Both the position numbers and the translations under genes were made by a program. From Ruegeria halocynthiae (GTDB taxonomy: Bacteria; Pseudomonadota; Alphaproteobacteria; Rhodobacterales; Rhodobacteraceae), in NCBI RefSeq assembly GCF_000743705.1, contig NZ_JQEZ01000002.1:1-41248 (forward strand): a stretch of 41,248 bases of DNA, in the 5' to 3' direction. The notes under the pieces are model-generated. The model did no database searches, had not been told where the DNA came from, and was given only the letters and a program-made list of their open reading frames with translations. Position 1 is the first letter of the stretch. Each line of letters begins with the position of its first letter. Shown in pieces: positions 1 to 41,248 of this stretch.

Positions 1-468
1 GAAAAAGAAAAGCCGGCGCAAAGAAAAGTCGTCGCGCAAAAAGCACGGTGCAAAAGACCCATTCCGTATCCCTCGTTTAAATAACGATTTTTTGAAAACG
101 TACTACCTAAGCGTGATTTTGCAACGACTTTTTTCTAACCATAGAAGAACAACCCAAATCACTCATTATGCACATTCAATACAGCTCAAGGATGCGACCC
201 CCGCTCCCGGAACCGCCCAAATGAATAACACCAACAAAGCGCTCAAAACGACCGCCCTCATAAAGGTCCAATCGAAACACCACTCCAGATGAAGCAGTCC
301 GCCAAGATGGCGGAAAAACAACTGGCTCCGCTGTCTATTTCTTTAGTGAGCAGAAAACGGTCGTTTTGCGAATAACTTTCCGATGAGTCAGTAATTCCAT
401 TCATACTCGATAAGTATCCCTTATCAGAAGTAATTGATTTTGTTTCGAAACCGGCGTAAATTGGCCCC
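1..468. other. Left-edge region without a confident gene
   Basis: The first ~85 bases are very rich in Lys/Arg codons in all three plus-strand frames, so they may be the 3' end of a gene for a basic protein cut by the window edge. One frame stays open to position 292, but I cannot choose a frame. The rest up to the recombinase start is AT-richer than the gene and holds two short inverted repeats: AAAACG-GT-CGTTTT at 354-367 and GATAAG-TATCC-CTTATC at 409-425. Nothing else is recognisable. Confidence 0.3.
409..425. repeat. Inverted repeat upstream of the recombinase
   Basis: GATAAG and CTTATC form perfect 6-bp arms around TATCC, about 45 bp before the recombinase start. The position would suit a regulatory or recombinase-binding site, but the arms are short and chance is possible. 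Confidence 0.25.
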
Positions 469-1545
469 ATGAAGCCCCCTGCCCCCTATCTTCCCGCGCC
501 CTCCCCTACCCTGTCCCACGCCGATCAGGAGGCGCTCACCGACCTCTATGTCCGTGGCACGCCACCCAACACGCTGCGGGCCTATGAGCGCGACCTGCTC
601 TATATCACCGCCTGGAAGCGAACGCGCTTCTGCGAGACCGATGCGGCCTTCAAGAAATCCTTGGAATGGCCGGAGCGCCAAGACATTGCCCTCGCCTTCA
701 TCCTCGATCATGCGCGGGATCTGGGCGACGCACCACCAGAGGATCGTGCTCGGCGGGCGGCTGAGGCTCTGATTGAACAAGGGTTGCGCAAGTCCCTCGC
801 CTGCCCGGCTCCGTCAACCCTGGACCGCCGTATCGCCTCCTGGCTGGCCTTCCACCGGATGAAAAACCTGACCAGCCCCTTTGGCGCGCCGCAGGTCAAA
901 CAAGCCCGCGCCAAAGCGCGCCGCGCCGCATCACGGCCCCCTGCCCCGAAGTCGCAACACCCGATCACCCGCGACGTGCTGGAACAGCTGCTGGCGACCT
1001 GCCGCGGCAGCCGCCGCGATTGTCGCGACCGGGCGATCCTGATGCTGGGCTGGGCCTCCGGTGGTCGGCGCCGATCGGAGATCACCGGGCTGAAGCGGGA
1101 GGACGTGTCGTTGAAAGAGTTCAATGAGAAAGGCCTGGTCTGGCTGTCCCTGCTCGAGACCAAGACCACCCAGAAGGGCGAAACCCCGCGGCTGGTGCTC
1201 AAAGGTCGCGCGGCACAAGCGCTGGTGTATTGGATCGAGGTTGGCCGGATCAGCGATGGCCCCCTGTTCCGTCCGGTCTCGAAATCCGACCGGGTTCTGA
1301 AACGCCGCCTCAGCCCGGATGCGGTGTATCAGATCCTAAAGCACCGGCTGGGGCTGGCCGGGCTGCCGGACGGCTTTGCTTCACCGCACGGGTTGCGTTC
1401 GGGCTTCCTGACTCAGGCCGCCCTCGATGGTGCTCCAATCCAGGCCGCCATGCGCCTGTCGCTGCACCGGTCCATGGCCCAGGCGCAGAAATACTACGAC
1501 GATGTGGACATAGCAGAGAACCCAGCGACGGATTTGTTAGGATAG
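469..1545 (+). CDS. Tyrosine-family site-specific recombinase/integrase
   Basis: A 358-aa protein with the layout of phage-integrase/XerC-like recombinases: an N-terminal SAM-like DNA-binding half (about residues 20-150) and a C-terminal catalytic half (about 165-350). The catalytic set is visible: Arg201 in GGRRRSEI, Lys232, His307 and Arg310 in PHGLRSGF, His333 in SLHRSM, and Tyr342 in KYYDD nine residues after His333, the usual Xer spacing. Such enzymes cut and rejoin DNA through a 3'-phosphotyrosine link. On plasmids they commonly resolve multimers or integrate elements. It faces parB convergently; adjacency to the replication block makes multimer resolution plausible, which is inference. 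It is unusually Pro/Arg rich between residues 140 and 165, probably the interdomain linker. The ATG at 469 is taken as the start; no strong ribosome site is visible. Confidence 0.85.
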   Translation: MKPPAPYLPAPSPTLSHADQEALTDLYVRGTPPNTLRAYERDLLYITAWKRTRFCETDAAFKKSLEWPERQDIALAFILDHARDLGDAPPEDRARRAAEALIEQGLRKSLACPAPSTLDRRIASWLAFHRMKNLTSPFGAPQVKQARAKARRAASRPPAPKSQHPITRDVLEQLLATCRGSRRDCRDRAILMLGWASGGRRRSEITGLKREDVSLKEFNEKGLVWLSLLETKTTQKGETPRLVLKGRAAQALVYWIEVGRISDGPLFRPVSKSDRVLKRRLSPDAVYQILKHRLGLAGLPDGFASPHGLRSGFLTQAALDGAPIQAAMRLSLHRSMAQAQKYYDDVDIAENPATDLLG

Positions 1546-1561
1546 ACAATCCAAATGTAAA

Positions 1562-1591
1562 GAAGGCGGTAACCCGTGGGTTACCGCCTTC
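1562..1591. repeat. Palindrome copy 1, candidate parS (or hairpin)
   Basis: Perfect 14-bp arms (GAAGGCGGTAACCC and its complement) around GT. The central 16 bp, GTAACCCGTGGGTTAC at 1569-1584, match a second palindrome at 1614-1629 except at two central bases. Two copies next to parB suggest a ParB-binding centromere. The longer arms of this copy could also form a transcription terminator for parB (minus strand), although the following tract is only moderately T-rich. Confidence 0.5.
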
Positions 1592-1612
1592 AAAGAGACA
1601 AAGTTGAGGATG

Positions 1613-1630
1613 AGTAACCCGCAGGTTACT
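1613..1630. repeat. Palindrome copy 2, candidate parS
   Basis: AGTAACC-CGCA-GGTTACT overlaps the parB stop codon. It shares the 16-bp core GTAACCCGYRGGTTAC with copy 1, 45 bp away centre to centre. The arms of this copy are too short and T-poor for a terminator, which favours protein binding as the reason for conservation. Confidence 0.5.
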
Positions 1631-2681
1631 ATTCGTTCAGAACAGCTTCAAAAGCTTCGACTGCTCTCTGAAGCTTAGACCGGTCAACTGAACTGAAGTC
1701 CTGGCCCGACAGAATCCTACATTCTCCTCTCCGAGCGGTGACCTTTGATGCACCCACATGAAACTCATACTTTACACTTTCGCTTTTTTCACGCGGCTTA
1801 CCACTGGATAGCTCGACATCTGGATCCGCCAAGAAAGCATCAAGTGCCTCGTTTTGTTCACTCGAAGTAGACGCACGCGCCAACACATCCCTTAACTTGG
1901 CCGCAGAACCGGATGACGCTCGCAGTTTCCGCGCAACCTCTACGCCAAGGTTTCTGGAGACAGCTTTTGGAAACCGCAAGTCGTCCTCAAGCTCATTGAG
2001 CAGATAAACAAAGCTTCGAATATAAGATCGCTTCATTTTGTGTAGGGACGAATACAATCTCCCAACCAACGCTTCTGGATCCCCTGCCCCCAAGTCAGCG
2101 TCCCTGGAAGCAAGAATTGCTACTTGTGCCATCTCAGCGAAAGTCAGATCCTCCCGAACAACATTCTCTTCCACCATGTCGATATAGAGATCAATGCGAT
2201 CGCTTTGAACTTCTGCAACTCGAGCCGTAACACTGAAGAAACGCTCATCACCGGTTTCTTCGAAAAGCTGCCTTAGGGCCGTCAATCGTCTCCAGCCTTT
2301 TTTGAGCTGGAAGCAACCATCTGGGTCCTTGTAAAGCTCTATTGGCTCTTTCTGGCCACGTTCCTGAATAGAAGCCTTGAGTTCATCCATCTCGTCAGAA
2401 CTCGCGACAGCCGAAAGATCCAGCCGGTCTCTAGGCAGGTCTGAGGTGAGAATTTCATTAATTCCGACCGCGACTAAAACTCGCCCTTCATCGCGGGCCG
2501 TTCGATACTTCTTGGCATCCGAAGCATTTTGCCGTCGCTGCTCGACGCGACTTTCAGTACTTTCATTCAGGCTGCTTGCCGTCTCGCGTACCGCAGCTCC
2601 CATCGGTCCCACATCGCGGCGGCGGGATTTTTTGAGATCATTTTCGTCGATCGGAGTGAAGCCAAATTTGTTACCGCTCAT
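1629..2681 (-). CDS. parB: ParB/RepB-type plasmid partition protein
   Basis: A 350-aa centromere-binding partition protein. A basic, flexible N-terminus (1-65) precedes the ParB core. Visible are box I (GQKEPIELY, ~109-117), a box II region (LKKGWRRLTALR, ~126-137) with GWRRLTA where chromosomal ParB usually has GERRxRA, and a box III-like stretch (MVEENVVREDLTFAEMAQ, ~169-186). A helical DNA-binding part follows to about 270, with an acidic C-terminus. The start ATG overlaps the parA stop by four bases (ATGA), so the pair is translationally coupled. Two related palindromes lie at or just past its stop and are its likely targets. ParB-parS complexes are moved by ParA so that each daughter cell inherits the plasmid. 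Confidence 0.85.
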   Translation of the reverse strand: MSGNKFGFTPIDENDLKKSRRRDVGPMGAAVRETASSLNESTESRVEQRRQNASDAKKYRTARDEGRVLVAVGINEILTSDLPRDRLDLSAVASSDEMDELKASIQERGQKEPIELYKDPDGCFQLKKGWRRLTALRQLFEETGDERFFSVTARVAEVQSDRIDLYIDMVEENVVREDLTFAEMAQVAILASRDADLGAGDPEALVGRLYSSLHKMKRSYIRSFVYLLNELEDDLRFPKAVSRNLGVEVARKLRASSGSAAKLRDVLARASTSSEQNEALDAFLADPDVELSSGKPREKSESVKYEFHVGASKVTARRGECRILSGQDFSSVDRSKLQRAVEAFEAVLNE

Positions 2682-3988
2682 TCTACACGCTCCTCAACTT
2701 TGGTCCGGGCCTCCCAAGCTCGCAGGACAACATCCCGAAATTCGCCGTAAGCACTATCAAAAGACTGACGCGCCCGTTTCCAGGTGTCCCTAGTCATCTG
2801 TCTGTAATCTTGCTCGTATACGGACATCTGGAACCTGCCTGATTGCTCAACTGCGCGCGTCATCTCAATAGGATTCTGACAAACGTCCGACCCGAAAACA
2901 TTTTTGAATGCATCCATCATCGCAACGTGCAGGGTGTTGCTGGCTTCAAAGCGGGTCATGAGAACACGTACATCATCGAACTTCTTTGGAAGCGTGATAC
3001 CGGCATCCTTTGCAATACGTTCGAACCCGTTGGTTATGTCTTCCAAGGCATCACCAAGTTGACCGAGATAACTCGTCGTACTGTCATACTCCCAATAACC
3101 AGGCCCGGAAGGAATATAGAGGATGTCAGCGGCAAAGGCCGCATTCAAAGACTGGTATCCAATCGCAGGCGGGCAATCGAATATAATCAAGTCATATTGG
3201 TCATCTGGCAACTCATCGAGATATCTAGCGACGCAGCCAAAAAAGCTCCATGCCTTATGAATCGACCTGTATTGGGCGGAAGCAAATTCTACGAAGGCAG
3301 CGTTCGCACAGCTCGGGATGATGTCGATTGTCGACCATGAAGTCCGTTGAATGAAGTCTTGCACACGCTGTGCGCCGATCGATTGAACATCTTCTGGAAG
3401 CTCGTCAGCAGTGGGGTAGGGGCAATCTGCTGGATCATCATAATCGTCTGCGATCCGGTTAGCTTCACGGCAAAGGTCCCGGCACATTATACCCCAGACT
3501 GTATTCCACTCACGTACTTCAGCAAGACCCATTGAATGCGTGAGTGTCGCCTGTGGGTCGAAGTCCACAACCAGAACACGGTAACCATCAAGAGCGGCCG
3601 CATTCGCCAAGTGCTGGGCAACCACGGTTTTTCCGACACCGCCCTTAAAGTTTGAAACCGCCACTCTCATTGCCCGACCTGCTGGCCTTCGGGGCAGAAG
3701 ACTTTTACCTTTAAATCTCAGACGGCGTCTCAACTCATTAATTTCAGCCAGAGAAAACCATCTCTGCCGACCGTCATCTTCCGTAGCGCCTTGCGGAAGA
3801 GACGGATCGTCGGCTAGCTTCTTTCTCAATGTGTCCGCCGGGATATCAAACATGAAATGGCTTATCTCCCAGATCGAGAATGGTCGAAGCACTTTCTCAT
3901 CAGCAGGTGAAAAAGTAGCGCGGCGGACAGCCGCCTGTTGAGCCAGGCTCCGTTCGTTCATAGCTTGAAGGTCAGTGTGGTCACGCAT
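2678..3988 (-). CDS. parA: ParA-type partition ATPase
   Basis: A 436-aa Walker-type ATPase. Residues 30-95 look like a MerR/HTH-like N-terminal extension (…IWEISHFMFDIPADTLRKK), typical of type Ia ParA/RepA proteins that repress their own operon. The deviant Walker A KGGVGKT is at 115-121, with a Walker A' DFDPQ and a Walker B-like LIIFDCPP further on. The protein should bind nucleoid DNA with ATP and move ParB-parS complexes. It is the first gene of parAB and is transcribed away from the DnaA-like initiator; the shared upstream region carries repeats and probably both promoters. Its base composition is clearly AT-richer than the envelope operon at 7-19 kb. Confidence 0.9.
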   Translation of the reverse strand: MRDHTDLQAMNERSLAQQAAVRRATFSPADEKVLRPFSIWEISHFMFDIPADTLRKKLADDPSLPQGATEDDGRQRWFSLAEINELRRRLRFKGKSLLPRRPAGRAMRVAVSNFKGGVGKTVVAQHLANAAALDGYRVLVVDFDPQATLTHSMGLAEVREWNTVWGIMCRDLCREANRIADDYDDPADCPYPTADELPEDVQSIGAQRVQDFIQRTSWSTIDIIPSCANAAFVEFASAQYRSIHKAWSFFGCVARYLDELPDDQYDLIIFDCPPAIGYQSLNAAFAADILYIPSGPGYWEYDSTTSYLGQLGDALEDITNGFERIAKDAGITLPKKFDDVRVLMTRFEASNTLHVAMMDAFKNVFGSDVCQNPIEMTRAVEQSGRFQMSVYEQDYRQMTRDTWKRARQSFDSAYGEFRDVVLRAWEARTKVEERVE

Positions 3989-4361
3989 TGGACTGCTCTT
4001 GTTATATCATGAATGCCCTTTAATAACGCGATTTCTAAAATCTGCAAAACGTAAAGAATAGGATTTCCGCTTTTTTCTTCTGATTCGACAAAATACGGGA
4101 AGTATTTCCAAGAATGATCCACCTTTGGGTGACAGTTCGCGAACAACCACCAGATATATGGTGACACTCAACGTCAATTAAGGTGACACTAGCTTGTCAC
4201 CTATATCCTATTAACCAGATATTCTTTTGATTTTGAGAAAAGGGTGAGGCATCCTGTTTTTCGAAGATCGTTGACAAACTACGGGATATCATCACACTGA
4301 ACCCAATTGATGGAATCGGTCACCGAAGCCGATCCGCTTGAGGCACAGTGGCAGTGGTAGA
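3989..4361. promoter_or_regulatory. Divergent intergenic region, probable replication origin and promoters
   Basis: About 370 bp without a gene separates parA from the DnaA-like initiator. It is AT-rich, especially near 4020-4110 and 4200-4260, and contains clustered GGTGACA repeats at 4128-4201. A further near-palindrome (TCGGT-C-ACCGA) lies at 4316-4326 just before the initiator. Location between the initiator and the partition genes, low GC and repeats together suggest oriV plus divergent promoters. No clear DnaA box was found by eye. Confidence 0.5.
4128..4201. repeat. Iteron-like GGTGACA repeats
   Basis: GGTGACA occurs at 4128-4134, GGTGACACT at 4160-4168 and 4182-4190 (exactly 22 bp apart, about two helical turns), and the inverse TGTCACC at 4195-4201. 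Phased direct repeats beside an initiator gene are typical binding sites for plasmid Rep proteins; an operator role is also possible. Confidence 0.5.
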
Positions 4362-5060
4362 ATGGAAGTAAAACGATTTACAGGACCTTATGCTGGATCT
4401 CAGAAGTACGATCTTTTGACCGCGATCTCTGTCGCTGGATTGAATGGTACACCTGGATTTCAGCGTTCGATGATGCGGCTCGTAGCCTTGATAACGGCCC
4501 GGTACAACTGGAGCGCTGATGAGCTAACGGTCGGGCAGAAGCTAATGGCGCGTCTGTGGTCCGTGGATGAACGAACCGTTAAAAGAGAAATCAAGCGGCT
4601 AACGGAAAGTAGCATACTGCTCCAGCTTAGACCTGGTGTTAGAGGACGCGTTGCTGCGTATCGGCTTAACTATATGGAAATTTACCGCCTTAGCGAACCG
4701 GTTTGGCAAAATGTTGGTGTTGATTTTGCCTCGCGCATGGAAGCGCTAACACCAAAACCAACCGAAAAAGTTGTTCATGTTCAGTTTGGTCAAGAAAAAC
4801 TGGCAGCAGCCGAGCATGAGATTAATGATCTGCAGGATCCGTGGGGCAGGGCGCTCCGGCGCTTATCTGAGTCTGAAACACTGTTATTTAAAAGCTGGTA
4901 TCGTGATCTTCAACTTGTTGAAACGCATGACCAAACGATCACATTGCGTGCGCCTAGCAAGTTTATTGCGCAATACATTCAGTCTCACCATTTGAAACCT
5001 TTACTCGGAGCAATCCAGCTTGAGTTTGGACGAATTCAAAAGGTGTTTTTGCTTGGTTAG
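4362..5060 (+). CDS. DnaA-like plasmid replication initiator
   Basis: A protein of 232 aa from the ATG at 4362; a TTG at 4338 would add eight residues. The N-terminal half looks like a winged-helix replication protein: a conserved opening (RFTGPYAGSQKYDLL) and a helix-turn-helix segment near residues 55-95 (LWSVDERTVKREIKRL). The C-terminal ~70 residues resemble DnaA domain I (…LFKSWYRDLQL…ITLRAPSKFIAQYIQ…). This is the make-up of the DnaA-like replicases described for Rhodobacterales plasmids. It should bind repeats upstream and recruit the host replication machinery. Divergent parAB completes a standard module. The sequence shows no AAA+ ATPase core, so it is not a DnaA paralogue in the full sense. 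Confidence 0.75.
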   Translation: MEVKRFTGPYAGSQKYDLLTAISVAGLNGTPGFQRSMMRLVALITARYNWSADELTVGQKLMARLWSVDERTVKREIKRLTESSILLQLRPGVRGRVAAYRLNYMEIYRLSEPVWQNVGVDFASRMEALTPKPTEKVVHVQFGQEKLAAAEHEINDLQDPWGRALRRLSESETLLFKSWYRDLQLVETHDQTITLRAPSKFIAQYIQSHHLKPLLGAIQLEFGRIQKVFLLG

Positions 5061-5116
5061 CCGCGCGTACATTGAAGGTTGCACGCTGAGCTTTGAGGCC
5101 GCCGAATAGGCTTGTT

Positions 5117-6124
5117 TCAACCATTGAGGTCCGTCTCGAACACCCCAATGGCGTTCAGAATGTCATCAAACAAGGGAGGGTCCCCGATGATCATCTCCTG
5201 CATCCCGGCATAGTCCCGACGCAGCGCTGCCGCCAACTCAGGATTCGGTAGCAATCTTAAAGATCCAGGCCTGGCATTTTCGTAGTTGGCCCAGGCCGCT
5301 TTGAAGAAGACGGACTTATGGTGTGCAACCTGATCCAACAAGTCGATCTGTTCGATAGCGCGAGAATGGGTTTCGTGTGCGATCAGCTGGGCCATATCGT
5401 AATAATGGCGCGACATTCGGTCAGCCAAAGGTTTGCTGACGTCCTGATGATAAAGCATATGCAGGATCGTGGCTTTTTCCCAGAAAGTGCGCTCAACACC
5501 TAGGACTTTCACATCAACGTCGCCTGCGCCCAGCAGGTCTGGAAAAGCCTGATGCACATAAGGTGAAATCCTGCGGGACTCGGCTGGAATGTGAACCCCA
5601 CGGGCGCCAAATTCGAACCGCACCACCGGCTGGATGTAACTGTTGGGCGCACTTGTCATGGATGGGTAGGCGAAAAGCAGGGTTTGTGTATCACCAGGAT
5701 CAACTGTCAGGGAAAATTCCTGTTCCAGCGCGGCGCCAAACTTGATCTTGGTTTCTTTCAGAAGCGGCCCAGAGACTACTCTGGTGACCGTACCCTGAAG
5801 CTCCTGCAAGAGTTGCTTTTGTTTTTTGCCGGAAAGGGCAGGGTGCTCGGGGTCACGTTCGCCCTCGAACCCGAGTTGCGCCCGGTCGAGAGACAGATCC
5901 ACGTCTTCTGAGAACCGATGGATGATGTCATAGGCCTTGGATAGCGATGTCCCGCCCTTGAATATCATTTGAGCGCCAAAAGAGGGCAGGGCGAATAGAT
6001 GTTTCAGTGACCAGCAGACCCAAAAATCCTTCTCGACGATTGCTTTGGACATGCCAAGCTGGGCGGCCGTTTCCTGAAACGCTTCCTCACGGTTCTTTGG
6101 AGTATCGTTGGCAAACTGGTCCAC
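5117..6124 (-). CDS. abiEii: AbiEii/AbiGii-family nucleotidyltransferase toxin
   Basis: A 335-aa toxin of the AbiE (type IV) toxin-antitoxin family. The nucleotidyltransferase core is visible: KGGTSLSK at 56-63 (the GG[T]S motif) and SEDVDLSLD at 72-80 (the DxD metal site), followed by a long helical C-terminal domain with FWEKATILHMLYHQ. Known relatives block growth by adding nucleotides to tRNA or similar substrates and act in abortive phage infection or plasmid maintenance. The start is a GTG two bases after the stop of the antitoxin gene, so the two are coupled. On a plasmid it may serve as a post-segregational killing locus and also as defence next to the 7-25 kb island. Confidence 0.85.
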   Translation of the reverse strand: MDQFANDTPKNREEAFQETAAQLGMSKAIVEKDFWVCWSLKHLFALPSFGAQMIFKGGTSLSKAYDIIHRFSEDVDLSLDRAQLGFEGERDPEHPALSGKKQKQLLQELQGTVTRVVSGPLLKETKIKFGAALEQEFSLTVDPGDTQTLLFAYPSMTSAPNSYIQPVVRFEFGARGVHIPAESRRISPYVHQAFPDLLGAGDVDVKVLGVERTFWEKATILHMLYHQDVSKPLADRMSRHYYDMAQLIAHETHSRAIEQIDLLDQVAHHKSVFFKAAWANYENARPGSLRLLPNPELAAALRRDYAGMQEMIIGDPPLFDDILNAIGVFETDLNG

Positions 6125-6126
6125 GA

Positions 6127-6723
6127 TCAGTTCCGCGCCACAATTTGCTGCACTACAGGATGCATCCAGGCCGGCACATACCTGCTTTGTTTTGCGAGCA
6201 ATGCCCGGTCCTTACCATCCAGATTGCGGGCCAACGTGTCGACAACCCGGCTATCCACCCGGTTTTTGCCGACATAGCGTAACGCCTGGAATACGGCACC
6301 GGTTTTCTGGCCCGCACCAACTAGCGTTTTGGATGATGCATTCCGGAACTGGATAACTTGTCGACCAACTGTCTTGGTGCGGGTTGGGCCGTCGGTCATA
6401 TAAATCGGCTTGGACGGCACTTGGGTCGACAGCCCCAACTGGTTGGCTGCCATGGCAGGGGAGGGTTGCAGAACCTGGTTATCTTTGCGTGCAATGGCTT
6501 TGGCAACGTCATCGGCTGACGGAGACAACAGCCCTAAACGGGCGCTCTTTCTTGGATAGTCGTAAAGCCCTCGCGTTAACCGCCGGATCATCCCTTGATC
6601 CGCCAAGCGTGACAAAGCCTGATCCACGCTTGCGCGGGACCCGATATCCAGAAAGTCCAGTGGAGCAAAGATTGACCCCCGGCCTTTTCTCATGATGCGT
6701 TGTCTAATCGATGAGGCTATCAT
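6127..6723 (-). CDS. abiEi: AbiEi-like antitoxin (DUF6088 type) and operon repressor
   Basis: A 198-aa protein upstream of the AbiEii toxin. Residues 1-60 form a winged-helix region (…VDQALSRLADQGMIRRLTRGLYDYP), the usual N-terminal 'transcriptional regulator' domain of this antitoxin family. The remaining ~130 residues are the family's C-terminal domain needed to neutralise the toxin. A good ribosome site (AAGGAG) precedes the ATG. The upstream DNA carries nested palindromes that fit negative autoregulation, as known for AbiEi proteins. In type IV systems antitoxin and toxin need not bind each other. Confidence 0.8.
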   Translation of the reverse strand: MIASSIRQRIMRKGRGSIFAPLDFLDIGSRASVDQALSRLADQGMIRRLTRGLYDYPRKSARLGLLSPSADDVAKAIARKDNQVLQPSPAMAANQLGLSTQVPSKPIYMTDGPTRTKTVGRQVIQFRNASSKTLVGAGQKTGAVFQALRYVGKNRVDSRVVDTLARNLDGKDRALLAKQSRYVPAWMHPVVQQIVARN

Positions 6724-6775
6724 AGTTTTCTCCTTGTCAGAAAATATAGTACTTTTTTCTGACTTTCAAGTCAGG
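6724..6775 (-). promoter_or_regulatory. abiE promoter with nested palindromic operators
   Basis: Reading the minus strand, TTGAAA and TATTTT are spaced by 17 bp, followed by AAGGAG and the abiEi ATG. One inverted repeat (GTCAGAAAA / TTTTCTGAC, 6736-6744 and 6755-6763) spans the -10 region. A second (CTGACTT-TC-AAGTCAG, 6759-6774) covers the -35. A repressor bound here would shut the promoter, consistent with AbiEi autoregulation. Confidence 0.6.
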
Positions 6776-7148
6776 AGAAACCCGAGGTGATTGTGTAGGT
6801 GAGGGCGGGGAAGCTGACTTTCGTTGCGGATGCTACCAACGCCTGGCACGGGCTTAAAAGCGGACTTTCAAGTCGCCAAATGTTCGACAAATTGAAAGCG
6901 AGAGGCGGACCAACTGAAAGAGTTGATCCGTCAGGACGGGGATGCAAACTTCAAAACACCTTGCGCGGTAGCTGGCCGAACATGGGCCAAACTGAAAGCT
7001 CGTTGTTGCACCAATGCGCTATCAGAATTCGACAGGTGCCATAATGAGACAGATTTGCTGAGAATAAGTTGACTATGAACGTCCAAACGGCGCACATTTC
7101 AAAAATGTGATTTCGGTAGAAGTATTGGGTTGAAGTTAGAGGGGTTAA
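6776..7148. other. Intergenic region before the TIR operon
   Basis: About 370 bp without a credible gene. Short reading frames here have no family features. Near the downstream end a perfect inverted repeat (CACATTT-CAA-AAATGTG, 7093-7109) lies 40 bp before the TIR start and could be an operator. A TTGACT at 7069-7074 might be a -35 element, but no convincing -10 follows. A promoter for the nine-gene run must lie here or immediately upstream. Confidence 0.35.
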
Positions 7149-9101
7149 ATGGACCAGGTTTTTGTGTCCTACACGCATAAGAACAAGGCACTTGTCGAGC
7201 CGGTTGTGAAGTTTCTTAAGTCGCATGGATTGTCCGTTTATTGGGACAATCAATTAAGGCCCGGAGAATGGGAACCTCAGCTGGAACAGAAGATCGCGGC
7301 CTCGGAAGTTTTCATTATCTTTGTTACGCGCGACATCCTGGACCCGCGCGAAGACGGCTCGGGAACAAGTTACGTCTTCAATGAAATCAACATGGCGATT
7401 GACGCCGGGATCAAGTATATCTTTCCCATCATCGTAGGCCGGATATCGCTGAACAACGATTTCGAGCAGCTCAGCCGGTTCCATGGGCTGAAGGTCGATG
7501 CCATCGAGGATGTGGTCGCCTCACAGGAATTTTGGGGCCATGTCAAATCCTTCAAGGCATACATAGAATCTGGTGGGCGGGCATCGGAAAACCTGCCGAC
7601 CCATTCCGCCGATGCAGATATGGTCGGCTGGCCGGTCGCGGGTGACAATCTGGTCGAGCGTCAGGCGCTTGCACTGGCCGTGATGCTGCTTGAGGGAGAG
7701 CAGCCCTTTTTGATCAATGATGCGGCCAAATGGCTGCAAAAGCTTATAGAAGATAAGCTGCGCCCGATGACGGAAGAAGAAACCAACGCCCAGCCCCGGG
7801 TGTTCGGGGGCACCGGTCAGAGCGCCTTGCTGGACAGCATCGGCGCTCAACGTCTTGTGCCCGAAGCCGGTAACAACAGCGGTGTGCAGTTGCTGGAATT
7901 CAAACGGCCGGGACATGCGGCGCAGTTGCTTCAATACCTGTGGTCCGAGCAACCCGAAGTCCGATCGCTTCTGGTCGATTGGTTGCAGCGCATATTCGAA
8001 AGCGATGATCACAGGTCGCTGGCGCTGCATCTGGGTCGGGGATTGACCCACCTAGCGCGGATCGATCTTGCGGGTCTGGAATATGAGATGCTGTGGCGTT
8101 TTGTGCGCGCCCCTTTCTCGCACAATGAATTGGTTGTGTTTTCCCAATTGCTTGCCGCGGCCTATGACGAACCCAAAAACCGCCAACGCGTCTCCCAAAT
8201 TCTGGACCGAGTGTATCAGGGCGAGTGGCTGGAACCGGGAGAGGGGCGTGCTCTTGCCATCATCATCGCGCTGGACGCATTGGCCGAACGCAGCCCCGAG
8301 CCTGCCGTAAAGCTGCTGAGAAAAGCCGACAGCTACGTGCGTGCGTCAGGAAAGGCCGGACACAGTTTGCGCAAGGCGATCCTGCACAGCCCTGTGCTGT
8401 GCGGCTCGAAGGAAAGCACTGTCTCTTCGGCGGAAACCCATATCGCTATGGCCGAAGAAGATGTGGCAGAAAAATCAAAGGATACCAGCCCGGACCTGCC
8501 CGAGACTGAGGTCGAGGTCAGCGAAGCGGCGGACGACGCGGCAAAAGACGAGGCTGCAACAGACGATACGGTTGAGGGTGAATCCGCTGAGGATACGGCC
8601 CGCAATAGCAACAGCACCTACTCCGCGCAGTTTCTTGTGGCCTTGGCCAAATGGATAGATGAACCGATTTCGGACAGAAAAAAATTGATCCGTCGCCAGT
8701 TTCCGTTGTGGATGTTCATGTCGGCGTTCCAACGGATGCCGCTGTATAGAAAGAGCGCACCCGATCTTCTGACACTGGAAGAACTGGTGGTTGATCTTGG
8801 CGGGCGCGACAGTGCCATTCTGGATCATATGGTCAATGGGTTCTGCCGCGCGGCGCTGGCAAAAGCCCAGCCGGGATCAGAGTATCGTGCGGTGCAGCAT
8901 ATGAATCTGGTCTGCCGATTATTTGCGCATGAACGAAAGAAAAGTGCGCACAGAAAAACCGGGGAAGATGATCCCTATCTGGTGTTCTTGCGGCGCTGCC
9001 ATCAGCAGATCATAGCCAGCGACACCGGACGCGAAGCGCACCTGCTGCGGGGCTGTCAAAAATACATGTCGGCGCAGGATATCTCATTCATTGTGGATTG
9101 A
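7149..9101 (+). CDS. TIR-domain protein
   Basis: A 650-aa cytoplasmic protein, first gene of a long operon. Residues 1-~130 form a TIR domain: the opening strand VFVSYTHKN, SVYWDNQLRPGEWEP near 29-43, and FIIFVTRDIL at 55-64. Glu79 in SYVFNEINMA sits where NAD-cleaving TIR domains carry their catalytic glutamate. Bacterial TIR domains of this type consume NAD or produce cyclic ADP-ribose-like messengers in immunity. Residues ~150-425 are helical and unrecognised, perhaps a sensor. About 426-488 is a highly acidic Ala/Glu/Asp/Thr linker, followed by a second helical domain to the end. No signal peptide or membrane segment is present. The next gene begins 15 bp later, behind an AAGGA site. It may be the intracellular effector of the envelope module downstream (inference). 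Confidence 0.8.
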   Translation: MDQVFVSYTHKNKALVEPVVKFLKSHGLSVYWDNQLRPGEWEPQLEQKIAASEVFIIFVTRDILDPREDGSGTSYVFNEINMAIDAGIKYIFPIIVGRISLNNDFEQLSRFHGLKVDAIEDVVASQEFWGHVKSFKAYIESGGRASENLPTHSADADMVGWPVAGDNLVERQALALAVMLLEGEQPFLINDAAKWLQKLIEDKLRPMTEEETNAQPRVFGGTGQSALLDSIGAQRLVPEAGNNSGVQLLEFKRPGHAAQLLQYLWSEQPEVRSLLVDWLQRIFESDDHRSLALHLGRGLTHLARIDLAGLEYEMLWRFVRAPFSHNELVVFSQLLAAAYDEPKNRQRVSQILDRVYQGEWLEPGEGRALAIIIALDALAERSPEPAVKLLRKADSYVRASGKAGHSLRKAILHSPVLCGSKESTVSSAETHIAMAEEDVAEKSKDTSPDLPETEVEVSEAADDAAKDEAATDDTVEGESAEDTARNSNSTYSAQFLVALAKWIDEPISDRKKLIRRQFPLWMFMSAFQRMPLYRKSAPDLLTLEELVVDLGGRDSAILDHMVNGFCRAALAKAQPGSEYRAVQHMNLVCRLFAHERKKSAHRKTGEDDPYLVFLRRCHQQIIASDTGREAHLLRGCQKYMSAQDISFIVD

Positions 9102-9116
9102 ACAGAAAGGACCGAA

Positions 9117-9971
9117 ATGAGTCTGGTCATACCATTGGACAGTCTTCCTAAACCCAAGCCCGGCTGGGAAATCTGGGGGCGCACAAAAAACAACGAGTTG
9201 GTGGCTCTGGGCGAATTTGCAAAGTTGTCGATCGGGCAAAGGATTCTGGGCACCTACGCTCATTTCTACCACGTGGATATGACCCCGCAGGAAGTTTCCT
9301 TTGACTCAGATGTCAGGTCGGGCATTGGGGAATTACATTTCAAGGTCCGGTTTGATGTGACCTGTGCGGTGACAAAAACACGGGTTTCCGAACTGTTGCC
9401 GGTCGCTGATCCGATTGCGCAGTTCGTAAAAAAGGCCCTCACCGATGAGGCGCATTCCATGGCCGAAAAACACGATGCCATGCAGGACCGGGCGTTTCAG
9501 AAAGAACTGACAGAGATCGTTGATCCCAAACGGGGCGGCAGCCTGGATTGCGGACCGTTCCACATTCAGCGTGCGGTGATCAAGGTTCAGTTGCCGGAAG
9601 AACTGAAGGCAGAAAGCGAAATCGAGGCGGTCATGACGGGCTTGCCGTCTAAAATTCTGCTTGCTCAGTCCCGCGGGGAAGACGGGCTGGTTGAACGTCT
9701 GGAAAAGACGTTGGCAAGATTCCAGAAATTCCAACTTATTCAAAATGATGTGACACTCGACACTGCTAAACAAGCGGCAGAGATGACCAAACTGATTCAA
9801 GAGGCGGAGCGGGAGGACGATCCTGACCTTGTACATATAGGATTGCTCAAGAAAGCACGTCAGAACATGATCACAAGCCCCGAAATGAGTGGCCCCGGTG
9901 CCACGGCGGCGGGCTCCGCCGGGGTCAATGAACTGCCCAAACCCTCGGACGATCCCGACGACCTGAATTAA
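9117..9971 (+). CDS. Hypothetical protein, possibly SPFH/Band-7-like
   Basis: A 284-aa soluble protein without signal peptide. Residues ~70-200 alternate strands and helices in an order like SPFH/Band-7 domains: a beta stretch (LHFKVRFDVTCAV), a DP-containing loop, a long helix region (VKKALTDEAHSMAEKH), and a late strand (FHIQRAVIKVQLPEEL) comparable to the 'gI.v..v.i..i.lP' end of SPFH domains. A charged helical segment (~200-255) and a Gly/Pro/Asp-rich tail follow. The fold assignment is tentative. It sits between the TIR gene and a small membrane protein, so a scaffold role at the inner membrane would fit. A profile-profile search would decide. Confidence 0.55.
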   Translation: MSLVIPLDSLPKPKPGWEIWGRTKNNELVALGEFAKLSIGQRILGTYAHFYHVDMTPQEVSFDSDVRSGIGELHFKVRFDVTCAVTKTRVSELLPVADPIAQFVKKALTDEAHSMAEKHDAMQDRAFQKELTEIVDPKRGGSLDCGPFHIQRAVIKVQLPEELKAESEIEAVMTGLPSKILLAQSRGEDGLVERLEKTLARFQKFQLIQNDVTLDTAKQAAEMTKLIQEAEREDDPDLVHIGLLKKARQNMITSPEMSGPGATAAGSAGVNELPKPSDDPDDLN

Positions 9972-9991
9972 ATCCACCTTAAGAGACGAAT

Positions 9992-10414
9992 ATGCTTGGT
10001 TATCTTGTTCCTGATCCGCTGCAACGCCTGTTTGTTTCCCTGGTTGGAAGCTTGCCGTTGATACTGCAACAAGTGGGATTCGCCTTGCTGTGTGCGGGGT
10101 TTCTGCTTGTCATCTCCTACATCCTGCGGCTGGCGCTGCTGCATCTGGACGTGCATCTGGCGCTGCAGTCCCAGCGCCGGACCGAAAAGGTGTCGACCGT
10201 GGCCTACATGACCGGTTGGACCGGCAAGTGGCAATGGTGCGCGATTATTGGGGTCTGCGCCGTGATGCTGTCTGCGACGGTGGTGTTTTCGGTTATCCGA
10301 AGCGCCAAGCTGGACCCGGCCAGCCCGGCCTATTCTCTGGTCCGCACTGTGCAAATCTGCCTCGCGCCGAATTCGGGCAATGGCGATACCATGGCGCGCT
10401 GCCTGAAGCGATGA
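9992..10414 (+). CDS. Small two-helix membrane protein
   Basis: A 140-aa protein with two clear hydrophobic helices: about residues 20-50 (LPLILQQVGFALLCAGFLLVISYIL…) and 82-102 (CAIIGVCAVMLSATVVFSVI). Between them is a basic loop of ~30 residues (HLALQSQRRTEKVSTV). The C-terminal ~35 residues contain two cysteines and may lie in the periplasm. I recognise no family. It lies 20 bp after the SPFH-like gene and 71 bp before the vWA gene, in the same direction, so it is probably part of the complex. Confidence 0.6.
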   Translation: MLGYLVPDPLQRLFVSLVGSLPLILQQVGFALLCAGFLLVISYILRLALLHLDVHLALQSQRRTEKVSTVAYMTGWTGKWQWCAIIGVCAVMLSATVVFSVIRSAKLDPASPAYSLVRTVQICLAPNSGNGDTMARCLKR

Positions 10415-10430
10415 TCGTATCATACAAAAC

Positions 10431-10458
10431 TTGCGCGGTGAACAGAATCCCGTATCTT
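10431..10458 (+). promoter_or_regulatory. Possible internal promoter before the vWA gene
   Basis: TTGCGC at 10431-10436 and TATCTT at 10453-10458 are separated by 16 bp in the widest gap of the first half of the operon. They precede a GGAG ribosome site and the vWA start. This is a weak sigma70-like match only. Confidence 0.25.
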
Positions 10459-10485
10459 CGAAGGCTCATTTGTTTGGAGTGAATT

Positions 10486-13044
10486 ATGTTTAAAGCCTTT
10501 TGTTCGGCGCTTTTTTTGGCGCTTTCCGCTCATATGTCCTTTGCTGAAGACTGCAACCCCACGACTTTGGCTGAGGGGGCAGAGCTGAAGACGGGCATCC
10601 AGAAGCTGCGCACCAAAGTCGACAAACTGACCAGCCGCGCGGAAGGGCAGATTTTTTCGATCCGGTCTCTGCCGGACTCTGTGCAAGAGCAGGTGCCGCC
10701 GCTTCCCGTTGCACCCGTGATGCCAGAGGGAATTCTGGGCGGGGATGGATCTTTGCAATGGAGCTGCGACGCAGACGGAAATCCCACTCCGACAGTCGCT
10801 GAGTATCAGGAACAGATCGATGGCTATGAGCAGGGCGTCGCTGCTTATGAAGCCGAAATTCAGAGCCGCGCCGACGCTATTGAAACCCTTGAACAGACCA
10901 ATGACACTGTCGCCGCGGATGCCAAGCCGGACGCAGATGATGGTGCAACCACCGAAAACAGCGAAGATTCCGGAGACGACGCCCAGATCGCTGAACAAGC
11001 CCCAGAAGATGGCACCGCGCAGGAATCCCAAGCTGCGCCCCAAGAGGCCGACGGTGAAAACAGCACTGTGGAACTGGCCGAAGAAACGCCAACGACGCCT
11101 GCACAGACGACCCCGATGTCTGCCCCTGACAATCCCAACCTGTTTCGCCGCGTGCTGTCGCTGCCCTCGGCCGTGATGAAGGCCGAACCGCGCGACGACG
11201 CCGACGAAAGCCCGTTGCCGACCTTTTCGGTGCTTTACGTGTTTGACGAAAGCCGCGCCAATGGGGGCGACTGGCTGAAGGTCAGCACCTCGTTGCGTGA
11301 AGGCACACAAGGGTGGGTAGAAGCGGATCAAACCCTGCGGTGGAGCAACATGTTGGTGATGGAGTTTGCACCAAAGGGCAAACGCAGCGATGTATTGTTC
11401 TTCCGGGACGATACAACGCTTTCGGATATTGTCGGGTCATTTTCCTATGCTGTTGAGGCAGGGGAAATCTATGAAAGCATTGATACCGAACGCAAACGTC
11501 TGTCCGGCGAGACAGGCTCAACCCCGAATTGGGATCAAAGACTGGTCGCGATGGAACCCGCCTCGGGCGTGACGTTTGGCAACCAGCCCTACCTTTTGCC
11601 GATCCTGGATTGGCGATCTGAGTTGTTTGACGGAACCATTGAAACCAACCTGCTGAAGGTCGCAGCCGTTCCTGCGGATGCCGAGGAAATCTCGGCAGAA
11701 GATTCCAACAGCTTTGACACCGATCTCAACAGCGCCGCCGAGCAGGACGGGGTGCTGCGTGTGGGCGTTGTCTTTGTTGTCGACACGACGATTTCCATGC
11801 GCCCGTTCATCGAGCGGACGCAAACCGCTATCCAGTCTTTCTATGACAGTTTCCAACAATTCGAGAGCGCCAGCTTCGTATCCTTTTCCCTGCTTGGCTT
11901 CCGGGACGAGGTGGAGCAGGCCGAAGGTGTTGAATATACCACCAAGCTGTTCCAGCCTCTCGACCCCGACGCCCCCGTCGAACAGGTTCTTGGAAACCTA
12001 AACCAGATGCAGGAAGCGAATTCTCCGACGGTTCAGTTTCAGGAAGACGGTTTGGCAGGCCTGATCGAAGCCATCGAGCGCAATGACTGGACACCATACG
12101 ATGCACGGTTGGTCGTCTTCATTTCGGACGCATCGATGCGGGCGGGCGAAGACCCGCTGGCCAAGTTTCCCGGCCATACCCCGAGCTCTGTGGCAGAGTT
12201 AGCGCGCAACAAAAATATCGCAATTTTGCCGATTCACTTGCTGACCCCGGCCAATCAGCGCAACGGAAACGCTGACATTGCGCGTCCGCAATACGAAACC
12301 CTTGCGGAGACAGGCGATATCAACAGCGAAAAATACTTTGCCCTGGACGCGACGGACCCGGATTCGTTCCTGAAACGGATGACGTCTTTGACCGATCAGA
12401 TGGCCCGGGCCATCTTTGACGTGAACGCGGGCAAAGTCCTGAGTGTCGATGATGTTCTGGAGCTTGAAGAGGTGCCCGAGGATGACGTTGCCGCCGCCGC
12501 AGTGAACGAGATTTTCCGGGCTCAGCTGGAGAGTCTGGCCTCGGTCTCGGATGGTAGCGCGCCCAGTTTTCTGGCTGGGTGGACGTCGGATCGTGACCTA
12601 TTGGACCCGAATCTTGAAACCCTTGAGGTCAAGGTTTTCCTGACCCGCAACCAGCTCAGTTCGCTGGACAAACAACTTGAAAGCATCGTTGACGCCTTCC
12701 GCAGTGGCGGGGATGACCCGCAAGCCTTCTTTGACAACCTGCAGGCACTGGCGGCACAGACGGCGACCGACCCCGATGTGGTGCACAACAATGACCGCGA
12801 AGCGATGCGGGCGATTTTGCCCAGCTTCCTGCAGAACCTGCCGTACCGCAGCGAGATTCTGTATCTTGACCTGCAGGACTGGAGCAGCTTGAGCCCGGCC
12901 TCGCGATCCGAGTTCATGGAGCAGCTGGACGCCAAGCGTAAATCCTATCAGGCGGTGTTCGAGCAAACGGACCTGTGGCACGACTTTGGCAGCAACGATC
13001 CGTTGCTGCAGGTCTCGCCGATCAGACTGTCGATCCTTCCATAA
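10486..13044 (+). CDS. Secreted vWA-domain protein with SH3-like region
   Basis: An 852-aa exported protein. A signal peptide is clear (hydrophobic core to about residue 20, ending MSFAED). Residues 30-140 are helical, probably coiled coil. About 138-212 is an acidic Ala/Glu/Asp/Gln/Thr linker. Near 215-290 is an SH3b-like segment (GDWLKVS…GWVEADQTLRW). A vWA domain spans about 425-640 with a MIDAS-type motif DTTIS at 433-437, after the strand VGVVFVVD. The C-terminal ~200 residues are helical. vWA domains bind protein ligands through a metal ion. Here the domain would act in the periplasm, probably as a sensing or scaffold subunit beside the ABC transporter encoded next. The ATG follows a GGAG site by a good distance. 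Confidence 0.75.
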   Translation: MFKAFCSALFLALSAHMSFAEDCNPTTLAEGAELKTGIQKLRTKVDKLTSRAEGQIFSIRSLPDSVQEQVPPLPVAPVMPEGILGGDGSLQWSCDADGNPTPTVAEYQEQIDGYEQGVAAYEAEIQSRADAIETLEQTNDTVAADAKPDADDGATTENSEDSGDDAQIAEQAPEDGTAQESQAAPQEADGENSTVELAEETPTTPAQTTPMSAPDNPNLFRRVLSLPSAVMKAEPRDDADESPLPTFSVLYVFDESRANGGDWLKVSTSLREGTQGWVEADQTLRWSNMLVMEFAPKGKRSDVLFFRDDTTLSDIVGSFSYAVEAGEIYESIDTERKRLSGETGSTPNWDQRLVAMEPASGVTFGNQPYLLPILDWRSELFDGTIETNLLKVAAVPADAEEISAEDSNSFDTDLNSAAEQDGVLRVGVVFVVDTTISMRPFIERTQTAIQSFYDSFQQFESASFVSFSLLGFRDEVEQAEGVEYTTKLFQPLDPDAPVEQVLGNLNQMQEANSPTVQFQEDGLAGLIEAIERNDWTPYDARLVVFISDASMRAGEDPLAKFPGHTPSSVAELARNKNIAILPIHLLTPANQRNGNADIARPQYETLAETGDINSEKYFALDATDPDSFLKRMTSLTDQMARAIFDVNAGKVLSVDDVLELEEVPEDDVAAAAVNEIFRAQLESLASVSDGSAPSFLAGWTSDRDLLDPNLETLEVKVFLTRNQLSSLDKQLESIVDAFRSGGDDPQAFFDNLQALAAQTATDPDVVHNNDREAMRAILPSFLQNLPYRSEILYLDLQDWSSLSPASRSEFMEQLDAKRKSYQAVFEQTDLWHDFGSNDPLLQVSPIRLSILP

Positions 13045-13054
13045 GGGCCTAGGT

Positions 13055-13795
13055 ATGAGTGCACCTGTGATGCTGCACATTTCGGGCCTGCACATTGTGC
13101 GACCGGGTCGGGGTGATGCGCCCGAATTCAGGCTATCGGTTCCGGAGTTTCAGGTTCCTGCGGGCGCACGGATCGGGCTGATCGGCGAAAGCGGCAGCGG
13201 CAAGACCAGCTTTCTTGAGCTTCTGGGCCTGCTCGCCTGGCCGGATGAGGTGGCCCGGTTCGATTTCAGACCGGACCGAACCATCGCTGCGGTCGATCTG
13301 ATACCGGCCCTTCTGGAGCGACGGACCAGTCAATTGGCGCAGCTCAGGGCACGCACGATCGGTTTCGTGATGCAGGATGGGGGTTTGCTGCCCTATCTTT
13401 CCGTGCGCGAAAATGCCCGGCTCAGCGCCCGGCTGTCCGGCGTGGGGCTGAATTCCGAACAGATCGCGGCCATGGCGGATGCCCTGGGTCTGGGACAGTA
13501 TCTCGACCGGTTGCAATCTGACCTTTCGGGAGGGCAGAAACAAAGGGCGGCAGTGTTGCGCGCACTGGCCGCCGGGGTCCCGCTGATGCTGGCCGACGAA
13601 CCTACGGCTGCGCTGGACCCGAAGACCTCTGAGGCCGTAATGACCGCAATCGTAAAGTCGACCGATGCGGTTGCGGCCACTCAGATCATCGCCAGCCACA
13701 ACGCCCCGCTGATTGAACGTCACGGGTTCGAGCTGTTCCGCGTCACCGTGACGGAAGGCGACACCTGGCGCCATGCAACACTGGAGGCCGCATGA
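13055..13795 (+). CDS. ABC transporter ATP-binding protein (LolD/MacB type)
   Basis: A 246-aa ATPase with all hallmarks: Walker A GESGSGKT (44-51), Q-loop Gln107, signature LSGGQ (157-161), Walker B LMLADEP (177-183) and switch His215. The ATG at 13055 is chosen because the frame upstream lies inside the vWA gene and this ATG follows its stop by 10 bp. The next gene, an FtsX-type permease, overlaps the stop by four bases, so the two form a transporter of the MacB/LolCDE/FtsEX class. Such transporters act as mechanotransducers that move lipoproteins, toxins or peptides across the periplasm, or activate periplasmic enzymes, rather than as classical importers. Confidence 0.9.
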   Translation: MSAPVMLHISGLHIVRPGRGDAPEFRLSVPEFQVPAGARIGLIGESGSGKTSFLELLGLLAWPDEVARFDFRPDRTIAAVDLIPALLERRTSQLAQLRARTIGFVMQDGGLLPYLSVRENARLSARLSGVGLNSEQIAAMADALGLGQYLDRLQSDLSGGQKQRAAVLRALAAGVPLMLADEPTAALDPKTSEAVMTAIVKSTDAVAATQIIASHNAPLIERHGFELFRVTVTEGDTWRHATLEAA

Positions 13796-15021
13796 CCCGA
13801 ATAAGGTGGTCACAGGTTCTCAACCTGGCCTTTCGTGACCTCGCCCACGGGTGGGGTACCACCTTGTGTTTCAGTGTCGCGGTTGCCGCTGCGCTGCTGC
13901 CATTGCTGATCCTTTTCGGTCTGAAATACGGCGTGGTCAGCAACCTGATCGAAACCCTGCGCGGTGACCCGAATGTCCGCGAGATCAGGCTGGTGCGGGA
14001 TACGCAATTGTCTCCTCAGTGGTTTGAGACCATCGCGGCCCGTGACGATGTGGAATTTATTCTGCCGCGCGGCAATTTCCTTGCGGCATCCGTGCGCTTG
14101 CGAAGCCCGGACGGGCGGCAATTGCTGGATACTCGAATGGTGCCGACGACAGCGAATGATCCCCTGATCATCGGCATCGCCCCGCCTCAGGGTCTGAGCG
14201 AGATCCTTGTCACCACTCGTGTCGCCATCGAAGCGCAGATCGAGGTTGGCAACACGGTCGAACTGATCATCCAGCGCACGGTGGGCGAAGACCGTCAGGC
14301 TGTTCGACATCGGGCGAAGGTTGTCGGCATACTGCCGCGCGATCGATTGCAGACCGACGATATATTCGTGACCCCTGCATTTGAGGACGCGGTGGAAACC
14401 TGGCGTCAGGGTTTTGCCGTGCCGCCGTTGGATTGGGTCGCGCGGGATGGATCCCGCACCCTGCTGCGGCCCGAGCGCAAGAGCTTTTCAAGCTTTCGCC
14501 TGTATACACGCGATGTGCGCGATGTCCCCGTGTTGCGCGACGCCCTGCTGTTGGACGGTCTGGATGTGCGCACCCGTGCCGAAGACGTCATTCGTGTGCT
14601 GATCATCGAACGGGCACTGTCCATCGTGTTCTTCGCCATTACCGTTCTTGGCGCCGTCGGATTTTTACTGACCCTAGGCCTTCATCTGTTGGCCAGCGTC
14701 TCAGAAAAAGCCCGCGAACTGGCCATTCTGCGGCTTTTGGGCCTGACAACGGCCGAGGTTTCCCTGATGCCTTCCATTCAGGGAATGGTCATATCGGGCG
14801 TTGGCGCGGTGATGGCCTGCGGGCTGGCCGCCATCTCGCAGCCGATTGTGAACACCGTTTTCAGTGGCCTGGGCGGGCTGGAAGGCCGCGTGTCCTATCT
14901 AGCCTTGTCTCATTTCGCAGTTGCCTTGGGGGCAACGGTACTGGCTGGAGGCGTGGCCGGATCAATCGCCGGGCTGCGCGCCACCACGATCGAACCCAGA
15001 AAAGGATTGCGCCATGATTGA
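13792..15021 (+). CDS. FtsX-like ABC permease
   Basis: A 409-aa integral membrane protein with the four-helix layout of FtsX/MacB permeases. One helix lies near residues 24-48, then a ~220-residue periplasmic domain, then three helices (about 275-300, 320-350 and 370-395). Between the second and third helices is the cytoplasmic coupling helix EKARELAILRLLGLT, a hallmark of the family (cf. 'R..eia.lralG'). It overlaps the ATPase gene by 4 bp and the FGE-like gene by 8 bp. The periplasmic domain is where the secreted vWA, FGE-like or lipoprotein products could dock (inference). Confidence 0.85.
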   Translation: MTRIRWSQVLNLAFRDLAHGWGTTLCFSVAVAAALLPLLILFGLKYGVVSNLIETLRGDPNVREIRLVRDTQLSPQWFETIAARDDVEFILPRGNFLAASVRLRSPDGRQLLDTRMVPTTANDPLIIGIAPPQGLSEILVTTRVAIEAQIEVGNTVELIIQRTVGEDRQAVRHRAKVVGILPRDRLQTDDIFVTPAFEDAVETWRQGFAVPPLDWVARDGSRTLLRPERKSFSSFRLYTRDVRDVPVLRDALLLDGLDVRTRAEDVIRVLIIERALSIVFFAITVLGAVGFLLTLGLHLLASVSEKARELAILRLLGLTTAEVSLMPSIQGMVISGVGAVMACGLAAISQPIVNTVFSGLGGLEGRVSYLALSHFAVALGATVLAGGVAGSIAGLRATTIEPRKGLRHD

Positions 15022-16972
15022 CTTTCGCGCCGTGCTGGCCGTGTTTGGCCTTGTCGTGATGCCGGATCAGGTGGTACTGGCCCAAGGCGCTACCCCGGTC
15101 GGTGCTCAGCCTGACTGGTGCCAGATCGATGATCCGGCTAGCTGGGCGGCATCGCGGCAAGCGCAGATTGAAACGGGGGCAAAGGAACTTGGCCCTATTT
15201 CCTGCCCGAAAAAAGCGACCGGCGCGACCGTTCCAGCCGTGTTGCATCTGCCTATGCCATGCGGCCGCGCGATGGTTTTTCAACGCATTGATGTCCCCGT
15301 AGCGCATCCGCTGGATCAGGTGGCAGGCAACTTTGGCCGTGCCGTGGATATCGCGTCGGAAACACCGCAGACCGTGCTGTCGAACGGGGCTTGGAAAATG
15401 CCGGTCTCCGGCGCGTTTTCAATCTCTGAGGATGACGAAAACGCGGTGACCAGCGGTCTGGGCTCAATATCTGCGCGGGCCTACTACGTGGCACGCTATG
15501 AACTGACGACGATCCAGTGGGCCATTCACGAACTGGGCCTGTTCGACCTGCCCCATGATCAAACCGCAGATGCTGGCAGCGAAGCCTGCCAACCGCTTGA
15601 GGCGCTGTTGCAAGAGATCAACCTGAGGACCATTGCTGCACAGGGAGAGCTGTCCTGGTTTGATGCCGTCGCATTTTCGCGGGCCTATTCCAACTGGCTG
15701 GTGACGCGCGATGCGGATCGGATAGCCAAGGGAGAACGGCCCGATTTGCCGTGGGAACAGGGCGCGACAGGTTATGTCAGATTGCCGACCGAGGCGGAAT
15801 GGGAATTCGCCGCGCGCGGTGGGGCAGGGCAGGTCAGCGCGCAGGCCCGGTCTAACAGACTGCCCGTAATCCGCGATGAAAATGGTGCGATCAAGGCGGC
15901 GTCTCTGTCCGAGGTCTGTGTGGACAAGCCCAGGGCTTCGGGGGTTCTGCTGGCACCCGTCGGGCGCAAAATGCCCAATGCGCTGGGTCTTTACGATGTC
16001 GTCTGCAACGCCGAGGAAATCATGCTGGACCTGTTCCGGGTGACGCGCCCTGACGGCCTTGGTGGTCAGGTCGGCGGTGTTATCACCAAGGGTGGCAGCT
16101 CTGCCCTGTTTCGCGAGAACAACACCGTGGGCCGCCGGATAGAGGCTGCCGCGTTGTTTGGCCTGTCGGGTGAGGGACGCACCCGCACGATGGGCGCGCG
16201 CTTTGCGGTTTCGGCGCCTGTCTTCAGCGGCCGGCGCGATGGGTTGACGGACGAGGGCGGCATCCCCCAAGCCTATACCGAAGGCCGCCTGAACGCGCCA
16301 TATGAACAAGCCTTGATGACCGGGCGCAAGGCGCTGCTGGAACAGGGTGTGGGTCTGGCCTCGGGCGATCAGTCGACACTGGCGTCCGAGGTGAACAAGC
16401 TGCGGCGGTCTCTGTCCGAAGGGGAGCTGACCCAACAACAGCTTGCGGAACAGTCTGAGGCGCTGCAGATCGAACTGGACCGTCTTGAGGCCCGGCTCGC
16501 GCAAGAGGCACGCGCCAGCACTCTGCTGAGCATTCGCTCCGGTGTTGTGACCTCGAACCTTATCAACCGCACCGGGGCCAATATCTACAGCGTGATGGCG
16601 CGGATTGAGGACCTGCGCGAAGTCTCCAATCTGACCGAAGATGATCAGGCGCAGCTAGAACGTGCCACGCGGCTGATTGGCATCTACGAACAGCGCATTC
16701 AGGCGTCGTTCGATCTGTATTTGCAGGTCCACAGCGAATTGGGCGCGCGCCCCGAGGTTTTTGTTCAACGCCAGCTGACCGCCAGCCGCAGCGGCGTGAA
16801 CGGGTTTAACGTCGATCTCTTCGGCACATACCTCGAGCTGTTCGAACAGCATCATCAGCAAGTCCGTTCAGCAAGAGGGCAGATAACCGAAAAACTGCGT
16901 GCCGATTGGCTGGATGAACTGGACACGTCACGCTCACGCAGGAAACAGGATTTCCCAAAGCTTCAGCCATAA
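15014..16972 (+). CDS. Secreted FGE-sulfatase-fold protein with C-terminal coiled coil
   Basis: A 652-aa protein from the ATG at 15014, overlapping the permease stop. The first ~24 residues look like a signal peptide (AVLAVFGLVV…VVLAQ). Residues ~150-410 match the formylglycine-generating-enzyme/SUMF1 fold: YYVARYELTTIQWA, LSWFDAVAFSRAYSNWL, VRLPTEAEWEFAARGG, NALGLYDVVCNAEEIM and VITKGGSS. The two active-site cysteines expected near the end of the fold are not seen; the late region reads GGSSALFRENNTVGRR. It is therefore probably a binding module, as in many FGE-fold proteins in signalling and conflict systems. Residues ~455-520 form a strong coiled coil, followed by more helices. It may be a periplasmic ligand-binding subunit of the transporter. 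Confidence 0.75.
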   Translation: MIDFRAVLAVFGLVVMPDQVVLAQGATPVGAQPDWCQIDDPASWAASRQAQIETGAKELGPISCPKKATGATVPAVLHLPMPCGRAMVFQRIDVPVAHPLDQVAGNFGRAVDIASETPQTVLSNGAWKMPVSGAFSISEDDENAVTSGLGSISARAYYVARYELTTIQWAIHELGLFDLPHDQTADAGSEACQPLEALLQEINLRTIAAQGELSWFDAVAFSRAYSNWLVTRDADRIAKGERPDLPWEQGATGYVRLPTEAEWEFAARGGAGQVSAQARSNRLPVIRDENGAIKAASLSEVCVDKPRASGVLLAPVGRKMPNALGLYDVVCNAEEIMLDLFRVTRPDGLGGQVGGVITKGGSSALFRENNTVGRRIEAAALFGLSGEGRTRTMGARFAVSAPVFSGRRDGLTDEGGIPQAYTEGRLNAPYEQALMTGRKALLEQGVGLASGDQSTLASEVNKLRRSLSEGELTQQQLAEQSEALQIELDRLEARLAQEARASTLLSIRSGVVTSNLINRTGANIYSVMARIEDLREVSNLTEDDQAQLERATRLIGIYEQRIQASFDLYLQVHSELGARPEVFVQRQLTASRSGVNGFNVDLFGTYLELFEQHHQQVRSARGQITEKLRADWLDELDTSRSRRKQDFPKLQP

Positions 16973-16996
16973 CCAGATAATAATGAAAGGACAGTC

Positions 16997-17806
16997 ATGA
17001 GTTTAAAAATTTGCAAACCCGCTTTGCGCAGGGGGACGGCCACATTAGCGCTTATGTCCATGGTAGCGCTTTCGGCCTGTGATGAGGCGATTACGCTGGC
17101 TCCGGGGACCATCGATGCAAGGGACAATTGCAGCAGCTTTCAGCAATCCATCGTGGACGCGCGGCAAAAAGCGAACAACCTAAAGGTTCAGAACGCCGCA
17201 CTTGGCGCTCTGGCAGGGGCCGCGATTGGTGCCGCCGTGACCGGTGACAGCGATGGTGCCCTGATCGGAGCGCTGATCGGCGCCGCCGCTTCGGGCGTGG
17301 CCACTGCGGAAACTCAGAAAAAGCAGCGCGCGGCGGATGCGGATACTCTGCGCAATGTGAACGCCAAGGCCGGTAGCGCCAATCAATTGCTGACGCAGGC
17401 CGGGAAATCCTCGGCGGCGCTGCGATCGTGCCGGCAAAAGCAAATCAAGTCGCTTGAACAGAAGGTTCGCACCGGCGCGATTAGCAATCAGGCAGCCCGG
17501 TCAGAGCTTACCGTGCTGAAACGGCGGGCATCGGTCGACAACCAGATCATCTCGGCGTCGTTCAACGGCATCGGGAACCGGGTCGATAATTTTGTCCGCA
17601 CAGGGGCGCAGGCCAGTGGGGTCGAGCAGGCCATCATCAGCCGCCAGGCCGCCGCGAAAACCCAACAACAGCGCAACGCGCGCGCAGCGACACCAAACGT
17701 GTCCCGTGCGAAATCCAACCAGGCCAAGCTGGTCGAGGCCGATGCGCGGTCGCGGGCGAGCATTGATCGCAGCCTGGATGCCATCGATGTATTGCTGAGC
17801 GGATGA
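16997..17806 (+). CDS. Glycine-zipper lipoprotein
   Basis: A 269-aa predicted lipoprotein: basic N-terminus, hydrophobic core and lipobox VALSAC with Cys28. The residue after the lipidated cysteine is Asp29, a signal that in enterobacteria keeps lipoproteins in the inner membrane. Residues ~70-100 are a glycine zipper (AALGALAGAAIGAA … GALIGALIGAAASG), which can insert into or pack within membranes. The rest is helical and Ala/Gln/Arg rich, with a coiled-coil tendency. A good AAGGA site precedes the ATG. It overlaps the protease gene by four bases. It could anchor the periplasmic complex or form a membrane-spanning oligomer (inference). Confidence 0.75.
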   Translation: MSLKICKPALRRGTATLALMSMVALSACDEAITLAPGTIDARDNCSSFQQSIVDARQKANNLKVQNAALGALAGAAIGAAVTGDSDGALIGALIGAAASGVATAETQKKQRAADADTLRNVNAKAGSANQLLTQAGKSSAALRSCRQKQIKSLEQKVRTGAISNQAARSELTVLKRRASVDNQIISASFNGIGNRVDNFVRTGAQASGVEQAIISRQAAAKTQQQRNARAATPNVSRAKSNQAKLVEADARSRASIDRSLDAIDVLLSG

Positions 17807-19248
17807 GGCATCTCATCTGTCTGTTGCAGGCCGGGTTTCTGGCCTGCATGACCGCTGGCGGGGCCTGGTCGGACCCGCCGGCCAAGTTGCTGCGCGAACT
17901 GGGCCTGGCGCCAGTGGCACGGGCAGATCAGAACGTGGTGTCAGCGCAGTTGGATCTGTCCTGGATCGGGCTTTATGACGGGCGGCTGGACGGGCTGAAC
18001 CGAGCCGGTCTTAATCAGGCCATACGCCAGTTTCAATCCAGCCTTGGAAACGTGCCAACCGGCCGGTTATCCCCCGAGGAGCGCCGTACATTGTCCCAGC
18101 GTGCAGATGTTTCGCGGGCAGGGTATCGGTTCAGGAAACAGGACATAGACTGGCTTGGGATGTCTGCGGTCCTGCCGTCGGCGCTTATGGATGCGCCGCA
18201 GCTGGACAAGGACTCACCGGACCTGCTGCTGTTTCAGGGCACGCATCATTCCGGCCTGACATTGCGACTTTGGAGCATGGATGTCTCCGGCTCGGACCCG
18301 GCGATAACGATGCGCGTCATCCTTAAGCAACTTGAAAAACAGGACCCCGCGCCAGAGGTCATAACCTCGAAATCCGGCAGGTCCGGTTTTGCGATCGCGG
18401 CAAAGGGCGGCGGCGTCCGGTCGGTCTATCTGGCCGATATTCGAAATGGCGCGCTTCAGTTGGCCAAGCTGTCGTTGTCCAGCAACACCTATGATGCGAT
18501 GCGCCCGGTCGTGGCGCATATGCTGAACGGGCTTGAGCTGTTCGCCGGTCCCCGCCTGTCCTCGGACGAACGCCGTAAACGCATTGCCAGAGGCGATGAT
18601 CCTGTTGGTGAAACCGTCCCGGGTTGGTTCAGATCAATGATCGGCAATGGCTCGGGCTCGTTGGTTACGCGCGACGGGCATGTATTGACGAACTGGCATG
18701 TGGTCGAAGGGTGCGGCAGCCTGACGGTCAACGGAACCCCGGCATCCCTGTTGGGCACGGATGTGCGCCTGGATCTGGCGCTTTTGCAGGCACCGGCCTT
18801 TGCCAACAAACGCCCGATCCGGTTTCGTGCGGATAACCCGCAGCTGGGGGAAACGGTGGCTGTCATGGGCTTTCCGGTGTTCCGATATTCCCGTGCCCTG
18901 AATTTCACCCGGGGGTCGGTTTCATCGACGGTTGGCCTGTACGGAGATCGGACTCGTGTACAGATTACCGCGCCCATCCAGCCGGGCAATTCCGGTGGTC
19001 CGGTTCTGGACACCAACGGTCGGCAGGTTGCCGTTGTGGCGGCCAAGGCAAACACCGCCTGGCAGGAGGCCGACAACATAGAAAATGTCGGTTGGGTCAT
19101 ACGCGGGAAAAACGCGCTGGCCTTTATGAAACAGTTCGACGTTGTCCCGATTGTTGAAGAGCACGCCGCCGCCGCACAGTTTCCCAGCCCCGAAAAAATC
19201 GACCAATGGCGCGCGGCTATTGTCAGGATAGAATGCCATCTGCCCTAA
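17803..19248 (+). CDS. Secreted trypsin-like (DegP/HtrA-type) serine protease
   Basis: A 481-aa exported protease. The signal peptide ends near residue 23. Residues ~40-105 resemble a peptidoglycan-binding or other small helical repeat (…LDLSWIGLYDGRLDGLNRAGL…). A middle beta-rich domain spans ~135-245. The S1C-like protease domain covers ~275-445, with the triad His299 (TNWHVVEG), Asp324 (LDLALL) and Ser397 (PGNSGGP). No PDZ domain follows, unlike DegP. It is last in the nine-gene run; its start overlaps the lipoprotein stop (ATGA). A periplasmic protease controlled by the vWA/FGE/ABC complex would suit proteolytic signalling or an executioner role (inference). Confidence 0.85.
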   Translation: MRHLICLLQAGFLACMTAGGAWSDPPAKLLRELGLAPVARADQNVVSAQLDLSWIGLYDGRLDGLNRAGLNQAIRQFQSSLGNVPTGRLSPEERRTLSQRADVSRAGYRFRKQDIDWLGMSAVLPSALMDAPQLDKDSPDLLLFQGTHHSGLTLRLWSMDVSGSDPAITMRVILKQLEKQDPAPEVITSKSGRSGFAIAAKGGGVRSVYLADIRNGALQLAKLSLSSNTYDAMRPVVAHMLNGLELFAGPRLSSDERRKRIARGDDPVGETVPGWFRSMIGNGSGSLVTRDGHVLTNWHVVEGCGSLTVNGTPASLLGTDVRLDLALLQAPAFANKRPIRFRADNPQLGETVAVMGFPVFRYSRALNFTRGSVSSTVGLYGDRTRVQITAPIQPGNSGGPVLDTNGRQVAVVAAKANTAWQEADNIENVGWVIRGKNALAFMKQFDVVPIVEEHAAAAQFPSPEKIDQWRAAIVRIECHLP

Positions 19249-19251
19249 AGG

Positions 19252-19716
19252 TCAGGACTTCTGCGTCTCGAATTCTTTGACATGCGCCTTGAGCGTTGCG
19301 ATGGCACGTTCGGCAGCCAGAATGTCCTTTTGAATCTGCGCGGCCTCGCGGTGATCAATCCGGCCATCACTCAGTGCAATCTCGACCTGTGCTGCTGCCT
19401 CGGACGCATCGACGATCATGCGGATCACCGAGTGGCGCAGGCTTTCTCTTGCGTCCAGGTCGGGCTGATCCAGCGCGCCGCGCTCGGCTGCGAAAAAGCC
19501 CGTGCCCAAAAGCAGCCAACTGGCGATCCTTGCATCCGGCAGAACCGCGATGAGGCTTCTGATTTCTTCCGGCGAGAACACCACCCGGTTGCGCAGCCGG
19601 GCATAAAGCGCGTCGTAGGACAGCCCCATTGAATTGGCGATTTCAGCGGTGCGGCCTCGTTCATCTGTTACCAGCAAACCATGAACAAGATTTGCAAACT
19701 CCTGACCGCGCCGCAT
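19252..19716 (-). CDS. Small HTH protein, phage CII-like
   Basis: A 154-aa soluble protein. The N-terminal half (about 8-75) looks like the CII/CP76-type helix-turn-helix of phage regulators (…AEIANSMGLSYDALYARLRNR…FSPEEIRSLIAVLPD). The C-terminal half is helical, ending in a coiled coil (ILAAERAIATLKAHVKEFE). It lies at the 3' end of the minus-strand run, 57 bp after the VirD4-like gene. Its stop is only 3 bp from the stop of the protease gene that converges on it. It may regulate one or both arms of the locus; no operator can be assigned. Confidence 0.6.
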   Translation of the reverse strand: MRRGQEFANLVHGLLVTDERGRTAEIANSMGLSYDALYARLRNRVVFSPEEIRSLIAVLPDARIASWLLLGTGFFAAERGALDQPDLDARESLRHSVIRMIVDASEAAAQVEIALSDGRIDHREAAQIQKDILAAERAIATLKAHVKEFETQKS

Positions 19717-19773
19717 AGTGACCTCAACTGTAACCCATTAATTTCTGGATAGTTCTGCCGGAAATGTCAATTC

Positions 19774-21105
19774 TCAGTACCGGTGAATCGTCTCGGCCCG
19801 CGCCGGGCTAAGCGGTGCCAGACGCGACAGGTCCCGAAATCTTTCCATCTCAAAAAAGCGTTCCAGATTTATCAACTGACCTTCACGCCCTGCCAGATGC
19901 AGCAACGCCAATCGGGGCTTTAGTGGTTTATAGGCCCAGCCGGGAAACCCCAAACGGTCCGCAAACTGTCTTTGCGCCGCCATATTGTGAAACCCAAAAC
20001 CGCAGATCGTGGCCGTGTTGTTGAGGATCGTCGCATTGGATTTGGGATAGCGCGATGCGATCTGTTCCAGATCCTGCCAAAAGCTCCACAGCCGGACGCC
20101 ATATCCGCGCATCAGGGTTGTGACGGTTTCCAGTTCGGGCAGATAGCCTAGGTGCCACGCCTCATCGATCAGAAAAAGCGTTTCGCGCGGAGGCAGGGCC
20201 ATTCTGGTCTGAAACAACGAGATCATCGCCCCCAGCCAGACCCGCAACAACGGCGCGGCGTTTTTCAGACGATGCGGCGGCACAACGATATAAACCGAGA
20301 TATTGTCCCCCCGAACCAGGGCATCGGGGTCAAAGGTGGTTTTTGTAATCGAGCTCTGAAGCAGGCCGCTGGAAAACACGGGCATCCACCGCTGAGCGGT
20401 AGAAACGATCGAGGCTTTTACCTTTGCCTCGGCCCCCGACAGCTGTGACAGCGCCCGGCGTATGACGGTGTTCCCCGACCGTCGGCAATCCTTCATCGTA
20501 AGGTCAAAGTCCTTGCCCGGCTGCATTGCCTGATAGGCGACCTCGGGCAGGTTCCTCAGCCCGTGCGGCATCTCTCCGCAGACATATGCGACTAGATCGG
20601 CGATCATCTGTGTCGCGCTTTGATCCCAGAACGGATCGCTGACGGACCGTTCTGGTGCAACGCGGTTGGCCAGCGCATAGCAGTCCTCTTGAAAATCGGG
20701 GCGGTTGGGGTCGATCAGGTCAAGCACGTTGAAGGCCCCGCTTTCCTCTTCGGGAAACATCGCGAATGGGTCCAGCAGGACCGTTTCATGCCCCATGTCC
20801 CGTCGCGCCTGTGCCGTTGTCGCCCAAGCCTCACCTTTGATGTCAAGAACAACCGTCGGGCCCTGCCAGCTCAGCAGGGCAGGGATGAGGTGGCTTGCGC
20901 CCTTGCCTGATCCGGTCGGCGCGACCGAGATGATGTGCCCTTCACGATGAGGGGTAATCCAGTCCGGGGGCGCAAAATGCCCGACCTCACCCGCACGCAG
21001 AAACCCGGCCGGTTTGTCGAGTCTCTTCGGCACGGCGCGCCCAAGGGGCAGTTCCGGCAGGTCTTCCCCGGTTTCAGGCGAATTGGCTGGTTTAATCTTT
21101 TGCAT
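19774..21105 (-). CDS. VirD4/TraG-like ATPase without membrane anchor
   Basis: A 443-aa protein of the type IV coupling-protein family. It has Walker A APTGSGKGAS (~residues 61-70), the sequence VVLDIKGEAW that follows it in VirD4/TraG proteins, a Walker B FLIDEAWHLG (~300) and the late block GYGVRLWSFWQDLEQI. Coupling proteins normally start with two transmembrane helices and exceed 550 aa. This one begins almost directly at the ATPase core and no hydrophobic segment is visible. No relaxase or type IV secretion gene is present in the window. It has a good ribosome site (AGGAG). It follows the channel-like gene by 114 bp. A DNA- or protein-pumping role in the defence-like locus is conceivable; a truncated conjugation relic is the alternative. 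Confidence 0.8.
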   Translation of the reverse strand: MQKIKPANSPETGEDLPELPLGRAVPKRLDKPAGFLRAGEVGHFAPPDWITPHREGHIISVAPTGSGKGASHLIPALLSWQGPTVVLDIKGEAWATTAQARRDMGHETVLLDPFAMFPEEESGAFNVLDLIDPNRPDFQEDCYALANRVAPERSVSDPFWDQSATQMIADLVAYVCGEMPHGLRNLPEVAYQAMQPGKDFDLTMKDCRRSGNTVIRRALSQLSGAEAKVKASIVSTAQRWMPVFSSGLLQSSITKTTFDPDALVRGDNISVYIVVPPHRLKNAAPLLRVWLGAMISLFQTRMALPPRETLFLIDEAWHLGYLPELETVTTLMRGYGVRLWSFWQDLEQIASRYPKSNATILNNTATICGFGFHNMAAQRQFADRLGFPGWAYKPLKPRLALLHLAGREGQLINLERFFEMERFRDLSRLAPLSPARAETIHRY

Positions 21106-21219
21106 ATGACCGCTCCTGCGTGTTCCAGGCAGCTAGACCTATGCATCAAGGGCCGGGATTTCTTTCAAATACCGACGCCGGATTTTGTTTCTGCCCGGTT
21201 CGGGACGTGGTGCAGGGCC

Positions 21220-23547
21220 CTAGATCAAGAGGGCGGGGCCCTTGTCCAGCCTGGTCCAACGGTCAATCCCGCGTTGCGTCCAAATGGAGTCCGGCTGGTT
21301 CTTGAAAATCATGTCGTCGGCAAGGGCCATGACGGCATCCTGAACCTCTTTGATGACCGTATCGTACTGTTCCGGGTCCTCGGATAGTTCCGTATCCGAC
21401 ACGCCCAGCGGGCGCTGGTCGATCTTGCGCAGCAAATGCCCATCGGCTTTGAGAGCGATCAGAGATGAGCGCTGCGCGGCCACTTCCGCCGCAATCGCGT
21501 TATAGGCCTCTTGCGTATCGACACGGGTTCGAAGGTGCTGCAGCGCAATCGTGTCTATCGTGGATACGCCTGCCGCAAGGACGGACAAAATCCGTGCGGG
21601 CCGGCCGGTCTGTGTCTTCCAAGCCTGCGCCAAGGCGACCGCCGCCACCCGATCAAACCCCGGCGCATCAGGCGTTATGATCTCAAGGTCAATGGCATCG
21701 GGTGAGGACAGGGCGCTCAGGTGGTTTTTCAGAAGGCTGGCAATGGCCTGAGTCGTTTCCGACGCATCCACCTGCAACGGGCCGATGACACCGACACGCC
21801 AGCGCATACGCCAGCACGGAAGCGTTATTTTGTCCTGAAACTGCTCGATCCCTTCGTTCAGGCTTTCTTCAACGTTTTTTTCGTCTTTCTTTTCATGCCC
21901 CTCCCCAAGAGCCACAAGCGCGTCATAGGGCAATATCAGACGATGGCGCTTTTTCTCATTATCTCTGTGGCCATCGGTCTTGCGCCAGGCCTCAAGCAAC
22001 CGCTCGACATTCCATCTTTCGTGTTCGGTTTCCGCCAGCACTCGGATCAGATCCTTGTCCGCCAGCACGGCTTTGCCAGCCGAAGCCTGAAGCCTCAATC
22101 CCGCTACCCGTGACCCGATGGGCGATACGAGACCCGCCGCCAAAAAGATATCAATGGCCGAGAGAGCCGCGCGATAGCTTGCGCGTTTTTGTGCATTCGA
22201 CATTTTGGTCCAGTCGTTCCCGTCATCAGGAACAACATCAGAAGACTTGCGCCAACGCTCGTGTATGGCGCGTGCCAGTTTTTGGTACAGTTTATTCAGC
22301 GCGATGTCGTCTTCATCAAGGCTGCGCCCGCCAAAGGGTACGATTCCGCCTGTCAAATCGTCAAAAGCGGCGGCGGAAATCGAGGCCAGTGAATCGCTGC
22401 GCATAAAGATCGGCGCCTTTACACAAAGCTGCTCTTGCTGCATCTGACGCAAACGCATGGCAATCGCGGCGTTTCGGACATCTTCGCCGGCCGCGACCAC
22501 CACCGCAGTAATCGGATTTTTGTTTTCTTGCTGCAAAAGCTTGTCCGCCTGGCCTTCGGCGCAGCATTCAAGGGCATCCATCCCCACAAAATTGATTTCA
22601 AGATGCCCGGCCAGGTCGGGATTGAACAAAGCGGGCCGTTCACGCCTGACCCGTGCTTTCGCCTCGTCCGGTTTGTTGTCCACAATGGTCAGTATCGCAG
22701 GCCCCAGCCGTGGATGATGACAGCGCAAGGCCAGCTCCTCGGCGACGGCTAGATTAATGCTCCCGAGGCCGACCAGAACAGCGTGCACGCGTTCCTGACA
22801 TCTGGTCAGGGCAAGTTCGTTCGGCGCGATCGATGTCACCAGAGCCCGCGCGATTGTCTCGGACCGAGAAAACAGTGTGGCCTGAGCGAAGATATCAGAC
22901 AGCAGCTGCAAATCGCGCAGGATTGATGCGTCCTCGATCCGCAAGGCCAGTTTTGCATTTGGCGCACGATCCGTTTGCGAGCGCCAGACGCGAGCTCTTT
23001 CGACATTCAGAACCGCGTCGGCGTCTCCGAACACGACCGTATCGGGCGTGCCGATCAATGCGGATGTTCCGGTCTTTTCCGTGATCCGCCCGGCGATCTT
23101 CAGCAAATGGGCCGAGCGACGGTACACGGTCAGTTTTTCCAGGTTCTCGGCACTGTCGAACACAGTGATCAGCCCTTTGTCGCGGTACATATCCAGAGCA
23201 AAGTTGGACACGCCGATCATGACGATATGCCCTTTACGGAAATAGGCCCGCAGTCGGACGAACTGGTCGCCAAGGTAAACGGCGGCCAGACCGATCAGGG
23301 CAGAAATAGTTGTGAACAACCCGGTAAAACGGGCGACTTCGATCCACAGGTTCAGGGGCGGCAGATCCGGTTCGCCGATAAAGCTGCTGTCGCCGACAAA
23401 CGCCAGAAGCGTATGATAGGCCACGTCGAAGAAACTGAATCCGTCAAGCTCGGCATAGTACTGCGACCAACCGATGTAGCCGGTCACGCATGTGATGGCG
23501 CAAAGAGCGAGAAGAACAAGGATTGTAATCGGGAAACGGGTTTTCAT
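21220..23547 (-). CDS. 2TM channel-like protein with Rossmann, RyR and SLOG-like domains
   Basis: A 775-aa membrane protein. A first helix (~6-28), a pore-loop-like re-entrant segment (~38-58, without a TVGYG filter) and a second helix (~69-95) look like a two-TM ion channel. Two Rossmann-like segments follow (HIVMIGVSNFA ~107-117; VHAVLVGLGSINLA ~254-267), resembling TrkA-N/RCK gating domains. RyR-type motifs appear as ARAIHERW (~425-432) and, more completely, AETEHERW … RHRLILPYDAL (~505-544). A C-terminal region (~584-660: VGVIGPLQVD … ITPDAPGFDRVAA) resembles SLOG/LSDAT nucleotide-binding domains. RyR and SLOG domains are proposed ligand sensors in bacterial conflict systems. The start ATG overlaps the patatin stop (ATGA), so lipase and channel are co-translated. 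Confidence 0.75.
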   Translation of the reverse strand: MKTRFPITILVLLALCAITCVTGYIGWSQYYAELDGFSFFDVAYHTLLAFVGDSSFIGEPDLPPLNLWIEVARFTGLFTTISALIGLAAVYLGDQFVRLRAYFRKGHIVMIGVSNFALDMYRDKGLITVFDSAENLEKLTVYRRSAHLLKIAGRITEKTGTSALIGTPDTVVFGDADAVLNVERARVWRSQTDRAPNAKLALRIEDASILRDLQLLSDIFAQATLFSRSETIARALVTSIAPNELALTRCQERVHAVLVGLGSINLAVAEELALRCHHPRLGPAILTIVDNKPDEAKARVRRERPALFNPDLAGHLEINFVGMDALECCAEGQADKLLQQENKNPITAVVVAAGEDVRNAAIAMRLRQMQQEQLCVKAPIFMRSDSLASISAAAFDDLTGGIVPFGGRSLDEDDIALNKLYQKLARAIHERWRKSSDVVPDDGNDWTKMSNAQKRASYRAALSAIDIFLAAGLVSPIGSRVAGLRLQASAGKAVLADKDLIRVLAETEHERWNVERLLEAWRKTDGHRDNEKKRHRLILPYDALVALGEGHEKKDEKNVEESLNEGIEQFQDKITLPCWRMRWRVGVIGPLQVDASETTQAIASLLKNHLSALSSPDAIDLEIITPDAPGFDRVAAVALAQAWKTQTGRPARILSVLAAGVSTIDTIALQHLRTRVDTQEAYNAIAAEVAAQRSSLIALKADGHLLRKIDQRPLGVSDTELSEDPEQYDTVIKEVQDAVMALADDMIFKNQPDSIWTQRGIDRWTRLDKGPALLI

Positions 23548-24673
23548 GTCTCTCCCAAGCAGTTGGCAAGCAATGCTTTTATGTCCAATGCCCTGTCAAT
23601 GTAGTCAAAGGTCAGGTCATAGATTGGTGCAATGATGGCCGGGTCGTCAATACTTTGATATCTATTGAGTTTTTTCTGCGCCACATGAATGCCGACCTTT
23701 CTTAGCTCATCTTGTGCAAGCGGCAGATCAAGCCTGAGATACGTAAACGCCGGATCGCCGCACAGATTGTCACGGTCCAGATCGCCAATCTCCGAAATTA
23801 TCGGGATCGGGCGCGGGGACGTACCCAGCCATTGTATCATCGCGACGGTATGCAGCTCGGAATCATGGGTCATGCAGCGCAATGCGTAATATGCAAGGGG
23901 CAGGGGACCCAGTCTTTTGGCGATGCCGGCATCCAGTCTGGGGCGGAAATATCCCGACCCCAGCGACAAAATTAACATCCGGTCCGCCCCGGTTGGCCAT
24001 TCCAGACCATAGACCCGCAAGCGCGCCAGCTTCAATAGAACAAGGCTGGGATCATTGTGCGGAGACAACCCGCCATCCACAAAAGTGCCTGTCACACCGC
24101 CTCCGATTTCGATCGTGGATTGGTCGAAATAGGTTGGGGCCGCCGTTGCGGCGCGCAGCAATCGGGACACCTGAAAATGACGGTTGGCAATATGGTCGCT
24201 GTCTTCTTTTCATTAAAATACGGCGCTGTATCGATTGTGCTTATGATCCAGCGACTGCCAGTGTCCAGCCGCTTGGTGACAATGGCGCAATGGGTTCGAA
24301 ACCCGGGGTCGCCCAGCGTCGCATCCCCGACAACCGCCTTAAGCTCTGCTTCCAGTTTGTCGCCGTCGAAGGCCGCGACATGCCGCATGATCGGCAGCCA
24401 ACGGCGTTTTTGAAAAAATGCCGCTGCCCGTGTGAGGTAGAAATGCTTTACCTCTTCTAGGGGAACCCCACGCGACAGGGCCACCGCGATCAGGGCCCCG
24501 GTCGAAGTGCCGCCGATCAGATTGAAGACATCGCAAATTCTGGTATCCCGGCCAAGGTGATCCTGCAGCGCGCTTTCGATGGCTTCCAGAAATGCGACCT
24601 CGACAACGCCATGCACACCACCACCAGACAGCGCCAGAATACGCTTTTGCCGGGTGGCATCACCGGTCAACAA
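23544..24673 (-). pseudogene. Patatin-like phospholipase, interrupted by a one-base frameshift
   Basis: Two overlapping reading frames together make one patatin. The 5' part (from a TTG at 24673) has the oxyanion loop LSGGGVHG and the nucleophile motif GGTSTG. The 3' part has ANRHFQVSRLLRAATAAPTYF and the catalytic Asp motif VDGGL. Frames join if one base is added in a short A run (T run 24207-24210 on the plus strand); the product would then be 376 aa. The break separates the serine from its aspartate, so the gene as read is inactive. A sequencing or assembly error at the homopolymer is equally possible. Patatins cleave membrane phospholipids and serve as effectors in several anti-phage systems. 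It is first in the minus-strand operon. The TTG start is uncertain. Confidence 0.8.
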
Positions 24674-25094
24674 TCTCAGCCTCTGCCTGGGCTCTTGGAA
24701 GTGCGGTCATTGCAGTCCCTGAACTTGAACACAACGTGGCGTATTTTTCTCCGTATCGCGCCATCATCTTGGCATCGCTCCCTTGTTTGTCCAGTGCTTA
24801 GCCTTGCCGCCGCAACTGTTGTGAAAGTTCTTGCTGGTGTTGTCGCATTAATTTCCGGCTAACGAATGGATGCTGATGCACGAATTTTAAACAACTCTGG
24901 TGGCGGCTTTCCTGATGTCGAATGCCTCTAGGGGGTGATACCGGATTGTTATGGCAGAGCTACGGGGTCTACCGATCCGATCCACAAAGAGGACCTGATA
25001 GTTACTAGGTCGTGTTGACAAAAAGTGATTCACTGCGCCCGCCGATCGTGATTCAAGCCGGTATCTGCGATGGAGACCGGCTTGGCACAGTGCG
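24674..25094. other. Intergenic region between the patatin gene and repC
   Basis: About 420 bp with no credible gene. It must hold the promoter of the minus-strand operon and the leader of repC. Just before repC are a direct repeat GTGATTCA (25025-25032 and 25048-25055) and a hairpin at 25055-25083. A GTTGACA half-site, like those in the palindromes downstream of repC, occurs near 25015. No repA or repB coding remnant is recognised. Confidence 0.4.
25055..25083. repeat. Hairpin upstream of repC, possible antisense-RNA control region
   Basis: AAGCCGGT and ACCGGCTT are perfect 8-bp arms around a 13-base loop, ending 11 bp before the repC ATG. In repABC plasmids a small counter-transcribed RNA and alternative leader structures control RepC translation from this very position, so the hairpin is a candidate remnant. 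No run of T follows it in either direction. Confidence 0.4.
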
Positions 25095-26312
25095 ATGCCG
25101 TCTGGGGAGGGCGGCAACCATCCCATCTACCGGAATCTACCCCCCTTTGGGCGGCGGCCGGTGACGGCTGGTCTGATCGAACAGGCAATGACGCTGCAGA
25201 CTGCGCCTGAGATCTCACATATCGACAAATGGGAGCTGCTGCGTGATCTGTGCACTGCCCGCCACACCTTTGAGGTGACGGACCGGGATCTTGCAGTGCT
25301 GAATGCGCTGGTCTCATTCCATCCCAACGCGGCGCTGTCGGATAATGACAGTTTGATCGTGTTCCCCTCGAACGCGGCGCTGTCCGAACGTGCCCATGGC
25401 ATGGCCGAGAGCACGCTGCGCCGGCATCTGGCCGCACTGGTGCGCGCGGGGCTGATTGCCCGCCATGACAGCCCCAATGGCAAACGCTATGCCCGTCGCG
25501 ACGCGGATGGCGAGATCGCCCGCGCCTTTGGCTTTGATCTGCGCCCCCTGCTGCACGGTGCCGTACAGATCACCCAGGCCGCCCAACAGGCCCGCGCCGA
25601 TCACGCCCGTCTGGTCGCCGCGCGCGAGAAGCTTTCGCTGCTCAAACGCGACGCGTTGAAACTGGCGCTGTATGGTCAGGAAAATGACTTGCCCGGCGAC
25701 TGGGAGGCACTGTTGGCAGCACTGCTGATCGTTCACAAGCAGATGCGTCGCAAACTTTGCCTGGAAGACCTGCTGGATCTGGAGACGCAAACTGCAAATA
25801 TCCTTGGGGATATCCAATCATTACTTGCAATGAAAACAGAAGAATTGATCGGCAATGACAGCGAAACTGAGCGGCAGTATCAGAATTCAAAACCAGATAC
25901 TCCTGAATCTGAACTTTGCCCAGAAAGGGACAAGGGCGAAACCAACGGCAACGCAGAACCTGACCCGGACCGCCCCTTGCCACGGGTGCCATTGGCGCTG
26001 ATCCTCAAGGCTTGTCCCGACATCCTGCCCTACTGCGAGCGTGATCCGCGTGAGTGGCGCGATCTGGTGGTGGCCGCCAGCTATGTGCGCGGAATGATGG
26101 GGATCAGTCCCCCTGCCTGGCATGAAGCGCAGGAATTGATGGGCCCAGAAACCGCTGCTGTTACGGTCGCCTGCATCCTGCAACCGTTCGGTGACATCAA
26201 CAGCCCCGGCGGCTATTTGCGGGCGCTTGCGGGTAAAGCAGCTCTGGGGGCGTTTTCGCCTGGACCTATGGTCATGGCCTTGCTGAACGGATCCGGCCGG
26301 GCGGCGGCTTGA
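25095..26312 (+). CDS. repC: RepC plasmid replication initiator (orphan)
   Basis: A 405-aa initiator of the repABC family. The N-terminal DNA-binding part is well conserved: GLIEQAMTLQT, WELLRDLCTAR, DLAVLNALVSFHP, LIVFPSNAALSERAHGMAESTLRRHLAALVRAGLIARHDSPNGKRYARR (quoted here as separate known blocks, residues ~26-125), FGFDLRPL. A helical and then hydrophilic variable middle follows, and a conserved C-terminal domain (~300-390, YVRGMMGISPPAWHEAQ). RepC acts in cis at an origin inside its own gene. Normally repA and repB lie directly upstream in one operon; here the upstream gene is the divergent patatin, so repC stands alone. Two parS-like palindromes follow its stop. The ATG at 25095 lacks a visible ribosome site. 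Confidence 0.85.
   Translation: MPSGEGGNHPIYRNLPPFGRRPVTAGLIEQAMTLQTAPEISHIDKWELLRDLCTARHTFEVTDRDLAVLNALVSFHPNAALSDNDSLIVFPSNAALSERAHGMAESTLRRHLAALVRAGLIARHDSPNGKRYARRDADGEIARAFGFDLRPLLHGAVQITQAAQQARADHARLVAAREKLSLLKRDALKLALYGQENDLPGDWEALLAALLIVHKQMRRKLCLEDLLDLETQTANILGDIQSLLAMKTEELIGNDSETERQYQNSKPDTPESELCPERDKGETNGNAEPDPDRPLPRVPLALILKACPDILPYCERDPREWRDLVVAASYVRGMMGISPPAWHEAQELMGPETAAVTVACILQPFGDINSPGGYLRALAGKAALGAFSPGPMVMALLNGSGRAAA
25795..25910. other. Probable oriV inside repC
   Basis: This stretch of repC is clearly AT-richer than the rest of the gene and encodes the hydrophilic, poorly conserved linker (…LLAMKTEELIGNDSETERQ). In repABC plasmids the replication origin maps to such an AT-rich segment within repC. 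Assignment rests on that family knowledge and on base composition only. Confidence 0.45.
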
Positions 26313-26330
26313 GTTGACAACTGTCAACTC
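26311..26330. repeat. parS-like palindrome 1
   Basis: Nine-base arms GAGTTGACA / TGTCAACTC around AC, overlapping the repC stop. The central 16-mer GTTGACAACTGTCAAC fits the repABC parS pattern GTTNNCNGCNGNNAAC at nine of ten fixed positions; only the G at position 8 differs. Confidence 0.6.
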
Positions 26331-26397
26331 TGATCCAGCCGTGCGACCGCAGCTTGCCTGAGTCGGTTTCAGTCCTGCACGATATGGCGGCGATGAA

Positions 26398-26413
26398 GTT
26401 GACATCTGTCAAC
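26398..26413. repeat. parS-like palindrome 2
   Basis: GTTGACATCTGTCAAC repeats palindrome 1 with one different central base, 85 bp downstream centre to centre. It ends about 60 bp before the first DUF4178 gene, so it could also act as an operator for that operon. Confidence 0.6.
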
Positions 26414-26473
26414 CGACTGGATTTCGGCACAATCGCAGCTTGAACTTTTTGCACCAGTGGGCGACTTGAAAGC

Positions 26474-27088
26474 ATGGAGAATTTGAACTGCCCAAATTGC
26501 GGCACGGACTGTCCGATTTTATTGAAGGTGGTCAAGGTTTTGGCCTGCCCGTCTTGCGGTACGACTCTGATGATCAATGACGCGCATGTCACACTGGCGG
26601 GAGAACAGGGCGTCATGCATGGCGCACCGCTGTTGTTCGGGATTGGCGATCAGGTGGTGCTAGGTCAGACTTCGACCCGAATTCTGGGACATGCGCGGTA
26701 TTCTTATGGCCGCGGCTTCTGGGATGAATTTTGCGGGATCGACGGGGCAGGGGCCACGTGCTGGATTTCGGTCGATGAAGGCGACATCGTCCGGCAGGTC
26801 CGGTTAACGGACCAGAATGCCCCCCGCTTTGCGCCCCCGCTCAAACTCGGTGAAACGCTGGAGTTCGACTCGGCCAGGTTCACCGTAATCGAGGTGGAAA
26901 CAGCCGAATGCTTGGCCCTGCGCGGCCAGTTCGACGAGATGGTGCAGGTTGGTGAGCGGCATGAGTTCGTGAGCGCCTCAGCTAGGGATGAATACCTGCT
27001 GTCCGGAGAGTTCTGGGACGGAAACGCGCTTTGGTTTTATGGCCAGTGGTACGACCCGTTCCATGTGAAGGTTGACCAGGCGCAATGA
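26474..27088 (+). CDS. DUF4178-type protein with N-terminal zinc ribbon
   Basis: A 204-aa soluble protein. Four cysteines in two CPxCG-type pairs (CPNCG near residue 6 and CPSCG near residue 28) form a zinc ribbon. The rest is beta-rich with the pattern of DUF4178 domains (…LFGIGDQVVLGQTSTRILGHARYSYGRG split into strands, then WISVDEGDIV, then FTVIEVETAE). It is the first of two DUF4178 genes and overlaps the next by four bases. DUF4178 genes commonly travel with DUF350 and polyamine genes, as here. Biochemical function is unknown; a membrane-stress role has been proposed for such clusters. Confidence 0.7.
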   Translation: MENLNCPNCGTDCPILLKVVKVLACPSCGTTLMINDAHVTLAGEQGVMHGAPLLFGIGDQVVLGQTSTRILGHARYSYGRGFWDEFCGIDGAGATCWISVDEGDIVRQVRLTDQNAPRFAPPLKLGETLEFDSARFTVIEVETAECLALRGQFDEMVQVGERHEFVSASARDEYLLSGEFWDGNALWFYGQWYDPFHVKVDQAQ

Positions 27089-28386
27089 CCAGAAACCCCG
27101 AACTGTTGTCGATCAACTGCACCTCATGCGGTGCCGGGCTGGATGTTCTGGGCGGTGGCCGTGTGGTGGTGCAGATCTGCCCCTATTGCGGCGCCGAGCT
27201 GGACGCCTTGGACAATTACAGGACCCTGCGCCAATTCGATGGGCTGGAGCGACCGAAATCCCCCTTGGCGATTGGTATGCAGGGCACTCTGTTTGGGGCA
27301 GAGTTCACCATCATTGGCCTTGTCGAACATACCGAACGGTGGCGCGGACGGGTTTATAAATGGATTGACCATCAGCTGTTTTCGCCAACTCATGGCTATG
27401 CGTGGCTGACCTTGGAAAACGGGCATCTGGTGTTCTCGCGGCGATATCGCGGGCCGGGATGGATATCGGAACGACGGGTCGAGACATCGGAACATCCTCC
27501 GACCACTACGTCTGGGGGCGAAGCCTATCGGTACTATGAAACGACGACCAGCGCGGTCACTTATGTCGAGGGAGAGTTTACCTGGCGTCCGACACTGGGC
27601 GAAAAGACAGTCACAATATCAGCGATGTCAAACGGCGCGATGCTTGGGTTTTCACAAACTGGATCTGAACGAGAAACCTATCGGTCGGTGTATGTGCCCA
27701 AAGCGGATGCTGAGGCGGCCTTTGGTGTCTCGCTGGACCTGAAACCTTATCGCACGCATCCGCTGCAACCTTTTATTAAGGGGCGTAACTATGACTTCCT
27801 GGTGTTTGCATCCCTGGTCTTTTGCGTGCTGTGTCTGGTTATGGCGATGGCGTTTACCTCGCGATCTGGGCAGCCGGTCTTGATGAACCATCAGATCAGC
27901 GCGGCCCGGCTTCCTGCAGAAATTGAAATCCCGCTGAAGGCGGACAGCAAGCTTACCCAAATTTCATTCCAGAGTGATGTAGAGAACAGTTGGATATATT
28001 TGGACATTGAGCTGATTGACCCAGAAGGTCAGCCCGTGTTCGAGGCCGGACGTACAATCGAGTTCTATTCGGGCCGTGATGCGGATGGGAACTGGCGTGA
28101 AGGGTCCAGATTTGCCGACCTGTCATTTCGCCCGGAAAAAACCGGCACTTATACGCTCGCGTTGGACGTGCCTGAGCAGGGTCTTTGGCAGGGCCGCGGC
28201 GTTGGGCGCGTGCCGAACAAGCCGTTTAATCAGATTAGAATCAATGCCCAAACCGGGCTGTCCAGCGGGTTGTGGTTGTTTGGGCTCGGCGGGCTGTTTG
28301 GGCTCTTGTTCCTGTTCCATGCAGGGCGTCAATGGCTGCATCAGCGCGCGCGCTGGTCAGGGACGGATTGGGTAGACGAGGATTGA
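27085..28386 (+). CDS. DUF4178-type membrane protein with zinc ribbon
   Basis: A 433-aa protein. An N-terminal zinc ribbon (CTSCG ~11-15, CPYCG ~33-37) precedes a DUF4178 domain (~60-215; MQGTLFGAEFTIIGLVEHTERWRGR, in two strands, and WLTLENGHLVFSRR). A transmembrane helix lies at ~232-252. About 265-390 is a beta-sandwich-like extracytoplasmic domain (…NSWIYLDIELIDPEGQPVF…). A second helix at ~395-413 returns to a short basic cytoplasmic tail. It overlaps its upstream partner (ATGA). The 54-aa gene follows at once. The arrangement suggests a cytoplasmic sensor coupled to a periplasmic domain. Confidence 0.7.
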   Translation: MTRNPELLSINCTSCGAGLDVLGGGRVVVQICPYCGAELDALDNYRTLRQFDGLERPKSPLAIGMQGTLFGAEFTIIGLVEHTERWRGRVYKWIDHQLFSPTHGYAWLTLENGHLVFSRRYRGPGWISERRVETSEHPPTTTSGGEAYRYYETTTSAVTYVEGEFTWRPTLGEKTVTISAMSNGAMLGFSQTGSERETYRSVYVPKADAEAAFGVSLDLKPYRTHPLQPFIKGRNYDFLVFASLVFCVLCLVMAMAFTSRSGQPVLMNHQISAARLPAEIEIPLKADSKLTQISFQSDVENSWIYLDIELIDPEGQPVFEAGRTIEFYSGRDADGNWREGSRFADLSFRPEKTGTYTLALDVPEQGLWQGRGVGRVPNKPFNQIRINAQTGLSSGLWLFGLGGLFGLLFLFHAGRQWLHQRARWSGTDWVDED

Positions 28387-28387
28387 T

Positions 28388-28552
28388 ATGAACCTGTTCA
28401 GAATCGTCTTCCTGATCCTTTCGACCACCGCAGTTGCTGCCACGGGCTATGTCGCGTGGCAAGGCTATGGCGGCGAAAGCCGGGACTTGGACACATCGGT
28501 GCGCGTCGGCAGTGGCGGCGGCGGGTATTATCGAGCAAATCGCGTAAAATAG
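28388..28552 (+). CDS. 54-residue exported or membrane-anchored peptide
   Basis: A small reading frame between the DUF4178 membrane protein and DUF350, with stop-to-start distances of 1 and 10 bp. It starts MNLFRIVFLILSTTAVAATGY, a signal-anchor-like hydrophobic stretch. An acidic patch follows, then a Gly-rich end (VGSGGGGYY) and a basic tail. Tight spacing inside an operon supports that it is real. I recognise no family. It is a candidate small membrane protein of the stress cassette. Confidence 0.55.
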   Translation: MNLFRIVFLILSTTAVAATGYVAWQGYGGESRDLDTSVRVGSGGGGYYRANRVK

Positions 28553-28562
28553 TGAGGAATCA

Positions 28563-28787
28563 ATGGATTACATAGCAGCAATTCAGATTGCGGAGATCAT
28601 AAGCACGATCTTCTATACGGTTCTGGGCGTCTTTCTGATGTGGTGCGTCTGGAAGGTGATCGACTGGATGACGCCGTTTTCAATCGTGCGCGAGATCGAA
28701 AAGGATCAGAATGTTGCGCTGGCGATCCTGATAGGGCTGCTGTTTGTGGCGGTGTCGATCATCATCGCGGCTGTCATCCTGTCATGA
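28563..28787 (+). CDS. DUF350-type small membrane protein
   Basis: A 74-aa protein with two transmembrane helices (about 14-35 and 50-72) separated by a charged loop (DWMTPFSIVREIEKDQN). The REIEKDQNVALAILIG block is typical of DUF350 (YjfL-like) proteins, which usually contain one or two such repeats; this is a single-unit version. The stop overlaps the spermidine synthase start by four bases. DUF350 proteins are linked by gene neighbourhood to phage-shock-like and polyamine functions. Confidence 0.75.
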   Translation: MDYIAAIQIAEIISTIFYTVLGVFLMWCVWKVIDWMTPFSIVREIEKDQNVALAILIGLLFVAVSIIIAAVILS

Positions 28788-30325
28788 CCACCATCCGCGC
28801 GGTCGAGGCACGCGCCGCGTGGTTGCTGGCGGCGACCTTTCTGGTGGCCGTGGCCGGGCTGATCTACGAGCTGATCGCAGCGACCCTGTCCAGCTACCTG
28901 CTGGGGGATTCCGTGCGCCAGTTCTCATTGGTGATCGGCATATTTCTGGCAGCGATGGGGGTAGGGGCCTGGTTGTCCCGTTTCGTTACGAATGCCTTCC
29001 CGGGTTTTGTCTGGGCACAGATCCTTCTGGGCATCGTGGGCGGCTTCATGGCGCCGGTTCTGTTTCTGAACTACGCTTGGATGGGGCAGGTGGCACTGCC
29101 GCTTTATTCCGCGCTGATCGCTATCGGCATCTTGTCCGGCATGGAAATCCCGCTGATCGCGCGGGTTCTGGAAGAGATCGGCGCGCTGAAGTTCCGTTTT
29201 GAAAACGTGCTGAGCGTTGATTATGTCGGCGCACTGGTCGCCTCGCTGGCGTTTCCGCTGCTGGTGATCCCGCATCTGGGGCTGATGTCCGCCAGCCTAG
29301 CCTTTGGTGGGCTGAACCTTGCGGTGGCCGGGCTGTCGTTGCTGGTGTTTCGCGATCGGGCCACGCGCACGCAGGTTGGGGTCTGGGCGATTGCGTTTGT
29401 CGCAACCATGGTGGCGCTGTGGCAGTCCGAACGGCTGGTGTCCGTGACCGAGGCAGAGCTGTTTGAGGACGATGTTATCCTGTCCGAGGCCACGCCTTAC
29501 CAGCAGATCACCATTACCCGGTACCGCGACCGGGTGCGCCTGTTTCTGGATCACTCCATTCAGTTCGATTCACTGGACGAACATCGCTATCATGAACCTC
29601 TGGTACATCCCGCCATGGCAATGGCCCCCCGTCGTGCGGATGTCCTTGTGCTGGGCGGCGGCGACGGCATGGCCGTGCGTGAAGTGCTGCGATACCCGCA
29701 GGTTAAAACCGTGACGTTGGTGGATCTCGACCCGCGTGTGACCGGGATTTTCCGGGACCATCCTGAATTGTCCGGGCTGAACGACGGGGCGCTGCGCGAT
29801 CCGCGTATGACGGTTGTCAACGACGACGCCTGGAAATTTCTGGAACGCGATACGCGCAGCTATGACGTTGTCATCATCGACCTGCCGGACCCAAAATCCA
29901 TCGCGCTGTCACGGCTCTATACAAGACAATTCTACGGGTTGCTTGTCGAACGGCTGAGCGGGCAGGGGGTGTTTGTGACACAGGCCGGATCACCGTTTTT
30001 TGCCCGTCAGGCATTCTGGTCGGTGGTCGAAACGATTGAAGCCAGTCGCAATCCGCAGCAGCCGGGGCAGGGGATGCACACGGTTCCCTATCATAGCTAT
30101 GTGCCCAGTTTTGGTGAATGGGGGTTCGTTCTGGCGTCATTTGAACCGCTCTCGGATCGGGACATCCAGTTGCCGGAGGGGCTGAGGTTTCTCGACGACG
30201 ATGTCTGGCGCGCTTCGCAGGTCTTTGGCATGGATACCGACCGGATCGCGGCCCGGCCCAACACGCTGCAATCACATGCCTTGCTCGGATACTACCTGGA
30301 CGGCTGGGACTACTGGTTCCGCTGA
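28784..30325 (+). CDS. speE: Membrane-fused spermidine synthase (aminopropyltransferase)
   Basis: A 513-aa protein from the ATG at 28784; a longer frame upstream only reads through the DUF350 gene. Residues ~10-210 contain about seven hydrophobic helices. Residues ~225-500 are the spermidine synthase domain: a beta-rich N-part (YQQITITRYRDRVRLFLD), the SAM-binding loop VLGGGDGMAVREVLRYP, acidic DLDPR after the second strand, DDAWKFLE, and the catalytic region IIDLPDPKS. Such enzymes transfer an aminopropyl group from decarboxylated SAM to an amine such as putrescine. The membrane fusion is known for a branch of this family. The 3' end overlaps the convergent speD by 54 bp; together the two genes would make and use decarboxylated SAM. 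Confidence 0.85.
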   Translation: MTTIRAVEARAAWLLAATFLVAVAGLIYELIAATLSSYLLGDSVRQFSLVIGIFLAAMGVGAWLSRFVTNAFPGFVWAQILLGIVGGFMAPVLFLNYAWMGQVALPLYSALIAIGILSGMEIPLIARVLEEIGALKFRFENVLSVDYVGALVASLAFPLLVIPHLGLMSASLAFGGLNLAVAGLSLLVFRDRATRTQVGVWAIAFVATMVALWQSERLVSVTEAELFEDDVILSEATPYQQITITRYRDRVRLFLDHSIQFDSLDEHRYHEPLVHPAMAMAPRRADVLVLGGGDGMAVREVLRYPQVKTVTLVDLDPRVTGIFRDHPELSGLNDGALRDPRMTVVNDDAWKFLERDTRSYDVVIIDLPDPKSIALSRLYTRQFYGLLVERLSGQGVFVTQAGSPFFARQAFWSVVETIEASRNPQQPGQGMHTVPYHSYVPSFGEWGFVLASFEPLSDRDIQLPEGLRFLDDDVWRASQVFGMDTDRIAARPNTLQSHALLGYYLDGWDYWFR

Positions 30326-30679
30326 TCCGCGGTCAATGCGTTTGATCGCAATGCGGGTTGGGCGCAGCTGATCCCTCAGGTAGGAGGCGGCCTTGTCCGG
30401 GCACGCGCTGCCACACATGAAGATATCGATGGCGGCATATCCCGTCTCGGGCCAGGAATGGATCGAGATATGGGACTCGGCCAGCAACAGCACTCCGGTT
30501 ACGCCGCCATGCCCGCCGAATTTGTGGAAACTACCGGACAGGATGGTCGCCCCGGCGGCCCGTGCTGCGCCTCTCAAAGCGTGTTCGATCTTTGCTGGGT
30601 CGGTCAGCGCATCGCTGCCGTAGTGATCGATCAGAAGATGTGTGCCCGAGGCGGCGAAACCGATATCCATGATGGGCAT
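30272..30679 (-). CDS. speD: S-adenosylmethionine decarboxylase proenzyme (SpeH type)
   Basis: A 135-aa proenzyme, or 132 aa if the ATG at 30670 is used. The self-cleavage region ESHISIHSWPE is intact: cleavage before its first Ser would make the pyruvoyl cofactor. The downstream DIFMCGSACPD carries the catalytic Cys, and ATILSGSFHKFGG the helix before the cleavage site. It supplies decarboxylated SAM to the aminopropyltransferase encoded on the opposite strand, with which it shares its last 54 bp. Convergent rather than co-directional placement is unusual for this pair. Confidence 0.9.
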   Translation of the reverse strand: MPIMDIGFAASGTHLLIDHYGSDALTDPAKIEHALRGAARAAGATILSGSFHKFGGHGGVTGVLLLAESHISIHSWPETGYAAIDIFMCGSACPDKAASYLRDQLRPTRIAIKRIDRGSAEPVVPAVQVVSEQGM

Positions 30680-30895
30680 TTACTGGCAACTGAGTTGATT
30701 TGAAAGACCAGCTGTTTGGTTCGGCGTCCGAGGGATTGGAGGGCCTGTAAGCTTACTTGGATCAAACGCTGAGTTTCCGCGCCAGCAACACATTGCTTTT
30801 CAACAGATTGGGCTTATTTTGTTGAAGAAGTCTCTGTTGCTTTGGAACAAGTCATTTGATTCACTCGTTATTGTAGGATGAGGAGGGATTTGACG

Positions 30896-31471
30896 ATGAT
30901 GGGTGTTCAAGATGCTCCGGCACGGTTGTTTTACGACTTTGATCTAGAGGCACATGTCCCTGCCAACCATATTTTGCGGGAGATCGATCGGTTTCTCGAT
31001 ATCAGCATGATCCGTCATCAGCTTGCACCGCATTACAGTCACCTTGGTCGCCCATCGATTGACCCGGAACTGATTATTCGGATGCTGGTTGTCGGTTACG
31101 TTTTAGGCATCCGATCTGAGCGGCGGCTGGGCTTTGGGTACTGGGTTGTTCAATCCAAAGCCGACGGTGACTTCCTGGGCGAGGTTGGCCTTGCGGACTA
31201 CCATCGTGATACGGAACCAACTTTGGACGGAAGGCCAGAAGCCGGGTGGGTGCTCAAAGCTTGCGCACATGGCAAAGGCTATGCAACCGAAGCCGTTACA
31301 GCGATGATGCATTGGGCTGACAAGGCGCTCTCTTGCACGCATACTGCGGCGATGTTCGACCCGACTTATTCAGCTTCCATTAACGTCGCAAAAAAAGTCG
31401 GTTTCGAGAATGAAATTTTAGGTCGTTATGGAGATCAAGAGGCACTGTTCATGGAGAGAACCCGACAATAG
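30896..31471 (+). CDS. In-frame chimera: IS transposase N-terminus fused to GNAT acetyltransferase C-terminus
   Basis: A 191-aa reading frame from the ATG at 30896, which has a good AGGAGG site (an ATG at 30878 would add six residues). Residues 1-~75 match the N-terminal (InsH-type, PF05598-like) domain of IS1182/IS5-family transposases: an HILREIDRFLD helix, LGRPSIDPELIIRMLVVGY, GIRSERRL. At about 31128 the sequence switches to a GNAT acetyltransferase: GYWVVQSKADGDFLGEVGL, AGWVLKACAHGKGYATEAV (acetyl-CoA loop), NVAKKVGF. The GNAT lacks its first ~50 residues and the transposase its catalytic part. The likely origin is IS insertion followed by deletion. Neither activity is expected, but the frame is intact and has IS translation signals. 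Confidence 0.75.
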   Translation: MMGVQDAPARLFYDFDLEAHVPANHILREIDRFLDISMIRHQLAPHYSHLGRPSIDPELIIRMLVVGYVLGIRSERRLGFGYWVVQSKADGDFLGEVGLADYHRDTEPTLDGRPEAGWVLKACAHGKGYATEAVTAMMHWADKALSCTHTAAMFDPTYSASINVAKKVGFENEILGRYGDQEALFMERTRQ

Positions 31472-32020
31472 TCGATTTCTACGCCAGCAGACGCTAGTGG
31501 ACGATCAATTTTGGGTCGGTTTGTTCGAGAAATTCACGTTCATCGCTTAGAAGTCGAATTCCTGCATTCCGACCAAAGCTGCCGAATGCACCTGCAGCGC
31601 CCAAGTTACGCGGCAATGACGTCTGTGGGTGGCTCCTGCACCTTCAACTTTTTCGCTGCAAGCGCACGCAGCAAGAATAATGCTGCACAAGCTCAAAATC
31701 CGGCGCTGCTAGGCAGCGACAAATCCGGCCATTTGTATATGGCGCAGCAAGATTGCACGCATCATTCACGGATCGCTCAACAGCCGGACCGACGCCGCTG
31801 TGGCGAATGCACGTGGGGAAAGGCAGAAACGATGCTCGCAACTTCAGCGATACAAATCCGACAGCGCAGTAAATTTCCCGGTTCCAGTTATTCAATCATG
31901 CCAAAAACTGGATGCGGACCCTGGTTTAAACCAATTGTGCGGATAGGGGTTTGTTCTCTGCAATGCACTTAAGAATGCCAACCTGCCCTATGAGACCAGG
32001 CTGACCTTCTGTTTCTGGCC
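31472..32020. other. Intergenic region with no supported gene
   Basis: About 550 bp between the chimera and the autotransporter stop. A 153-codon plus-strand frame (31511-31972) lacks family features, has unusual Cys/His/Arg/Ser-rich composition and no ribosome site, so I do not call it. A 26-bp segment at 31615-31640 recurs at 39444-39469. The stretch looks like gene or IS debris. Confidence 0.4.
31615..31640 (+). repeat. Dispersed 26-bp repeat, copy 1
   Basis: The segment starting AATGACGTCTGTGGG matches 39444-39469 at 25 of 26 positions, in the same orientation. A weaker likeness continues a little further (AACTTTTT). Both copies lie in non-coding DNA near IS remnants. Confidence 0.55.
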
Positions 32021-34933
32021 TTAGAAACGGAATTCGAGGCCGATGTTTCCGCCAAAGGTATAGTCGCCTGAACCGCTGCCCAGGCCGGTCTCGCCGCTGA
32101 CCTCACCATAGAGGGTGGTTCTGCCTGAAAGCGCCACATGCCCGCCCAGCGTCAGGCCGGCGGTGTTTCTGCCGCGCTCGGTCAGAACAGTACTCTGGCC
32201 AAACGCCACGGCGGTATTGTTGTCGAAGGCGTGGTAATAGTCGACCTGACCGAACAGAACGGAATTGCCGGTGAACTCATGCTCGGCGCGCAAACCCAGA
32301 CGGGCTGTCAGAGTATTCCCGTCCACCAGAGAACCGGTTTGTCCGCCTCCCGCAAGGTCGGTGACATCATCAGTGTTAATATCGCTGTACATCAGCTGCG
32401 CATGAGGCACCAATGTCAGACCGTTTTGCAAGATGAACGGTTTGCCAACCTCAACGGACAGCCCGTACCCATCGCTGTTGGTATCCACCGCGTTCCCGCC
32501 ATTGGGGCGGGTTGTGCTGTCGAAGTACGCGTAGCGAAGCTGCCCGTCGACATAAAGCTGACTGTTCGCGATCCACAGCGCGCTGAGCGTGGCGTCATAG
32601 GCATCGGTGCTGATGTCAGCACTGGTCAGCGAAGTCTTCACATCGGTGGACAGGCTGCTGATCCCGAACTCAAGCCCGCCGATCAATTTACCACCGGCAA
32701 TCTCGGCCAGTGGTAAACCGGCACCAAAGCGCAAACCGCCGCTGTTGGTTTCAACGTCGCGGTCATCGACGGTGTAGCTATCGCGCTGACCTTCCGCCTG
32801 CACCCAGACAATAGGCCGCGTTGTGGAGGTCAGCTCGTTCAAGGCCCGGCTGACGGTATTGGCCTCGGACGAACCGCGCTGTGTTGCGCCCATGATCCGA
32901 CCCAGCGCCGAGCCAAAGGTCAACTGGTCACTGAATTGCTGCACGCCTGCCGCAAGGAAGGCGCCGCCCGGGTTGCGGTTAACCGTACCGCCAGTGCCGC
33001 CGACATCTGGCTTGGGGTTGTCGAACGGTGACAGGAAAAATTCGCCCTCGTCCGCATCGTATTCCAACAAATAAGCGATATCGCCGTCACTGATCGCCTG
33101 CGCACCGTCATTGGTGACGAAATCGGCATTGACCAGCTGGAAATCGCTTGCGGTGCTGGACCCCGAGACGGTGACCAGCGTGAAGGTCTGTGCGGTATCC
33201 ACCGTGCTGCCGGCTTTGGTCACCTGCAGGCCCTGGCTGGCCCCGGCGCTGTCGCCGGTCACGAAGACCTGATCATTGGTGCCGTCGGTCAGGTTGACGT
33301 CCAGCCCGATGGTGCCACTGCCCGACAGGTCAGCACCAAAGGTCAGCCGGTCGCCGGTCGCTCCGTCTGCGGTCGAGATCAGGCCATTATTCAGAACGCT
33401 CTGGCTTAGGGTAACATTGCCCAGCCCGGCGGCACCAGCCAGAAACTGACCGGTTGCATTCACCTGCAAGTCACCGTCAAAGGTGAAATCGGCATTTTGC
33501 GCGGTTATGGCCGCGCCGCTGTCGATCAGCACCGAGTTGAACCCCGTGGCGGCAGCACTGTTCAGGGTCAGATTGCCGCCGTCACTGGCGGTCAGGGTTT
33601 CAAAGTTCGTGAACAGGCTGTTGTTGAATGTGCCGGTGAAGCCCGAGAAAGTCAGGGCATCTTCGGTGCCAGTGCCGCCATCAAACAGGGTTGCGGCGCT
33701 GATATCGGCACCGCCTTCCACCGTCAGCGCGTCCTTGCCGTCGTTCAAACGGACAGCACCCGCAACGGACGACCCGGTCATCAGCGTCACCCGACTGTCA
33801 CCAGCGTTGTTTGAAATTGCTTCGCCCGAGGTCGCTGAAACGGATGCGCCGTCCTGCAACTTGATCTCCGTCATCCCGCCAGTCTGGGATTGAGTATAGA
33901 TTCCATAGCCGCTCCCTCCCTGTACGGTGCCGGACACGGTAATCGTTGCCGGGCCCGCACCGGCAAATTTACTGGTTTCAATACCTGTCCGGCCACCGGC
34001 AATTGTACCAGTCGTAGTGACCGCAATGTCAGCACCGCCGACGGTCCTGGCAAGAATGCCGGTTGAGCTGGAACTTGTCCCTTGAACATTGTTGGCGGTG
34101 ATCGTCAATGCGCCCCTACCCAGATGCCTTGCGTCAATACCACGGCTACTCCCCGCGACTGTACCCGACGTCGTGATCGACATGGTGGTACTGTTAGAAT
34201 TGTAGCTGTCCGCATCAATGCCGACGGAACCATAGCCAACAACATCGTTTACCATGATCGTCATCGATCCGGGGCCTCCCTGATGGGCGTCGATGCCATC
34301 CCCTTGACCGGTAACTGTTCCGGACGCCGTGATTGAAACGGACGTAGTGTTGCCGTTGCCGTCTGCATAGATACCGTAATTGCTAGTCCCGGTGACGTTG
34401 TTTACATTGATTGCTAGCGCACCCGCCCCGTTGTTACGCGCCCAGACACCGTCTCGGCCGATGACCGCGCCATTTGTTGTAATCGTTGTCCCGGCTGTAC
34501 TGACCGTCAAAACCCCATTCCCAGTTACTGACCTGATTGTCGAATTGTTCGTGTCCGTGATCGTAATGCTGTCAGCCGTTACTTCAACGGCATTGCCAGA
34601 GGATACATCCAAGCCGAACTCTGACGTGGTGGTGGCGTTAATCGAACCGCCACCCGGAGGGACAGTTCCGCCAACCGTGGTGTCCATTCCCGGAGCAGCC
34701 GCACCCGAACACACAAAGTTGGTCCCGTCCGAGGTGGTACAGCTACCCGCCTGCGCCGTACCACCGCCAAAGGTCAGGGCTGCGCCAATTGCCGCGGCGG
34801 ACACGCCGGACAGCACCCGACCGAGCGCTGGTGCAAAACTGGCGGCCTGCCCCTTGTGCTTTGTCATCCGGCCCCCACGCAGCAGCGCGGTTTCATAGTG
34901 CGGTCGGATCGGTCCACTATTGATCATTTTCAT
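32021..34933 (-). CDS. Autotransporter (type Va) with repetitive passenger
   Basis: A 970-aa outer-membrane autotransporter. The signal peptide is extended: a basic stretch then VLSGVSAAAIGAALTFGG, ending AQAGSC. The passenger (~50-640) is rich in Thr, Gly, Ser and Asn, with repeated units of the type 'ITANNV.GTSS.GI' and 'SGTV.G…GI', as expected for a right-handed beta-helix. The autotransporter beta-barrel spans ~690-970 (starting with FGSALGRIMGATQRG) and ends LEFRF, the terminal Phe used for barrel assembly. The ATG at 34933 has a weak GGAA site; an ATG at 34867 is an alternative. It lies 54 bp after the TIGR03032 gene on the same strand. Likely functions are adhesion or surface interaction. 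Confidence 0.85.
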   Translation of the reverse strand: MKMINSGPIRPHYETALLRGGRMTKHKGQAASFAPALGRVLSGVSAAAIGAALTFGGGTAQAGSCTTSDGTNFVCSGAAAPGMDTTVGGTVPPGGGSINATTTSEFGLDVSSGNAVEVTADSITITDTNNSTIRSVTGNGVLTVSTAGTTITTNGAVIGRDGVWARNNGAGALAINVNNVTGTSNYGIYADGNGNTTSVSITASGTVTGQGDGIDAHQGGPGSMTIMVNDVVGYGSVGIDADSYNSNSTTMSITTSGTVAGSSRGIDARHLGRGALTITANNVQGTSSSSTGILARTVGGADIAVTTTGTIAGGRTGIETSKFAGAGPATITVSGTVQGGSGYGIYTQSQTGGMTEIKLQDGASVSATSGEAISNNAGDSRVTLMTGSSVAGAVRLNDGKDALTVEGGADISAATLFDGGTGTEDALTFSGFTGTFNNSLFTNFETLTASDGGNLTLNSAAATGFNSVLIDSGAAITAQNADFTFDGDLQVNATGQFLAGAAGLGNVTLSQSVLNNGLISTADGATGDRLTFGADLSGSGTIGLDVNLTDGTNDQVFVTGDSAGASQGLQVTKAGSTVDTAQTFTLVTVSGSSTASDFQLVNADFVTNDGAQAISDGDIAYLLEYDADEGEFFLSPFDNPKPDVGGTGGTVNRNPGGAFLAAGVQQFSDQLTFGSALGRIMGATQRGSSEANTVSRALNELTSTTRPIVWVQAEGQRDSYTVDDRDVETNSGGLRFGAGLPLAEIAGGKLIGGLEFGISSLSTDVKTSLTSADISTDAYDATLSALWIANSQLYVDGQLRYAYFDSTTRPNGGNAVDTNSDGYGLSVEVGKPFILQNGLTLVPHAQLMYSDINTDDVTDLAGGGQTGSLVDGNTLTARLGLRAEHEFTGNSVLFGQVDYYHAFDNNTAVAFGQSTVLTERGRNTAGLTLGGHVALSGRTTLYGEVSGETGLGSGSGDYTFGGNIGLEFRF

Positions 34934-34987
34934 AAATTCCGTCCCTAATTTTAATTGTTTGGAGGGTTAGGTTTTGCCGGTTGGGGG

Positions 34988-36118
34988 TCACGCCGACCGG
35001 GGCACTGTGATCAGTGTCGCCGCCTCGGACGTGCCGGGGGCGATGGCCAGCGGGCACAGATGGCCGGGTAACAACTCAAGGTCATAAAGCTCTGCCACCG
35101 CGCCATCGATCCGCAGCCAGTCGACGCAGGTGCCGGTCTCAAGATCGATGATCTGGATGCCGCACCACGGGGAGCTGTAGGTTTCCGCCAGTCTTGCGTC
35201 CAGTTCCAGCCCCTCGAACCGCTCATAGCGCGGCTTGGACAGGCCAACGAAGGCGAACCGGCCATGCAGCGCCAGCCCGCGTGCAAAGCCCGGACAAAAG
35301 ACGCGCGGCACAAAGCGGCCCTTGCCGTCACTGCTGAATTCCACCTCGCCCAGTTCCCCGCGGCCCGAATTCAGCACCCACAACCGCCCGTCATGCAGGC
35401 GCGGGGAATGGGGCATCGACAGGCCTTCGCAGACGACTTCGTCGGTCTCGACATCAATGACGATGCCGCCATCAGCACGCCGGTCGCGCCAGCCGTCGAT
35501 CGTATCCGACCGGCTGACGGCGGTGACGTAGCGCGGTCGCCCGTCCTGCATCGCCAGCCCGTTCAGATGGCAGCGGTCCTCATCCACCAGCGCCGAGATG
35601 AACGGCGGGCGCCAGACCTCACGAAAACTGTGGCGCGGGTCGGGGGTGGCCAGGCAGTTGTAGCGGGTGTTGACGAATATCGACCGCCCATCCGCATCGA
35701 TACCCAGATCGTGCAGGTCCAGCCGCCCAGTAAACTCGCTTTGCCGTGGCATGAAACCGGCGTCAAACAGACCGTTCATCCGCTCGTGCGGCTCCAGCAC
35801 GTTCTGCAGGTGCAGGATTTGGTCATCGGCAGACAGCGACAACCCATGCGGCCCGTGCCGGTGCAGTCCCATGGGGCGCGGGAACGCCATCTGATGAATG
35901 TTGATCCCGGCATCCGGTTTGACACCAATCAGGTACAAAAGCCCCGACTGATACGAAGAGAATGCCAACGACAGACCCAACCCGTTCAACCGTGCCGCAA
36001 GCCCGGGTGATACGGAATAGTCGACTTCTGTGCCTGCCTCGGTCTCTGCCTTTGTGGGAGGCACATCTTTCGGAGTATCGTCTTTGCCTGTCTGAGGCAT
36101 GTTCGTTGTCGTGTTCAT
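34988..36118 (-). CDS. TIGR03032-family protein
   Basis: A 376-aa protein from the ATG at 36118; a TTG at 36154 would add 12 residues. It matches the TIGR03032 pattern: FSSYQSGLLYLIG, RPMGLH, LHDLGID, FVNTRYNCLATPDPRHSF, WRPPFISALVDEDRCHLNGLA, RYVTAVSRSD, GWRDRRADGG, LSMPHSPRLHDGRLWVLNSG. The repeated beta-blade-like units suggest a propeller fold. The family's biochemical function is unknown, but members often lie beside large repetitive surface proteins, as here. A hydrophilic tail of ~40 residues precedes the domain. No signal peptide is evident. It is probably co-transcribed with the autotransporter, from a promoter in the region shared with luxR. Confidence 0.8.
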   Translation of the reverse strand: MNTTTNMPQTGKDDTPKDVPPTKAETEAGTEVDYSVSPGLAARLNGLGLSLAFSSYQSGLLYLIGVKPDAGINIHQMAFPRPMGLHRHGPHGLSLSADDQILHLQNVLEPHERMNGLFDAGFMPRQSEFTGRLDLHDLGIDADGRSIFVNTRYNCLATPDPRHSFREVWRPPFISALVDEDRCHLNGLAMQDGRPRYVTAVSRSDTIDGWRDRRADGGIVIDVETDEVVCEGLSMPHSPRLHDGRLWVLNSGRGELGEVEFSSDGKGRFVPRVFCPGFARGLALHGRFAFVGLSKPRYERFEGLELDARLAETYSSPWCGIQIIDLETGTCVDWLRIDGAVAELYDLELLPGHLCPLAIAPGTSEAATLITVPRSA

Positions 36119-36258
36119 GAAGTTTTGTTGACCGATAGAGCTGTGAAAAGGCAAAGCCTCTTCGCCCGCAGAAATTCTGCGGTTTTTCCTTGAGTTACGC
36201 GTTTTCCTGAATATTCTTCAGACCCTGACAGAATAGCGTAGGTGACTTCTTCTGGTCC

Positions 36259-36278
36259 ATGTGTGAAGATTCACATAT
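36259..36278. promoter_or_regulatory. lux-box-like palindrome
   Basis: ATGTGTGAA-GA-TTCACATAT is a 20-bp inverted repeat with 8 of 9 arm positions paired (TGTGAA-GA-TTCACA perfect at the core). It lies 40 bp upstream of the LuxR-type gene and about 140 bp from the TIGR03032 start. Length, symmetry and position fit a LuxR-family binding site that could control both divergent units. Confidence 0.5.
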
Positions 36279-36318
36279 GCCGGTACGGGTTCAGCGTTGA
36301 GGCAACGGCATCTGAGGC

Positions 36319-37047
36319 ATGACGGAAGAAGTACTTTTGATGGCGCGCATTCGCGATCTGCCAAATTTGCAGGATAAGATCGCACTCTTCGCGCAGTACC
36401 TACGGGATGAACACCAGTACACTGCCCTCAGCTATGGCTGTGTCCTGAACGAAAATGATCAGGTCGATGGCCTGCACTATCTGCAAGATGGCATTCCTCA
36501 GGAGTGGTTGGAAATTTACCATCGCTGCGGGTATCAGGCCTATGACAGTGGTCTGCGACATGTGTTTTCTGGGCACAGTGTTTTGCTCAAAAGCCAAACC
36601 TATCGGATGGCGCGTGACCGGCAGTTGCACGGGCCGGAACTGTCTGCGGCACTGCAATCGAATGAATTCTTTAAGTCAGGCTTCTGTTTTCGCGTTGGTC
36701 AAGTTGCGGTGCCGACAGGAATAGCACTCCACTCCAAAACATTGGAGGATCGGCAGCACGACCAATATTTCGCGCGTCACGAGCTGTTTCTCACGGAACT
36801 TTGCCGCCAGTTTGATACTGCAGTATCCTGGGGTGATTCCATCATCGACAAAACCGGGCTAACCGAGCAAAATCTGCGCGTCCTGCGCGTTTTGGCCAAA
36901 GGCAACCGCAAGGCCGAAATGTTAGAGGAGCTTGGGATGCAGAGCTACACGTCCATAGCTACCCATATGGCAAGGGTGCGCAAACTATTGCAGGTTTCGA
37001 CTGACAACCAAGCTCTCCGCCGCGCCGCAGCTCTGGCATTGATTTAG
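36319..37047 (+). CDS. LuxR-family transcriptional regulator
   Basis: A 242-aa regulator; an ATG at 36340 would start seven residues later and has a better GGAAG site. Residues ~10-165 look like an autoinducer-binding domain (YTALSYGCVLNEND, WLEIYHRCGYQAYD comparable to 'W...Y....y...DP', and FKSGFCFRVGQ). The LuxR C-terminal HTH lies at ~185-235 (LTEQNLRVLRVLAKGNRKAEMLEEL). Several ligand-site residues typical of acyl-homoserine-lactone binding are not obvious. No luxI synthase is in the window, so it is a 'solo' that may respond to another signal. It probably regulates the divergent TIGR03032-autotransporter pair through the palindrome between them. Confidence 0.75.
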   Translation: MTEEVLLMARIRDLPNLQDKIALFAQYLRDEHQYTALSYGCVLNENDQVDGLHYLQDGIPQEWLEIYHRCGYQAYDSGLRHVFSGHSVLLKSQTYRMARDRQLHGPELSAALQSNEFFKSGFCFRVGQVAVPTGIALHSKTLEDRQHDQYFARHELFLTELCRQFDTAVSWGDSIIDKTGLTEQNLRVLRVLAKGNRKAEMLEELGMQSYTSIATHMARVRKLLQVSTDNQALRRAAALALI

Positions 37048-37657
37048 CCGGCTGGCAGGGACGGGTAGACAGCGAAATTTCGGTTTGGGAATGCCCGTGC
37101 CATAGCCGTTTGAATGGCCGCTTTCGCGAGGCCCGCTGCAACGCAATACGTTTACTCTTCGCGAACAAAGCGGTTGGCACAATTTTTGCGGCATGAGCAC
37201 ATTGTCGGCCTTGATGCGCGCTTCGATGGTTCCGGCACCATGCGGCGAATGCTCGGATTGAATTTGGCAGAAGTGTAGCAAGTTCAATGAACGGTTCGAC
37301 GACCCAGGCTGCGTTGCAGCAACATACGCGCCGCAGGTGCGGGCGGATGCTGCGCGAGCAACAGCTGCGACTGCAAAAGGCGGCAAAGTCCGCGGACTCC
37401 CAGTTCGTCGCGTTCCTGATTTTGCGCTTGCAGCGAAAGTCGGCTCTGACGGGCCGCACCGCAGCGCTCGAATGGACAAGTGAATGTCTCTTTTAGGGCC
37501 GCCCTCAACGGTCAAGAGAAGTCGTATGGGGAAATTCCGCATTGGCTCCGACAATCGCGACGAATTGATTTTGACGAGCGCTGAGCGACTAACAACAGCA
37601 AGTTTTTTGAAACCCGATCAATGTAACACTACACAGGCAAACTTCACCTGGCTGTTC
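37048..37657. other. Long intergenic region with no supported gene
   Basis: About 610 bp between luxR and the end of the DUF1963 gene. Overlapping short frames exist on both strands, but all are Cys/Arg/Ala-rich with no recognisable domain and no ribosome site, as expected for GC-rich non-coding DNA. I see no repeat longer than a few bases and no clear terminator. Confidence 0.4.
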
Positions 37658-39289
37658 TCAGTTGAGAATATCACCCCAGGCTTTATCCCAGCGGCCAGCC
37701 TTCATGTCTTTTGGGTCAATGAACATACCAAAGCTTGCGACATCGCCAAACATCCAGCCCACAAGGTCACTTGACGAGACCTCCAGAAGAAAAGCAGGAT
37801 TGCGAGCGCGCGAGTAGATAAAGCCGTTATGCACCGGGCCTCCCATCGTGGCGTACTGGTGTTCTTGGTCAAAACGCCAGAGCCTTTCATAGCGCGCGCG
37901 TGTTGCGTCGGATATTCGATCAGGGTGCATACGCATGGCCTCCTGCAGCTGCATCTCGAAGACATCTCTGCTGACAGGGCGCGCCCAAAATTCATCAATC
38001 ACGGAGTGAGACTTCCATTCGATCCCGCTGTCGGTTCTTTTGAGCTGGCGAACTTTAATCTCGTCGAGTTCGGCAATCAAAGCGTCCGTCGCGCCAGTGT
38101 CCAGTGCACCGTCCGGTCTTGCCAAAAGCCTGTTGTAGACGTCCTCCAGCGCGGAGACGGCCGCATCGCGCGTTGCACATTCCTGCTGATCGTTCGTAAG
38201 GCTCAACCGCATTTTCGCCTGGTCCTCTGCGTTTTCACTCTTTTGCAGATTGCGTTCTGAGCGCTCGGTGCGCCGGCCCAAACTTCTCAACGCCTGATGT
38301 TGACCTGACAGCAGGCTGGCAACAAAGCCACGGGCGCTGATGATATCGAACGGGCGATACATCAAAGATCGAGGATCATAATCTTCCTGAATGGCAAAGC
38401 GCTGGTTGTCATCGGACTTGACCGAGCGTCTTGTCTCCGTCGACCCCTCGTGGCGCCGGATGGCCACCGGAAAGCGCGGAGGATGTGGCGCAACAGGGAA
38501 GCCCATTGCTGCCAGCGCCTCCCGCGCTTTGTCACCACTGGTACCGAAGTAGAAAGAGTGGGGCACGTCCGGCCAGTCACGCGACGCGAGAGAGCCGGTC
38601 AGGTGAAAGACGCGGGAGTCATCGTCGACACGCCCTTCTGACGGCATGAAAAAAGCCAGCCAGCCATCGCGTGGCCCCAAACCGCCCCAGATACCCTCAG
38701 GCAGTTCATCAAGTGCGATTTGAGCAACAAACAGCATCGGGAGGCCATTGACCTGCGGCCATTCCATATCTTCAGGCAGCATTGGGGCACCCCCAATCCA
38801 ACTGCGGCTTCGCTCTTTGGCTCCGGGCAGCAACGGAACTAATTTCGCGGGCGCGGCATGGTGCGCCAAATCGCCCGGCTCGTGCGCCAGAACGGCCAGA
38901 TTTTGTTCTATGACACCGGCGAGAAATGTTTTAGCCTCTTTGGCTTCAGGAGTGTCCTCAGACCGCCTCGCGGGCCTTCGAGTACTGCCCTGCATGCCCA
39001 TCAGGTCGTACATCGGATGACCGCGTCGTGGCCGGAAAACAAGCGCCAAAATCACGAGCGGTAGGCTTTGCTGGACCAGCGTCCAGTTCCGCGGTGTTCC
39101 TTGAATACCGAAGATCATCATTGTTATGCCTACAAGCCCTACAATAGGCGCAACATATTGGACGAGTTGAAAAATGCGCTGCAAAATTAACACCTGATCG
39201 CTGATACTATACGGCACCCTATTTTCAACTGAAGGGTGAAATCCAGCGACTAACCAATCCTCCGAGGATGCCTGTTGTACATATGTCAA
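37658..39289 (-). CDS. DUF1963 protein with N-terminal membrane helices
   Basis: A 543-aa protein. Two hydrophobic segments near residues 40-62 and 70-86 anchor it. A DUF1963 (YwqG-like) domain spans ~145-290: SWIGGAPMLPEDMEWPQ, MLFVAQIALDELP, DGWLAFFM, PHSFYFGTSGD. The C-terminal ~200 residues (MRLSLTNDQQECATRDAAVSAL …) are helical, with a final segment in which GWMFGDVASFGMFIDPKDM resembles the end of DUF1963 proteins. Family function is unknown. The start codon seems to be TTG at 39289; no in-frame ATG is nearby. It is isolated, with IS fragments downstream of its promoter side, and its neighbours give no hint of function. Confidence 0.7.
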   Translation of the reverse strand: MTYVQQASSEDWLVAGFHPSVENRVPYSISDQVLILQRIFQLVQYVAPIVGLVGITMMIFGIQGTPRNWTLVQQSLPLVILALVFRPRRGHPMYDLMGMQGSTRRPARRSEDTPEAKEAKTFLAGVIEQNLAVLAHEPGDLAHHAAPAKLVPLLPGAKERSRSWIGGAPMLPEDMEWPQVNGLPMLFVAQIALDELPEGIWGGLGPRDGWLAFFMPSEGRVDDDSRVFHLTGSLASRDWPDVPHSFYFGTSGDKAREALAAMGFPVAPHPPRFPVAIRRHEGSTETRRSVKSDDNQRFAIQEDYDPRSLMYRPFDIISARGFVASLLSGQHQALRSLGRRTERSERNLQKSENAEDQAKMRLSLTNDQQECATRDAAVSALEDVYNRLLARPDGALDTGATDALIAELDEIKVRQLKRTDSGIEWKSHSVIDEFWARPVSRDVFEMQLQEAMRMHPDRISDATRARYERLWRFDQEHQYATMGGPVHNGFIYSRARNPAFLLEVSSSDLVGWMFGDVASFGMFIDPKDMKAGRWDKAWGDILN

Positions 39290-39703
39290 ATGAGAACGGA
39301 CTTTTGCCCGGTACTCCGCTGCTTAGCATGCGACGATCTCGTGCTTTGATCCGCGCAAGATGAGTTCGAGAGGCTTCTGGCTTAGCTTGTGTAATGAACG
39401 GCAGCTTTGGCGCGCTGCATTGCAATATCTACAGACCGGAAGGAATGACATCTGTGGGTGGCTCCTGCATTGCAAGAACTTTTTGGTGATGTTTGCGGGT
39501 ATTTTCGTCAGTACTGTCGTCTGTCCGGCCTGTTTGCGTGGTGGCATTGCCGCCACTGGCCCTGATGAATTCCGCGAGCGAGGTTCCAATCGGCTCATCG
39601 ACCTCTGAGGGCCGCTGCCATTGCCGGAGTGTCCTTGCTCTTGGTTGACTTACTTCCGCATCATCACTTCAACGTCTTGCATCTCGTGGGGCAACTGGCG
39701 CAG
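39290..39703. other. Intergenic region between DUF1963 and the IS110 remnant
   Basis: About 410 bp with no supported gene. It carries the second copy of the 26-bp dispersed repeat (39444-39469). The part nearest 39704 is probably the 3' flank of the IS110 element, but its exact end cannot be fixed because IS110 elements lack long inverted repeats. Confidence 0.4.
39444..39469 (+). repeat. Dispersed 26-bp repeat, copy 2
   Basis: The segment starting AATGACATCTGTGGG differs from copy 1 (31615-31640) at one base. It has the same orientation, 7.8 kb away, and also lies in non-coding DNA near IS sequence. Confidence 0.55.
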
Positions 39704-40493
39704 TCAGAACGCCGGCTGCCGGTATTCCTGTTTCTTTGTGAGCATCGCCCAGATGGCCCGCGCCGCTTTGTTAGCCATAGCGGTTGTTGCCAGCCGGAAC
39801 GGCTTGTCGACGATGATCTTGGCTGTCCACAGATCGACCTTTTCTGGTGATCGCTTTGCCATGACAGCGCGCGACGTCATGCCCACGACCAACAGCTTGC
39901 GAATGTAGCGATCACCCTGCTTCGTGATCTTGCCCAGACGTTTCTTGCCGCCGCTGGACTTGTTGAGCGGGGTGAGTCCGAGCCAGGCCGCCAGATCGCG
40001 TCCGGTCCGGAACTGTTTTGCATCGCCAATCGTTGCGACAATCGCTGAGGCCGTGATTGGCCCAATTCCAGGCATGCGCATCAATCGGCGTGCGTCTGCA
40101 TTCAGCAGAGCATGTTGCTTAATCATCTTGGAATAGCCGTCGATACGTTCATTCAAACCAATCAATTGATAGCATTGGATACCGAGCATGCCGTTCGCGA
40201 TCTCCGGCATGTCTGGTTGGTCGCCATCCAGGTGGCGCTTTGCAAAAGCCGTCACTGCTTCGATCCCAATGGGCAAGATATGCCCAAACTCACGCAAAAG
40301 GCTGCGGATCATGTTGGCTAGTTGGGTGCGCTGCCGGACGGCCAGATCTCGTGTCCGGTGAATTGAGAGGATAGCTTGCTGCTCTTCGGTTTTGATCTCG
40401 ACAAACCGCATAGTTGGTCGACGGACCGCTTCACAAATTGCCTCGGCATCAACGGCGTCGTTCTTGCCGCGCTTCACGTAGGGTTTGACGTAT
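39704..40493 (-). pseudogene. IS110-family transposase, 5' end removed by an IS3-type insertion
   Basis: The C-terminal ~260 residues of an IS110 DEDD transposase. It opens with YVKPYVKRGKNDAVDAEAI from the end of the N-terminal RuvC-like domain. The central helical part follows, then the Tnp-IS110 C-terminal domain (MRMPGIGPITASAIVATIGD, FRTGRDLAAWLGLTPLNKSSGGKKRLG). The codon at 40477 that looks like a start is an internal Val (GTG). The frame is open to about 40493, where a different sequence begins, so about a quarter of the protein is missing here. The missing part may lie beyond the IS3 element, outside the window. The element should be inactive. Confidence 0.8.
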
Positions 40494-41248
40494 TGTCCGT
40501 CGTCATATAAAATGGGACATCAGAGCGGCTTGATTATTGGAGGCTCTGGTTCGTTAACGTGATTGATTATGCGGCTTGTTTTTGATGTTGCAAGCGGCGT
40601 TGTTGGATTGTCAGCTTCTTGATCTTTGCCCTTTCTCTGATGATGGCTTTGTCACGCCCGAAGTAGACGTCTGCCGGTGTGACGTTGTTCAGGCTCTCGT
40701 GGTATCGCTCGTTATTGTAGTAATCGACGAAAGCCTCGATCTGACGTTCCAGATCGCCGGGCAGGTAGTAGTTTTCCAGCAGAACCCGGTTCTTCATGGT
40801 TTGATGCCAACGCTCGATCTTGCCCTGGGTTTGCGGGTGGAACGGAGCGCCGCGAACATGGCCCATCTTTTGGTCTTCCAGCCATTCGGCCAAATCGCCG
40901 GAGATGTAACAGGACCCATTGTCACTCAGCAGGCGTGGCTTGTGCCGAACGATGGCCTGGTCGCATCCAGATGCCGCCAGAGCCAGTTCGATTGTGTCAG
41001 TCACGTCTTCGGCCCGCATGTTTGTGCAGAGCTTCCAGGCAACGATATAGCGGCTGAAATCGTCCAGGATCGTGCTGAGATAAAACCAGCCCCAGCCGAT
41101 GATCTTGAAGTAAGTGAAGGCGGTCTGCCACATCTCGTTGATGGCGGTGGTTTTATCCGTGAACTCGTCGGCTGCTTTGATCACGACGTAGTCTGGTGCG
41201 GTAATCAGATCAGCTTCCTTCAAAAATCGATAAGCAGATGATTCAGAA
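40494..41248 (-). mobile_element. IS3-type insertion sequence, 3' part (cut by the window edge)
   Basis: The left boundary is placed where the IS110 frame stops, at a TGTCCGTCGTC sequence (40494 on) that leads into TATAAAATGGGACA; this is probably the terminal inverted repeat. Between it and the transposase stop are ~75 bp of non-coding end. The other end lies outside the window, so target duplication cannot be checked. Confidence 0.6.
40567..41248 (-). CDS. IS3-family OrfB transposase (partial), first catalytic Asp apparently lost
   Basis: The C-terminal 227 residues of an rve-domain transposase. The frame is open through the window edge (…SESSAYRFLKEADLI), so the TTG at 41223 is an internal Leu, not a start. 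Visible are the integrase core strands (FYLSTILDDFSRYIVAW), the second Asp in LLSDNGSCY and the Glu in QGKIERWHQT, then YNNERYHESLNNVTPADVYFG. The block where the first Asp should lie reads MWQTAFTYF; relatives have WQTDFTY. GCC for GAC is a one-base change, and the enzyme is then probably inactive. It lies inside the IS110 gene. Confidence 0.8.
   Translation of the reverse strand, partial: SESSAYRFLKEADLITAPDYVVIKAADEFTDKTTAINEMWQTAFTYFKIIGWGWFYLSTILDDFSRYIVAWKLCTNMRAEDVTDTIELALAASGCDQAIVRHKPRLLSDNGSCYISGDLAEWLEDQKMGHVRGAPFHPQTQGKIERWHQTMKNRVLLENYYLPGDLERQIEAFVDYYNNERYHESLNNVTPADVYFGRDKAIIRERAKIKKLTIQQRRLQHQKQAA

What the first reader, a model, noticed from the sequence alone, without database searches (positions are those of the whole stretch)
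7149..24673. Candidate undescribed envelope-sensing defence/conflict island with two convergent arms
A nine-gene plus-strand run (TIR, SPFH-like, small TM, secreted vWA, ABC ATPase, FtsX permease, secreted FGE-like, lipoprotein, secreted trypsin-like protease) meets a minus-strand run (patatin, channel-RyR-SLOG-like, VirD4-like ATPase, HTH). Gaps and overlaps within each arm are very short. TIR, patatin, RyR/SLOG and AbiE are all known immune or conflict families, but I know no described system with this set. Seen: gene order, motifs, overlaps. Inference: periplasmic subunits sense envelope damage or a phage receptor event, and the transporter passes it to cytoplasmic TIR and membrane lipase/channel effectors.
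Basis: partly seen in the sequence, partly recalled or inferred. Interest (0 to 1): 0.88.

Follow-up and report, generated by a model that had tools for sequence, protein, structure and literature searches.

The report
Envelope-damage sensor wired to TIR
On a bacterial plasmid-like replicon, and again in a second genus, genes related to a known outer-membrane damage sensor sit in one nine-gene run with a TIR protein predicted to destroy NAD+, so an injury to the cell envelope would likely make the cell shut itself down.

Summary
The gene run is real. All nine plus-strand genes recur in the same order in a second genus of the family (G858, locus L207; 18-55% identity), again followed by a convergent channel-RyR gene. 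Six of them (vWA, ABC ATPase, FtsX permease, FGE-fold protein, glycine-zipper lipoprotein, protease) form a trans-envelope cassette. Four of these are homologous to genes inside a T6SS cluster of Tistrella, beside a Ser/Thr kinase and a PP2C phosphatase: the layout of the TagQRST/PpkA sensor of outer-membrane damage. Elsewhere the cassette follows SrfB/SrfC genes (69 of 80 loci), a kinase (3 of 80) or a tubulin-like gene. Here its output position holds a TIR / SPFH-like / small-membrane-protein trio, which also stands alone in Tistrella; a TIR + membrane-anchored SPFH-like pair occurs in Rhizobium. The putative catalytic TIR glutamate is invariant in six relatives. The T6SS sheath gene was not found in either genome with the full run. 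Corrections: patatin is split over two frames, SLOG is unsupported, and VirD4, HTH and patatin are not shared with G858. Coupling of sensor to TIR is inferred from conserved adjacency in two genera; nothing was tested at the bench.

The parts
7149..9101 (+). TIR protein, 650 aa: N-terminal TIR domain with Glu79, long C-terminal region of unknown fold; predicted NAD+ hydrolase effector
   Evidence: PF13676 8.6e-13; profile matches SARM1 TIR 3.3e-9 with Glu79 on the WVHKE glutamate; E79 invariant in 6 of 6 aligned relatives, window included; homologue in G858 28%/656 aa
9117..9971 (+). SPFH-like protein, 284 aa, no transmembrane segment by hydropathy
   Evidence: no Band-7 match in Pfam; homologues beside TIR in G858 (30%/275 aa) and Tistrella; Tistrella copy aligns to a membrane-anchored SPFH-like protein next to a TIR gene in Rhizobium, blastp 2e-10
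9992..10414 (+). small membrane protein, 140 aa, two hydrophobic regions
   Evidence: hydropathy; counterparts of 129 and 136 aa at the same place in G858 (1.2e-6) and Tistrella
10486..13044 (+). secreted vWA protein, 852 aa: signal-like N-terminus, about 200 aa extension, vWA core with DxTxS at Asp433; counterpart of the PpkA sensor domain
   Evidence: D433 and S437 invariant in 9 sequences; 48%/866 aa to G858; 31% to the vWA of the Tistrella T6SS locus, 4.9e-71
13055..13795 (+). ABC ATPase (TagT-like), 246 aa; Walker A, signature and Walker B motifs present
   Evidence: PF00005 5.1e-21; motifs; 44% to Tistrella T6SS-locus ATPase, 3.1e-46
13792..15021 (+). FtsX-like permease (TagS-like), 409 aa
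   Evidence: PF02687 3.8e-9, weak LolCE match; 30% to Tistrella T6SS-locus permease, 6.9e-24; 55% to G858
15014..16972 (+). secreted FGE/SUMF1-fold protein (TagR-like), 652 aa, without cysteine at the FGE active-site motif, so likely not an oxidase
   Evidence: PF03781 4.1e-18; no Cys in the printed RGGS region in 12 of 12 homologues examined, of 33 with an FGE gene in hand; 33% to Tistrella T6SS-locus FGE, 3.2e-33
16997..17806 (+). glycine-zipper lipoprotein (TagQ-like), 269 aa, lipobox LSAC followed by Asp
   Evidence: Gly-zipper families 7.9e-7; NCBIfam TagQ 1.5e-6 but 27.8 bits against a cut-off of 300; CDE at the lipobox shared with G858
17803..19248 (+). secreted PG-binding + trypsin/HtrA-like protease, 481 aa, His/Asp/Ser motifs present
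   Evidence: PF01471 9.5e-7, PF13365 8.8e-23; NWHVV, DLAL, GNSGG
21220..23547 (-). RyR-channel protein, 775 aa: hydropathy peaks at 7-25 and 74-92 (weaker at 256-274, 460-478), TrkA_N-like region, RyR domain, C-terminal region of unknown kind; convergent partner
   Evidence: RyR 1.2e-7; RyR solved structures 4.3e-11; hydropathy; 33%/754 aa to the convergent G858 gene
23544..24673 (-). patatin-like phospholipase gene split over two reading frames (24092-24673 and 23544-24170); predicted non-functional as read; not shared with G858
   Evidence: PF01734 2.6e-16 on the first part; both parts match PADLOC phospholipase effectors, 5.6e-29 and 5.7e-6; undivided homologue in a Sinorhizobium plasmid
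19774..21105 (-). VirD4/TraG-like ATPase, 443 aa, no match in the G858 island; recurs near RyR in Sinorhizobium plasmids
19252..19716 (-). CP76/CII-like HTH regulator, no match in the G858 island
   Evidence: PF06892 7.3e-13; no match in L207-L209

Best explanation
The nine-gene arm (7149-19248) is a conserved gene run, found again in a second genus, that joins a six-gene trans-envelope cassette whose core is homologous to a T6SS-linked module of TagRST/PpkA-vWA type to a TIR / SPFH-like / small-membrane-protein trio, and it likely works by passing an envelope-damage signal to the TIR protein, which is predicted to hydrolyse NAD+. Shown: gene order, homologies, conserved motifs, no T6SS sheath gene found in either carrier genome. 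Inferred: (1) a breach of the envelope (phage entry, rival weapons, peptides) is registered by lipoprotein, FGE-fold protein and vWA protein, with the ABC/FtsX pair as the relay and the PG-binding protease gating the signal; (2) the small membrane protein and the SPFH-like protein receive it at the inner membrane and assemble the TIR proteins; (3) assembled TIR cleaves NAD+ and the cell stops or dies before the attacker profits; (4) the convergent RyR channel, with its TrkA_N-like region (a nucleotide-binding type of domain, recalled), is a second, membrane-directed output that may respond to the changed NAD pool.
For: Nine genes plus convergent RyR in the same order in G858, another genus of the family. 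The two vWA proteins are sisters in the tree (88/76), inside a clade of seven with extended vWA (100/99), next to a cassette without trio. The core four genes lie in a T6SS cluster between PP2C/kinase and VgrG in Tistrella, 30-44% identical to the window's. PpkA is described as carrying an extracellular vWA sensor domain whose end of the protein TagR contacts (PMC3224232, passages), and TagQRST/PpkA as sensing outer-membrane damage (PMC11881912, passages). The cassette has exchangeable outputs: SrfB or SrfC in 69 of 80 loci, a full-length kinase in 3 of 80, a Tubulin_2 protein in Tistrella. In several Srf-type loci the coupler gene before vWA matches only the C-terminal, membrane-side part of the Tistrella kinase, as if cytoplasmic heads were swapped on one envelope module. 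The TIR-SPFH-membrane trio recurs intact in Tistrella; in Rhizobium a TIR relative is followed by one protein with membrane hairpin plus SPFH-like domain, in a TIR/SLOG cluster. E79 invariant in 6 of 6. VipB not found in G000 or G858; found in 3 of the 10 genomes searched. The trio differs more (18-30% identity) than the cassette (43-55%) between the two carriers, as expected of a conflict module.
Against: Trio and cassette also live apart: trio alone in Tistrella, six-gene cassette without trio in L015, L016, L017, L210, L211. Only 1 of 92 other cassette loci scanned has the trio (L010 and L018 are the same locus, and some loci are cut by contig ends). The junction between trio and cassette is the widest gap of the run (71 and 82 bp). 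The window's vWA clade lacks the upstream coupler or kinase of other lineages, so how the signal crosses the inner membrane is unknown. One six-gene genome, G1038, does have VipB. TagQ likeness of the lipoprotein is weak, and Asp after the lipid cysteine would keep it at the inner membrane by the E. coli rule (recalled). The window's vWA was not compared with a PpkA kinase-vWA fusion protein. AlphaFold models of TIR and SPFH-like proteins were poor (mean pLDDT 45 and 40).
Confidence: 0.55

Rival explanations
1. Two independent units stand side by side in a mobile island: a stand-alone TIR/SPFH/membrane immune trio and a stand-alone envelope cassette, each with its own trigger, with no signal passing between them.
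For: Each occurs without the other; widest gap of the run at their junction in both carriers; the G858 island lies beside tRNA-Phe and the window's on a replicon with repC and an integrase, places where modules pile up.
Against: Same order, strand and similar junctions in both genera although the trio has diverged to 18-30% identity; none of the 20 terminator-like or 4 promoter-like sites listed lies in the 71 bp gap, though such matches are at chance level overall; the trio stands where other lineages carry the cassette's output genes.
Confidence: 0.27
2. The trio guards the cassette: the six-gene cassette does envelope upkeep, and the TIR trio fires when the cassette is damaged or blocked by an attacker, rather than receiving a normal signal from it.
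For: The cassette is kept without the trio in relatives (L015-L017, L210, L211); the vWA tree fits addition of the trio to an older cassette.
Against: The cassette's best-understood homologues are signal relays with outputs, not known upkeep genes; no data on a guard contact.
Confidence: 0.12
3. The run is a damage-repair or stress-adaptation pathway in which the TIR domain is a scaffold or signalling enzyme, with no role in phage or rival defence.
For: TagQRST-type modules answer to envelope damage in general (PMC11881912, passages); PADLOC gave no system for the ten proteins scanned.
Against: TIR keeps the glutamate in 6 of 6 relatives and is closest in the PDB to the NAD+ hydrolase SARM1; the Rhizobium relative sits among TIR and SLOG genes.
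Confidence: 0.1

Closest known systems
TagQRST-PpkA/PppA threonine phosphorylation pathway of the H1 type VI secretion system (Pseudomonas aeruginosa)
   Same: vWA sensor, ABC ATPase, FtsX permease, FGE-fold periplasmic protein, glycine-zipper lipoprotein; a cassette of this make-up sits in a T6SS cluster with kinase and phosphatase in Tistrella
   Different: no kinase, phosphatase, Fha or T6SS gene in the run; extra PG-binding protease and vWA extension; TIR/SPFH/membrane trio in the output position
SrfABC-TagQRST-PpkA neighbourhood (described mostly without T6SS genes in host-associated Deltaproteobacteria, PMC3608642, passages read)
   Same: same sensor cassette used with an output other than T6SS; commonest form in our survey (SrfB or SrfC in 69 of 80 loci)
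   Different: output is SrfABC plus a bitopic coupler (k339); no TIR or SPFH-like gene of the window's kind in those loci
Thoeris and other TIR NADase defences (one abstract and listings only)
   Same: TIR domain with the glutamate, predicted NAD+ or cyclic ADP-ribose chemistry
   Different: no ThsA (SIR2-SLOG or macro-membrane) partner; a trans-envelope cassette next to it
Zorya (ZorA/ZorB envelope motor defence)
   Same: the minus arm of the G858 island has a MotA/ExbB-family gene with faint ZorA likeness (1.6e-3, 17.4 bits against a cut-off of 500) upstream of the RyR channel gene
   Different: no such gene in the window; TIR and Tag-like cassette are not parts of Zorya (recalled)
MoxR-vWA (VMAP) ternary conflict systems (PMC7159879, passages read)
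   Same: vWA, FGE-fold, trypsin-like and TIR domains used together in conflict systems
   Different: those centre on a MoxR AAA+ protein and a vWA protein; here vWA, FGE-fold protein and protease are predicted secreted and no MoxR was found

Membership tests
TagQRST-PpkA T6SS sensor module | TagT ABC ATPase with TagS FtsX-like permease | tested here: met
   PF00005 and PF02687; 44% and 30% to the ATPase and permease in the Tistrella T6SS locus
TagQRST-PpkA T6SS sensor module | TagR: periplasmic FGE-fold protein | tested here: met
   PF03781 4.1e-18, 33% to the Tistrella T6SS-locus protein; hydrophobic N-terminus
TagQRST-PpkA T6SS sensor module | TagQ: outer-membrane lipoprotein | tested here: inconclusive
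   lipobox and glycine zipper present, TagQ model 27.8 of 300 bits; Asp+2 argues for the inner membrane (recalled rule)
TagQRST-PpkA T6SS sensor module | PpkA: Ser/Thr kinase fused or paired with the vWA sensor | tested here: not met
   vWA present, but no kinase match among the 30 window ORFs scanned
TagQRST-PpkA T6SS sensor module | a T6SS to switch on | tested here: not met
   VipB (PF05943) not found in G000 or G858; found in G069, G1038, G784; other T6SS genes not searched
Thoeris | ThsB-type TIR protein | tested here: inconclusive
   TIR present, PADLOC ThsB match only 3.7e-5
Thoeris | ThsA effector (SIR2-SLOG or macro-membrane) | tested here: not met
   no SIR2, macro or SLOG match among the island's genes
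CBASS | CD-NTase cyclase next to effector | tested here: not met
   no CD-NTase match among the 30 window ORFs scanned with Pfam; only the split patatin resembles phospholipase effectors
MoxR-vWA (VMAP) ternary system | MoxR AAA+ ATPase partner of the vWA protein | tested here: not met
   no MoxR match; vWA is predicted secreted
active TIR NAD+ hydrolases | catalytic glutamate | tested here: met
   E79 aligned to the SARM1 WVHKE glutamate and invariant in 6 of 6; that this is the SARM1 catalytic residue is recalled
active TIR NAD+ hydrolases | NAD+ cleavage | not testable with these tools
   needs an enzyme assay
SPFH/Band-7 proteins | Band-7 domain | tested here: inconclusive
   no Band-7 match even at E 5; poor model; homologous to a membrane-anchored SPFH-looking Rhizobium protein

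The most novel reading that the evidence does not exclude
A retaliation sensor has been turned into a suicide switch: the TagQRST/PpkA-type outer-membrane breach detector, which elsewhere fires the type VI secretion harpoon, here drives a membrane-anchored SPFH/TIR assembly that burns NAD+, with a convergent RyR/TrkA_N channel as second executioner. It would be a TIR immune system that senses the wound rather than any molecule of the invader.
Probability: 0.42. Interest if true: 0.9.

Novelty: new variant of a known kind. Interest (0 to 1): 0.76.

Why it matters
TIR defences whose trigger is known to me are set off by phage proteins (for example capsid in staphylococcal Thoeris, PMC11312562, abstract); a TIR system carrying a dedicated trans-envelope damage sensor would have a trigger that does not depend on the attacker, close in logic to damage sensing in animals and plants. 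It would also show that the TagQRST/PpkA sensor is a portable input module whose outputs (T6SS, SrfABC, kinases, tubulin-like protein, TIR) can be swapped, which makes the unknown SrfABC operon and the unknown Tag signal testable in parallel.

Tried and rejected
One fixed two-armed system with patatin, VirD4 and HTH: rejected, since G858 keeps only the RyR gene of that arm. SLOG domain in the RyR protein: no support. k339/s270 couplers as homologues of the SPFH-like protein: a forced alignment gave 13-18% identity and a different layout, so dropped. Structure prediction of TIR and SPFH-like proteins: low confidence, so no fold search was made. DNA-level search of plasmids for the plus arm: no match; tblastn of plasmids with the G858 SPFH-like protein: none, with the G858 TIR protein: one, Rhizobium. 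SPFH-like protein in 5.8 billion proteins: only itself, then the Tistrella copy. TIR profile: window, two 50-51% relatives on 4.7-5.0 kb contigs without context, two weak hits (only 7996 candidates were scored). Viral contigs with TIR and SPFH-like alignments: none. Phylum search with the TIR alignment: 35 of 398 genomes match; apart from the window and G288 (a decayed gene), the listed matches cover only the TIR-domain part of the profile. TIR alignment in eight genomes with cassettes (L015-L018, G001, G006, G013, G027): two weak TIR-domain matches only. PADLOC and NCBIfam gave no system name. hhalign of three SPFH-like sequences with the Rhizobium protein was weak (E 0.087, probability 0.65%), against the pairwise blastp of 2e-10.

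Papers: passages only of PMC11881912, PMC12607579, PMC3224232, PMC3608642, PMC11797060, PMC7159879, PMC8195603 and PMC6653060 were seen, and the abstract and outline of PMC11312562; the rest are listings. That I know no paper on this combination rests on searches, in open-licence papers only; two searches found none, one and one (terms unrelated to each other there), one search matched 504 papers of which 15 were listed.

Full report
What was checked. The window is the start of an 892 kb contig of a 4.3 Mb genome and carries plasmid-type genes: a ParA-family ATPase at 2678-3988, a DnaA_N protein at 4338-5060, repC at 25095-26312, an integrase at 469-1545 (the ORF 1629-2681 beside parA had no Pfam match and is parB by position only). 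For two genes I take a later start than the longest ORF: the ABC ATPase at 13055 and the FGE-fold protein at 15014. Corrections are in the observation check: split patatin, no SLOG match, SPFH only by likeness.

The cassette. The vWA protein has relatives in 6 of 61 near genomes and 31 of 374 genomes of the family, the window's own genome counted in both, and in 125 plasmid records, 114 of them Klebsiella. A scan of public genomes confirmed 250 loci and kept the best 80. In these 80, vWA, ABC, FtsX and FGE genes are all found in 73; SrfB or SrfC in 69; a TIR or SPFH-like gene of the window's kind in none; a full-length kinase match in 3, all Chromatium. Some loci are cut by contig ends. In Tistrella pTM1 the cassette lies inside a T6SS cluster right after a PP2C phosphatase and a Ser/Thr kinase, and its vWA, ABC, FtsX and FGE proteins are 31, 44, 30 and 33% identical to the window's. 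That is the layout of PppA/PpkA with TagT, TagS and TagR. Published passages say that PpkA has an extracellular vWA sensor domain and that TagR interacts with the C-terminal part of PpkA (PMC3224232), and that the TagQRST-PpkA pathway senses outer-membrane damage (PMC11881912). A SrfABC-TagQRST-PpkA neighbourhood, mostly without T6SS machinery genes, was noted in 2013 (PMC3608642). So the cassette is a portable input module with several outputs; Tistrella (G069) has a second copy behind a Tubulin_2 protein. In the window's own genus, locus L011 has a further version with PP2C and two kinase-like genes and a protease. In several Srf-type loci the gene before vWA matches only the C-terminal, membrane-side part of the Tistrella kinase, as if different cytoplasmic heads sat on one envelope module.

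The trio. TIR, SPFH-like and small membrane protein genes recur in this order in Tistrella mobilis (G069, L113; species name) with no cassette beside them. A Rhizobium plasmid has a related TIR gene followed after 7 bp by one protein with a membrane hairpin and an SPFH-looking domain, near other TIR genes and a SLOG cluster 3 gene. Membrane piece and SPFH-like piece being one protein there suggests that they act together here (inference). The TIR domain matches SARM1 best among solved structures, with Glu79 on the WVHKE glutamate, and Glu79 is invariant in six relatives.

The two together. In the family search with the TIR alignment, 14 of 384 genomes matched; only the window's genome and G858 have an intact, nearly full-length match, one (G288) is decayed, and the rest match in the TIR domain alone. 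In G858 the TIR gene heads the same nine-gene run, and the next gene is a convergent RyR-channel gene. Identities to the window: TIR 28, SPFH-like 30, small membrane protein 18, vWA 48, ABC 49, FtsX 55, FGE 53, lipoprotein 44, protease 43, RyR 33%. Junction gaps are alike. G858 is another genus, its island lies beside a tRNA-Phe gene, and none of the window's AbiE, RepC, VirD4, HTH or patatin genes matched in 46 kb around it. Profiles of the three trio proteins against 8842 ORFs of 93 loci hit only G858 and the trio-only Tistrella locus, both of which are in the profiles by construction, apart from one 0.025 hit for the small protein in L044; thus 1 of the 92 other cassette loci has the trio (L010 and L018 are one locus). 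On the vWA tree (34 rows) the window and G858 are sisters (88/76), next to G803, which has the six-gene cassette without trio (95/92), within a clade of seven (100/99). The simplest reading is an older six-gene cassette to which the trio was added once; loss in G803 is also possible. The window's genome and G858 are 2 of the 31 family genomes with a vWA match; how far the two family draws (374 and 384 genomes) overlap was not checked.

No T6SS. The sheath gene VipB is not found in the window's genome or G858; of ten genomes searched, three have it, among them G1038, which carries the six-gene cassette. So the cassette is unlikely to serve a T6SS in its two trio-bearing carriers; for G1038 that is open.

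The minus arm. The RyR protein has two strong N-terminal hydropathy peaks, a RyR domain (1.2e-7) and, in its G858 homologue, a TrkA_N match above cut-off. In G858 its upstream neighbours are a MotA/ExbB-family gene and small membrane or secreted proteins. In three Sinorhizobium plasmids a distant relative (23%) occurs with patatin and VirD4-like genes within about 9 kb (in one, L213, the VirD4-like gene is in two pieces). In the one scanned (L212) the gene before RyR is a DUF7779/TPR protein with weak NB-ARC and AAA matches below cut-off. So RyR channels of this kind keep company with immune-type genes, but patatin and VirD4 go with RyR rather than with the plus arm. The window's patatin is split over two frames and, as read, predicted inactive; an undivided homologue exists in Sinorhizobium.

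How it would work. Shown: homology, order, motifs. Inferred: the lipoprotein, FGE-fold and vWA proteins register a breach; the ABC/FtsX pair relays it; small membrane and SPFH-like proteins gather TIR proteins at the inner membrane; TIR destroys NAD+; the RyR channel adds a membrane effect. The weakest step is the crossing of the inner membrane: other lineages have a coupler or kinase with one hydrophobic segment directly upstream of vWA (k339, s270, kinase), and here only the small membrane protein stands there. In the five cassettes of the same clade without trio I saw no adjacent coupler match either, so a signal path without it must exist or those copies use distant partners.

Verdict. I call it a new variant of a known kind: a Tag-type envelope sensor cassette with a TIR output. 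No function has been shown.

Noticed in passing
5117-6723 (-): AbiEii toxin / DUF6088-AbiEi-like pair just upstream of the island; no match around the run in G858, so not part of it.
   Followed up: partly
1629-5060 and 25095-26312: Two replication-type modules on one contig: a ParA-family gene with a DnaA_N protein at the left and a lone repC right of the island, as if replicons had fused.
   Followed up: no
26474-30325 (+): Two DUF4178 proteins followed by a spermine/spermidine-synthase-domain protein, in a tidy run next to the island.
   Followed up: no
L154 (G069:C2:240000-258000): Tistrella has a second vWA-ABC-FtsX-FGE-lipoprotein cassette behind a 1000 aa Tubulin_2 protein and a coupler-like gene: another output of the same sensor.
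   Followed up: partly
L009 and L020-L094: SrfABC-k339-vWA-ABC-FtsX-FGE-lipoprotein is a well-kept long operon in Pseudomonas, Enterobacterales and Halomonas relatives; the vWA gene is on 114 Klebsiella plasmid records (one of these opened, L009). Its function is unclear (PMC3608642).
   Followed up: partly
L035, L047, L049, L051, L054, L055, L062, L071, L083: The coupler gene before vWA matches only the C-terminal part (about residues 275-471) of the Tistrella kinase: kinase and coupler seem to share the membrane/periplasmic tail with different heads.
   Followed up: partly
L212-L214: Sinorhizobium plasmids with patatin, VirD4-like and RyR-channel genes together, and (L212) a DUF7779/TPR protein with weak NB-ARC match before RyR: a possible separate immune cluster.
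   Followed up: partly
L215 7854-14827: Rhizobium sp. NZLR1 plasmid cluster with several TIR genes and a SLOG cluster 3 gene next to the TIR + membrane-SPFH pair.
   Followed up: partly
L147 9969-11120: Decayed relative of the long TIR protein in G288, interrupted by stops, with no trio partner or cassette match beside it.
   Followed up: yes
30878-31471: GNAT acetyltransferase ORF that also matches a DUF772 transposase domain, perhaps a fusion at an insertion scar.
   Followed up: no
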